Positions 1 to 64,000 of a DNA stretch of 64,000 nucleotides are shown piece by piece (position 1 is the stretch's first letter; each line of letters opens with the position of its first letter). The translations under genes were made by a program, and so were the position numbers. The stretch is from Cenococcum geophilum 1.58 (lineage: Eukaryota; Ascomycota; Dothideomycetes; Gloniales; Gloniaceae), in assembly GCA_001692895.1 (NCBI GenBank), contig KV748187.1, positions 1,933,715 to 1,997,714 of the forward strand, read 5' to 3'. The notes below the pieces were generated by a model. That model saw only the letters and a program-made list of their open reading frames with translations. It was not told the DNA's origin and did not search any database.

Positions 1-1784
1 ATATACTTAAACGTATTTTTATATATAGTTATACATTATAGGCTAGTAATATACTTATTAAATAATCTTATAGTTCTTTATATAGTTAGGATACCCTACT
101 ATAGGGGAATCGTATACAAATTCGAGTATCTTAAATCGTAAGGGTTTGGAATTTAGGACTATTATCTTCTATTAATAGTATAACTAATTATTACAGATTT
201 CGCATTTAGCGAGTGTAATATCCTTATATTGCCGTTTCCCTATTTAAATTACTTTTATTATATCTACTATCGAAGGGTTATTCTTATATTTATGCTCTAT
301 TAATTTATTAATTTCTATATCCTACTTATTAATTTCTAATTTATTCCTATTAAGCTCCGTATTTAGAAATATAGGGCGTAGTTTCTTAAAGCATTTAGGG
401 GGTAGTAAAATTTATAATCCATTTATTAGAGGCATTTATAGGTAAGTTCTATAATTATTATATTAATAAGTTAGGCTTCTAATTAAGTTTACTAGGTCGG
501 TATATAATTTTAAAGTTAAATTATAAAAGGTATTTAGCCTAATAAATTTAGCACTATATTAATTGCTTTATAGTTATAAAGTACTATAGGGACCATAGAA
601 AGTAAAAGGACAGAAATAAACTACAAATAGGACAGGGACAGGCGTTAGGATTACTTTTATTTCAATTTTTTTCTACTATTTTCCTACCGTTTTCTCACTA
701 CCTAATAGTTGCTAGCAACCTAGTATTTACTAGGAAGCTGTAAATCCCTAATTTAGGGATTTATAAACTACTAGGACATAGCNACTAGTANATNTTAAGC
801 TGCCTANAAAGGATTCNTGTATATAGAACTATAGCGCCATAGCCTAGAGGCTGCATGCGCAGTATTGTACGTAGTATAATACAATGGATATAAAAAATAA
901 AAATAAAAAGTACTACAGGTTTTTATAGTCCATTAATACGCGTATTAAATATAATAATCCTTTAAGTTTTAGACGCCATTATTTAAAGTATCTAATAATT
1001 ATAAGTAGTTCCTTATTATATATCTTATAGTTTAATTTAATAGGGGTAAGTTTCTAAAAAAGAAAGGCTACTAGGCGTAGCTTGCCGTTTTTATTATATT
1101 ATAATAATACTCCTCCTAGTGTATAATTAGATAAGTCTATTTTAATAATATATTTAAGGTCCAAGTTAAAGTAGGTAAGAATTAAAGCAGTTATAAAATA
1201 ATATTTTAGTTTATTAAAAGATTATATATATTTAATAGTCTATTTAAATCTTATATTCTTCCTTATTAAGTTTACTAATAGTTAAATAATTTTTAAGAAG
1301 TAATTAATAAATTAATAATAGAAATTTGCGAATCCTAGAAATCCTTAAATATCTTATATACTACTAGGACTTTTCTAGTTTATAATTATAGCAATTTTCT
1401 TAAGGTCTATTTTAATTCCGTTACGGGATATAATTAGGCCTAAGTATATAACTTTAAACGTATAGAACTTGCATTTCTTAATATTATATTATAAGTCCGC
1501 GTCTTACAAGCACTTAAGGACCATTTAGATATGCTTTTAATGCTTAGAAAGTAAAGATAAATAAATTAAGATATTATTAATATACACAGTAATAAATATA
1601 TTAAAGAATTCGCGAAGTATATTATTAACGTATTACTAAAACGTACTAGGACCGTTCTTTATACTAAGTAGTATTACTAAGTATTTAAAAAGTCCCTATT
1701 ATATATAGAAAGCTATATACTTCTTATCTTTTTCATAAATATAGATTTAATTAAAGGTAGTGACTACGTTAAGCTTTATAAAGT
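1..1784 (-). pseudogene. Gypsy pol fragment: reverse transcriptase, RNase H, start of integrase (decayed)
   Basis: Read on the minus strand from 1784 downward, the frame gives an RT core. It includes a KND-type stretch (LAKARYFTKLDVV-like with stops), a block like KNGPSTFQRY, and the catalytic box near 1562-1590 as Y-I-N-N-I-L-I-Y, where Y-I-D-D is expected: both aspartates have become asparagine, a RIP-type change. The K-K-C-K-F and Y-L-G-x-I-I blocks follow near 1440-1500. Near the left edge, around 1-230, an integrase zinc-binding region is visible (C-E-I-C, then a VGYPNYIK-like stretch and a YY-P-M block). The RNase H part is interrupted by the 587-906 insert. The pseudogene is non-functional and continues beyond the window. 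Confidence 0.8.
587..906 (+). mobile_element. SINE-like short insertion with A-rich tail
   Basis: A segment of about 320 bp interrupts the gypsy RNase H region. The 9-base string AAAGTACTA occurs immediately before it (578-586) and again at its right edge (907-915), as expected of a target-site duplication. The right end is A-rich (AAAAAATAAAAATAAA), which suggests a retroposed element in plus orientation. A small hairpin (TTGCTAGCAACC region, 708-722) lies inside, and several ambiguous bases occur at 783-819. I found no convincing pol III A and B boxes, so it could instead be another short non-autonomous element. Confidence 0.5.
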
Positions 1785-1800
1785 ATTATACTTTCGCTAA
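1785..1800. repeat. Target-site duplication, left copy (LINE)
   Basis: The 16 bases ATTATACTTTCGCTAA lie directly left of the LINE and recur at 7371-7386 directly right of it. Joining the two gypsy flanks through one copy restores a continuous gypsy reading frame, so this is the duplication made by LINE insertion. Confidence 0.9.
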
Positions 1801-2099
1801 ATTAACATAACTAAAAAAAAAGGAGCTCTTGCTGCACCTGGCCTAAAAAGACCAAAACTAACCAAAAGAACCCTGAAAAACACCTAGAGAATCCCCCTAA
1901 GATGCATGCATCGCAGGGGAGGNACACNTNNAANGACNGTNGCTCNCACTCGCGCGCGACCGCTAGAACTACGCCTAGTAATGGCCCTCTATAATAAAGA
2001 CGGGCGAATACCACACTATAAAGCGGAAATACCTCTATTAAGAAGGCATCTAATAAAATATAAAGCCTATTAGACGCGTTTAGTATCTAGAATTATAGG

Positions 2100-3660
2100 G
2101 GAGTAACTATTAGCTATAACGAACTAATATAGCTAGTAGAATAGCTCCGCTAGTCTAGCGAACCTTAGGCGCCCCTTTAGTAAACCCTTAATTAAATCCT
2201 CTAACGGCTAAGCAAAATTAAAAATAAGTATAACCCCCCTTTACTAGCGAACTGTACCTAGGCCGCTATAGCTGCGCTTTTATAGCACAGGGAACCTACT
2301 CCCCTTAAGTTAATAACCGGGTATATAATTATAATATAACTAAATATAGAATAAGCAGAGGGGCTTAGGGGATAATTAGAAATAAAAGTCCTTATAAAAA
2401 TACATAAAGAGGTCTATAACGCTATTATAGTCTAACACCTTAAGAGCGGAGATATTAGAGTTACCCTAAAGGACTAATAGGCAAAGGAACAAGCCGTAAG
2501 GGTAGGGGATAGGTTAGGAGAACGTATTAGCATAAAAGTACTCCGTAAGGATTACCTAGTTAAAGTCCTAGCGGTTCCTATAAGCCTTAGGGTAAAAAAG
2601 GAACGCTAGGCAGACAATATAGTAATTATATAAAAGATAGTAAGATAAACGGAACGCCTTATACTAGGACTTAAAATCACCTAAATCTAATAGCTTTAAT
2701 AGGAAAATATAAACTAAGTATATAATAAGAATAATAAGAGGACATAAGGGTCGTTAAAGACTTATTAGGGAGACACCGGACAAATATATAGCTCCCTTAT
2801 TGTTAGTATATATACACTAGGAATATAAAAACTCCTTATCTAAAAAGGAATAATTATAAATGGCCTTATATATAACACAAGGCTTTATAACTATAGACTA
2901 CGCCTAGAATAATACTATTGCTATATATAATAGGGACACACCTAATCTATATGCGCAGTATAGGTGTGCTGCGGCTACTATACAGGCCCCTATAATATAA
3001 GACATTGCTTAAATTAAGACTAAATAAAATGCGTAAACTGCTACCGAAGCATATATAAGGCGTAGGAGAGAGAAGACTGCATTAAATATAGGAGATAAAA
3101 GGTAAGGGCTTAATAGCTGCGGGAATAACTATACGCTAGGTTATATAAATAGAAATAATAGGCAATAAGCCAGGGGGACGCAGGCGCCTTCCTAGTATTT
3201 CCTACCTTTAATACTAGAGGGCTAGGCCAGCTATCCCAAGCCTTAATGGGCCAGAAGCGACGCCGCGTGATATTACTAGACTAATTAGGGATATAAGGGT
3301 TATAGGGGACACAAGGGAGAGGACGCCCTGTAGGAAGACCTCTATAGATAGCAATAGTAGGCTTAAGACTAGGATAATTAAGAATTAGACTTAATGCGGC
3401 AAATATAACATTCGCTACCGACCTATAAAGGGTATATAGCCGACTAGTAAAAATAGGGGAAGAACTGGTAATAATAATAGATTTAGATATAAAAGCGCTA
3501 ATAGGAACATAAAATATGGGAATAGAAAGCTCTATATAAAATAAGTAGTAACTAGGGTGTAGATATAAGAGATAAAAGCTCTAAATATCCTAGAGAAAGT
3601 GGAAATAGAAAAAGTAAGGAATAAAGGAGAGTTAAAGGACCCTTACTGGGGGTCCACCAC
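2100..3660 (+). pseudogene. LINE ORF1 remnant (gag-like)
   Basis: The 5' half of the LINE carries a discontinuous frame with many RIP stops. Near 3395-3430 the frame reads C-G-K-Y-N-I-R-Y-R, which resembles a degenerate zinc knuckle with cysteine and histidine changed to tyrosine, followed by a basic Asn/Arg-rich stretch. That position is where ORF1 zinc knuckles of Tad1-like elements sit. The assignment depends mainly on its place upstream of ORF2. The start is not identifiable. Confidence 0.5.
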
Positions 3661-3839
3661 CTATCTATTATATAGTATAACTACGGCAACATAAACCACC
3701 GCCTTATAAGGCCCCTACTAGATAGTCTAGACCTAGAGAAATATTATATCCTTACTATATAAGAACCGTATTATAATACCTTTATATAATTAATATACTA
3801 CCCCTAAGGATTCTAGCTTCTATATAAACTAAAAGCAGC

Positions 3840-6800
3840 TATACGCATATGCTTTATAATTAGTAAGGCTATTAGCCTATCCTTATGGTTATAATAGGCA
3901 GTTAACCTAAATATTATAGTTATAATAATCTAAATATATAGGGGACCGGTATAAATTATTAATATATATAACCCTAGGGTTAAAGGGGTCCTATAAATAG
4001 AGAATATTATATTAGTAATAAGCTTACTGGAAACTAAAGGTATAGAGTTTATTCTACTAGGAGATATAAACCTCTACTACCCGCGGTAGGGGGGTATCTA
4101 TATTNCTGNNNANTAANAGNNANAGTGCCTANTAAGAGCTATAGATATCTNGGGCCTTAAGCTAGCTACCCCCTTAGGAGTAATTATATGGCAATGAGGC
4201 ACCGCTAGAAGTATAATTGACCTTATATTTATAAATAAAGGCCTATATTAGAGACTTAAAAGATATAACCCTAAAGAAGAATAGGCACTTACCCTAGACT
4301 ATATCCTTATCTAGATATAGCTAGACCTAGATACTAAAGCGCAACTAAATAGAAAAAGATACGCAATAAGGAAGCTTAAGATAGATAGTTTCCTTAATAT
4401 AGTTAAATAACAACTTTAAAACCTAGAGGAAATCTACCTAATACTAAATAAGCGAGGCTTATTAGCTACCCCTAAGGAAATTAACCGAAGACTAGAAAGG
4501 ATTTAGGCAGCGATTAAAAATAGGCTAGAAGAGTACTGCCTGATCTTAAAACCGGGCCCCTATACGCGATATATATAGTCTATATAATACGCAGTTCTGG
4601 TTACTAGCTAATAATAAGTAAGAAGGAAATATATAAGTAGCCATAACCCTAAAGATAAGAGACGATATAAAGACATAAGAAACCAGCTAAAGAATACCCT
4701 AAAAAAAGAAGTAAGGAATAACTAAAGACGGTTTATAAACGAGTATACTTCTAACCCAAGCCTCCCCTATAATAAGGGCCTTTGGGCTATAGCAAAATAG
4801 GTAAAGAAAAAGGTAGGGCGCTTAGTAGAAGACTTATACCTACTACCCCTATAAAGAGTAGGAGAATTATAGGCTATAAACGACAATAATAAGAAGGTAA
4901 AGATCCTTATAGAAAGGTTCTTCCCCTAACTAGCTTTAGTAGACCTTAGTAATATTATAGGCGAAACACTAGTGACTTGCCTACGGGTTAACAGTGACAT
5001 AACAATAGAGGAAATGGCTAAAACTATTAGCCGCCTTTTAAACAATATAGTATTAGGATTAGATGGGATTCTAAATAAGGCCCTAAAAACCTATGGGCCA
5101 CTTATAGCACCTTAGCTTATAGATATAGCTAGAGCATGCTTTGTTATAGGCTACTACCCGCGACTCGGAAGATCTATAACGACGGTTGTCCTATAAAAAG
5201 AAGGTAAAGTAGATTACTTAATCCCAGGAAACTACCGCCCTATTGCCTTAGAAAATACCCTTAGTAAGATCTTAGAAAGGGTAATAGCAGAACGTATAGC
5301 AGATATAGTAAAGGAACACGCCCTACTACTATAAAGCTAAATAGGGGCAAGAAAGAACCGCTTAACACTATTAGCACTTACGCTACTCGCTACTACTATT
5401 AAATCTGCATGGGCGATGCGAAAGGACTTTGTAGTATTAATACTTAGCCTAAATATTAGTGGTGCCTATGACAATATACCCTATAAGCGTCTCCTATATA
5501 TCCTTAGGGCAAAGGGCTTCTTAGAATAGATTATATAATTTGTCTAAGGGTTTATAGGCTAGAAAGAAATATTACTAGTCTTTAGTAGATACTAGAGCCC
5601 CCCTATTGCAGTTGCAATAGGAATACTATAAGGATTACCCCTCTCGCCTATTCTCTTCCTTTTCTTTATAAGTAACCTACTTAACTCCTTTAAGGAAGGG
5701 GCGACCTAGGGGATAGGCTTTATTAACGATATAAACCTAATTATATACGGGCTAATAGCCGTAAAGAATTGCAGAACACTAGAGAAAGCCTATAATACTT
5801 ATATAGAATAGGCAAAACGTTATAGAGTCTAATTCTTACTAGAGAAATACTAGCTAATCTATTTTATAAGAAAACGTAACTAATCTGCAGATCTTTAGCA
5901 TATAATTCGCATCTAAGGCTTTAGGGGTTAACCAGTTTAGGGCTTAAGGGTATTAGGAGTATAGGTAGATAGTAAGCTCTAGTGGAGCGTATATGCGGCG
6001 TAAGCGGCCCGTAAAGGCTAAGTATAGTTTATCGCTTTATCTAGGATTGTTAATTCTATATAGGGTCTATGCTTTTAGAGGTCACGCCTACTATATATAG
6101 CAGTTGTCTGGCTAACCATAACATATAGATCTAGTATTTAGGCTATTAGAGAAACTAAAAAGGGCCCCCTTAAATTACTCCTTAAACCACTTTAAAAGGT
6201 CTAGACAGCCTACCTTTAGAGTATTATAGGCGGGTACAAGCGAACGGCTATAGCACTGCTTAAGAAGGAATCCAATATTCCCCCCCTATAGTTATATATT
6301 AAAGCCGCTATAATATAAAGGGCGCAAAATAAACGTAACTCTAATATTATAAAGTATATTAAGATACGCCTAAGTAAACTATGGAGGGACCCTAGGGTGC
6401 CCTATAGGAGAATAAACTAACAACCCTAAAGTAGGGAAGAGATATTAGAGAAATAGGTAAAGAAAGCAAAAGAAGAATAGTGCCGCTTTAGGGCCTAGGC
6501 CTATATAGAGGAGGAAGGGAGATACGCAAAAGGTTAGTAAAGATAATAGTAAGATAGAGAAAGGAGCTAAAGTAGAATACGTAAGAACGCTAGGAAACTA
6601 TCTACCATAATGCAATACTGGTTGGACTAACGCTGAAGAGGTAAATAGGAGTTAAAGGTATAGAGGCTAACTTAGGCAAGACAAACCTAAGCTATAGTAT
6701 AGTTAACGCTATAGGGGGTAAATACCTAAGGGCTCTAAGAAGGCCTAATAAAGGTAGAAAATATAATAGTAACACTCTTAAGAATAGGAATAATAGGACT

Positions 6801-7050
6801 AAAAGATTAGCTTTACTGGGTGGGAGTCCTAGTAGGTAGCCTAAAATGCGAATGTGGCTGGCTAAGATAGACACTAAAACACGTAATACTGCTATGCCCC
6901 CTACGCACCAATTAAGAAATAATGCTCTTAGTAGCTAGTATAGAGAACTATAATACACTACTCTTAATATAAAAAGGCCTTAAGGCGGTTACCTAGTGGC
7001 TTATTAGTTAAAATATACTAAATTAGTTCTGGGTTATAAGGGAAATNGTA
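3840..7050 (+). pseudogene. LINE ORF2: AP endonuclease, reverse transcriptase, C-terminal zinc-binding motif
   Basis: The decayed polyprotein of the LINE. An apurinic-type endonuclease is visible near 3950-4260: I-N-I-Y-N-P, then F-I-L-L-G-D-I-N-L and I-D-L-I-F-I-N-K-G-L. The RT lies at about 5220-5790: Y-R-P-I-A-L-E-N-T, L-S-K-I-L-E-R, a S-L-N-I-S-G-A-Y-D-N block (D to N), G-L-P-L-S-P-I-L-F, and the catalytic box as F-I-N-D near 5725 (F-A-D-D expected). The C-terminus near 6845-6905 has C-E-C-G-W ... K-H ... L-C-P-L, the CCHC motif of this clade. Numerous TAG/TAA stops show it is dead. Confidence 0.85.
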
Positions 7051-7370
7051 ATAGAAGGNAAGGGGGCNAGNAGTAGGTGCCCCNTAGTAACTCTANAGTA
7101 GTAGAGTAATAGTTTNTNATACTAGCGCGTCCGTAGGCTTGTTACGGCAGCAGTAGTTCCTAAGGAGGTTAAATAGTAAGGTAGTAGAGTACTATAGGCG
7201 ACTTATAGGCGCTAAGTAGGCAAGTCCTAAAAGGCGGGGAGATAGATCACGGGGTTTTCTTATTTTTCTTAAATAGAGTTTTCTCCCTATATATAAATAA
7301 GGAGTAGTCCGCGTAGGCCTAATAGGGATCCAAATCGGACGTTAAGCAATGAATTATTATTATTATTATT

Positions 7371-7386
7371 ATTATACTTTCGCTAA
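7371..7386. repeat. Target-site duplication, right copy (LINE)
   Basis: Second copy of the 16-base string found at 1785-1800, directly after the (ATT)n tail of the LINE. The gypsy sequence resumes after it. Confidence 0.9.
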
Positions 7387-8405
7387 GTAGTTAAGCGTTA
7401 CTTAAAGTAAAGGAATTAGATATTAGTTTTAAATTATAATCGTATTTAGGGCTTAATAATTAATATAGAACCTTAAGCCTCCTCTAGGTTTTTTAATAAA
7501 TAGTATAGGTAAGGTAAATAGTAATTAACTAGGGTAAATAAATTCTTTCTCTAGGTATTCTTTAAGGTATTATTATATTATAAGCAGCTTTTCTTATAAT
7601 ATACCGTATAACGGGCCGAACTTTAGCGTTATACTAGGTTTAAGTTCTATCTTAAAATTATACTTATCTTAATATAGGGGTAGTTAGTTTATAAATTATT
7701 TCTTAAACATATTAATTAGATTGTAATATTCTTTAGGTATAAAAGGTTAGGGGTTAATATATTACTTTAATTCTAATGCCTTTTTAATATCTTCTAGTAT
7801 TATAGTAAAGATCTTATAGTCTTATTTTCTTACTAATAAATAAAAGGATGCGGCTTATACTATATAAAATTTAAAGGATTTTAATATATTATCTTCGCAT
7901 TCTTTACCGCGATTAGTAGTTATAACTTTATTATATTAGTTTAAGGTTTATAATAAGGGTAATTTATATTATATTAAATTTAAATAGTTATATATATATT
8001 TGTAGGGAAAGTAGTATTTTAAGTAATAACTTTAGTAGTAGGTTATACGGAATTTTAGTATTTCTTTAACTTAGCTAATTAAAGGGTTATATTATTTTAG
8101 CCATTTATATCTAAGTATTACTTTATAATACTTTAAAGGTATTATAAATAGGGAAACGTATTTAAGGTATTTACCTATTTATATCTTTATAAGAGTATAG
8201 TATATTAGTTTACTATATATTAAGGGTTTACTATTAAAGCCTTATAAGCCTTAGGGCTTATTAAGTTTCTTTAAATTTAGGTATTAGGTTTTCGCGTAGT
8301 TTATATTAATAAAACCTATATTAGTGGCTCCACTATCTATTAGGATTCGCACCTTCTTCTATTTTCTAAGTATTTAAATTTCGCTAAGTATATTAAGGGA
8401 GTTAT
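7387..8405 (-). pseudogene. Gypsy pol fragment: aspartic protease and start of RT (decayed)
   Basis: Minus-strand continuation of the gypsy element at 1-1784. Near 8290-8350 the frame reads V-R-I-L-I-D-S-G-A-T followed by N-I-G-F-I-N, the retropepsin active-site signature D-S-G-A with its usual hydrophobic flanks. Downstream (lower coordinates) lies the linker toward the RT core that continues across the LINE insertion. The upstream gag is absent, since recognisable homology stops at about 8405. RIP stops are frequent. Confidence 0.75.
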
Positions 8406-8990
8406 TTTATTGTGTGGGAAACTGCATCAGGAAATAGAGGCTTCCTTTACGGGCAAGGCGCCCTCGCTTATTAACCCCGGCTAAGCCAAGACTGCCCCTC
8501 AACCTTAACCATAAAAGGCCATTTCTTTCGCCACTTTTCCTCTTATCCTCTATCTTTCCTTTCTCCCAACACTGCGCCTCCTCCTCTTCTTGCTGCTAAT
8601 CCCTAGCATAGTCGCATTAAGGCATTTCTGCCGCCCCTTAGCGCTTATACGTATACAAGTCCAGCCCGCTTATTCCTTTATTCACCCGTATCTTAGACTA
8701 ATAATTAATATAGTTAATTACGGCCTTTCTAATAGGCGACTTTCTTCCATAGCAATGTATAAATAGTTATAGCCTCCTTTCCCAATCACCGCCTCTAGTG
8801 CTAGTAACTTTAATTATTATTAAGATCTCTTAGCGCTGCCTCTGTCCGCTAAGCGTAAATATACCCTTATAATCCTATTCTCTCTCTTATACTCTTTCTC
8901 CTTCGGCCTCCTAAATAATGCTAGCCTAAAACCGTCCTATAGGAAGGGGGTTAGGGGAATTCCGTAGTCACCAGCCGCGTTAGCACTATT
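8406..8990 (+). promoter_or_regulatory. Probable promoter and 5' leader of the next pseudogene
   Basis: No gene seen. Composition changes abruptly at about 8405 from very AT-rich to mixed, pyrimidine-rich sequence on the plus strand. A TATA-like CATAAAAGG lies near 8510 and is followed by long C/T-rich runs (8520-8600), the usual look of a fungal promoter and leader. It precedes the plus-strand frame that begins near 8990. This is inference from composition only. Confidence 0.35.
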
Positions 8991-11900
8991 GTCTTATTTA
9001 ACTCTACCGCATATCTCCTTCCAGGGTAGGGAGGGATAGGTATGCCGTATTACTACCCTTAAGGGCTTAAGCAAGCTTACGTTATACTTATTTTAGCTAA
9101 CCTATATACTATTTTCTCTCCTAGGATATACTGTTAGTTAGACAGCCCACTTTAGCGTTTACTAATAGCTAAAGCTACCTATATTATAGCTAGTATACCT
9201 ACTAGGCTACTTAGCGGAAAAGCATCTAAATATCACTAATTTAAGCAACTACCCTATATAGGGCTATGTTAGGCATTATTTAAACGGATATTATATAGAG
9301 CGTCGCCTAGGTGGCTATATATACCTACCTAGTAATATAGTTACATTACTACAGATATTTTAGAGACGCCGTTTAATCTACTAGTTTAGGGCTAAGGGGC
9401 TATTAGCTCTACCTAACTGCTTAGCGGCAAAGTAGTAAAGGATTAACAATCCGGCCTTCTAAGCTATAGGGCTATAGTAGAAACCACCTAGATTAAAATT
9501 AGAAGGTTATAGCTTTTAGGCGTATAATAGATTAGCAGCACCGCGGTATAACTGTAAAGTAATCTCTAACACCAGCCAGCTATATTAGGAGGGCGAGTAT
9601 TATATAGCACCTTATACAGCACCCTATATAGTCCTTTACTTAGCGTATTTATATATCTATATACGATTACCGTGCGAGTGGCAGGCGTATCCGTTACTAG
9701 GCTATTAGTATTAGAGAGCCCCGCTACTAATAAAAACACTACCTCCTTTTATTATAGATAGCTTATAACGCGTATATATAAGCGGGGCTTTATATCCTAT
9801 TAATATAAGCGGCATAGAAGATTAGCTAGATCGGTATTATCAGGAAGTAAATAGATATATTAGCACTACCCTTTACTAAGGAATAAGGGTAGAGAATTTA
9901 AGCCACCAACCTCCTAATAAGGGGCTAGATATAATAGCTATATTAGAGCTAAATATACTAGCTTAGATAGGCGGATATAGTTTAATCGCAATTTGCTAAG
10001 GGTATTAATTAGGCGTTAGGAATTTAAGCCCTTATAAACCTTTATACCCTATAAACGGTAATCTACTCCGGTTTATACCGGAGGCGTATATATTAAGTGC
10101 TTTAATTCAGTAAGAAGCTTGGGCGAGGGGTAATAGGTAAGAGGTAATGGATAAGAGCTAGTGGCAAAGGGAGAGCTAATATACACTTAAAAAGACCTAT
10201 AATTCCCCCCTTAAGGCTATAGAAAGCCACAACGTAATAGCAACTCTAATAATAATAACGTTAGCACTATCTTAATCTTTATTTCGTATCCCTCCCAAAA
10301 TTTCACTTAATAATAACAATTTCTACACTAGTCCCCCTAGAAAATTAATAGCTTTGTCTTAGCACCATATAATTACAGCCCCTAAGAAAAGCGCAAGCAG
10401 CAAGCCTAAAAGGAGGAGTAGAAGAGTACCTATTTTCCCCCTAAAAAATAAAAAAGCATTAAAAGCTTAGGCAATTAACGGCATGTTATTCTACTTAGGG
10501 CCTTAGTTTAGAGATTCCGTCTAATAAAGCGCCTATAGACCCTATATATAATTATAAGAAAGCTTATAAGAAATATTATAAGGATAATAAGAATAACAAG
10601 GACGACGAGGAAGATTTCTATAAGGATAAAAATGACAATTAAGTCTCTAGAGGAAGTAGTTAAAGTAATTATCCCCTATAATCACCCCACTACACTTTCC
10701 CTATTCCCCTAGCAGTTGTAAATATATATATTTAACAACTAGCAGAAAATCTAATAGTTATTAAAGATAATACAGCCGATCTAAACTTAGAAGCTAAGGG
10801 CAATAAAGCTAGTAACGCTAATAACAAAGCTAATAAAGCCGATAATCGACCGATATCTTATAGATTAGGTATACGCTTCCCCTTTTAATTTATAATGGCC
10901 TTATTTAATAATTAGTAAATAATAGGAATAATAGCAGTAGTAAAGACGATAAAGATAATAAGGAGCTGCCTTTATTAGAAGCGCCGGAAGAGGGGGTATA
11001 TATACCTACACATAATTATACTATACCTTTAACGCTAGACAGCAATCAAATGGATAATTTAGCTAAGGGGCGTCGCATTAGAACTACTCCGCAGTTTAGG
11101 TAGAAGCTTAGGATATTAATGGCTGCCGGTTAAAAGTCTTTAAAAGCCAAAAAGTTAAAGAAGCGGAGGTCTAATTAGCTTAATTAACTAGATAGCATTA
11201 ATTATATCTCTAATACTTCTATTAGTAAGAGCGGCGAGAGTATACAACCTAGGAAGTAATAAAGGTTACCTACTTCCCGGAGGACCACGCCTTCTAGCTC
11301 TCCTACCCTTGGCCTTAACAACGGTGACAGTATTAAGGAGCGAGTGGTCTCTGCTGCGCAGCCTACTAGCTTATCCCCCTAGCACTTTATATCTCCTTAT
11401 AATACTAAACCACTAGAAGATAGGGCTAATAACAGTTATAATTATATTCTAGACAATCTTATTAACGGCTTAGCTAAAGAAAGCAATAATAAGAATGGCA
11501 AGAATATTATAGATAAAGGTAAGGCCGAGAACTATAGTAACGGAAGTAATAATAGTAATAATATAGATAATAATAACTCTGGGGACGGTAATAGCAGTAA
11601 TAGCAACAAGGGTAATAAGGCCCGCGGGTGTATAGGGCGATAAGGATTACTAACCCCTATTACTAGTTAATTAAGGACAAAGCGTGCTACAAAGCATTAT
11701 CTCTAGCGGTCTCACTATTCCCCTTTAATTTTATCTACGCATATATCTAACTAAAGCACTGCGCTTACTAGTAATTATTATAAGTAGGTTGCATCCCCTA
11801 TATATAATCGCCTCCGTACCTAAAAACTGCTACTAAGCCCTACCTCTGGCTTTAACTCTAATAAAGTAATACTAGGGGCCGCCTTAAATGCTAATTCGGA

Positions 11901-12230
11901 AGAAATTTTAATCTAAGCAGCTTTTAGGCGCTAGAAAGACGGGTTATATACACTAAATATCCTCCCTTAACAATTCCCTTTACCTTTTAACTTAGTTAAG
12001 CAGCCCTAGGAGCTAAAGCCCTAAGGGCTAAAGTTTAGAATAAAATTCACTAAAAAGAAAGATATGCTGCTTATTAAATTAAAGAAGGGATATAATCTTT
12101 TATAGGAATGGATTAAAGACTACTTTCTAGAGAGAAGTCTTAGATTACTATAGGCGCATTATTATTTAAAATTAAAGGCCCGGCCTACTATATAGAAGAA
12201 AAGGGGCCGGCCTACTAGGCAAAAAAGACA
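8990..12230 (+). pseudogene. Decayed protein with Asn-rich middle and C-terminal Myb/SANT domain
   Basis: A long plus-strand region that is mostly open once TAA/TAG are read as former CAA/CAG. The first part (8990-10350) is not recognised. The middle (about 10500-11640) is rich in Asn, Lys, Asp and Ser, with runs such as NSSSKDDKDNK and SNNSNNIDNNNS, so it is probably disordered. The C-terminal part at 12043-12200 reads F-T-K-K-K-D-M-L-L-I-K-L-K-K-G, then a D-Y-F-L-E-R-S-L block and Y-Y-L-K-L-K, followed by a basic K-K-R-G-R-P tail. This matches the fungal Myb/SANT DNA-binding domain (acidic-hydrophobic helix 1, F-P-G-R-S before helix 3, Y-x-x-K-L-K at the end) with RIP substitutions. Such a protein would be nuclear. 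Whether the whole span is a single gene, and its exon structure, are inferred. Confidence 0.55.
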
Positions 12231-12247
12231 GCAATAATAGTAGTGCC

Positions 12248-12400
12248 CTTCTTTTAGCTTAGAGGTCTATTTCTTATTATATATTCTATTTCTAGCTTAA
12301 TTTATTTATAGCGCACTTCTTTTAGCTTAGAGGTCTATTTCCTATTATATATTCTATTTCCGGCTTAATCTATTTATGGTGTATTTCCTATTATATAAGG
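12248..12400. repeat. Two-copy tandem repeat, 68-bp unit
   Basis: The segment starting CTTCTTTTAGCTTAGAGG at 12248 recurs at 12316 with only a few differences, and a third partial copy fades out by about 12400. It lies just after the Myb/SANT frame, probably in its 3' flank. Confidence 0.75.
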
Positions 12401-13399
12401 GCTGCATAAAAAGGTCCGTAAGAGTATTACTTTTTTAAGGGCGGTAAGTAAGAGCCACTTATTACTACTTATAATGCTATAAACAATAGAGAATGCAAGG
12501 CTAAAACTACGTTCACGACTTGGCCAGCCAATTTAAATTATATAATATAGCTGAAACTAAACGGCAGTCCGAATAATATAAAGTCAGGCGTTAATAATTA
12601 ATTAACTTATATATATGACGTAAAGGCGCATAAACTAGCTGTAGTTAATTTACCTTATAAATAAGAACGAGCTATAAGAATCCAATTCTTATAAGATATT
12701 TTAGTTGGCGGAGGGGCTATATATATCTGGTGACTCCAATATATAGCTAAAATGCGCGTTATAGCGGACGCCTTACTCGTTTTACTGTTTAGCTAGTGGC
12801 TTAATTATATACGTAATATTCTGCGTTAGAAAGCTTTAATAGTAGGGTAGGGTAAATCCGGCGGCAGCTTAGCCCGAAAGGTAGCCGCTTAGCAATTCTT
12901 TTATATAAGCCTTTCTGTTGGGCACTAATACCCAAGTAGCCATAAACCTATTAGCTGCAGTAATACTTCTATTTTCCCTTATAAATTTCCTTTAACCGTA
13001 CTTCGCTGATTATTTATAGCGCAGTTCCGTAAAGCCGCTCTCTATTTAAGCCTATAATCCACCTCTTTTTATATTTCTTGCGTTCTGCCTTCTACAGTTA
13101 TCTAGCAATTTTATCCTTGCTATTAAGGTAAATATTAGCTTAGCTATTCCACCCCGCGCAGCATATACCTAATTACTTACATCTTCTATAATAGTTGTAC
13201 TTTAATGCGTATGTGCTTTGCGGCCTTTTATTCTAAAACAAATTCCTAAATTAGCCGCCATTCCTTAGATAACTATCCGTAATTAAGAACATATTACAAA
13301 AGATAATATTTACTTAATATTTTACGTCCACAGAACACCTCTCCTTTATAGCCACCAGTCTCGCTAACTTACGTAGTTATACTTCTAGCTATACAGATT
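12400..13399. other. Intergenic stretch with no recognised gene
   Basis: I see no sustained frame or known motif. The right half (12960-13390) is moderately C/T-rich on the plus strand and may be the promoter and leader of the plus-strand pseudogene that starts at 13400. Confidence 0.4.
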
Positions 13400-15236
13400 A
13401 TGTCCGCTAAGGCTGGGGATAAGGCGCTTAGTGGGGAATAGGAGAAGATTAGAGGTTATAAATTTGAGATAACGGAGGAGATAACTATAACATTTAAAGG
13501 CAGATTATGCAATATTCTAGATAGTAAAGAAAAGGTAGTTAACGAATTAGGTATAAAAGATAGATAAGTAATAAGAGAGGTTCTTACTAGGTATTAATGT
13601 TATATAATAAGGGCACGGATTAAGTTTAAAAAGAGGTAGTAATAAGTGGTAATCCAAAGCGATATATGTTATTTATTTATGGATAAGAGGTAATCTCTAG
13701 CTTCTTTTATAGCATTTCCCTAAAACTCTAGAGTATCTAGGTCCCCCAAACTAAATAAATTAAAGATGTTCTATCTATCCTTATAGCCAATCCTAACTAA
13801 CAAGAGAGCGTCCTCCTTAGGCTTTTCTGGCATGTATATAGATAGGCAATTTGTGACCGCTAGTCCTCCTCTCTCTTTTTCCTTTCTCTATAAATTGCTT
13901 ATCTTTATCCTAGTGCGAAATGGCTTAGGGAGGTTTTTAATTATATAGCGCCTTATAAATAAGAAAGAATAGTATTAACCCTGTCCTAGCAATACTAGAT
14001 ATCCTGTTAATATTAACTATAAGTAATATCTTATTAAGGGTCGTTTACCTAAAATCTGCTATAATTCTAACCGGGGACGCTTTAATAATGGCTTATCTGT
14101 AACTTGATAATACGCTAGCATAGTGGCGCTAGAAGGACTTTTAGAAGAGGTCTCTATCTTAGATAAGTATTAAATATACTAGATTTTAGAGAGAGGTGTT
14201 TAACCTTTTTTTTTAGTTATTAGATAAGAGGGCGCTTTCTTTACGCGGTAAATCTCCCTCTAAGATAAATAAGCAGCCAGTTAATAAGCGTCCAAGACTA
14301 GCATACTAAGCGTTTAATTCGCGTCTTAGGAAAGTAGAGCTTTAGAATACCTCTCCGGTAACTAAGCGTCTTTAATTAGTGTTAAGTGTTTCTCTAATAA
14401 GAATTATTAACAATTTATTTAAAATAAAAGGTCTTTTATACCTATAAAAAGATTAACCTTTAAAAGAGGATGTTTTTAAGATAAAGTACTTCTTGCGTCT
14501 AGATTCGTTTTATAAGGTTATGGACTAAAGGCTAGTAAATACGTCTTAGATAAAGGAGGATGCGTACTTTATAATCGGCCTTACTCTATTAAGAATTAGT
14601 AATAAAGTTATTTAGGATAAAAAAGTTTCTCTACTAGTGGTGATAGTTACCTATAAAAACTAACTTTTCTAAGACGATAAAATTAAAGCGCTAATTAAAT
14701 TGGCCTTATAAAGTTCCTTTACAACCACAGCCAGTCCAAGTAGGTACGGGACAATCTCCCACTAACTTTAAATTTTAGGTAAGCGGGTCTGAGGCGCTAT
14801 TTTACTCAGCTTTAAGATGGATACCACTAAGGTAAATAAGAGGAACACTTTAGGACCTAAGGATTGGAAAACGTCTATTAAAAGTTCGTATACTTATAGC
14901 CTTACACTATAACATAACAATAATCGCTTTACCAACCTTTTTGTATCTTCTCCTAGTAAATCGCAATATAATTTAAATATATAATCCTAGTTTAAGAGTA
15001 ATAAACTTATATTATTATTAAATGTTGCTAATTCTTTTCTAAGTTTTTTAATTAGCTAGTTATTCCATTCTATAGATTTTAAGGATATAGTGAAATTAAA
15101 GACGGATAGATGGGACGGGGATAAGAAGGATAAGGGGGACGGGAAGGATAAGAGTGAAGGTAGAGATTTAAAGGATAGGGTAGGGCGGGATAGGCGGGAT
15201 AGGACAAAATGTGGTGGAGCCTAGCAAGTTTAGACC
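13400..15236 (+). pseudogene. Unrecognised plus-strand pseudogene with Asp/Lys-rich C-terminal region
   Basis: An ATG at 13400 opens a frame of about 80 codons (starts M-S-A-K-A-G-D-K-A-L-S-G-E) in which all stops are TAA/TAG, consistent with mutated CAA, CAG or TGG. A second fairly open stretch lies at 14110-14290 and contains a basic K-Q-P-V-N-K-R-P-R-L segment that could be a nuclear localisation signal. The last part (15090-15230) is a striking Asp/Lys/Gly/Arg-rich run, W-D-G-D-K-K-D-K-G-D-G-K-D-K, ending in repeats of R-D-R. I do not recognise the family. Introns are likely, because the frame shifts between blocks. It could be one gene or two. Confidence 0.4.
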
Positions 15237-16200
15237 AATCGCGGCGGCACACCTGCAGTTATTCCCATTCCGTATATGCTCTTTACTTCGACTAAAACAT
15301 CTACCTAGCTTCTATATATTAGGTCTACAGAATTTATATAGCCTAGATAGGTAACAGGGTCCCAATTATATTCCTTTCCGCATCATTTCTAGTTTAAACA
15401 ACATTAGATAGCTATAAGCCTCTACTGTATATATAACTACGTATCTATTGCATCTCCTTCCTTATTGCTCTAGTGCCGGAACTAAGATACTAAATGCGAG
15501 CTACGGCTCTATTTCTGTAGTTACGGCAGAATTATACGCCTTTACTTAGTTAAGTTCTATACTATATTAAAAGCGATATTAATATAGCGTCTCCTAGGAT
15601 AAATAGGGGAAGTATTTACATGGCATAAAGCGGGTTCCAGTAAACATTTACGGCACAGTAGCAGCTTAGGTCCTATTAAAGGGTATAAAAAAAAGCGGAT
15701 CTTTTAAAGAAATAATACTATCTATACTTAGCTCCTTACTCCAACTTTATACTTTAAATTAGTATTACATTACTAAAGCTTTATAGAGTAATAATACTAG
15801 TTATACCTAAGCCCGTTACGCCAGCGCCTTTACTACCTTATAATAGTATAAACACCCCCCTAGGTAGCCTAAGCCAAATATATCTACATTATAGGTAGTT
15901 AGCGCAGCATCTTATAGTTAAAATACTTGCAGCTATATTAAAGATAGTCCAAGTAGTCTAACCTCCTTTACCTTTTCTACCTCCTCTACCTCCTTTACCT
16001 CCCCCTATAAGTTTAGGAGTTAAAGAGATATATAAAGTAAGAGGTTCTAAGATTAAAGTTAAGGTGTTAAATAAGATATATACTCGCGAAATCCCTAAAA
16101 TATACTCGCGAAATACGCTAATATAGCGTCTACTATAGCTGGGATAAATAAAGCTGCTGGTACAAGACTATAGAGACTTCACTAGATATATTAAGTAAGT
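15237..16200. other. Intergenic stretch; C/T-rich 12-bp repeats near 15960-16010
   Basis: No gene recognised. At 15958-16010 there is a short run of CTCCTTTACC/CTCCTCTACC repeats on the plus strand. It lies upstream of the AAA ATPase frame and is therefore a candidate promoter element. The remainder shows no sustained frame. Confidence 0.35.
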
Positions 16201-17517
16201 GTAATATATATAATTAGTATATTTATATCCTTTAGAAGAAATTTAGTCTATTTCTTAGGTGCCTTTAAATATATCAACTTAAATACTAACTTTAAGCTAG
16301 AAAAGGACAAGAAAGACTATAGCACGTACCTAAGTATAAATTTAGGAGAAGTAAGAGACGCCTTATAGGTGGTACTAAACGGCGTATAAGCCATCTCCCT
16401 TTAGGAAGACAAGCCTATAGTAAGTGGACCTTTTTACAGATATAGCTTATTCTAATTTAACTTCTAGATTCCTATAAACATTATATTCAATTTCCTACCC
16501 CAATTAAAAACACACTAGGAGAGTCTTTCTCCCGACTTAATCGGCGCTAGGCACCTTTAGGGGTTACTAAGATTCCTTAAAGACTATTTCGCGTCTATAA
16601 CTAATAGTGTCCTACCGCTTCTGGGCTATAGCGAAATTAATTTTAATCTCCTTTAGGCCTTATTTAAACCAAACACGTATGTCCTTATAATTTGCGAAGG
16701 CTCGGATTAACTAAGATACCTTATATATAATTTAGGCAACTTTAAAACCTTACTTTTTAGCGAAAAGAGTTTTAAACTTAATTATTACTATTTCGGCTAT
16801 AATAGGAAGGTATTTAGCGAAGTAAAAACCACCCTCTCTATTCCGGAATTCCGTTTAACTATAAAAATTACATCTCTTAAGGTATTTCCGCTAGAGCGTT
16901 ATAAGAGACAAGCCAAGATAAAGCAGGATCTTATTAGCAATAGCTAGAAGTTCGTGTCTTTAAGAGGCATTAACCACCGTAAATATAAAGGGATTGCCTT
17001 TTTCTAGACTAAAGATGGCCCGTTAAGATTTTCTACAAGCGGTCGCATTATAGTAGACGCGATAGCATTTTATTATTAGAATCCTAACTATAGCAAGCAG
17101 CTAATCACTACAAATATATATGGGATCGGCGTGTACGATCAAGGGACTAATTAGCAAGGCGATATAAAGAATTAGGGTTTAGTTCCTAAGGAGATAGGAG
17201 ATAATAAGTACCTAATCTATCCACTAATAGCTCTAGCCTTTAGTTTGGCGGATAAAAAATAGGATTAGGCTTTCTACACACTCTTTTTTTGGAGCTAGTA
17301 AATTATATATACTAATATAAATACTAATAGGTGAATTTGCCATCGCTAATATTAAGGACATTAAATGGAATGCCTTAGCATTTAAGTTACTCGCAATTAA
17401 AGAGGATAAGAAAATAGTGCTTTAAGGACTTATAAAGAGCTACTAGTCTAGGTCCGGGGAATTAAAGTTTAATAATATAATTAAAGGGAAGGGGAAAGGC
17501 CTAGTTTTTTTATTACA

Positions 17518-17566
17518 GTAAGTTTTCTAGTAAGGCATTAGCTGTTTTAAAGGCTAACTATTTTAG
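17518..17566 (+). other. Spliceosomal intron in the AAA ATPase gene (first of the AAA module)
   Basis: This 49-nt GT-AG intron starts GTAAGT, has a GGCTAACTA branch site and ends TTTTAG. Removing it joins L-H to S-P-P-K-V-G-K-T, restoring the Walker A motif, which fixes both splice sites. Confidence 0.85.
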
Positions 17567-17639
17567 TAGCCCACCTAAGGTGGGAAAGACATTAACAGCT
17601 AAAGCACTTGCCGAATCTTAGAGGAGACCCCTCTATATG

Positions 17640-17686
17640 GTTTGTTCCCCTTTATAAGTATATTTATATACTAGTCTAACTATAAG
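17640..17686 (+). other. Spliceosomal intron in the AAA ATPase gene (second)
   Basis: This 47-nt intron starts GTTTGT, has a GTCTAACTA branch site and ends TATAAG. Its removal joins P-L-Y-M to K-A-Y-A-G-D-L, the expected sequence after Walker A in this family. Confidence 0.8.
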
Positions 17687-18429
17687 AAGGCTTATGCGGG
17701 AGACCTTAATATAGATTTAGCCCGTTTAGAACAAAACCTGGCTCTAATAGTTAAAAACATTTACTGCTAGAACGCTGTCCTTCTTCTAAATAAGGCTAAT
17801 GTCTTTCTTACGGAAAGAACTTTAAATAATATCTAACGTAATAGCCTAGTATCCGTCTTCCTATAATAGATGGAGTATTTCTAAGGCATTATATTTCTTA
17901 TAATAAATAGGATTACCGTATTTAATATAGCTATACAGAGCAGAATATATCTTGTACTTAGATATAATAAGCTAAAGAGACTAGTAAGAGAGTAGGTGTG
18001 GAAGATATTCCTAAAGCGAGCCAATACTGCTCCTAATATCTCTAGAAAAGATATAGAGTGGCTTTTAAACTATAAATTAAACGGAAGACAGGTAGGGCAA
18101 TATTTAAGTAAGAGTTTTAAGGCTAGTGCTAATATACTATATTAGATCAAGAACGCTATACGGACTAGTTACGGCTTAGCTAAAAGTAAGGAGGAGAAAC
18201 TTATATATAAGCATTTAAGAAAGGCTCTTACGTTAAACCAAGATTTTAAGAGTGACTTTAAAGGCGCCGGATTAATTAAGGGTTTGAACTCGTATACGTA
18301 GATTCGCTTATATATATACAGCATTGGCAAATACGTTTTATAGATCTTATAGCTAGTGGCATTATTACTTAGTTATTGTATTCTTGAAATTACTTACTTA
18401 CTCTTATAACAACAAGGCCCGTACGGTAG

Positions 18430-18780
18430 GCTATGGCGTAAGCAAATTACTTATAGATCCGGGAACAGGAGAACGGAAGCTATAGGGTATTAGTTCCCGT
18501 AGGGGAGTGGAAGATATAAGCGTTAGTTCCCGTAAGGAATTAAAAGCTATAAGGCGACGAAGAAAGCGGGTATTAATCCCCGCAGAGAGCCGCAAGCTGC
18601 AGGAGATTAGTTTCCGTAGGGGAGTGGAAGAAATCGCTATTAGTTCCTGTAGGGGAGTAAAAGCCGTACGGGAGTAGGAGCTATAGGGTATAGTTTTTAC
18701 AGGGCAGTAGAAAATACGGTTACTATATACTAGATAATAATGCCTGGAGGAACGTAGTTCCAAAAGGTGTTTGCCTAGAG
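18430..18780. repeat. Degenerate minisatellite (TTAGTTCCCGTAGGGGAGT family)
   Basis: Irregular tandem repeats of about 24-45 bp share the core TTCCCGTAGGGGAGTGG. The same core recurs at 48670-49080. The minus-strand open frame here is a by-product of the repeat (repeated Leu-Arg-Glu-Leu-Ile) and is not called as a gene. Confidence 0.7.
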
Positions 18781-19440
18781 GAACGTTAGTTCCAAAAGGA
18801 GTTGAATACCGCCCGAGAAAAAATTGGGGTGCGCTCGTCTTGCCCTCTCATTGGTCAAATATTTTCGCCCTCATTGGCTAAATCTTCTCGCCCTCTCATT
18901 AATTAAATCGTCTCGCCCTTTTATTTGTTAAATTTTCTCGCCCTTATTTGTTAAATCTTCTTTCGCTCTTATTTATTAAATCTTCTTTCGCTCTTATTTG
19001 TTAAATCTTCTTTCGCTCTTATTTATTAAATCTTCTTCGCTCTTATTTATCAAATATTCTTCGCTCTTATTTGTTAAATTTTCTTATACTTTTACTTATC
19101 AAATCTTCTCACGCTCTAATTCATTAAATCTTCTCGCCCTCTTATTCGTCAAATCTTCTCGCCCTCTTATTAGTTAGCTTTTTACCTCTTTAAGCTAATT
19201 AACGTATTCTCTTCGGAATTTCTTTACGCCGCCAGTGTAGTCAGTTAGGAGGTATAGGTAGGAGAGGGGATCCTTAAGTATATTCGCTTATTAAGATCGG
19301 CTTGTTATTCGCTTAGGTGGAAACGTCCTATCTTCTTTGCAAAGTAGATTATAGCTTTAACCGCGCTAATGTCTGGGAAACGCCACAAAACAAGGGTCTG
19401 GTCGGTGCGGCTCGGCCACCCTCCCTACTAGCGGGGGCGA
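18740..19440 (+). repeat. Copy of the HET-cassette arm (minisatellite plus unique part)
   Basis: This stretch matches 33880-34480 in the same orientation and 42130-42760 in inverted orientation. It begins with GGAGGAACGTAGTTCC, continues with 11-13 copies of a 24-29 bp repeat (core CTCTTATTNGTTAAATCTTC, 18820-19180), and then has a unique part starting TTAGCTTTTTACCTC. It ends in the GGTGCGGCTCGGCCACC motif near 19402-19420. Of the three copies it is the least AT-shifted. Confidence 0.75.
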
Positions 19441-20070
19441 GCTTGAAGTATTTTACTACACGCATTAATCACCTGCTGTAAATACCGCTAATTGTGCTGC
19501 CGCTGGACGGGTCCTGTTGGAAAAGAAGCCCGTAACGATATTACGTAATAAGACTTTGGGAGAAACCTCTTGGCAGGAATCTGACCAATTAGACAACTTC
19601 GACCGCTAGTCAAAGTCCCCTAAAACCCCTTTAACCACCTATATAGAAAATAAGTAATATATAGAGTTTTAGCTTTATAACCTCAATTTAACAGGTCCTG
19701 TGCTAAGACAAAGCGCGGGCGTTAGTAGAAGGTAGCTCTATAGGCAAGTGCGTAGTAAACCTACTTAGACTTACCTTAGGCAGCAGTCTTAGCAGTGAGC
19801 TTTACCTAGAATAGTTAAACGCCATGCTCAAACGGCTACATAAGGATAGTGTGCTATTGTAGCCTACCACAATGTTCCATATAGTAAAGTATCTCGTATA
19901 AATTAGTTTATCTCTTTAGTCACTCTCTCTAACTAAGCACCTCCACTATAGTAAGAAGCGCTAAACCATTAATAATATTATAAGTAGATAAAGCCTATAT
20001 ATAGACTATGCCTTATAATTTAAAATTAAATTAATATATATATCGGTTACTCTGCCAGATTTTTTAATAC
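19440..20070. other. Spacer with no gene; short stretch shared with the 54-60 kb retrotransposon
   Basis: No sustained frame seen. The segment ACCAATTAGACAACTT near 19574-19590 and its flanks recur at about 54548-54565 in the 3' non-coding part of the minus-strand gypsy element, so a related retrotransposon fragment may lie here. The remainder up to the HET1 3' end holds nothing I recognise. Confidence 0.4.
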
Positions 20071-20074
20071 AAAG

Positions 20075-23000
20075 TTATTTATATAACTTATACGTTAAAC
20101 CTCTGTCTTACTATATAGTTACTCTAAATCAACCTAACTCTAACCCTCTTATACTCGCTATCTACACTAGTCGGCCTGATAACTAATATATAGTACTCCT
20201 TAATATCCAATCTATCCCTATCCTTATTAAACTTCTTCCTAATAACAATACATCGTTCCTTAAAAAGATCCTTATCCTCCTTAACATTATATTATATTTA
20301 TCCTCTTTTTATTTTACTAAAATCTAAGATAGCATAATCTTTCCCATCTAGTTCCATTATATAATCCCGAAACTCCCTTACGTTAGTAATTAGTGTAAGT
20401 TTATGCCCCTTATTAAACTAGAGGTTATTAATCCAATTAACTTTGCTAAAAGAGATATCTATAAACTAAATGCCTCTATTATATGCTATATATAACCATA
20501 ATGGCACATTCTGGTTTTTATATACAATCCGCTCTATCTTATTATTAGACGTCTACCATAGGAGATTCCTGTAAAGGTACCGCTAAAAGATGCCGTATCT
20601 ACTTTAATACCTTAAAGCGCCTGCAATGCGGGCTTCTAACCTAGATATTATAATAGCTCTGTCAGTCTTCTCTAAGAGGTCGCGCTTTAAGTAGTCCTTA
20701 AAAAGAAAGTAAATAAATTCTATAGTACGTTGGCAGCCTAACTTAAGGAGCCAGTTTAAGAAGTTTAGGTTAAGTATAAAAAACTTCCTTTAATATAAGC
20801 TAAGGAGTAAAACATCTAAGTTAGGAAGATATTAGTCTATTAGATATTGCTCAAGCTCTTACCTTTTCAGTCTAGTAAGATTTTCGCAGTAAACCCCTTT
20901 ACCACATTCCCAGTATGTCTAATTATTACTAAAATGGATAGTTTGTCGTAATAAAACCCTTTTTTATATTACCTATGCTCGTGTATTAAGCCGAGCCTTC
21001 TCTATATTATTGTTAAAATTATCTATACTGGTGTAGATATAGAATCGCCTGCCTAAGGCATCTTAAACAAAGATATACTTAGTGCTTATATTTCGCTTAA
21101 GGAATCCCACTTTTAAATAGACAGCCAAAGTTATAGTAATTGTGCAGTAAGCTAAAGAGAAGACCTTTTCCATATGCCTAGATTCGCGTTTTTAATCTTC
21201 TTTATTATCCTTATATTGGATTATATAGAGTAAGTTAATCCAGAGGTATAGTACGCGAAGTTTTTAAGTCACTTTAATAGCGTCCTAGAAAGTTTTTAGT
21301 AGGTCTAAGATACTAAATCCTTCTAGCCGTTAAATAATGTTATCCTAAGTTATATAAAATTATTTCTTATCTTTAATTAGAAGTTCGCCCCAGTAATGGG
21401 ATAAAGTAATATATTTTCCTCTATCTATTTATATAGCATAATTAAGACGCAAGACATTAGGATTATTATCTATATTACTAACATAGAGGAGTCTTATCGG
21501 CAATTCTGTATTAGATTTAATATAATGCTTATTGCAATTATAGGACTCGTTATACTAACAAAGCTATACGCGAAATAGTGCAAATTATATAGGACTTTTA
21601 GCTTTGGGTAAGACTGGGAAGCTAATCTAGATATTGTTATTAGGATTAGCTAAATATTCTATGCGTAAAGATATATAGTAAGTAATAGCCCTACCTAGCG
21701 CATGTAAGGAGTTAAAGATACTAACTTAAATTAGAACATAACTAGAGAATGCGTGGCCCCCCCTCTTCTATTTTTAATGCTGACTGTTTTCTAACTATTT
21801 AAATATATAATTTATTATCATTATAGTAGCGTTTAAGTATATAGAGGAGTAGAGCGCAGAGCTAGCAACTTTTTTCAGCAGCACGGACTTTAGAAAGATT
21901 AATATTGCAGCTGGCAGCTATAATAGTACTATAGTAGGCACAATACTGGACTGGGGCAAGCTGGCTTAGTAGCGTGCTAAATGGCAAGCTTTTGACGAAA
22001 TCCTAAGCAAATGTATTGTCAAAGGTATAGAGCAAGTTGTCGGGCTACGTCCGTATTAGTACTGGTTTAAGCGATCGCGTATAAGGGGCATTCGCAGATT
22101 TATATACACTCTGCACTAATAAATGGGACAAGGTTAGCAGCAGCCATATATTTTAGTATTTGTAGGTCTACTTACTCGCTACACTAACAAATAGGATAAG
22201 GTTAGCAGCAGCTATATATCTTGGTATTTGCAGGTTTACTTACTCGCTACACTAATAAATAGGACAAGGTTAGCAGTAGCCGTATATCTTAGTATTTATA
22301 GGTCTATTTACGACCTATACTAACAAACAGGATAAGGTTAGCAGCAGCCGTATATCTTAGTATTTATAGGTTTACTTATATCCTACACTAATAAATAGGA
22401 CAAGGTTAGTAGTAGCTATATATCTTAGTATTCGCAGGTCTACTTATATCCTATACTAATAAATAGGACAAGGTTAGCAGCAGCCCGTATATTCTCAGTA
22501 TTTGTAGGTCTACTTATAAACTACACTAATAAATAGAATAAGGTTAGCAGCAGCCGTATATCTTAGTATTTGCAGGTCTACTTACACTTTATACTAATAA
22601 ATAGGACAGGGTTAGCAGCAGGCCGTACATTTTGGTATTTGTAGGTCTACTTATAAACTATACTAATAAATAGGATAAGGTTAGCAGCAGCCGGATATAT
22701 CTCAATATTTCGCAGGTCTACTTATATTCTATACTAATAAACAGGACAAGGTTAGCAGCAGCCGTATATCTTAGTATTTGTAAGTCTACTTATATACTAC
22801 ACTAATAAATAGGAACAAGGTTAGCAGTAGCTGTAATATCTTAGTATTCGTAGGTCTACTTATAACCTATACTAATAGAGATAGGACAAGGTTAGCAGCA
22901 GCTGTATATCTTAGTATTTGTAGGTCCTACTTATAAGCTATAACTAATAAATAGGATAAGGTTAGCAGTAGCCGTATATCTCGGTATTCGCAGGTCTACT

Positions 23001-24748
23001 TATATCCTATACTAATAAATAGGACAAGGTTAGTAGCAGCCGTATATCTCGATATTCGTAAGGTCTATTTATATTTTACACTAATAAATAGGACAAGGTT
23101 AGTAGCAGCCGTATATCTCGATATTCGTAGGTCTACTTATATTTCTACACTAATAAATAGAAATAAGGTTAGCAGCAGCCGTATATCTTAGTATTTGTAG
23201 GTTCTACTTATATCCTATACTAATAAATTAGGATAAGGTTAGCAGCCAGCCGTATATCTTAGTATTTATAGGTCTACTTATAATCCTACACTAATAAATA
23301 GGACAAGGTTAGTAGTAGCTATATATCTTAGTATTCGCAGGTCTACTTATATCCTATACTAATAAATAGGACAAGGTTAGCAGCAGCTATATATCTTAAT
23401 ATTTTTAGGTCTACTTATATTCTATACTAATAAATAGGACAAGGTTAGCAGTAGCCGTATATCTCGGTATTTGTAGGTCTACTTATATCCTACACTAATA
23501 AATAGGACAAGGTTAGCAGCAGCCGTATATCTCGGTATTTGCAGGTTTACTTATAAACTACACTAATAAATAGGATAAGGTTAGTAGCAGCTGTATATCT
23601 CGGTATTTATAGGTTTACTTACTCGCTATACTAATAAATAAGATAAGGTTAGCAGTAGTTGTATATTTTAGTATTCGTAGGTCTATTTACTTACTACACT
23701 AATAAACAGGATAAGGTTAGCAGCAGCTATATATCTCGGTATTTGTAGGTCTACTTACTCGCTATACTAATAAATAGGACAAAGTTAGCAGCAGCCGTAT
23801 ATCTCAGTATTTGTAGGTTTACTTATATACTACACTAATAAATAGGATAAGGTTAGCGGCAGCTATACATCTTAGTATTTATAGGTCTACTTATATACTA
23901 TACTAACAAATAAGACAAGGTTAGCGGCAGCTATATATCTCGATATTTACAGGTCTACTTATATACTATACTAACAAATAGAACAAGGTTAGCAGCAGCC
24001 GTATATCTTAGTATTTGTAGGTCTACTTACGACCTACACTAATAAATAAGATAAGGTTAGCAGTAGCTATATATCTTAGTATTCGTAGGTCTACTTACTC
24101 GCTATATTAACAAATAGGACAAGGTTAACAGCAGCTATACATCTTAGTATTCGTAGGTCTACTTACTTGCTACACCAACAAATAGGATAAGGTTAGTAGT
24201 AGCCGTATATCTTAGTATTTATAGGTCTACTTACTCGCTACACTAACAAATAGGATAAGGTTAGCGGCAGTCGTATATCTTAGTATTTGTAGGTCTACTT
24301 ACTTCCTATAACTAAGTATATTAGTAGAATATCTAAATTATACTTTAGGAACATTTACACTCTATCCTTACACCGTTAGCTAAAATAATATTATCTAGTT
24401 GCTATTAAACCCTACCGTAAACAATCTATCCTCTTATGTATCTTAACCCATATTATCCTCTAAAGCTTTAATTAAATCTATAGGATAAGCTGTATTTATT
24501 ATAGTAGCTGTAACTTAAGCGCCTTTATTGGGCGCTAAGGATAACGGCTCTGTCTATACGGCTTCCTTTATTAATTAATTTTATTTTTTAGATTTTCTAA
24601 GCCTAAAAAGGTACTGGAGATGTTAATGATAAGTTATAGGCTCCTCTCTTACTACTAATACCTCCGCTAATAGCCCGGAAGGTGTTAAGTTACTAGGAGA
24701 ATTAGTTTTGCCCTCTAGTGCCTTTCTATATCTAAATAGTTTAGACAT
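20075..24748 (-). pseudogene. HET1: HET-domain (heterokaryon incompatibility) gene with giant intron array
   Basis: Minus-strand gene of the fungal HET family, which mediates non-self recognition and incompatibility cell death. Exon 1 (24748-24303) starts M-S-K-L-F-R-Y-R-K-A and stays in one frame for 148 codons up to a GTAAGT. An array of about 32 intron-like units follows (24302-22111). The downstream exon has a Cys motif S-C-x-L-C-A-L-L, then the HET core: Y-I-T-L-S-H-Y-W-G, L-P-K-T-F, Y-L-W-I-N-L-L-Y-I-I-Q, A-Y-C-T-I, R-A-x-V-I-x-K-R-V-L, then Q-T-Y-W-E-C-G. The C-terminal region typical of the family follows, including M-E-L-D-G-K-D-Y-A-I-L and E-Y-Y-I-L-V-I-R-P. Many stops and D-to-N changes show RIP decay. 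Exon 1 ends in phase 2; the downstream frame cannot be joined with certainty by eye. Confidence 0.82.
22111..24302 (-). repeat. Intron-like tandem array 1: about 32 units of 68 bp, inside HET1
   Basis: Read on the minus strand (the HET1 coding strand), each unit starts GTAAGTAGACCTA, has a GCTGCTAACC branch-like block near position 40, and ends TTAGTGTAG. Three variable bases follow before the next GTAAGT: 65+3 bp. Most intervals are exactly 68 bp (for example GGTTAG at 22132, 22200, 22268, 22336 and 22404), with small insertions mainly between 22480 and 23290. In many units the first G of GTAAGT is A, which corresponds to CpA-to-TpA on the plus strand and thus to RIP. The array starts exactly where exon 1 of HET1 ends and its last 3' site is GTGCAG at 22116-22111. 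Confidence 0.9.
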
Positions 24749-25640
24749 TTCAATATTCGCTTACTTATAACTGTTAGTCTGTAGTTATTAGGGCCCTATA
24801 GCTAGGCTTTATTTCTAGGCGATAAGTGCATAGAATGTGTTGGATTTTTACTTAGCAGAAACTAGTATTACATAAGCATGCGGAGAAAGCTAGGTATATA
24901 AGTTCGTTGCCCTATACGGTAACGTAATATACGGGGTTTTGCTTAAGCCCTAAGTTTTACTTACGCTAATAGACCGCCTGCCTTTTCCTAGTTATTTACT
25001 ATATTAAGGTTGCGGCGGGTGTTGTTATGTTGGGCCATTAAGGCCATATTAGACTAATTTGTATATAAATACTGGGGAATGGCGTTTTGGCGGCACCGAC
25101 GCTAGCCTACGCGTGTATTGCTAAGCTCTGCACTTTAGAGGTGCTGCCTACATATTAAAGGTATAGGCGCTCCCGTAGGCGGGTCTTCCGTAGAGATTAG
25201 CACTAGCCCTATAAATTTGGCGTGACGTCTTATCTTAGCTAAGAGATGCATTATATAGATGCTTAGAGTTTTCTTAATAACTTTACTGGTGGATAGGAAA
25301 GCTGTATAGAAATTTTATCACTAGATTGGGATTTTTTACGCTATTTACTTAAAAGGAAAAGTAAAGGTTAAAGATAGGAGCGAGGAGGTTCGGGTAGACC
25401 CTGAAAATAAAGTACCTAATTTTGGGCGCTTAAAATATCCAAAATTAGGACCCTCTTAGAAGCTAAAAATAGCCCTTCATTTACACCTAAAACTAAATAC
25501 TCAATTTTTAGAGCCTACTTAATCCCCCTCTTTCTTTCTCCCTAAGTCTAAGTAGCAGCCTTAGATATAACTTATATAAAACGGCGTAGGGCAACTTATT
25601 AAAGCGTAGGCCGGTAAGGCTTAGCGAAGCGTACTAACTA
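24749..25640. other. HET1 upstream flank with a conserved block at 25155-25217
   Basis: No gene recognised. This is the region 5' of HET1 (minus strand). The block at 25155-25217 (TTAAAGGTATAGGCGCTCCC, then GGCGGGTCTTCCGTAG) recurs at about 48463-48525 in the same orientation and at about 42890-42955 inverted, marking it as part of the HET-cassette arms. It is GC-richer than its surroundings. The 25220-25640 part shows nothing further. Confidence 0.55.
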
Positions 25641-25643
25641 ATT

Positions 25644-25648
25644 AAAAG
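25644..25648. repeat. Target-site duplication AAAAG, left
   Basis: The five bases AAAAG immediately precede the 5' LTR and recur at 33597-33601 right after the 3' LTR, as expected of a Ty3/gypsy integration. Confidence 0.85.
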
Positions 25649-26073
25649 TGTTACGGACGCTTTAAGTACAATGTTATGACTACTTAGAGAGGAGTCGGAA
25701 GAAGCTAGTTGGTTGATACAGGCACGGTCTAGGATGGAACCCGTGGATCCATGTGACGAGGAATGGTAAGCAGAGTCACGTGATGTGATCTGTATGATCT
25801 GTATGATCTGTGAGATCTGTTATAGAGCGAACAGAGCAAATAGAGCAGACAGAGCAACAACTTTCTTAGGAGTACGGTTGTGTATTTAAGGACCCTTAGT
25901 CCCTACCTAGATAGTTCCTACCTCGTAGTAATTCTTAGAATATAATTAGAGTTAATCTATTAGGTAACCACTCCACCAGTTATTATTACGTTATTAACTT
26001 TTATACTTACATTTCCTATACACCTAGCCTATTAATAAGCCTATCGTAGTTCTTGCTATAAGGTTCCGTTATA
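25649..26073 (+). repeat. 5' LTR (425 bp)
   Basis: The LTR starts TGTTACGG and ends CCGTTATA (CA mutated to TA). It aligns with the 3' LTR over its full length, and the differences are nearly all transitions. This copy keeps many more G and C bases than the 3' copy. Confidence 0.92.
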
Positions 26074-26117
26074 CAATTACTATCTAGTTATAGTATTAAT
26101 ATAAGAAGTCAAACAAC

Positions 26118-27165
26118 ATGCCACCAAAAGCAGCCACTATGACGCTATTAATGGCAGCAACTACTTTAAGGACAGGAGGTAATACTAGTATAGCAGATAC
26201 TAACTTATAGCAACCTATAACGGTCGGATAGCTATAGGAAATAGTTAACTAGTTAATAGCTAACAATACAGTGTTGGAAGAAAGACTTAATGGGATAGGA
26301 GCAGCAAAGATTAAGCTACTATTAATTAAGAGATTTATAAGAGAGAGGTTAAAGCTTAAAGGATTCCTTACGCAGATGCACTTTAAGGTCTTATAGAAGG
26401 GAGCAAAGTTACCTACACCCATAGATCGGATAGCCTACGCAGGACTATTCTTATTAGGAAAAGCACTTAAGTGATTTAAACCTTACCTTATAGAGATATA
26501 GGTAAACGGAATAACAACCACTAACTAAGACATGCGATTTATATTCTTAAGTTAGGAAGGATTCGCAGAGCGACTTACGCAGATGTTTAGAGACCCGGAA
26601 GAAATAACTACAGCGGAAAAAAAACTCCAGAACCTTATATAACGAACTTTAGCAATTAAGTATACGACACAGTTCCAGACACTAGCAACATAAGTAGAGA
26701 ATAATAGGGCGCTTATGGCACAGTATAAATAGGGACTTAAGGCTAAAGTCTAGGACGCGATTATCCTAATAGAAGATGCGGACACCCTAAGGGAACTAAT
26801 AGATTAAACAATTAAGATTAATAATTGGATCTACTAAAGGGAACAGGCCAAGAGAGGCTAGAATAGAGTTCTATAGTTATATAAGGCGCAGAGTACGCAA
26901 CAACAAAAGCCAAGTTAAAAATTATGGTATGGTGTAGAGCTAATGGACCTAAGTGGTACTAAAGAAGCCTATAAGAGATAGAGCAAACTATGGAAACCTA
27001 GAGGACAAGGATTAAGTAATTAAAGGTCTAAGGAGCAGAAGCTAAATTAGGGATCTTAGTAGTAGAAGATATTCAGGCGGACTCTATAGTAAGAGAAATG
27101 GTTTAAAAAAGGAGCTTGCATAAATTGCAAAAAACAGGGTTATTACATTAGAGACTGTAGAAGTA
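26118..27165 (+). pseudogene. Gag of the 25.6-33.6 kb chromovirus (decayed)
   Basis: The ATG at 26118 gives M-P-P-K-A-A-T-M-T and a frame continuing to a CCHC zinc knuckle at about 27117-27160 that reads C-I-N-C-K-K-Q-G-Y-Y-I-R-D-C: C-x2-C-x4-H-x4-C with the histidine changed to tyrosine. Size and layout fit a gypsy Gag, the capsid/nucleocapsid protein that packages element RNA. Stops are TAA/TAG at expected Gln or Trp positions (for example V-L-stop-K-G). Confidence 0.8.
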
Positions 27166-27169
27166 GGTA

Positions 27170-29170
27170 GAGTTATTACGTAGTAAAGGGTATAAGACTA
27201 GCAGACGATATACACGTATAAAGGGACGATAATGTGCTGTAAGGAATAAAAGAATGTTTAATTAAAAGTTTTGTGTTTTGTTATAACAACATATACCAAA
27301 TTTATAAGGACGCTAAGTATGGCGTAAGCTATTAGCTATAAGAGCCAGCACCTATAGGATGTAGAGGAACTAACGAACTAGTTCGCAGATCGGATATTAA
27401 GGACGATAAATTCGACCTAGGTAAAACATTCTATAATAATAAGGCAATAAGGGCCGCTTACTAGGAGCGAGTAAACCTTAGAGATGTTATACTAGAGGCA
27501 AAGGATAATTCTACTACAGAATAGGGAATATTAGTAGGGATTAAAACCTCACTAGATATGATGTCTATCGCTTCGCGAGACGCAAAAGAAGTAGGACAGT
27601 GAACCACTTTGGCACTCGATAAAGGCAAAAGGCCAAAGGCTTAAGATTCTTAAGATGAGATAAAAGACGACTAAGATTCTTAAGACAAGATAAGGTAAGC
27701 TTAAGGACCTATAACGGACAGAAACCAATAGAGTAGAGCAGTAGTTTAGTTTAAAGACATACGAATAAGCTTGGGATAAGAATTCCTAACGGTATAAGAT
27801 TCTTAAGACGAGATAAGTAAGATTTAGGACTCTTAAGACGAGATAAGGACACTAGTTAAGCCTAGTTGGACTAAGGTAGGGGCTAAGCTTAAGTTAGAAG
27901 TAAGCTCGGGACTAAAGAACTTAAGGAGTTAAGAATTTGGAGTATGAATTAGGACACCTATAGATAAGAGGTAAAGAGCTTCTTTATAGATTAGAGAATC
28001 TGCGGTATAAATAGTAATTAGACTAGGAGACGAATATATAGACCTAGAGGATTTACTAGTTAAACGAAGTATTCGGACTAAAGATTAAAAAATTAATACT
28101 AGGATTAAGAAGTAAGACGACTTTAAGGATTAGAGCGTAAGGCGCAAACTAAAAGAAACTATAGAAGAGTTTAGGTAAAGAATTATTGTATAGCAAGAAC
28201 AGAAACTAGATAAGAAATCTAGTATATTGGGACGTATAAAGGACAGAGCACTAGTATAAAAAATTATTAATAGGCTAAGAGTAGGCATACTAAGAGCTAA
28301 GTGGCTTACTAAACTGGAAGATGAAGAGGATTTAGGGATTCTTATTAGGTTTGAGGAATAACATACTAAGGGCTGTTATAATGCAGTAATAAGAAGATAT
28401 TTCCTTACGGATAGACCGTATATACTCTAGCAGCTATACTAAAAGTGGTATAGGCAAAGGCATAATAATAAGTAGGAAGATTTCTATATGTGGTTAGATA
28501 AAAAAGTTATTTAGGACCACCTAATTATAGAGAAGGCTATAACGCATATTAAAGGAGCCTTAATTATAACGTTAAAGGATCTAGAGGAACGTTTAGAGGA
28601 CTAGAGAAGCGAGAAACGCATCTTAGTACCTGTAAATAAAGTTGTAACGTTCAGATTAGCACGACAAAGGTTTAAACTTAAGGATAAAGATAAGCTAAGA
28701 GTTGACCTAAAGTACCTAGTATACTATACGTTATTATGGATTACGTGCGTGGACGATATATATAAAATGCATAAGAATCCGAAAGAAAAGAATTGGAAAT
28801 ACCCTATAAGGATATACTGGATAACGGATGAGTAATAGTATAGGAATGCTAAATATATATATAGATGGCATCCAGCAGAGGTCCAAGAGGAAGGAAGTTT
28901 AGTACTTTAACTAGGAAGATTCCTTATAGAAGAATGCTTAGATGGATAATAGTAGTAGGAATGCCCAGAAAACACGTATCTATAGTATATTAAAGATAAA
29001 AAGCAAACTAGGTATTGGCTAAAGAGTGAGCCAAGTGCACTAGGATTAAGTAGCTAACAGTTGGGAAAAGTAGAGGCCTATAGGACTAGAGGGAGCTAGT
29101 GGTAGAACCTTAGACCCTTAAAGGAATTTAAGAACGACACCTAAATTTACAAATTAATTGGTAAGATTAG
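27170..29170 (+). pseudogene. Region between Gag and protease, with repeated DSQDEI peptide
   Basis: About 2 kb of fairly open frame separates the zinc knuckle from the protease. It has at least four copies of a short motif, D-S-stop-D-E-I (probably D-S-Q-D-E-I), at about 27643, 27672, 27795 and 27822. The later part (28160-29100) is rich in Lys, Arg, Glu and Gln and could be helical. I do not recognise a known domain. It could be an extended Gag C-terminus or an additional coding region. Confidence 0.5.
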
Positions 29171-32100
29171 CAGTTTAAAGCGCTAATAGATAGTAGAGTA
29201 ACGCGAAACTATATCTTACTAGCAGTAGTTAAGAGAATGGGACTACCTTATAGATAAAAGGAGTAACCTTACCTATTAGTTACGATTTTAGGAGATCTAA
29301 TAACCTATAGAGGAGGGATTATTAATCTTAAAATAGGACCTATTTAGATAACTATTAAAGGAAGACAAATTAAGATATCTTTTAATATCCTACCATTGGG
29401 ACGGGATAAGGTAGTATTAGGTATGCCTTAGTTATAGGAATATAATCTAAGGATTAATTAGATTATAGGTTAGGTTAATATTAGAGATACTTGGCGCCGT
29501 AAGATATAATAATAAGCTAAGTTAGTATGGTACTAAGTAGGAGCAACCTATAAAGAAATAGAAAAAGGACTAAGCCATATACTAAAAAGATACTATAAGT
29601 ACGGTAAGAAACTATGGTTACTAGAAAGTAAAAAGCTGTTAGAATATATAGTATGGGACTATAAAATAGAGTTAGAACTAGGAATAAGTCTAAAGTTCTT
29701 TCTAATCTATAAGCTTACTAAAGAAGAAGGTAGAGTATTAAAAGAGTTTATTTAGGAAAATCTATAAAAGGGATATATTAGACCATCGCAGTTATTAGCG
29801 GGTTATCCAGTACTATTTGTACTAAAGAAGAATGGCAAACTAAGGCTATATATCGACTATAGATAGTTAAACAGCATTACTAGGAAGGATAGGTATCCTT
29901 TATCCTTAATTAGCGAAATCTAAGACAGAATAGGTAATGCGCAAATCTTTATAAAGATAGATCTGAAATGGGCGTACTATTAAATTAGGATTAAGGAAGG
30001 CGATAAATAGAAGGCAGCCTTTAGGTTAAAGGAAGGACTATATAAACTATTAGTTATATAATTCGGGCTTATAAACGCACTAGCAACGTTCTAAAAGTGT
30101 ATTAACAATGTGTTAGGAGAATACTTAGATAAATTTATTATAGCATATCTTAATAATATTATTATTTACTTAATAATTAAGGAAGAATACGGGGAATATA
30201 TTAAATGGGTCTTAAAGAGACTATAAGAAGAACAGATGCTAGTAGTAATTAAGAAATGCGAGTTCTTTACTAGAAAGACCGATTTTGTTAGATTTATTAT
30301 TAAACTAGGCTAACTTAGTATAGATCTAAAAAAGATTAAAGCTATAGTGAATTGGTAGGAACTAGAGAACGTTATATAGTTAAGATTGTTTCTAGGGTTT
30401 TATAATTACTATAGAAGGTTTATAGCGCAGTAGTTAAAGAATATTAAGCCATTTACGCGGTTAATAAAGAAAGAAGAACTATGGGTATAGGGGGAAGAGC
30501 AAAGAGAACTCTTTAAAAAAGTTAAAGAGTTGTTTACCTAGGAGCTAGTTCTTAAGATCTATTAACTAGGACTAGAGATAGTTGTAAAAACAGATATATT
30601 AGACTATGTACTAGGGGCATACTTTATGTAAAGGCATTAAGATGGATAGCACCTAGTGGCATACTATAGTTGGAAGATGACACCACCGGAGTTAAACTAT
30701 GACATCTATAATAAGGAGTTATTAGGTATAGTTATAGTATTAAAGGAATAGAGAGCATTCTTGTAAGGCACAGAGAAACTATTTATAGTTAAGACGGATT
30801 ATAAGAACCTAATAGGATTCCTAATAATAAAGGAACTTAACTAAAGACAGGTTAGATGGGCAGAGATGCTTACGGAATACTATTTTGAGATTTAGTATAC
30901 TAAAGGTATAGACAATACGCGGGCAGATGCTCTAAGCCGTAAAGCTGAACTATAAAATGAGGAAAAGCCATTAGGGGCTTTATTGCGAAAAGATATAGAC
31001 GGATTAATTAGGTATAATTATCCGAAAATCGCAGCAACTTAAGAAGACGATAAACTAGAGAAAGTCTACGAGATACTAGAAAGCTTTTGGGCATAAAGAA
31101 TTCTAGAAGTATAGCTAGAAGATCTACAGACGGATATATATGAAAATTGAGAAGTAAAGTATATCCTAAGAAGCATAGTAGAGTAGTTCGTAAAGGACTT
31201 CTATAAGGGACTAACTTAAGGATATAATAGAGCTACGGGCTTAGTGTCGAGACTCTAGGAGGAGTATATTATTAACGGAATCTAAAGGATAGCTAGAAAA
31301 GTTATAAAGGAATATCTAGATTACTGAAGGAATAAACTGACGAGGCATAAGCTATATGGAGGGCTATAACCTGTCAAAATACTAGAGAGACTATGGGAGG
31401 TTATATTATGGGACTTTATTATTAAGTTGCTAAAATTAAAAGATCCTATTACTGAATAAGATTATGACGTAATTTTAGTGATAGTAGACAAGCTTATAAA
31501 GTGGGGATACTTTATAGCATATACAGAAGAAATCTTAGTAGAAGATGTTACTAGAATCTACGTTAAAGAAGTGTTTATAAGATATGGAGCACTAAGTAAA
31601 ATTATATTGGATAGAGATCTAAGATTTATAGCAGTATTCTGGGAAGTGTTTTTAGCGAAGTAAGGAGTTTAAGTAGTAACTTCTACTGTATATTATCTAT
31701 AGACAGACGGTTAAACGGAAAGATTAAATTAGACACTAGAGCAGTATCTAAGGCATTATGTCAATTATGTATAGAATAATTGGGTATTACTGTTACTAGT
31801 TATACAGTTTGCATATAATATAACACCTTAAGAAGGAATAGGCATATTACCATTTAAGGCAAATTATGGATATAAGCTAAGAACATTGTTATTACTACGG
31901 TAAGTAAAGAAAACGAGTAGTACAGCTAAAGAGAGAATAAAGACATTAATAAATCTTTATGTAGACCTTATGGAATTAGTAAAGAAAGTACAAGAGAGAA
32001 TAAAAAAGTACTATAATGCTAAGAGATCTAAGGGACTAGATCTTAAGGAGGGAGATAAAGTGTGGCTACTATATAAAAATTTTAAGAGTCGACAACTAAG

Positions 32101-32460
32101 TAAGAAATTGGACCATGTTAGGCTAGGACCTTTTAAAATTATATAGAAGATTTCACTGGTTATGTTTAAGTTAAACCTACTAGCCAAAATAAAGATCTAC
32201 CCTATATAGTATATTGCAATGCTAGAGCTAGCATATAGGAATGTTAAGCCACCGGTCTATGAAGCAGATACGTATAGAGGATAAGAAGAAGACGAATAGT
32301 AAGTATCGAAGATCGTTAATTATAAGGACATTAACGACGAAATATGGTACAAGGTTAAGTGGATAGGCTACACTAAGACTACCTAGGAGCTACTAGAGAA
32401 TTTAAAAAATGCTATAGGAAAGGTATAGGAGTATTAGAAGAGATTAGGTTAGGCAGTATT
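29170..32460 (+). pseudogene. Pol of the 25.6-33.6 kb chromovirus: PR, RT, RNase H, IN, chromodomain
   Basis: Protease: A-L-I-D-S-R-V-T at 29181-29205, where D-S-G-A is expected (G to R, A to V), then V-L-G-M-P near 29410. [15 protein letters not shown] near 29808, I-D-Y-R-Q-L-N, and the catalytic box A-Y-L-N-N-I-I-I-Y at about 30143 (Y-L-D-D expected). RNase H: G-I-D-N-T-R-A-D-A-L-S-R near 30909. Integrase: I-V-D-K-L-I-K-W and I-I-L-D-R-D in 31470-31620, then T-D-G-Q-T-E-R-L-N near 31700. A chromodomain at about 32300-32440 reads W-Y-K-V-K-W-I-G-Y; such domains bind methylated histone H3K9 and target integration to heterochromatin. Inactive because of stops and lost aspartates. Confidence 0.88.
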
Positions 32461-33150
32461 AATAAAGAAGGATCGCCAAAAAATAAGTTACCTAAGGGGG
32501 ACCTAAGAAGAGCAGTTGCCGAACTACTTAGATCTGTTTCCTTCTCTATTAGAGGAGAATCCGTTCTTTTATTACCTAGTTCCTGCAAACCTTATTTTAT
32601 AAGTTTCTACTTCTTAGAATAAACCTTCTTATAAACGCGTTAAAGACGCTGAACTTTTATAAAGGTAGACTGCTAAGCCTTAAGGGCACGAGTAGATTCT
32701 TCGGATTAATAATAGGCTTTCGCTAGCGCTATGGTAAGATTACCCTTAAGTTTTTCTGCCTTGGATTAAACACGAGACCCTAAAATAAATTAATTAGGGA
32801 ACTAGATGACTATTAAGAGTAATAGGTTGCGTATATTTAATATTAGAGATAGAGCAAACGTTATAGGATGACCGAATATTCGCTTTAGTGCACTCTAAAT
32901 AAGAGGAAGGTTGCTAAGACAAAGGACTTACTAACGCAACGTAAACTAGCCCCTCTTTTATATAACGAGAATATAGAGATAGCATTATCTTACTAAGAGA
33001 TAATATTATAGTAACGGTATAAGACCGACGGGCTATAGAAGAAGAAGAAGGTGCTTTAGGCATTATAAGTAATAATATCAACTAAATTAATTAGACGGAT
33101 ATTATACCTCTAGTAAATAACCTAGAGATACTAGGTATCTTCAAGGACAA
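32460..33150 (+). other. 3' extension after the chromodomain, no recognised domain
   Basis: The sequence between the chromodomain and the purine-rich tract keeps a partly open frame but shows no motif I recognise. It may be the C-terminal tail of Pol plus 3' non-coding sequence of the element. Confidence 0.4.
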
Positions 33151-33171
33151 AGATAAAGAGGAGGGAGATAG

Positions 33172-33596
33172 TGTTACGGACGCTTTAAGTATAATATTAC
33201 GACTACTTAGAGAGGAGTTAGAAGAAGCTAGTTAGTTAATATAGGCACGGTCTAAGATAGAACCCGTAGATCTATATAATGAGGAATAGTAAGCAGAGTT
33301 ACGTAATATGATCTGTATAATCTATATAATCTATAAGATCTATTATAGAGCGAACAGAGCAGATAGAGCAGATAGAGTAATAACTTTCTTAGGAGTACGG
33401 TTGTATATTTAAGGACCCTTAGTCCCTACCTAGATAGTTCCTACCTTATAGTAATTCTTAGAATATAATTAGAGTTAATCTATTGGGCAACCACTCCACT
33501 AGTTGTTATTACGTTGTTAACTTTTGTACTTGCATTTCCTACACACCTAGCCTATTGACGAGCCTATCGTAGTTCTTACTACAAGGTTCCGTTATA
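33172..33596 (+). repeat. 3' LTR (425 bp)
   Basis: Full-length match to the 5' LTR, with the same TGTTACGG start and CCGTTATA end. It has many more TpA dinucleotides than the 5' copy (for example GATCTATATAATGAGG against GATCCATGTGACGAGG), as expected from heavier RIP. It is followed by AAAAG (33597-33601), the right target duplication. Confidence 0.92.
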
Positions 33597-33659
33597 AAAA
33601 GCCGAGAAGCTAAGGACAAAAATAAATCCTAGCAATTCGCCTATTTATAGAAGCCCTTG

Positions 33660-33780
33660 CGGTTCCATTCCCCTAGGGCTTTATTCCCCTAGGGCTTCAT
33701 TCCCCTAGGGCTTTATTCCCCTAGGGCTTTATTCCCCTACGGGAACATTCCCCTAGGGGATTTTTCCCTAGGGCTTTTTA
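33660..33780. repeat. Minisatellite, 16-bp unit (ATTCCCCTAGGGCTTT)
   Basis: Five to seven tandem copies of ATTCCCCTAGGGCTTT lie between the gypsy 3' end and the start of the inverted-repeat arm. CCCCTAGGGG makes the unit partly palindromic. Confidence 0.8.
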
Positions 33781-33929
33781 ACCCTAGGGCTCTTAATCAC
33801 ACCTACACTTTTAAATTCAGCGCTATTGACGTATTTTAGACTAACCCTTTTGTTTATATCGTCGGAGTAGGGTTCCTCTAGGTTTCGCGGAGCTACCTCT
33901 AGGGGCGATCTCTTGTAGAAAACTTTGGT

Positions 33930-34200
33930 GGCCGCTTATCTTGCCCTCTTATTAGCCAAATCTTTCACCCTCTCATTGGTTAAATCTTTAAGCCCTCTTA
34001 TTAGTTAAATTTTCTTACCCTCTTATCTATTAAATCTTCGAGCCCTCCTATTAGTTAAATCTTTAAGCCCTCTTATTTATTAAATATTTAAGCCCTCCTA
34101 CTTATTAGATCTTTAAGCCCTCTTATTTATTAAATCTTTAAGCCCTCTTATTCGTTAGATCTTTAAGCCCTCTTATTTATTAAATCTTTAAGCCCTCTTA
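33930..34200. repeat. Minisatellite, about 25-bp unit (AAGCCCTCTTATTNNTTAAATCTTT)
   Basis: About 10 tandem copies with core GCCCTCTTATTTATTAAATC. The same family lies at 18820-19190 (direct) and 42405-42660 (inverted). Confidence 0.85.
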
Positions 34201-34839
34201 TTAGTTAGCTTTTTACCTCTTTAGGCTAATTAACGTATTCTTTTTGGAATTTCTTTACGCCGCCAGTATAATTGGTTAGGAGGTATAGGTAGGAGAGAGG
34301 ATCCTTAAGTATATTTACTTATTAAAATCGGCTTATTATTTACTTAGGTGTAAATGTTTTATCTTATTTATAAAGTGGATTATAGCTTTAACTATACTAA
34401 TATTTAGGAAACGCTATAAAAATAAGGGTGTGGCTAAAGCGGGTTAGCTGCCCTTTTTACTAGCGCTAGAAATATAGAAGAACCTTAAGTACTATCCTCT
34501 ATTCTGGTGCAAAATAATATAATATAGTAAGTTAAAATAGCAACGCTACTGCGATATAACTATTATTAGAACCTAAGAATATAATTATAATAGAGTAAGT
34601 TAGCGCTCCCTGCTTAGCGCGGTTAAAATCCTTATACGGTACTAAAGTAAAAGTAGTATAGTGCTTATATTACGAAAGGTACTTCTTTTAACCTTAGAAG
34701 GTATATAATACACAACGGACTAGTTCTTTGGTGTATTAGTTACAGCGGTTAAGTATAGGCTTAGCTTTAATATTCCCTTTCTAGGCAACCCTTTCTACCT
34801 CTTTACCTCGCACCTCTATACTTCTACACTTTTTTACAT

Positions 34840-34995
34840 CTCTACCTATGGCTATACTCGTGGCTCTACCCGTATCTCTACTTATAGCTCTACTTATAGC
34901 TCTACTTATAGCTCTACTTATGCGTTTACTCGTGTCTCTACCTATATCTCTACCTATATCTCTACCTATATCTCCTTATATCTTCTTATATATCT
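34840..34995. repeat. Minisatellite, 12-bp unit (TCTACCTATATC / GCTCTACTTATA)
   Basis: About 12 copies of a 12-bp unit. An inverted copy of the same tract lies at 41640-41790 in the right arm. Confidence 0.8.
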
Positions 34996-35149
34996 CTTTA
35001 CACGTCTTATAGGGGGTTAGATAGAGAGGTATAGAGATATAGACGTAAATATAAAGAAGTAAAAATACGGAGATATAAAGGTATAGAGGCGCCTCTGCGC
35101 CTCTAGGGGTAGGCCGTGCTAAATTAAGCTACGATTTTAATAAATAAGC

Positions 35150-38100
35150 TCTAAGCCACTAATTTTGCACTAGCAGAAGAAAACTTAGTAGAAGATTTGG
35201 ATAGTAAAGTTACTGCTAAGAGTTACTATCTAGATCCTAACCGCTAAAGAGACTATATAGTTTATTATACTAAGTAGCCTTAAGCTCTTAAACTAGACTA
35301 AGGCATGAGGTTATATACGGGCGTAAAGTACCCGACATTTACTACAAGATTATTCGCCTAAAGAGACGTTAAATCACCGATATCCTTGAGATCGTTTTAT
35401 TTGGAAAGACTCGGTAAGCCTTTAATTGGATAGCAGTGCCAAGATTAAGAAATACTCTTAAATGATATATTATTGGTCCACGTAGCTCTTAGCTTAGCAA
35501 AAGCTAATAGTAAAACGCGATACCTTAAAGTCCTTCTATTACCTACCTAAGCCTTAAAAACCTTTAACTGTTAACTAAACTAACTTACTACACTGTCCTG
35601 CGACTAAAGAGTAACATGGTCAGTTCTATAGGTGGACTCTTATTTATTGCCATAGCTAATATATATTTAACTCTGGCTATAGGTTATAAGTAGCTTGCCT
35701 ATATATAGTATAAGTTCTCTAGTTAACTATGCCCTATTTATTAATATAGAAAGTAAGTACAAAGTAAAGAAAATCTAACTACTACTAACCAGATTGGGTT
35801 TATTACTGCGTATTTTCTGCATTATTACTAGCTAACTACGCCTACTTAACTATTATAGGGAGTAAGTAAATCTGTGAAATGGAGAACGGGTAGGCTAAAG
35901 TTAATAGCTAATTACGTCTTGTTAATTTCTATAGAGAGTAAGTAAACCTAACTAGAGTGGAGAATATAGAAGTAATAGCTAATTGTGTTCTCTTAATAAT
36001 TATAGTTTATTAGTAAACTGGATAAAGTGACTATTGAATTAGTAGCTAACCCTAGCTACTTAGCTGTTACAGGAAGTAAGTTAGCTTAGTAAAAAGGGAT
36101 TTTCTTTATTAAACTAATTGCTAACGTTATCCTCTTCGCGGCTATAGTTTATAAGTAAATTACTATAATAGTATCTAGTGTAAATATTAAATTAATGACT
36201 AACCGCGTCTCTTTAGCGGTTATAGGATATAAGTAAACCCGGATAGAGTAGAGTATGCTAAATTAATAGCTAACTGCGTCTCCTTAATGGTTGTAAGATA
36301 TAAGTAAACCTAGATAGAGTAGAGTATACTAAATTAATAGCTAACTGCGTTTTTTTAACAGTTATAGCGTATAAGTAAACCCGGATAGAGTAGAGTATGC
36401 TAAATTAATAGCTAACTGCGTCTCCTTAACGGTTATAGTATATAAGTAAACCCGGGATAGAGTAAAAGTATGCTAAATTAATAGCTAATTGCGTCTCCTT
36501 AACGGTTATAGTATATAAGTAAACCGGATAGAGTAAAGTATGCTAAATTAATAGCTAACTGCGTCTCCTTAACGGTTATAGGCTATAAGTAAACCTAGAT
36601 AAAGTGGAGTATACTAAATTAATAGTTACTGCGTTTCCTTAACGGTTATAGGGTGTAAGTAAACCTAGATAGAGTGGAGTATACTAAATTGTTAGCTAAC
36701 TATATCTCCTTAATAGTTATAGGCCGTAAGTAAACCTAGATATAATAGAGTATACTAAATTAATAGCTAACTGCGTTTTCTTAACGGTTATAGGCTGTAA
36801 GTAAACCTAGATAAAGTAGAGTATACTAAATTAATAGCTAACTACGTCTCCTTAACGGTTATAGGGTGTAAAATAAACCGGATATAGTAGAGTATGCTAA
36901 TTATAGCTAACTACGTCTCCTTAATAGTTATAGGCGTAAGTAAACCTAGATAGAGTAGAGTATACTAAATTAATAGCTAACTGCGTCTCCTTAACGGTTA
37001 TAGTATATAAGTAAACCTAGATAAGAGTAGAGTTATACTAAATTAATAGCTAACTACGTCTCCTTAACGGTTATAGGATATAAGTAAACCTAGATAGAGT
37101 AGAGTATACTAAATTAATAGCTAACTACGTCTCCTTAATAGTTAATAAATATAAGTAAACCTAAATAGAGTAGAGTATGCTAAATTAATAGCTAACTATG
37201 TTTTTTTAACGGTTATAGGGTATAAGTAAACCTAGATAGAGTAGAGTATACTAAATTATTAGCTAACTATGTCTTTTTAACGGTTATAGTATATAAGTAA
37301 ACCCAGATAAAGTAGAGTATACTAAATTAATAGCTAACTATGTCTCCTTAACGGTTATAGTATATAAGTAAACCCGGATAGAGTAGAGTATACTAAATTA
37401 ATGGCTAACTGTGTTTTTTTAATAGTTATAGCGTGTAAGTAAACCTAGATAAAGTAGAGTATGCTAAATTAATAGCTAACTGCGTCTCCTTAATAGTTAT
37501 AGCCCGTAAGTAAACCTAGATAGAGTGGCGTATACCAAATTAATAGTTAACTATATTTCTTTAACGGTTATAGTATATAAGTAAACCTAGATAGAGTAGA
37601 GTATGCTAAATTAATAGCTAACTACGTCTCCTTAATAGTTGTAGTATATAAGTAAACCTAGATAGAGTAGAGTATACTAAATTAATAGCTAACCGCGCCT
37701 CCTTAACGGTTATAGGATGTAAGTAAACCTAGATAGAGTAGAGTATACTAAATTAATAACTAATTATATCTTCTTAGTGGTTATAGGCTGTAAATAAACC
37801 CAGATAGAGTAGAATATACTAAATTAATAGCTAACTGCGTCTCCTTAATAGTTATAGCGTATAAGTAAACCCGGATAGAGTAAAGTATACTAAATTAATA
37901 GCAAACTACGTCTCCTTAATAGTTATAGTATATAAGTAAACCTGGATAAAGTAGAGTATGCTAAATTAATAGCTAACTACGTCTTCTTAATAATTATAGC
38001 GTATAAGTAAACCTAAATAGAGTAAAGTATACTAAATTAATGGCTAACTATGTCTCCTTAACGGTTATAGCCTATAAGTAAACTTAGATAAAGTAAAGTA

Positions 38101-41100
38101 TACTAAATTAATAGCTAACTGTGTCTCCTTAACGGTTATAGGCCGTAAGTAAACCTAGATAGAGTGGAGTATACTAAATTAATAGCTAACTATGTCTCCT
38201 TAATAGTTATAGGATGTAAGTAAACCTAGATAAAGTGGAGTATGCTAAATTAATAGCTAACTATATTTTCTTTATAATTGTAGTATATATATATATTTAG
38301 TTAGAATAGCGTATATTAAATTAATAGCTAATTATAACCCATTTTTACCGACTATAGTTAGTAAGTAAACTTAGTTAGAGTAAAATATACTAAATTAATA
38401 GCTAATAATAGCTTCTTAATGGCTACAGAATGTGAGTAGATACGGCCTAAATAAATATACTAAATTAATAACTAACTATATCTTCGTAACGGTTAAAGCG
38501 AGTAAGGAAACCTATAAAAAGTAAATTTTTTTTATTAAACTATTAGCTAACTCTTAATATTTTTTATTATAGATTGTAAGAAGATAAATCTTAGTAATAT
38601 GTCTCTTTTTGTAAGATTAGTATCTAACTATATCTTTATAATAATGTTTAGGATATAAATAAGCTTTATAGAATAGAGCTTTTATTTTACTAATTTTTCT
38701 TTAATAAATACAGGCTATAAGTAACCTTGATTAAAGTATAGTATATAGACTTATTAAATAGCTAAACACGTTTCTTAATTATAGATAGTAAGTATATTCT
38801 ACCTAACTAAAATATATATCTCTATAAACTTAATAACTAACTATACCTCCCTAACCGCTATAGAATGTAAGTAGCCGTATATAGGGCATATTTTGTTAGG
38901 TTTATAGTTAATATCCCTTTTTTATTATTATAGGCTGTAAGTAAACCCTATAAGAAATTAGTATATCTTTTTACTAAAGCAATTACTAACTGCATCTTTT
39001 TAATAATTAAAGGCGGTAAGTAAATTTGGTTATAGTATAGTATACTAAGTTAATAGCTAACCGGGCTTTATTAACGGCTATAGCTAGTAAGTAAGCAGAA
39101 CTAGACTAAAGCACGCTTCTTAATATTAGCTAACTACGTCTTTTAAGTAGTTAAAGGAGGTAAGTAAACCTACCTAGAATAGGCTGTATTTCTTTGCTAA
39201 ATATATAGCTTACCTTGCCTTTTTTAACAGCGGTATAGACTTAGGAACGCGCCAACGGAGGACGAGAAAGTATTAGACTTTGCGACCTATTTTGCAAAGG
39301 AAGTTGCTTATCCTTATTTAATGCCTAAGATATAATTAAGGCTATATAGTTCGTGTTAGGATGTCCCTATTCGATGGTTACTCAAATCCCTAAGACACGG
39401 GTATACTCTCTTTAATAATTTTAAAAGGGAATCTGGAGAGTCATGCGATCTTTATAAATTGATACATTGATCTATTGGCGGCGGTGGCGTAAAGAAGATC
39501 AACATTGGCATCGCACCGCAATTCTTAATGATTGAAGCGGTGAACGTGGGAGATTATATCAATTACGGCTTTCTGAAGCTCTATGTAGATTCAGGTATAT
39601 TTATTAGTATTGCGTTTCCATCCTAAAGCGAAACGAGGCCTTGCTAACCAAGTTATAAATGGGCTTAGAAGCCGCAAGCATGGGTTTTGAAATAGGGCTA
39701 CCAATTCTGCCTAAAGCAGGAGGGGAGTTACATATAATCTTACTCCGTAAATGGCTTCGAGACTGTAACGAAAGTTATAGTGATTATAGAATTGCCTCTA
39801 CTAAAGATAACAAATTGCTAATAAGAGTGCTCGACATCAGAGATACGGAAAGCCCAAATTAGTTACTCCTTTATAACACTAAAGGCAAATAAGGAAAATA
39901 TATTACTCTATCTCATTACTAGGGGGAGGCTAATCCCCTTTCTACTATAAAAGAGAATATTAATGCGCACCGTAACGTAATAAACTTTAACGATTTACCG
40001 AAAACATTTTAAGGCGCTGTGGTTATTACTAGAGGGCTCAACGTATAGTTCCTCTGGATTGACTCGCTTTGCATAATCTAGGACGATGCCGATAACTAGT
40101 AACGCGAGTCTGCAAATATGGAGGAGGTATTTGCTTCAGCATACTATATATTTGCCGCTACGTCCGCCAAAGACTCTAACGAAGGCTTCCTTAACCCTCG
40201 GCTAGATAAACAGCCTGTTAGACTTATAGACGCAAGCATAGGCACCTCCTTTAGTGTATATACCTCCGAAGTAGGCGGAACTTTCAATTATAATATAGAG
40301 AACAGAGTGCTGAATAAACGCGGTTAGGTGTTATAAGAGCGGGCCTTATCACCCCAGACGATCTATTTCACTATAACTTAAACCTACTAGGAGTGTAGAT
40401 CTATAATTTGCTGTGAAAACCTCATTTAGATAGCCAAGTGAGTGTCTTCGTCTATAGTTCATGTCCTTGTTAGAAGGTTTATGGCTTTCTTATATTCCGA
40501 TCTTATAATACTTCTTCCTAATTTTATTGCTACATCTACTCTCCTAGATGGAAGTTATTAGTTCGTATGCTAACATGCCTTAATTTTACGGAGAAAGACC
40601 CTTAAACTTGCTTAGCAGCTCCTAATTTCCAATAACCACCTTAGGGCCTCCTTTAGGAGGTGCAGCCTTTGCGTTTAAGAACATCTTTACTAGTTACTCC
40701 AAGCGCGCCCTTACATACCAGAAGGATAGGCTATATACGATTGCCGGACTTAAACGTAGGCTGATGGATTTCTATAAGATAGGAAGTTCGTATAGCATTA
40801 TACACTATTGCCTTAGTAGAAGCCTGCTCTGGCAACGCCTCAGGACGGAATAGTTAAAAAAGATAAGCGATTACAGAGTTAAGGTAGTTCTATTATGGTC
40901 CTAGATGAAATATAAAGGGAAAATCCGTTATAGAAGTATTTCTAAGGTTAATACTAGTTGGAATTAAGACATTAAACTCATCCCTCCTAGTTTAAGCGGC
41001 TAAGAATAACGCGTATTAGAGGCTCTAGGGCGCAAAATTTTGCAAAGATATTATATTAAGCCGGAGCCTAATACGGCCTACAAAATTAATGATGCAGAAG

Positions 41101-41411
41101 GTCATCTAGTTGGCTATATTAAGTTTGACCATAAAGATTAAGTTGACGTTAGATATCTGAGATTTATTATTATTACGTAGTATAAATTTAAAAGCTAGAC
41201 GGAACTTAACAAAGATACCTTAAAAGATTTTGCGGATATTTCTTAGGGTGGAGAGTTAGAGTGGCACAATCTTTGTTATATTTTAGTGGTCTTATATATA
41301 GCTTTTAAGTAAGGGTATAAAATAGAGGAGTACTATAGACTCGGTATAGGAGTTATCTAGGGTAGATATCTGTCGTTCAGTAGACAACCACGGATTTTAA
41401 GGGTGGCGTAA
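35150..41411 (+). pseudogene. HET2: HET-domain gene with giant intron array
   Basis: Plus-strand HET-family gene. An upstream exon (about 35150-35631) stays open apart from TAA/TAG (starts N-F-A-L-A-E-E-N-L-V-E-D-L, ends near T-W-S-V-L). The intron-like array follows (35632-39230), then the main coding part. HET hallmarks: L-L-R-K-W-L-R-D-C-N-E-S near 39745, Y-I-T-L-S-H-Y (39900), L-P-K-T-F, F-L-W-I-D-S-L-C-I-I near 40050, M-E-E-V-F-A-S-A-Y-Y, the G-F-L-N-P block, and L-N-K-R-G ... E-R-A-L-S-P near 40315. The C-terminal part has S-K-R-A-L-T-Y-Q-K-D-R-L-Y and ends at a TAA at 41409-41411. It has fewer stops than HET1. The start codon is not identified. Confidence 0.82.
35632..39230 (+). repeat. 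Intron-like tandem array 2: about 45-50 units, core unit 71 bp, inside HET2
   Basis: Each unit starts GTAAGTAAACCTAG (often ATAAGT), has AATAGCTAACT near position 40 and ends GGTTATAG, followed by three variable bases: 68+3 bp. In the core (36060-38300, about 31 units) the sites fall every 71 bp, for example 36229, 36300 and 36371. The edges hold longer, diverged units (35686, 35753, 35862 and 35938 on the left; 38300-39230 on the right) that still keep GTAAGT, CTAAC and a TAG. The first possible intron is 35632-35682 (GTGGAC...TATAG). The array lies between the HET2 upstream exon and the HET coding exons, in the same orientation as the gene. Confidence 0.9.
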
Positions 41412-41504
41412 GCTTTGGCAAAAATGTTTTGTTTAAAGGTAGAATAGTAGGTAAAGGTTAGGAACAATTTAGAGTTTCAGGTATATAAAAATCTAGAATT
41501 ACTT

Positions 41505-41560
41505 AAAACTATAAATTGCGCCTTTTTTTTGCTGTTTATAGTTAGTAAGTAAACTTAAGT
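41505..41560 (+). repeat. Orphan unit of array 2 downstream of HET2
   Basis: TTTATAGTTAGTAAGTAAAC at 41535-41554 matches the 3' end, 3-base spacer and 5' start of the diverged right-edge units of array 2 (compare 38344-38366). It sits after the HET2 stop and before the inverted-repeat arm. Confidence 0.55.
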
Positions 41561-41566
41561 ATATCT

Positions 41567-42892
41567 TTTAGCCTACGTTTATATCTTTATACCTTTCTAC
41601 CTAACCCCTTATAAGACGTGTAAAGAGATATATAAAGAGACGTAAGGAGATATAGGTAGAGATACGGGTAGAGATATGGGTAGAGATATAAGTAGACGCA
41701 TAAGCAGAGCTATAAGTAGAGCTACAAGTAGAGACATAGGTAGAGCTATAAGTATAGCTATAGGTAGAGATATAGAAAAGTGTAGAAGTATAAAGGTGCG
41801 AGATAGAGAGGTAGAAAGGGTTGCCTAGAAAGGGAATATTAAAGCTAAGCCTATACCTAACTGCTATAACTAGTACACTAAAGAATTAGTCCGTTGTATA
41901 TTATATACCTCTTAAGGTTAGAATAAGTACCTTTCGTAATATAAGTACTATACTACTTTTACTTTAGTACTATATAAGGATTTTAACCGCGCTAAGCAGG
42001 GAGCGCTAACTTACTCTATTATAATTATATTCTTAGGTTCTAATAATAGTTATATTATAGTAGTGTTGCCATTCCAACTTACTATATTATATTATTTTGT
42101 ATTAGAATGGAGGATAGTACTTAAGGTTTTTTTTATATTTCCGGCGCTAGTAAGAAGGGTAGCTAACCCGCTCTAGCCACACCCTTATTTTTATAGCGTT
42201 TCCTAAATATTAGCGCGGTTAAAGCTATAATTTACTTTATAAAGGAAATAGAACATTTATACCTAAGTAAATAATAAGCCGATCTTAATAAGCGAATATA
42301 CTTAAAGATCCCCTCTTCTACCTATACCTTTTAACCAACTACACTAGCGGCGTAAAGAAATTCTAAAAAGAGTACGTTAATTAGCCTAAAGAGGTAAAAA
42401 GCTAAATAATAAGAGGGCTTAAAGATTTAACAAATAAGAAGGCTTAAAGATTTAATAAATAAAAGGGCTTAAAGATTTAATAAATAAGAGGGCTTAAAGA
42501 TTTAATAGATAAGAGGGCTTAACGATTTAATAAATAAGAGGGCTTAAAGATTTAACTAATAAGAGGGCTTAAAGATTTAACAGATAAAAGGGCTTAAAAA
42601 TTTAACTAATAAGAGGGCTTAAAGATTTGACCAATAAGAGGGTAAAAGATTTAGCCAATAAAAGGGCAAGACAAGCGGCTACTAAAGTTTTCTCGCGCGG
42701 TACTAAACACCTTTTGAAACTACGTTCCTCCAAGCAAAACAAGAAATCGCCCCTAGAGGTGGCTCCGCGAAGCCTAGAGGAACTCTACTCCGACGACTAT
42801 AAATAAAAGGGTTGGTTTAAAATACGTCAATAGCGCTAAATTTAAAAGTGTAGGTGTGATTAAGAGCCCTAGGGTTAAAAAGCCCTGGTTAT
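41567..42892 (-). repeat. Long inverted repeat, right arm flanking HET2
   Basis: Reverse complement of the left arm at 33770-35052, block by block: 12-bp minisatellite (41640-41790), unique part, GCTAACCCGCTCTAGCCACACCC motif region (42150-42172), 25-bp minisatellite (42405-42660), then the CGACGACTATAAATAAAAGG part and the AGAGCCCTAGGGTTAAAAAG end. It carries an additional GGAGGAACGTAGTTTC segment (about 42700-42740, inverted) that is also present at 18740. Confidence 0.82.
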
Positions 42893-43190
42893 AGGGCTAG
42901 TGCTAATCCCTGCGGAAGACCCGCCTATAGAAGCGCCTATTTAATGTGTATCTATTAACAAGGATATAGGTTAGGGGTTTTAGCACAGTTTAGTTAACTT
43001 AGTAACCACGCCAAGCTAAACGCCGAGTAGCGGAGGTAGTGCATTACCGCCATAATACTACACTTAAGACCGTTTATTCCAACACTAACTACAGTTCCTA
43101 TTTCCTCTATTCTTTAATCCTAGGAAGTAGACCCTTAATAAAGAGGGTAGCCTAAGCGGGTCGGCGCCCTCCCTGCTAGTGCTGGCAAGA
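42720..43190 (+). repeat. Inverted repeat flanking HET3, left arm (overlaps HET2 right arm)
   Basis: Reverse complement of about 48195-48670. From the shared CCTAGAGG part it passes through the block with GGCGGGTCTTCCGC (inverted), the TATCCTTGTTAATAG part, the AGTAGCGGAGGTAGTGCATT part and GGAAGTAGACCCTTAATAA, and ends in a GCGGGTCGGCGCCCTCCCTG motif (43157-43176). Its left third is shared with the right arm of the HET2 inverted repeat. Confidence 0.75.
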
Positions 43191-44020
43191 TAATAATAAA
43201 GCTAGTCTAATCGCAAATAACTATATAGAAATTCGGGTTATCGCTAGGCAGTAGCATGCAACTTATTAACCAATTATTGGCTAGCTAAGGCGACTTTAAC
43301 GTATATATGTATGTATGTATATTCTATTATAGCTATACACTATTTAGGGTATAGGCCGTTATAGAGCGCTAACTAAATACTTCCTGCTATTAACAGGCGA
43401 CTTTAATAAGGGTGTGGCCGGTACGGGTCGGCCGCCCTCCCTACTTATAGTGGCGATATCTAGCACTAAATCACTTTAATTATTGTTACATATAAGCTGT
43501 AACTATGCTTATATAGCCAACTACCTCCACATTTCGCACTAGCACTATAGTTGTAAATTTTAGACCTGTTTTAGACGCTGCTACTATCCCTAAATATAAT
43601 ATACTATCTACCTATCTAACCTCTACTCTTAATTTGCCAAACTAGCGATATCTAATATCGGCTTCTATAAAATGTATATCGACTTTACCGTTATATCTTA
43701 AGTAGTGTTAATCGACCGTGTAAGAGTACGTTGAAGAGGTTATATAAGGCCAAACGGCACCATAAAGTAGTATAAATGCACTTGGGCAGCGTAGAGGGCA
43801 GAGTAAGTAGTATAGTTAGGTATATGTGTGGGGGAGTAAGAGTGATCGCTAAGGTTTTATTTATAACGTGGGGCGCGATAAGAGGATACAATAATGCATA
43901 TATAAAAGCCTTTATAGTGCATATACAGCGCCAAGCATATTTCTTAGCAGAGAGGGGCTTATAATTTGTCTGCACCCTACTCTACTTAGCTTTAATGCTT
44001 TTTTAGCTTATATTAGCGTT
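43191..44020. other. HET3 upstream flank; no gene called
   Basis: A TATGTATG microsatellite lies near 43303-43320. A second copy of the arm motif, GGTGTGGCCGGTACGGGTCG (43411-43430), is inverted relative to 48195-48245. Two overlapping open frames on opposite strands at 43691-43975 have no recognisable protein family, and I do not call either. Confidence 0.4.
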
Positions 44021-47000
44021 ATGCGCATTGCAGAGAATTAAGTGCTATAGCGTTAAGGGCGTAGTAAGCGTCGAGTTTTAGAGGTATTGCTGTCTTAGCC
44101 GGGCCTTACCCCGCATAATAAATCCCGCATAGTCCGCAATCGTAAACTTACTATGGTGTAATTTAACACTAATTGCTAGAAAATGGCGTTTGCATAGGAA
44201 CAAGCTCCTTCTTAGATTTACAATAACTTTATAGACGTATGTACAGAGCTTAGCCATCTAATACTAATTCTCTAACGGCAATTCTAAAATATAGGAGGTA
44301 TATATCGCTATATAAAAAGAAGAATAACTACTAACTATGGTCTGCTTGTTGGTGTAGATAGTAAGTTAACCTATTTAAGATGGACGAGATGCGATAACTA
44401 CTGATCGTAGTCTGCTTGTTAGTGTAGAGAGTAAGTTAACCTATTTAAGATGGATGAGATGCAATAACTGCTGACTATGGTCTACTTATTAGTGTAATTA
44501 GTAAGTTAACCTATTTAAGATAGATAAGATATAATAACTACTAACCGTAGTCTGCTTGTTGGTATAGGATATAAGTTAACCTATTTAAGATGGATAAGAT
44601 ATAATAACTGCTAACCGTGGTCTACTTATTAGTGTAAAGAGTAAGTTAACCTATTTAAGATAGATAAGATATAATAACTACTAGCCGTGGTCTGCTTATT
44701 AGTATAGTTAGTAAGTTAGCCTATTTAAAATAGATAAGATATGATAACTGCTAACCGTGGTCTGCTTATTGGTATAAAGAGTAAGTTAACCTATTTAAGA
44801 TAGATAAGATGCGATAACTGCTAACCGTGGTTTACTTATTAGTATAAAGAGTAAGTTAACCTATTTAAGATGGATAAGATGCAATAACTCCTAACCATAG
44901 TCTGCTTATTAGTATAGAGAGTAAGTTAACCTATTTAAGATAGATGAGATATAATAACTACTAACTATAGCCTACTTATTGGTATAGAGAGTAAGTTAAC
45001 CTATTTAAGATGGATAAGATATAATAATTGCTAACCGTGACCTACTTATTAGTATAGAGAGTAAGTTAACCTATTTAAGATAGATAAGATGCGATAACTG
45101 CTGACTATAACCTGCTTGTTAGTGTAGGTGGTAAGTTAACCTATCTAAGATAGATAAGATGCGATAACTACTAACTATGGTCTGTTTGTTAGTGTAGTAG
45201 GTAAGTTAACCTATTTAAGATGGACAAGATATAATAACTACTGACTATAATCTACTTATTGGTGTAGAGAGTAAGTTAACCTATTTAAGATAGATAAGAT
45301 GTAATAACTACTAACCATGGTCTGTTTATTGGTATAGTGGGTAAGTTAGCCTATTTAAGATAGACGAGATGCAATAACTACTAACTATGGCCTACTTGTT
45401 AGTGTAGAGAGTAAGTTAACCTATTTAAGATGGATAAGATGCGGTAGCTGCTAACTATGGTCTACTTGTTGGTATAGTAGGTAAGTTAACCTATCTAAGA
45501 TAGATAAGATGTAATAACTGCTGACTATAGTCTGCCTATTGGTGTAGAGAGTAAGTTAACCTATTTAAGATAGACGAGATATAATAACTGCTAACCGTGG
45601 TTTGCTTGTTAGTGTAGTAGGTAAGTTAACCCATTTAAGATGGATAAGATATAATAACTGCTGACCGTGGTCTGCTTATTGGTGTAGAGAGTAAGTACTT
45701 TCTTTTTAGGTCTTTAATTTCTTTATATGTTATGTTGATTTAGGGCATAACTTTAGACATCTTAGATGCCTTTTATTAACAATCAGTTTACCGCGAGGTT
45801 TTTTAGTAACTAGCCCTGGAGCACATCTTCTGAAAATCCCGTCTCTGCTTAATTGTATTTATACTACGCAGATCTTATATCTTTAGACCACCCTAAAAGT
45901 GCCTTTAAATTACGCACTCTAAGAAATAATTGTCTTCTCTATAACCTGCTCTTTAATATAGTCCGGTGTAATTATAGTAGAGATTATTAACAGGTTTCTA
46001 TAATTAGAGATAATTTAGCCCTTATAGTTACTATAGATGGTCTATATATTATTCGCCTTTATACCGATCTAGGTTTATCTCTACCCTCCTTTAATATATT
46101 TAACTATGTCGCTTACTACTTTATATTAGCAAAAGAACTATTAACAGACGGCAGTTACAGTATCGAAATTAGACCTCCTATTTTATAAACAATTAATCTC
46201 TTTTAAATCCGTAGTACTTTATATTTCTAGTTACTGCGTAAATGGCTTTGGGAGTGTAACTAAAGTTATATATACAACCGGTAAATACAATACTAGCTAA
46301 TAAGAGTTATCTTTATTGGAGGTCTAGATCCTAATAGATTAATACTCTAAGAGCAAGGGAGTAGAGAGGACTATTTTGTGCTTTTGTACTACTGGGGTAA
46401 TCTAATGGATAAGGAGAAGAAGCGGATCTGCACTACTTTAGAAAACTACTATAATCGAGTAAAGGAGGGATTTAGCTATAATGATCTACTAAAGACATTT
46501 TAAGATGCGGTTTGAGTGACTTAAGAACTTAGTAAAGAGTACCTCTAGATTAATTCTCTTTGCATAATTTAAGGAAATGAGGAGGATTGGAAAAGAGAAG
46601 CTGGGCGTATAGAATAGGTCTTTACCTCTACCTACTGCACTATTGCCGCGAGTTCGGCGCCTAATTGGAGAGATGGCTTCCTTAAGCGGAACTTAAGTCC
46701 TTAGTATTTTTAGATCTAAAGTAGCTCCCGCAGACAGGTTTATATCTATAATAATACACACAACTATAGTAAAGATGTGGATGAAAGCCCCCTTAATAAG
46801 AGAGCTTGGGTACTATAGGAGCGAGTGCTGTCCCGCAGAACTATCCATTTTTCTACAAAACAGACGTATTGGGAGTGTGCGGAAGATATACTTTACGAAA
46901 ACTTTATAAGGCTACAATAGTAAGGCTAAAGTTAAAGGTTATAGTAGAGTGATATACTCTAACATTGTATTCTAGCCCACTAAGAAGGGAACATTTTATT

Positions 47001-47681
47001 CTTAATTCTAATTTTCCTAAACGGCTTACAGCGTTAGGGTATAATTACACGGTTAACTTTGTCCAAATTCTTTTTAAGAAGTATTTACAATGTGGTCTTA
47101 CCAATGAATCTAATAGGGATACTGCGATCTCTGGCTTAGTCAAGCGCATAGAAAGTGCCTTAGACACTAAAGGAAGATACGGAGTATTTTACTGTTTTTT
47201 CTCTAAACTCCTTCTATAGAAACGGTTTAATAGGGAGAAGACGGATCCGATTGTTTACGATAGTCAAAGGGTGCTATCCTGGTCTTAGATGGCATATAAT
47301 AGAGGAATCGATTTTATATCGGATTCGACGCTCATGGTTCCGCGCTCTAAAGATCTCGGATTTAATACCAATCGAGAGGCGTTAGTCATGAAAATTAGAT
47401 AATTTGAACATTGTTAAATGGAACAAAAAGAGAAAGAGTATGCCATTTTTACTAATTTAGGAAGAGTGGGGTTTTTATAGTTTGATATAGCAACCAAAAT
47501 TGAGTTTAGGCATTGTGTTGTCGTTAGGATATGTAAAGACTAGGAGGAAAACCCCTAGAAGACTTACTATATACTAGTTGTCCGGGAAAAACCACTAGAG
47601 AAGGAGTATAAAAGACTTAGAGTTAGAGAAGTTAAAGCACGCTATATATTAAAGGAGAGCGATACTAGAAAGCTTGTATAA
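44021..47681 (+). pseudogene. HET3: HET-domain gene with 20-unit intron array
   Basis: Exon 1 starts at ATG 44021 (M-R-I-A-E-N), is open apart from TAA/TAG for 92 codons and ends at a GTATAT at 44298. After the array the coding part resumes near 45740 with L-R-T-L-R-N-N-C-L-L, then L-L-R-K-W-L-W-E-C-N near 46230. The HET core follows: L-L-K-T-F, Y-L-x-I-N-S-L-C-I-I near 46550, T-Y-C-T-I-A-A-S-S-A, G-F-L-K-R-N-L-S-P, and L-N-K-R-A-W-V-L-x-E-R-V-L near 46795, ending Q-T-Y-W-E-C-A-E-D. The C-terminal region has A-I-S-G-L-V-K-R-I-E (47118 on), L-S-W-S-x-M-A-Y-N-R-G near 47277, E-Y-A-I-F-T-N and E-F-R-H-C-V-V-V. It ends at TAA 47679-47681. The family acts in heterokaryon incompatibility. This copy is disabled by RIP-type stops and small frame breaks. 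Confidence 0.85.
44298..45696 (+). repeat. Intron-like tandem array 3: 20 GTAAGT sites at exact 70-bp spacing, inside HET3
   Basis: GTAAGT (once ATAAGT) occurs at 44361 and then every 70 bp to 45691 with no length change. Each unit begins GTAAGTTAACCTATTTAAGA, has an ACTGCTAACC branch-like block near position 40 and ends TTNGTGTAG (67 nt), followed by three bases, most often AGA, otherwise ATA, TTA, GAT, GTG, TAG or TGG. The first member (44298-44357) starts GTATAT. The last GTAAGT (45691) opens a diverged intron, GTAAGTACTTTC, with TAG sites at 45709 and 45749. Orientation follows HET3. Confidence 0.92.
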
Positions 47682-48190
47682 ATTTATTATCAGTTTATAA
47701 GTTAATAGTTTTCTTATAAGATATAATATAAGAGTATAAATATTGACGCTCCTAGGTTATTAACTTTAGTAACCCTTAATTAGAATAATATGGAGCTCCT
47801 CCTTCACTAGTATAAAATTGCTAGTTCTTATACTCCTTAAGCATAGGTAATAGGTATAACGGCTTAAATAAATGCCTCTAAACTAAAGCTTAAACGAATG
47901 CTATATTCCCTGTCCAGGTTACGCGTTATAGTACTATAATAATAGAGTGAGCTTTAATACCTAATAAGTATTGCTAGTTCTTTTCGACAGCGAATAGGGC
48001 TCGCATATACCGTTTAATAAAAAGTCACTTATTAAAAGATTAAGTATATAGTTGGATATATAGACGGAACATTGTATTTAAGGATAGTAGCAGCGTCTAA
48101 ATAGGTCCTCAAATTTATAGGATAAAACTAGTGTAAATGCGGCGCTAGTTAGTTATATAAGTATAATCATAATTTATATATAACAGTAAT
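47682..48190. other. HET3 3' flank, no gene recognised
   Basis: No sustained frame. It contains a short segment with AATAGTATAACGGCTTAAATAAATGCCTCTAAACTAAAGCTTAAACGAATGC-like content at about 47850-47900 that resembles the outer 40 bp of the 211-bp LTRs at 54132 and 60136. A fragment or degraded solo LTR may therefore be present. Confidence 0.4.
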
Positions 48191-48192
48191 TA

Positions 48193-48670
48193 AAGTGATC
48201 TAGAACTAGATGTCGCCACTATAAGTAGGGAGGGTGGCCAACCTATACCGGCCATACCCTTATTAAGGGTCTACTTCCTAGAATTAAAGAATAGAGGAAA
48301 TAGGGGAACTGTGGTTAGTGTTAGAATAAACGGTCTTAAGTATAGTGTTATAGCGGTAATGCACTGCCTCCGCTGCTTGGCGTTTAGCTTAGCGCGGTTA
48401 CTAAGTTAACTAAACTATACCGAAACCCCCAACCTATATCCTCGTCAACGGATACACATTAAAGGTATAGGCGCTCCCGTAGGCGGGTCTTCCGTAGGGA
48501 TTAGCACTAGCCCTATAACTAGGGCTTTTTAACCCTAGGGCTCTTAATTACACCTATACTTTTAAATTCGGCGCTATTTAACGTATTTTAGACCAACCCT
48601 TTTATTTATAGTTATTAGAGCAGAGTTCCTTTAGGCTTCGCAGAGCCACCTCTAGGGGCGATCTCTTATA
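48193..48670 (-). repeat. Inverted repeat flanking HET3, right arm
   Basis: Reverse complement of 42720-43190 (and, for 48193-48250, also of 43405-43460). It contains GTAGGGAGGGTGGCC at the inner end, the GGCGGGTCTTCCGTAGGGAT block at 48483-48502 and AGGGCTTTTTAACCCTAGGG at 48523-48542. The inner end also has GATGTCGCCACTATAAGTAG. Confidence 0.78.
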
Positions 48671-49080
48671 GTTTAGGATATAAGAATGGGAGCTATAGGG
48701 GATTGGTTCCCGTAGGGGAGTAGTAAACGTAGCTAATGGCTCCTATAGGGGAGTAAAAGCCGTATAGAAATGCAAGCCGTAGGGGATTGGTTCCCATAGG
48801 GCGGCGGAATACGTAGGTATTAGTACCTATAGGGGATTCGTTAGAGTAAGGGATTTGTTAGAGTAGGGGATTTATTAGAGTAGGGGATTCGTTAGCGTAG
48901 GGGATTTGTTGGCGTAGGGGATTCGTTAGAGTAAGAGACTAGATCCTGTAGGGGATTTATTAAAGTAGGGGACTAGTTCCTATAGGGCGGCGAAATATAT
49001 GGGCATTAGCTCCCATAGGGGATTTATTTAAGTAGGGGACTTATTTAAGTAGGGGATTGGTTAGAGGAAGGGATTTATTC
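48670..49080. repeat. Minisatellite, about 20-bp unit (TAGGGGATTCGTTAGAG family)
   Basis: Irregular tandem copies of AGGGGATTNGTTAGAGT and of the TTCCCATAGGGCGGCG core. It shares the GTAGGGGAGTA core with 18430-18780, so it is the same family at the other end of the HET region. Confidence 0.75.
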
Positions 49081-49377
49081 TTTTATGGCTTCTATTTAGG
49101 CGGCATAAGGCCGCTTCTAATAGGCTAGGGAGTGGATTACGTATTTTATAGAAATATAAAGCCTATATAGAATAGTAGGGTATAGGGACCTGATAATCTA
49201 ACGGAAGATTAGGTTATCCGCTTTCCCGGGTTTATTTAGCCCTAGTAACTCGCCCTATGCTATTTTATATGCGTTTTAACTAAGGCTGCTACTTAGCCTT
49301 AGCTGCCCGAATCTTTACTTATATAATAGAAGAGTAGAAGATAATAAAATGTTATTCTATCTTCTCCGCTAGCACCT

Positions 49378-50345
49378 TTAGCTGTTAAGCATTTTGCTAA
49401 CCCATTCCTCCCTAAACTTAGATTCCTAAATAGTTTCTACCTCTTCCGTAACCTTCTTACTAATATCCTTTTATTTATTAGTCCCCTCTTCTCCCTTCTC
49501 CATTTACAACCCCTTAGTAATTATAATACCTAGTTAATGTCCCGCCTACGCACCCCTATAAAGCGGTAGTTTATATAGCACGCTCCTATTTGGGTTACTA
49601 CTCTAATAAATCCTTAATAGGACAACTTTACTAAACCTTAACCCCTTAATTAGCGGGCCTTTTACGAGATCCGGTTTAAGAGCTATAGTATTAGCTTTAA
49701 TAAACTCCCTTATTATAAGATCCCTTAATACCCACTCCTTACTAAGTAGGAAAAACTATTCTAGCTTTAGAGAGGCTAATATAAGTACTTGTAAGCGTTC
49801 TAGTTCTAAAAAAGCTTTTAAATTTTTTTCTACTATCCTAGATAGACGTGTTATGTCCTCTTAGCCGGATATCCTAAAATAGAAGCGAATATTTGGCTAG
49901 AATAACGTAGGCCCTAGTACTTTAGCGATGTCGTTATAGCGTGCTTATGTAAGTTTGTAGAGATTTACGGGTCCGTTAGACGCGTATAATACCCACATAC
50001 CGCTATCCTTATAATTATCGTCCGAGTCTAGACCGGCCTAGAGTTCTTTCATTTTATTAGTAGTAAGGAGACCTATAAAGTTATCTGGGGGCTTAGTAGA
50101 GATATAAGAGCTAACGTAGATTAAGGCTTTATCTGCTAGTAGACAAAGGCCAAATAGGATTTTTTATTTAAGTTCTTACCGACCAATACGCTAGAAATAA
50201 AGGTCTACTAATAAGAGGTAGAAAATATCCGTATAGTCGCTAAGGAAGAAGAATATCCTATAGTAGATTTCAATGGGAAGAGATATAAATGGCGCGCAGG
50301 TCGACCTAAGGTAGATATATTAGAATAAATAGATTTAACTGTTAA
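49378..50345 (-). pseudogene. F-box protein pseudogene
   Basis: Minus-strand frame. Near 50300-50200 it reads F-I-S-L-P-I-E-I-Y-Y-R-I-F-F-F-L-S-D-Y, the fungal F-box pattern (L-P-x-E-I-x-x-x-I-x-x-x-L), followed by L-L-L-V-D. F-box proteins recruit substrates to SCF ubiquitin ligases. The following sequence (S-Y-I-S-T-K-P-P-D-N-F, L-D-S-D-D-N-Y-K-D-S-G-M-W, then a helical part with L-E-L-E-R-L-Q-V-L) is open for about 190 codons with TAG/TAA only. The charged tail (K-G-E-E-G-T-N-K) ends near a TAA at 49378. It lies just downstream of the FunK1 pseudogene on the same strand. The start is not identified. Confidence 0.6.
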
Positions 50346-50680
50346 TAGGGCCTACCTAGTATTAAGAAAAGCTTAACTGCTAGAATTCTTAATCCAATTG
50401 GTAACCGGGACTGCTAGTTATATTGCGATAATGCCTGCGGACCTATTAAATAGGTACTCTTTAAGTTTGTTAAAGGAATAAAAGATAGTACGGTCGTAGG
50501 GCATTATAATATGCCAGTCCTGCCGTATTTCCCCTTACTAGCTAGCTAATAGAGAGCCTTTAGTGCGCTTAAGGGGATATTAATAGAAGTTTAAGTAGGA
50601 ACAGGATTAAGGGTTGTGCAATAACGGGTTAATTAACTAGGTAAGTTACTAGAGAAACCACACAGTATAACCTAATTTAA

Positions 50681-53087
50681 TTAGATATTAGAATATAAGA
50701 CTCGCTATAAAGCCATCTACTCCGCTAATACCTTTAGATCCTTCCTTGCTTCCTAAAGCACCTCCTTTATCTAAGAAGGAAAGTTTTCATCTATTCCCTT
50801 TCGCCTCCTACCGCCTAGAAATACCACTTTCCGTAATCTATTAACCCAAGGGATTAGTGGCTAGTAGTACGGCGAAAAGTTATTTTTTACAGTCTTAAGA
50901 AAATCCCCTTTATTAGTTACTCTTCCCTTTTTTAGGTCAGCCAACTTTATAGTATTTTTATAGTTCCAGCACTTAAACTTAGTTAAACTAACACCTTTAC
51001 TTAGCCCGTTATAGTATACGCAAATCCAGAATAGCACCTAAAAGAACGATTTAAAATTATACCAGGCTGAGTGTTTCTTGCCTAGGAGCACTCCTATAGC
51101 TATAAACGCTCTTATACTGGTCGTGCCTTATACTCCTAAAGCTCCTTTCTACTACTTTTTAATCGTAAGATTAAGATCGATTAAGAATAACGGCTAGAAA
51201 GGATTATCCTCTTCCTTATTTATTAAGACGTTGCCCATTAAAACGTTATATTAGAGGATGCCGGCTTTTATGTGTAAAGACTTATACCCTATAATGCTAC
51301 CCTTTAATATAGCAAGCAATAAAACCCGGGACCTTGCCTTATAAAGAGGCTTGCTATAATCACGAGTAATAACGCGCTAATGCACTCGATTTTGCTTAAT
51401 AGGGTACTTAGTTAGAGAGCCCAAACATATACGCTTGCTAGGCAGTAGCTCGGCATAGCTAAAAAATCTCTTTCTATTAGAACTTCGGCCTTTCCTTATA
51501 CTAATTTGCACTCCACCCGGTTTTAAAGGCATTATTAAGCTTTCTGGCTTATAGTTTATGGCACTTATAATATCCAGCCCCTTATAAATATTATAGATGT
51601 TATTATCTTATCCACCTATGTAAATAGTCTTATAGTAATAGTACCTAGCTACATTAACCACTTCTTTCTCCATCGCTTTACGTAGCAGTTTACCTTCTTC
51701 CTCGCGCTCTAGGTACTGCCACGAGTCTTTAACAACAAGGGGTGTCTTAGTATCGCCCTCGCGGTATACTTTCTAGCAAGTTATCGCCTAACCGGCAACA
51801 TAGGGTACCCGCTTTATAAGTTTGTTAAGGATAAGACGCTTAGTCTAGTCATTACGCACGATTTTAATATATCGCTTACCGTCCGATGTTAGAATAGTAG
51901 GGTTAAACCTAAGCTACTCCTTATTTATCTAAAGAAATCCTAATATTGCCGAGGTAAATTATAGTCCGTCTTTATTAATATCAAATAGTAATAATATAAT
52001 ACCTCCTACCCGGTTATACTCCTATAGCTGCATAATAGATCTGTAGAGGATAAAGCCTAGAATAAAGTAATAAGTATCCTAAGCGGCGAAGACTTCTCTT
52101 ACATATTTTCCTAAATTAAACCATGCCTATAAGGCTATATTAGTGTTTAAATTACTCTTTAGCTCTTCTAGCATAAGTATATACAACTAATAGTATTAAG
52201 AGCTTTTGCTAGCTATTAGATTATCTATAAAACTAATATTTAGCTTTTGCTTTGCTATAGACCCTTATAAGAGCTGCTTAGTATATAACAAGCGTTCGTT
52301 ATATCTTTAGGGCAGACCCGTGCTCCTCTACAAAGCCTAAAAATAATTTAATTAGGTTATTAAACCACTCTAGGACATTATCTTGCTTTGCGCTTTTAGG
52401 CCAGTTACGCNAGCCGCCCTTAGCNTATAGTAGATTGTCCCCTTCCTTNCATTTCTTAAAAANNNCNGCGCTTGCCTCTTTAAGACCTTCTACTTCCCTA
52501 AAGAATGCTTTATATAAGCCAGGAATCCCCATATAAAGAGGGCCTAGCTCCTCCTTTAGAACATCATCTACATATTTCCTGTATTCGGACGAGTTGGTAA
52601 AGCTGCTTATATTACGTAAATATAGGGTTTAAGTGTGGAATGGTAGCGGTCGGGGAGGTATAGACTCTATTATAGTAGTAATAGTATTACTCTAAACGTC
52701 CTTATCTAATTCGCGATTAATAACTATTTTTAGGAGAGGGGTAAACTGTTTAATATTAAAGTCGTTAGAATTAACTAAAAAGCTAAGTCAAATAAGGTCA
52801 CGGAGAAGATTGCCACGGCCAGCGCTAGACGGCAGTAGTTAAGCAGCGGAAAGGTTTTATAATGCCAGGATAAGGTTAACCACAAGATTTTTAAGCCCTA
52901 TATATATTAGAGAGGACTTATAACAGACGAATTAATAATTACCTTTATCGCCTATCTAGCGCAGCAAGTCTAGAGAGCTAGGGATGCCTAGATTCTAATA
53001 AGTTAAGTTAAATAAATCGCGAAAGTTATTTAGTCCTTCCCTAATAGGCTTCGTTTTAATTATCTCTAGTTTAAAGAAATTCGCCAT
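50681..53087 (-). pseudogene. FunK1-type fungal protein kinase pseudogene
   Basis: Minus-strand frame from ATG 53087 (M-A-N-F-F-K-L-E). It contains the N-terminal part typical of the fungal-specific FunK1 kinase family (Pkinase_fungal): Y-V-D-D-V-L-K-E-E-L-G-P near 52575, L-E-W-F-N-N-L-I near 52365, F-V-L-like segments and D-I-N-K-D-G-L near 51970. Later come D-G-K-R-Y-I-K-I-V-R-N near 51880, P-L-V-V-K-D-S (the ATP-lysine region) near 51740, F-L-I-D-L-D-L-T-I-K near 51180 (the D-L-D-L metal-binding region of the family), and the A-I-G-V-L-L-G-K-K-H-S block. The C-terminal part has V-N-R-L-R-K-V-V-F. It ends near a TAA at 50681. RIP stops are common, and the N bases at 52411-52468 fall in the N-terminal part. 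Confidence 0.78.
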
Positions 53088-53560
53088 TACGAGTAAACGC
53101 GCCGAGAGCTACGTTAGGAGGGCTAGCGTGGCAGGCGGGTAAGTAGGCGGGAAGGGGATATTAAAGAGGCCAGTATATAAGGACGGTATAATAGCAAATA
53201 AATGTAGGGAGGTCGAGAATACGTCAGGCGCGTCTTGCAATAAGAAAATAACTAGGGAGAAAAGTATAAGGAAGAAAGTAAGGTATAAGCAAACGCGAGG
53301 ATTAAAGAATGGGCGCGGAAAGTCAAGCCGATCTAACGTAGCTCAGACTAAGGCTTTATAGGGCTTAGTTAAATACTAAGCCATAATAACCTAAATGCGA
53401 GTAGGCAGCGTTTTCTAGTCTATAACTAATTATACTTATTAGTTTTAGTTTATTCCGCGACGCGTAAGGCTCTAATATAGCGGGGCTCTTATATAGCGAG
53501 GCTAAAGAGCACTAGGTAAGGCGCAAGTAGAGAAAGTAAGTTAATTATAGGGTTAATCCT
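53088..53560 (-). promoter_or_regulatory. Probable promoter and leader of the FunK1 gene
   Basis: On the minus strand, a TATA-like TTATATACTGG near 53170-53180 is followed by C/T-rich sequence (CCCCTTCCCGCC) up to the ATG at 53087. No gene seen. Inference from composition only. Confidence 0.3.
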
Positions 53561-53930
53561 ATAAGCGCCGAATAATTATATAGCTAGTCTTAAAACGAGC
53601 TAAACCTAATATACTAATTACAGATACGGTTAACCCCTTTTTATAGTGGTTAATTAACCTAGTTTTTGAAATTAGGATCTAGTTCTTAAAACTAGATCCG
53701 GTTTTTAGAATCGCGCCCTTTTTATAGCAGTTAATTGGCCTATCTCCTAAAACCCAAATTAGGATCTTTTAACTTAGCACTAGTTAACTGGCCTATTTCC
53801 CAAAAACAGAATTAGGATACTGCCTCTAGAATTAGAATATAGTCTTTAAAATCAGATCTAGTTCTTAGAATAAGATCCCGTTTTTAGTAACTTAAGCTAA
53901 TATTAAAGGATATATCCTATATTTATTCTT
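53560..53930. repeat. Imperfect short repeats (AATTAGGATCTAGTTCTTAGAA family)
   Basis: Several degenerate copies of two motifs alternate: TTTATAGTGGTTAATTAACC-like, and AATTAGGATC followed by AGTTCTTA with AAACTAGATCC. They occur near 53635, 53670, 53715, 53755, 53800 and 53850. No coding frame is visible. Confidence 0.5.
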
Positions 53931-54131
53931 AATATTCCTACCTTATTAATATAAATTTAGAGTTAACCTATACCCTACTTATTACAAAACGCCAGAGAGC
54001 TATTAGTTAAAGTAAGCTATAAATAAGAATTTTTAAAGGTAAAGGAGACCTTAAATAAAGCCAATAGATTATAGCGGTATTACTAGGCGGATATATATGT
54101 TATAGCGCGGCGTAATAATTAATATTATATC

Positions 54132-54342
54132 TGTCACGGCTTAAATAAATGCCTCTAAACCGAAGCTTAAATAAATGCTGTATTACGAAGATACTAAGCT
54201 AAAGAGAAGAAAAAGGGGTCGCTAGGACTGATGTAAACAAATATATAGGGTAAGCCGCTAAGGCGCTAGCTTTAGGCGGGCTAATCGCAGGTCGGCAGAA
54301 TATGGCAGAATTTGGCAGGTAACGTGCGATAGCGCCGTTACA
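54132..54342 (-). repeat. 3' LTR (211 bp)
   Basis: On the plus strand it starts TGTCACGGCTTAAAT and ends GCGCCGTTACA. It differs from the copy at 60136 at only a handful of sites, nearly all transitions. Confidence 0.92.
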
Positions 54343-54800
54343 TCACCCCCCTTTTTAAAGAAAGCCTGCCTTTAGGCTTAGTTAGAAATAGGGTAGCACT
54401 AGGCTTATAAACGTGGGATTATAAAATATAAGATAAGGAGATAAAGGGGATAAGAGTACGTCCAGACTAAGTACAAAGGGCGATTGTAGGCTAAGTGGAA
54501 GCACTAGGCCAGAAAGAGTAGCTGCTAAAAGTCTTAGCATAGATCTAACCAATTAGACAACTTTAACCGGCGGTCGAAGTTCCTAAATATCTGATATTTT
54601 ACGGTACTAGCAGAAAACGGCAGAATATAGCAGAATTTGGTAGACAACGGTAGAATATAGTAGAATTTGGCAGATAGCTATATTAGGGCTTTAGGGCGTT
54701 TTTGTCCCTATATTCTTCCGGTAACTTATCGTCTTTATTATACTAGCATTCCATCTATTTATTTAGGTACTTTAGGGGCCCAGGCATATTAGGGTATTAG
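54343..54800 (-). other. 3' non-coding part of the element with GGCAGAAT repeats
   Basis: Next to the LTR lies the purine tract. Near 54600-54680 several copies of GCAGAATATAGCAGAATTTGG-type motif (10-11 bp pairs) echo the same motif inside the LTRs. ACCAATTAGACAACTT near 54548 is shared with 19574-19590. No gene. Confidence 0.55.
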
Positions 54801-54809
54801 TTATAGAAT

Positions 54810-57800
54810 TCTTTAAGCTTCTAGGGGCAGCCTATAAAGTTCTATATAGGGTACTAGGTTAGGTTAGGATTATAGCCCTTCTATTAGATATAGTATTTTA
54901 GCGTTCCCTATACTATCTTATAGGCCAGTATTTTGTTAACCTCCTATTCGCTATTACCGTTTACTTAAACTAGTAGGGGAGGCTCGTTCTTTTATCTAGG
55001 TAATAGGTTGTTTGTAGCTTTTCGTAACTTATCCGGCGAGAAGATAGGGTAAACCCTAATTAAATCTAGAAGCTTTATCTTATACGAGTTACCTATCTTC
55101 TTAAGAACCTTATACGGTCCTACCATCTAGTAGTCTAGTTTATGGCTAGGTCGTTCAGTCTTCTAATTCCTTATTATAACCCAGACTATATCGCTAGGGA
55201 TAAAATTGGGCTCTCGACAGTGTTTATTCGCCTGCTATTCTATTAACCTTTAAGCTTTTTTTAGGTTCTTACGGGCTACCGTTTAGGCCTCCTCTAATTG
55301 TTTAGCGTACTGTTGGGCCTTAGCATAGAATAGCTTCTCTTATATAGTTTAGGGTTCTTTTAGCCTTTTTTAGTTAAAGCTTATACGGGGTAAGTATCCC
55401 ATTTCTAGCTAAATTAGGGCAAACCCTATGGAGTCGTGGGGTAAGGTTACTTGCGCATAGTCCATTAAGGGTAGTAGTTTAGACTAGTTATCCTAGAAAT
55501 AGTTAATAAAGGGCCTAAGCCTCTAGTCTAGGTACTAATTTATAATCTCTATCTAACCGTCTGTCTGGGGGTAATAAGCCGTAGAAAGCTTTAGCTTAAT
55601 ACTTAGGATCTAGGTAAACTTATTCCAGAAGGCCGATATAAACTATAGCCTATAATTAGATATAATAGTATCTAGTAGTCCGTAGATTTAGTAGACGTAA
55701 TAAATATATAGCCGGGCTGCCTTTTTAGCATCGATATTCTTATAATAGGGAATTAAGAACGGGCGTTTACTAAAGCGGTCGACTATAACTATAACTATAT
55801 CGTATCTGTTACGGTCCCTAGGTAGTTTATAAAAGTCTATAAAGATATACTACTAAGGGCGCTCTAGTATTAAGAGTGGCTTAAGTAGTCCTAGGGTCTT
55901 ATCCTATAGGATTATAGCTCTCTAGTATTCTTTATAGTTCTGTATATATTAATTAATATCCGCAACTATTCTTGGTTAGTAGTAGTAGTAGTTAATAATT
56001 TTATAGGTCTTATTCTTGCTAGGGTATGCTATAGAGACTTGGTAATAAGCTTCGCGGATTAGTTTAGTTTATAGATTGTTAACGTTAGGGACTATAAGCC
56101 GCTCCTAGTATAGGAGCAATCCTTCCTCTATCTTAAAATCGGGGTTTCCTTTTACAGCTTATTCGCGGAGGGCCCTTAAGGCGTTAGCCGTGCGGTTTAC
56201 AGTTAGGAGGCGGTTAATTAGCCCTATTAGCTTATCTAAGGACTCCTCCATTAGTGCTAGCTTGTTTTGCTAAAAGTCTAGCTCCTTAAAAATCCGTAGG
56301 TTAAGCTGTTCTAGATAGAGGAGGGCGCGCGTCTAATATTAGGTCTTTAGCTTATCCTAGGGTCCTACATCTTATTCTCTTTAGGTTAAGGTATTAGCCT
56401 TAGAATTTTGCTTACTAGAACGATATATAATTATAAAGAAGAATTAGGAGAGTATTTTAGCCCACTACGCCTATTATCTAGTAAGCTGCTTTATAGTTAT
56501 AAAGTACTTTAGGGCTTTATAATCTATATATATTTTAATCTAGGAATTTATACCTTTAAGCTCTGCGCGCTATTAGGAGAGTAATTAAATAATAGCTAGC
56601 ATTTCTTTATTGTATACTTTGTAGTTACACTTAGCTAGGTCTATTATCTTTAAAAAAAAAAGCCATAGGGTACTATTTACTGTCTAGATATAACTATAAT
56701 AGGATTCCCGCTACGACCCTATTAAAGGCGTCTGTTTTTAGCATTAATTTAAGGTCTGGGTTATAGTAATAAAGAATTAGAGAAGAGATAAGCTGATCCT
56801 TTATCTCTTTAAAGGCTTCTATACAGCTATTATTAAAGACAAAAGGCGTGTCCTTCCTAGTTAGTTATACGAGAGGTTTTACTATAATTCCGTAGTTATA
56901 GATAAATTAGTAGTAGAAGTTGCAGAAGCTAAGGAAGGACTAGATTTCTTTTACTGTATAAGGGGGCTTCTAGTTATAGATTGCCTCTACCTTCTTAGGG
57001 TCGACCTTAATTTCTTCTATAGTTATAATAAACCCAAGGTATTTTATACGTTTTACCCTAAACTCGCATTTCTTAATATTAACTTATAAGCCTGCGTTTC
57101 GTAGTCTCTCTAGGACCTTCTTAATATAAACTTAATACTTAAGTTTATTGTCTAAGTATATAAGAATGTTGTCTAGGTATGCCGTGCAGAATTTATTAAG
57201 GTAATTAAAAAGAACGTTATTTATATACCTTTGGTATATAGCCGGTCCTTTTATTAGTCTAAAAGGAAGAACTTTATATTTATAGGAACCATAACGGGTA
57301 CGGAACGTTATTAAATCTTCGGATATAGGGTCTATCCTAATTCGGTAGAAAGCTTAGCGGATATTAAGTTTAGTAAAGATCTTTGCCTGGCTTAGACGTG
57401 CAAGGGTCTCGTTAATTAAAGAAATAGGATACTAGTCCTTTTAAGTAATAGCGTTTAGCTTTTAATAGTCGATATAAAAACGAAGGCCTCTATTAGGCTT
57501 TTTTATAAATAGGATAGGGGAAGTAAAAGGGGCTTAACTTAGCTCGATAAACCCTTTATCTAGGTTATCAATTAAGTACTACTTTATTGCTTTTAGCTTA
57601 TCCGTTAATTAATAGTAGAAGGGGCTATAGCCTAGCGAGTTATTGGCTTCTAATTAAATCTTATAATTATACGTCTAGTAGGGGGATAACTTATCTAAGG
57701 CCGCCTTTAAGAATATATCCTTATAGTTTATATAAATAGTAGGAAGGAGGCGTTTAACTAGTTCCTTATTAGTTTCCTTAGCTAGCCTTTCCTCTCTATT

Positions 57801-58740
57801 ATTAATAATTCGGTTAATCTTATATAGGCTCGTTGTAAAGACCTTATTGTCCTTCCGGTATATATTAAAGTGGAATACTACAGCGCTAATTACGGCGATG
57901 TTTATAGTAGGGGGGTTGCCTAACAATAGGGGCGTATATAACTTTAGGGACTTCCGGGGTACTGGCGTTATTATTACCCCTTTTAGCTCCTATTATATCT
58001 TTTAGAGGTCATCCCTTATATCCTATTAATACGTTCTTTTCTATACCAGTTAAATCTATACGATTTAGACGTCGTCTACGTTACTATCTATCCCGTTTCC
58101 GTACGTAGAGTCCTCTTTAAACGTAGCGCTTTGGGAGAGTATCTTTATTAGTATAGAGTTCTTTCTAGCTTTATAGCAGGCGTCTTCTTAGGTAAAGGCT
58201 AGGTCATGGGCCCGGACATCCTACTAGTAGGTAGGGTTAGCCCTTACGGCTAGTGTCTTATAGTTAGTTTAGATCTCCCTAATAAAGGAGGGTAACCTTA
58301 GTCTATCCTCCGGCTAAATAAACTGTCTTTATTATATATTTAACTAGATATTAAAATAGGACATCTATTTTTATCTAAGGATTATATTATAAGACCCTAG
58401 GTCTAGGATGTAAAAGAGGATACTATATTAGCGTTATCCGTTAAGAGCGATATATAACTTTAAGACGTAGGTAACGGGCTAACCGGCTTAGCCGTTATAG
58501 CCTTTTACCTAGACAGGCTTCTCTAGTTAGATAGCTTCTACATTTAGAAACTTAGCAACATTATTTGTATAGGCAGTATTTATAAAGGCGAAGCTATTTG
58601 CTTTAGTGTTAATAAGGGCGGTTATATTAACTCTATATCCATTTTAAGATACTATATATAGAAACGTAAAATGCTTTCCACCTATTAACTAACTAAGATT
58701 AATCTCTTTAAGATTAATAGGGTACCCTAGGGGGGAGTCT
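54810..58740 (-). pseudogene. Pol of the 54-60 kb gypsy element: PR, RT, RNase H, IN, chromodomain-like
   Basis: Minus strand. The protease region near 58600 reads A-L-I-N-T-K-A-N, a degraded L-I-D-S-G-A. RT: the longest clean stretch, 57926-57675, leads into the RT domain with F-T-S-P-I-L-F-I-K-K-P near 57510, D-Q-Y-P-I-S-L-I-N, and the catalytic box Y-L-D-N-I-L-I-Y near 57160-57185 (Y-L-D-D expected). RNase H: L-K-T-D-A-F near 56735. Integrase: N-Y-K-E-C near 55945 (zinc site), V-I-V-D-R-F-S-K near 55780, T-D-G-Q-I near 55560. At about 54870-54990 there is W-E-V-N-K-I-L-A-like sequence followed by L-K-Y-Y-I-Q-Q-K-G-Y-N, a chromodomain pattern. Inactive. Confidence 0.85.
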
Positions 58741-59960
58741 TTCCCTAGGGTTCCTCTTTTCCTAACTTATCTAACATTTCTCCTTCCTCCATTTCCTTAA
58801 TATCGCCTATATCTTTTAGCTCCGGGCAGGACAAGGTAAAGTAACCCTACTTATCGCAGTTAAAGTACGTAGCCAAGGCAGGGTTAATTAGAGTATTGCG
58901 GCGAATACTAGTTAATAGCGTAGTACGTAACTAATTAGGCGAGGCTCGCCGGTGCGTAGTTATAACCGCCTTTAGTAAAAGAGTAGTTATAACTTATCTT
59001 CTTGCTCTAGCTTCTATAGGTATAGCTAGTGAGTTCCGATTATTATAGAGTCGCTTCTACCAATTAGGGTAGGCGTTAATCCGCTTTAGTTCTAAGTCCA
59101 ATAATAGGTAATAAGCTGCGAGTCTTTCGTAGGTTAGTAGGTTATCTAAGGTTACAGCGATCTTTTCTTATAGCCGGATTATTAGCTTATTGTATAGGTC
59201 TAATTAGTAGTTCTTAAGAGGGACCTAGCCTTCTCCTGCAAGGTGTAGGAATTAAGTCTAAAATTTAGCAAAGGGTTAGTTTAGTTTTATTATTAGGCAA
59301 TTATAGTTATAACGGGCATCCCGTACTTTATTCGGGTTAACATAAATAGCCGCTAGGTGCTATATTATCTTATTAACGGATATAAATCGGATAGGGGAGT
59401 CGTCCTTAAACTTAGTTTAAAGGTACCGTTAGGCGTCCCCAGTAGTTCAACTAAAGAGGTAGAGCATTTTAGCTTCTTTAGAAAGGAAATAGTTATAATT
59501 AACGCGGAGCTTTCCTCGTACTTAAATCCTCCAATTCTTAAAGGTAGGGTCTATCCTATTAAATAGTAGTAGGGGGTTAGGGAGCTTAACGGACTTTAAT
59601 TACTTTATTATTATATCCGTACTCCCTAGTATATTACATTTAGTAGAGTAAATAGGTTAGCTAGGGCTTTAAGAAGGGAAAGCTAGGTTATTTTATAGAG
59701 CAGCAAGGCTTTCTAGGATCTCTTATAGGGTCTCTTATATATTTCTCACTTTAAGACAATCGGCTTCCTGGCTAGCTATAAGGGCACGAATCTGCTCGCG
59801 TACGTCTACAACGTTATCATTATCTTTGATTTCTGATCCTAATTAGATCTTAGGTTCCTCTCGGGTAGAGGTAGCTCTCTTAAATAAGCTTGCTTTAGGT
59901 ACCATCGTTAGCTTCCTAAGGTTCGTCGGTATTATACGCTTTAGTTTTAATTCTAGGGGT
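58740..59960 (-). pseudogene. Gag of the 54-60 kb gypsy element (decayed)
   Basis: Minus strand, directly inside the 5' LTR. Near 58870-58820 the frame reads Y-F-N-C-D-K-stop-G-Y-F-T-L-S-C-P, a zinc knuckle C-x2-C-x4-H-x4-C with the first cysteine and the histidine changed to tyrosine. The upstream part is a helical Gag-like region with many stops. The start is not identified. Confidence 0.65.
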
Positions 59961-60135
59961 ACAGGTCTAGTCCTATCTGGCTTATAAGGTGGGATATTAT
60001 CCAGGCCTTCCCAGGCAATATAGAGTTGTTTTAGTGTCTAAGTATAGCGCGTTAATACGTCGTTGCAGACAAAGTTTCTTTAGGGTGGGATATTATTAAG
60101 GCCTTCTTAGGTAAGGTAGGGAGAGCTTAGTATAA

Positions 60136-60346
60136 TGTTACGGCTTAAACAAATGCCTCTAAACCGAAGCTTAAACGAATGCTATATTACGAAGATACTA
60201 AGCTAAAAAGAAGGAAAAGGGGTCGCTAGGACCAATGTAAACAAATATATAGGGTAAGCCGCCAAGGCGCTAGCTTTAGGCGGGCCAATCGCAGGTCGGC
60301 AGAATATGGCAGAATTTGGCAGGTAATGTGCGATAGCGCCGTTACA
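60136..60346 (-). repeat. 5' LTR (211 bp)
   Basis: Second copy of the 211-bp LTR, TGTTACGG to GCCGTTACA on the plus strand, followed by ATATC (60347-60351), the target duplication. Confidence 0.92.
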
Positions 60347-60351
60347 ATATC

Positions 60352-60660
60352 TAGTTATCTACATATCTATAGATTAGCCTTTATAGCCTCTAGACCTAGA
60401 AACCCTTATAGGCCCCCTTTTCTTCTATTATTCTACGAACTAACTTCTATTTAAGGACAAATTCTATCCTTTACTAGTAAAAGAAGACGCTAGCAGAGAG
60501 CGACTAGACTTAAATATATAACAAAAAACGTGGTTCTACTAACTTATTACTAATTAAGTATATAAATACGGCAAACACTCGCTATAAAGGGCAGGGCTAG
60601 TTCTAGCTTAAATCTAATATATAAATTTCTTTAATAAGCAAACGATATAATAACTAAAGA
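60352..60660. other. Spacer, nothing recognised
   Basis: AT-rich flank of the gypsy insertion, with no frame or repeat that I can support. Confidence 0.4.
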
Positions 60661-61060
60661 GCGTACCATTTAAGCCAATAAATTTCCTCCTCAATTCTAC
60701 AGACTTCTCTACCCTTAGGCTAAGCGTGCTCTTTTCCTCTTAGATATCTTATTTCTAGCCTTTACAACCTATTCATCTCCGTAATCTAAAGTTTTATTAC
60801 TACCTCTTTTAAGAGTGTAGATTTCATTTTAAAACCACCTAATAGTATCTTCTGTTTCTTCCTAGTTACTTCTTAGGCTGTTAATTCGATTGTTAACCTT
60901 ATCTAGATAATGCATAATATAGAGGTCCCTTTTTTTAAGGCTGCTAACTTTCCCTTTAAGTTGGCTAAGCCTATAGCTAAGTTAATTAACTAAGCTACTT
61001 AGTCTCTTTATTACCCCTAATAGAGTAAGCTAGGGGTTAATAAGCTTTATTAGAAGGAGT
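60660..61060 (-). pseudogene. Coiled-coil protein fragment, unrecognised
   Basis: On the minus strand, a frame of about 110 codons with TAA/TAG stops only runs L-S-S-L-V-N ... L-S-Y-R-L-S-Q-L-K-G-K-V, then L-D-K-V-N-N-R-I-N-S-L-R-S-N and F-x-N-E-I-Y-T-L-K-R. Leu and Ile spaced by 3-4 residues suggest a coiled coil. A basic K-R-K-R-A-R tail follows. The family is not recognised. Upstream sequence up to about 61200 continues in another frame. Confidence 0.4.
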
Positions 61061-61289
61061 TATTAAGCGGACTATATTAAGACAACTTCTTTATCTCATT
61101 AGTACGGGGTGAATATTTCCTTATAATTTCTTCTGTATTGGCCTTATTATTCTCTAAATTACTCTTATATTCCGGTGCTAACTAAATATTCTGCTTATAT
61201 TAGTAAGCTAGCAAACGGATAAAACTATAGGGAAGCAACTATTGCATACCTACCCCACTGTATTAACGGCCTTATTAGAGCCCTTAGGA

Positions 61290-62400
61290 TTAGAAGTAAG
61301 CGGTATATCCTAGCTCCGTCAGCAGTATCCTATAAAGGATTTAATGTTTAGAGCGCACCTTAATCTAATATAATGTGGTATCTACTATTATAGCGTGCAA
61401 GTCCGAGTCGCTTATTATTAAAGAGATAAGGCAGCTAATAGTTTAAGTATCTTTGCGAGAAAGTAAGGAGGGATTTCCTTAAAGGATACTATACTTAATA
61501 TAGGTCTGGTTAAAGGATATAGAGGCCTTTTATATCCTGCTCCTCTTTGCCGCTTAGCTAATAGAAGAGCTGACGGTGGGCTCTACTTTAACTATGCCTC
61601 AAAAGTTGAGCCGATTTACTAACTTAGGGATACTAGTATAGTATTATAAATGCACTACAATATAGCCACGACAGGAGCATGATCCTTTCCCGTCTATACC
61701 CTACTTTACTATACCTCTATAGGAGGGTTACGTTAAATAATAAGGGCTAGCATTAACCCCTTTCTTCCAATTATTTTAAGACGGCGATATTAAGGTAGCT
61801 AGTTAAGCGTTACTTTGTACAGCAATGCCTATCTAGTTGCGTGGCTTTACTTAAGCCCCATTATACACCTTAACGCAACTTCCTATCGCCTTAACAGCTA
61901 ATAACCCTGGCCTAATATTAAGATAAGGTAAATAGGCAACTTAGCTTTTAGACAGCCCCAATAGTGCAGTGTTTAGAGGCGTTTGTATAAAGTTATAAAC
62001 TAGAACCGGAAGCTAATAATGACCTCCTAATAACGCCTTACTTAGCAGGAATAGTATTATATAATCTACTCCTAACGCCCACCCTTTACGAAGCAGAACA
62101 CTACTTAAGCAGTAGACTTATCTTAGCTAGTTAATCTTATATATTTACTCCCTATCTATAGCAAAGGAGCTATTAGCGCGTTATAGGGTGGTTTAATTAG
62201 TATTTTAGCTAAGCCCTTTATAAGCGCTCCGCCTTATATAGGCGGTATAATAACTTCTATTAATCTATCTTGCGTTAAGGGAGGACTTATATTTAAGACG
62301 CTGAGCAGTCAGTACTTAGAGGTATATAGACTTATACCCTTATTTATACGTTCTACCGCGTCCTTATTTCTATAAGTAGTTAGTTTACTTTTTACTTATT
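61290..62400 (+). pseudogene. Unrecognised plus-strand pseudogene
   Basis: A plus-strand frame from about 61290 stays open for some 350 codons if TAA/TAG are read as Gln. It includes V-Q-C-L-E-A-F-V-Q-S-Y-K-L-E-P-E, then L-I-T-P-Y-L-A-G-I-V-L-Y-N-L-L and Y-E-A-E-H-Y-L-S-S-R-L near 61960-62130. W-F-N-Q-Y-F-S-Q-A-L-Y-K-R-S-A-L-Y-R-R-Y follows near 62185-62245. The constrained look suggests a real protein, helical and Leu/Tyr-rich. I do not recognise the family. Confidence 0.45.
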
Positions 62401-62690
62401 ATTTATCTATTAGAACACTCCATCTTCTCCTTTTTTTACTAACCATTCTATCTAGTTATTAACGTTAATCCTCCTATCCTCTATAACAACTATTCTGGAA
62501 TTTACTCTAAATCCCCGCTTATAAAATTAACTAAAAAAAAAAAGCTAAAAGCACTATTGTAGATTTAAGGCGTTGGTATTAGCCTGAGTACTATCGGACT
62601 TCTTAGTCTTTGCTATGTATAGGTGCCCTCTAGACTATAAAATCGCCCTTCTTTATTGTGCTCTTTCTAGGAATAATTAAAAACCGTACT
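62400..62690. other. Spacer, nothing recognised
   Basis: AT-rich, with a poly-A run at 62533-62544. No frame or motif that I can support. It may contain the promoter of the exchanger pseudogene. Confidence 0.35.
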
Positions 62691-62759
62691 TATAATAGCA
62701 TATTTAGATCTAGCAATACTCTTAAAAGCCTATTAAGCAGCTTAGATAAGGTCTAATAA

Positions 62760-64000
62760 TAAACAACCTAATAAAGAGGCCGGTATAGGCCTATAAAACC
62801 CCTTATATCTTAAGCCAATAATTAAGGAAAGGTAGAAAGCAGCTTTAAAGCGTAATATATCTACTAAGCATCAGGTTTATGCCATCTTATTTAGCTTATA
62901 GATAAATATACTTCTTCTTACTGTTTCCGTTGGCTTTATAGTTAATTATCTTTACATTAACAGTATTACTATATTTATTATTAACTTTATTACCATTATT
63001 TCGCTTACTACAATACTTAGTTACGCTATTAAAGAGATTGCGCTCCGCGCCGGTAATATATTAGGTGGTCTTTTAAACATAACTTTTAGGTACGTTTCTT
63101 CGCTTCTTATTTGTCCTAATATTATCTAACATTTAGCGTAGAAACGCTATTAAATTAATTGTCTTTATTTTAGCCCTAACTAAGGGCCAGATTACTATTG
63201 TCAAAACTTCCTTAATTAGCAGTATACTTTTAAACTTACTCCTTATTCTTAGCATATACTTCTTCTTTAGAGGCATTAACTAAATAGAATAATATTTTAA
63301 TGTAATAGTAGTAAATACTACAGCTAGTCTTCTAGCTCTATCCGTTAGCAGTCTAATTATTTTAACCGCCCTCTACTTTACGCTATTAAGTAAGTTTAAT
63401 AATAGCTTTAGACCTATAATAGATACTAACCTACGTAGCTATAAGCCTTAATAGCTCTATACTTAATTAGGAGCTTTCCCGCGGAATAGCTATTATCCTC
63501 CTAATTATATACGCTTGCTACTTTATATTTCAATTAAAGTCATATACTAAAATGTGTAATACTTTAAGCTAAAGGGCTCCTAAGCGTAAATCCTCCTAAG
63601 TTAAACAGGATTTAAACGCAGAAAAGGAAGACGACGAGATTAAGGTGTCTAAATTGACGATCTAGGGTGTAATTATAACCCTTAGATTCTCTACCGCGTT
63701 GGTCGCCTTCTATTCTAAGTTTATAGTTAATAGCATCAGTAATATTACGGCAAGCGGCACTATCTTTACTACTTTTGTCGGTCTTATCCTACTCCTAATT
63801 ATTAGGAACGCTGCTAAGCACGTAATAGTGGTTATAGTAGCTTATAAGAATAAAATGAGCCTAGTAATTAATGTTGCTATTAGATCTAGCATATAAATCA
63901 CCCTTCTAATTCTCCCCTTCGTTATTATACTTAGTTGGACTATAGGCTAGGATTGTATAATGCTTTTATTTAATACCTTTCTAATTACTATTTTATTTAT
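62760..64000 (+). pseudogene. Vacuolar Ca2+/H+ exchanger (CAX family) pseudogene, runs off window
   Basis: Plus strand. The N-terminal half (about 62930-63160) has I-N-S-I-T-I-F-I-I-N-F, I-K-E-I-A-L-R-A-G and L-G-G-L-L-N-I-T-F-R, matching the first CAX repeat (A-L-R-x-G-x-x-L-G-G-L-L-N-A-T-F-G). The second repeat, 63650-63900, is the best-preserved part: F-I-V-N-S-I-S-N-I near 63720, T-F-V-G-L-I-L-L, then R-N-A-A-K-H-V-I-V-V-I where G-N-A-A-E-H is expected (G to R, E to K), and M-S-L-V-I-N-V-A-I-R-S-S-I. These multipass transporters move Ca2+ into the vacuole in exchange for protons. The loss of the core Glu would disable transport. An acidic linker (K-E-D-D-E-I-like) near 63620 separates the halves. 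The C-terminus is cut by the window end. Confidence 0.78.

Follow-up and report, generated by a model that had tools for sequence, protein, structure and literature searches.

Codon-sized microexons are known in fungi from the nank (NACHT-ANK) genes of Tuber melanosporum (Iotti 2012, as cited in PMC4986451, PMC3689799, PMC10197012 and PMC9815663). As outlined in those citing papers, the nank genes resemble the genes described here in having tens of 3-bp exons, in belonging to a large fungal gene family of the self/non-self type and in changing by whole codons without frameshift. The Tuber arrays are C-terminal and lie in NACHT-ANK genes, whereas most of those examined here are N-terminal and lie in HET-domain genes; the present arrays belong to another fungus and have undergone heavy RIP; and alternative splicing is reported in Tuber, whilst here it is more speculative. 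A second parallel is provided by the WD-repeats of Podospora het-d and het-e, which have four hypervariable codons each (PMC1805685). Concerted evolution, a variable repeat number and RIP-inactivated pseudogenes of the family are described there, and all have counterparts in our system. In Podospora, however, the constant part is protein-coding; in our arrays it is the intron that stays constant and the whole exon that varies.

The introner-like elements of Dothideomycetes are likewise near-identical spliceosomal introns with many copies per genome (PMC4457414); they are described from unrelated genes, whereas the introns considered here are tandemly arranged and the genes holding them are related, with the array at a homologous position in each. 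For Zymoseptoria tritici, that study puts other intron duplications, within-gene tandem duplication included, at <1% of single intron gains (PMC4457414). Schistosome micro-exon genes share with the present genes the possession of many short exons, of 3–81 bp. To our knowledge, their introns are long and they contain no tandem array of one intron. A stwintron, in turn, is one intron nested inside the splice site of another; the units described here are adjacent, 3 nt apart, and an identity with stwintrons was rejected. The published genome of Cenococcum geophilum, at 178 Mb, is credited with expanded HET and NACHT families (PMC5023957).

Intron-like arrays in three HET genes

The window, the 64-kb stretch of C. 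geophilum DNA analysed as a whole, contains three HET genes (A1, A2 and A3), each with a tandem intron-like array that runs in the sense direction and precedes the conserved HET part. We consider it probable (about 0.83) that such arrays are in-frame spliced one-codon microexons encoding a hypervariable N-terminal segment of HET proteins. The original prediction had supposed that arrays of this kind were undescribed. Within the literature searched this holds for HET genes, but codon-sized microexons had been published for Tuber NACHT-ANK genes, as the citing papers attest. The predicted unit sizes of 65 + 3 (A1), 68 + 3 (A2) and 67 + 3 nt (A3), intron and spacer respectively, were confirmed by reading, Tandem Repeats Finder and unit splitting, giving periods of 68 bp (minus strand), 71 bp and 70 bp. 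The features are as follows.

24416..24451, minus strand: A1 first coding exon, mutated copy, 36 nt, 12 codons, phase 0; a matching exon lies upstream of other arrays
22111..24302, minus strand: A1 tandem array, RIP-mutated, of about 32 units of 68 bp, each a 65-nt intron and a 3-nt exon
20082..22044, minus strand: remaining A1 HET gene, starting in phase 0 after the last array intron, with many stops (tblastn P0055, 65% identity)
35753..39238, plus strand: A2 tandem array of 68-nt core units and 3-nt exons (71 bp), with diverged edge units, RIP-mutated
39668..41357, plus strand: A2 HET gene remnant (tblastn P0058, 42% identity)
44183..44236, plus strand: mutated exon of 54 nt in phase 0, probably the first coding exon of A3; placed by eye and common to the paralogue L048
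44237-44294, plus strand: A3 intron-like stretch after the first exon
44295..45756, plus strand: A3 first 3-nt exon and tandem array of 67-nt units and 3-nt exons (70 bp)
45691-45756, plus strand: A3 last, divergent intron
45757..47678, plus strand: remaining A3 HET gene, starting in phase 0 after the last intron, with many stops (tblastn P0001, 58% identity)

With spacers of 0–15 nt permitted, 27/29 matched junctions in A1, 31/32 in A2 and 19/19 in A3 had exactly 3 nt; the others, of 4, 4 and 2 nt, depart from the predicted invariance. A count of spacer lengths from the window alone, which besides 3 gave peaks at 8 and 9 under strict and at 4, 8, 9 and 12 under tolerant matching, was set aside as confounded, because further TAGs occur inside units upstream of the true end. 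The expectation that all units begin with GTAAGT suits A3 (18/19 units) but only 9/28 units of A1 and 14/35 of A2, the remaining starts being mostly ATAAGT. Nor is the TAG end universal as claimed, since some A2 units in the unit list lack it (three of the boundaries were set by eye and are uncertain). A2 is altogether non-uniform: many edge units have 0.55–0.8 identity to the core and variable length, and the spacing is kept. In all three genes HET similarity was detected by tblastn downstream on the same strand, in agreement with the predicted orientation. The arrays do belong to the HET genes, but lie N-terminal to the HET domain and not inside it.

A 36-nt exon matching that of A1, followed by GTAGGG, GTAGGC or GTAAGG, is found upstream of the arrays at L042, L043, L045, L051 and L062. 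The L062 exon reads MGQETWEDSLFQ and by eye resembles the N-terminus of P0064, MGAEKWKDSSFQ. The HET gene of A3 is a paralogue of that at L052, which is discussed below.

In the window arrays ATAAGT follows only T (37/46 junctions after T versus 0/36 after other bases), which points to RIP-like damage. Amongst GTAAGT sites preceded by T, 17/18 have become ATAAGT in the dead array of A1 as against 0/9 in L052; A occupies 133/472 TpR sites inside the L052 introns yet none of these nine starts, a difference that is non-significant by itself (Fisher P 0.069). The HET stretch of A1 contains 12 TAG and 15 TAA codons. A1, A2 and A3 are RIP-damaged and therefore relics, that is, mutated, dead copies inactivated by RIP.

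The same design across the genome

Some 30 other sites in the genome, which measures 177 Mb, share this design. GTAAGT-N45..75-TAG-NNN-GTAAGT occurs 629 times genome-wide and the reversed pattern 17 times, a few of the listed matches being unrelated simple repeats; a chance origin was rejected on these counts and on the conservation of the spacing. When 0–15 nt were permitted, 631/635 matched exons in 21 arrays measured exactly 3 nt, the one-codon exon of Tuber-type arrays, as did 66/66 in arrays located via the HET gene rather than the spacing (L056, L057, L059, L062 and L064).

HET similarity was found in the flank at 14/20 array loci examined, the window's three included, with the array upstream on the same strand in 14/14, and the HET domain (PF06985) was identified in L052, L054 and L044. 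These hosts are not the NACHT-ANK genes of Tuber-type arrays. Searches of the array flanks at L039, L041, L047 and L050 did not find HET. The arrays at L049 and L055, alone among those examined, adjoin ankyrin-repeat sequence, a likeness to the Tuber genes.

Unit families have lengths of 66, 68, 70, 71, 73 and 79 bp and by eye have little in common apart from their splice signals and a spacing of 3 nt. Families are common to several loci and, where placed, occupy the same position in homologous HET genes. Copy number varies, A3 having 19 triplets and its duplicate L048 26, as would be expected of an ordinary minisatellite with a chance likeness to introns. That explanation is very improbable given the dissimilarity of the unit families, and it was rejected because the spacing persists in the diverged edge units of A2 and because all 14 arrays with a HET flank lie upstream of HET in sense orientation. 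Within the arrays the introns vary almost only by transitions (103 transversions at 34,190 sites), whilst the triplets vary freely (622 at 1,761; units holding N excluded from both counts), a roughly 100-fold excess in the part expected to be retained over the part expected to be spliced out. Introner-like elements have a stable predicted secondary structure. Folding of seven units against shuffles revealed nothing general, with z of -3.5 in L054 and of -0.7 to +0.4 in the other six (the L044 unit was cut one base late).

Apparently intact genes and the reading frame

If the microexon reading is correct, each array would consist of genuine spliceosomal introns in series, with one-codon exons between them. 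Upstream of it would lie a short first coding exon, and downstream the exon which opens the conserved HET part. The introns would be removed singly and every 3-nt exon would contribute one amino acid, so that the array would spell a variable N-terminal segment whose length changes by whole codons, without frameshift.

Apparently working arrays exist elsewhere in the same genome. L052 is a stop-free HET gene with 48 units, in which 48/48 triplets are sense and 48/48 introns end in TAG. Its 5' sites are GTAAGT in 44/48, the other four being GTAGGT, GTAAAT, GTGAGT and GTATGT, and a branch-point-like CTRAY motif is present in 46/47 regular units listed; the 5' GT, CTRAY and 3' AG of spliceosomal introns are thus in place. 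The nearest annotated relatives of the protein are from Zopfia rhizophila (70%) and then Endocarpon (60%). The downstream part of L052 matches P0001, a spliced transcript-like record, and P0040 (residues 1–141 of 537 compared) matches L065, in both cases with downstream introns removed; the two genes therefore appear to be transcribed and spliced. P0001 and P0040 begin 67 and 90 residues after the array, respectively, and are silent on the array itself. P0089, which has an array-like N-terminus, was discarded, its best match in this genome being 52%.

L065 has five short exons of 3, 3, 6, 6 and 3 nt, each followed by a 66-nt intron, so that even the exceptional exons are a multiple of three. 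When its exons are joined, L065 reads MALTWIQEGFK-NRFDLDL-RDWRYLEDNDFAKRFF, which by eye is similar to the N-terminal end of P0042, a homologue without an array; exon 1 and the GTTCTT taken as its 5' site were likewise assigned by eye. In the HET paralogue L058, a continuous stretch of 60 codons up to DDW stands at the place of the array and has an array-like codon choice (AGA for 9/9 R, GAA for 14/15 E, TAT for 7/7 Y), with G or C at 8/60 third positions versus 40/101 in the following sequence (P 3.6e-4). In the seven genes read (A1, A3, L044, L052, L062, L064 and L065) the exon directly after the last TAG is in phase 0. L054, otherwise a little-mutated array gene, has an in-frame stop directly after the array.

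Stop codons across arrays are less decisive. Over 16 arrays the counts for phases 0, 1 and 2 are 25, 13 and 82, respectively, and phase 0 is not singled out. The 25 stops in 587 triplets compare with 45.4 expected under independence of the three positions, but few triplet types are used, so that the same types recur and are not independent draws. Some individual arrays have more stops than expected, such as L045 (4 versus 2.3), L043 (2 versus 1.1) and L046 (5 versus 4.3).

The smaller number of stops in phase 1 than in phase 0 would suit removal of the whole array in a single long intron or by a small number of jumps, leaving the triplets untranslated and the 3-nt spacing as a steric need of chained splice sites. 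Steric limits are indeed expected for splice factors bound 3 nt apart, and no record across an array was found in searches with the L052 array peptide region, which returned only P0009, starting after the array, or with the L058 segment. We nevertheless regard removal as one intron as quite unlikely. The 6-nt exons of L065 fit a reading frame and not a fixed steric spacing, the triplets of L052 are free of stops, L058 carries array-like codons as a continuous in-frame stretch, and the 3' side is in phase 0 in seven genes. The unit-by-unit splicing originally proposed, at one codon each, is supported by the sense triplets of L052, the shared phase 0, the 6-nt exons of L065 and the precedent published for Tuber, from which we infer that the microexons are included in mRNA.

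Origin of the arrays and significance for HET genes

How one-codon exons came to lie between near-identical introns may be considered separately. In an introner-like burst, one intron would have been copied into each codon boundary of a pre-existing exon, of which the triplets would be the remains. The L052 introns are consistent with this: their differences are star-like, similarity shows no trend along the array, and no association of triplets with particular intron variants was seen (P 0.53 and 0.19). So is the continuous stretch of similar make-up in L058. Such a burst is unlikely, however: we know of no mechanism by which introns could be inserted after each third base, dozens of times over, third codon bases in the arrays by eye follow array-specific rules unlike normal coding sequence, and L065 and L062 have short arrays without a long old exon.

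Alternatively, and tentatively, the arrays may act as codon libraries, in which a process confined exactly to the intron, such as gene conversion with cDNA of the excised intron RNA as template, would homogenise the introns whilst the one-codon exons escape and diversify. If true, this would explain how introns can be near-identical both inside a locus and from one locus to another whilst the codons beside them differ freely. On that view each HET gene could possess a combinatorial N-terminal segment peculiar to itself, with exon skipping as a further way of reading it out. That alternative skipping of the microexons yields many isoforms, and that the variable segment serves recognition, are more speculative proposals.

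Codon-sized microexons were already known. What is new is their occurrence in HET genes, in another fungus and at the N-terminal position, with homogenised introns beside diverse codons. A little-known splicing architecture, confined in the literature searched to one truffle gene family, is thereby extended, which suggests that one-codon exons arose or persisted repeatedly in self/non-self genes. The arrays provide a natural test of spliceosome behaviour where 3-nt exons come by the dozen. They are also a clean example of homogenisation in the spliced-out part next to a retained part that differs freely. Segments of this kind will probably escape gene predictors, and the N-termini of HET genes may consequently be misannotated.

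The arrays of the window and their relatives

The original prediction placed three arrays of intron-like units in HET genes, each with a spacer of exactly 3 nt and in the orientation of its gene. The three arrays are present as follows, each with HET similarity downstream on the same strand.

22111-24302, minus strand: array A1, period 68 bp
20082-22041, minus strand: HET similarity of A1, downstream of the array
about 35753-39238, plus strand: array A2, period 71 bp
39668-41357, plus strand: HET similarity of A2, downstream of the array
44298-45756, plus strand: array A3, period 70 bp
45775-47678, plus strand: HET similarity of A3, downstream of the array

The orientation is thus borne out in 3/3 cases, and so is the spacing, with 3 nt at 27/29, 31/32 and 19/19 of the junctions matched by script in A1, A2 and A3 (0 to 15 nt allowed). 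At 5' sites preceded by T, the G of GTAAGT is mostly lost (A1 17/18, A2 19/27, A3 1/1). The window copies are RIP-mutated and dead, and their HET parts carry many stops, for example 12 TAG and 15 TAA in A1. The segment at 43900-47700 and locus L048 (G000:C5:657000-664500) are recent segmental duplicates; A3 and L048 have the codon order near the 3' end in common and differ in unit number (19 versus 26 triplets read). Outside the intron arrays lie 25-bp tandem repeat arrays (18838-19176, 33943-34207 and 42408-42667) whose consensus units look related, the third being in the opposite orientation.

Across the 177.2-Mb genome, the pattern GTAAGT-N45..75-TAG-NNN-GTAAGT has 629 matches, against 17 for the reversed pattern. 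The matches listed, some of them filtered by triplet, together with the loci sampled later, give at least some 30 more array sites spread over many contigs; some are known from one junction only. The unit families measure 66, 68, 70, 71, 73 and 79 bp. HET similarity was found in the examined flank of 14/20 array loci (A1-A3 and L039-L055), downstream and on the array strand in 14/14. Ankyrin repeats adjoin the array on the same strand at L049 and L055, while no host gene could be assigned in the examined flanks of L039, L041, L047 and L050. On the minus strand of G000:C49:786000-792500 (L055), two ankyrin-repeat fragments are interspersed with stretches of the 79-bp array, which suggests duplication of a block of array plus ankyrin. 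In the reverse approach, ten HET loci (L056-L065) were chosen for score or few stops from 75 matches of a search with protein P0089. An array lies upstream of HET in six (L056, L057, L059, L062, L064, L065), and none was seen within the stretch examined at the other four (L058, L060, L061, L063).

Exon length and the place of the array in the gene

Matched exons are 3 nt long in 631/635 cases over 21 arrays, a sample biased by most loci having been found via the 3-nt pattern; the exceptions, in A1, A2 and L055, are three exons of 4 nt and one of 2 nt. All 66 exons are also 3 nt at L056, L057, L059, L062 and L064, which were found via HET and not via spacing. L065, which does not match a family consensus, stands outside the script count and was read by eye.

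Six members of the 68-bp family (A1, L042, L043, L045, L051, L062) have a 36-nt first exon upstream of the array. The L062 copy, alone of the six in being stop-free with its ATG kept, reads MGQETWEDSLFQ and resembles the N-terminus MGAEKWKDSSFQ of P0064, a protein of Lepidopterella palustris. Comparison with homologues by eye places a phase-0 exon directly after the last TAG in A1, A3, L044, L052, L062, L064 and L065; this exon carries a block of loose conservation centred on W-x-Y-x-x-D-N-x-F. In P0064 two or three residues only separate this block from the first-exon block. On the strength of the first-exon block, the phase-0 exon and the P0064 layout, the array occupies an in-frame site between two coding exons. 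The prediction that units spliced singly would each add one codon and keep the frame is most likely right, given 631/635 exons of 3 nt and phase 0 behind the array in seven genes.

One live-looking example is the following.

C134:25500-34500: locus L052, HET gene (PF06985), 48 units

Its HET matches contain no stops. TAG ends 48/48 units and GTAAGT begins 44/48, the others having GTAGGT, GTAAAT, GTGAGT and GTATGT; the triplets are limited to GAA, CGA, TTT, TTC, AAA, CGG and AAT, that is, RERFEKEFRRFEFEEEEEREFFRFREEEFERERRREEEEEFEEFEEEN. The protein P0001, whose source is a contig of 2,268 bases labelled lgn, is identical except for its first residue to the L052 product, beginning 67 residues behind the array, with two introns removed. 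Directly downstream of the HET gene, at 7284-9000 of L052, lies an NLR-like neighbour, a TPR-repeat gene with a partial patatin match.

At L065 (C85, minus), exon 1 (MALTWIQEGFK, 5' site GTTCTT, assigned by eye) is followed by the exons AAT, CGA, TTTGAT, TTGGAT and CTA, with a 66-nt intron behind each, and then by the phase-0 post-array exon RDWRYLEDNDFAKRFF. The two 6-nt exons of this live-looking gene matter as a departure from 3 nt that is still a multiple of 3. P0040 (15 member sequences, 19 contigs) equals the gene over the 141 residues covered by the DNA examined, of which 32 lie ahead of an excised intron and 109 after it; the longer six-frame match contains one TAA. L064 (C45) has 19 sense triplets, yet 3 and 7 stops interrupt its HET matches; at 68-550 it shows a four-unit higher-order codon repeat, GAC AAG GTA ATA / GAC AAG GTA ATG. 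The array of L054 reads as 14 sense triplets, but a stop in frame follows it immediately and the 5' side looks unrelated. One little-mutated 68-bp-family unit there, at 927-991, has a much more stable fold than its shuffled versions (z -3.5), in which the 3' end pairs with the stretch after the 5' site; six other tested units do not fold better.

Uniform introns and diverse codons

Against their own array consensus over 16 arrays, introns show 3,272 transitions and 103 transversions at 34,190 sites (0.3% transversions), whereas triplets show 622 transversions at 1,761 sites (35%), counting only units of regular length with similar ends. In L052, 190/257 transitions fit the context of RIP, being either G/A behind a T or C/T ahead of an A. 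Consensus introns of one family also differ between loci mostly by transitions, with one exception below.

Differences between consensus introns (transitions/transversions)
A2 vs L039: 4/0
A3 vs L048: 3/0
L043 vs L044: 17/1
L041 vs L046: 0/1 (exception to the transition excess)

Codons differ between A2 and L039 despite their near-identical consensus introns. Any two of the main L052 codons (GAA 25, CGA 10, TTT 8) are 2-3 substitutions apart, with no intermediates. Such a rate contrast is not easily obtained from plain tandem duplication with point mutation. It may reflect conversion confined to the introns, selection against converted codons, or invasion of an old exon by an intron. L052 introns are equally similar at every lag from 1 to 24, and no linkage of intron variants to triplets was found there.

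Array-free counterparts also exist. At L058 (C1) a continuous stretch, PIKRKEKDYYYPKYNRLFEEYEDDEEEDPKRYRLEREDEEEKESYERERRRLDKLSKDDW, leads into DWAYDADNVFARRIF. Its codon choice is narrow (AGA 9/9 R, GAA 14/15 E, TAT 7/7 Y, CTT 4/4 L), the sequence behind it using TAC 4/4 for Y, and GC3 is 8/60 in the stretch versus 40/101 in the following sequence (Fisher P 3.6e-4). The stretch looks like a spliced array, either copied back or ancestral. L060 (C25) has, at the array position, one or two introns akin by eye to the 68-bp unit, a state that is possibly the starting point of an array; at about 2508-2700, as oriented (G000:C25:298700-301700, minus), unit-like introns lie ~27 nt apart.

In dead arrays RIP strips the G of GTAAGT behind T-ending triplets. 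This G is kept in 9/9 T-preceded 5' sites of L052, against A at 133/472 of its internal TpR sites (P 0.069), which hints, in small numbers, that its splice sites may be in use. L054 keeps 4/4, but shows little mutation overall (14/132 internal sites).

Probable one-codon exons in HET genes

The main point against one-codon exons is that no record spanning an array was found: P0001 starts 67 and P0040 90 residues behind theirs, and the similar proteins P0055 and P0058, which may be of another genome, likewise begin behind the array. This evidence is weak, because assembly from short reads could fail at the arrays owing to repeats or alternative forms. Stops over 16 arrays (phase 0, 25; phase 1, 13; phase 2, 82) do not by counts alone single out phase 0.

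The original prediction knew of no precedent. For HET genes this stands, a search of titles and abstract starts, with most subscription papers outside it, having returned no report of such arrays. It does not stand for codon-sized microexons as such: passages that cite Iotti et al. 2012 report them for NACHT-ANK genes of Tuber melanosporum (PMC4986451, PMC3689799), PMC10197012 and PMC9815663 naming them 3-bp micro/mini-exons. An abstract states that functional microexons had not previously been described in filamentous fungi (PMC11121469). Codon-sized microexon arrays are already known as a kind, and the HET-gene version appears new in the titles and abstract starts searched. Among repeats that evolve in concert and carry hypervariable codons, the WD-repeats of Podospora het-d/het-e come closest (PMC1805685).

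The array architecture is real and unusual. Most likely the arrays consist of one-codon microexons that encode a hypervariable segment at the N-terminus of HET proteins; they are dead in the window and apparently alive elsewhere in the genome.
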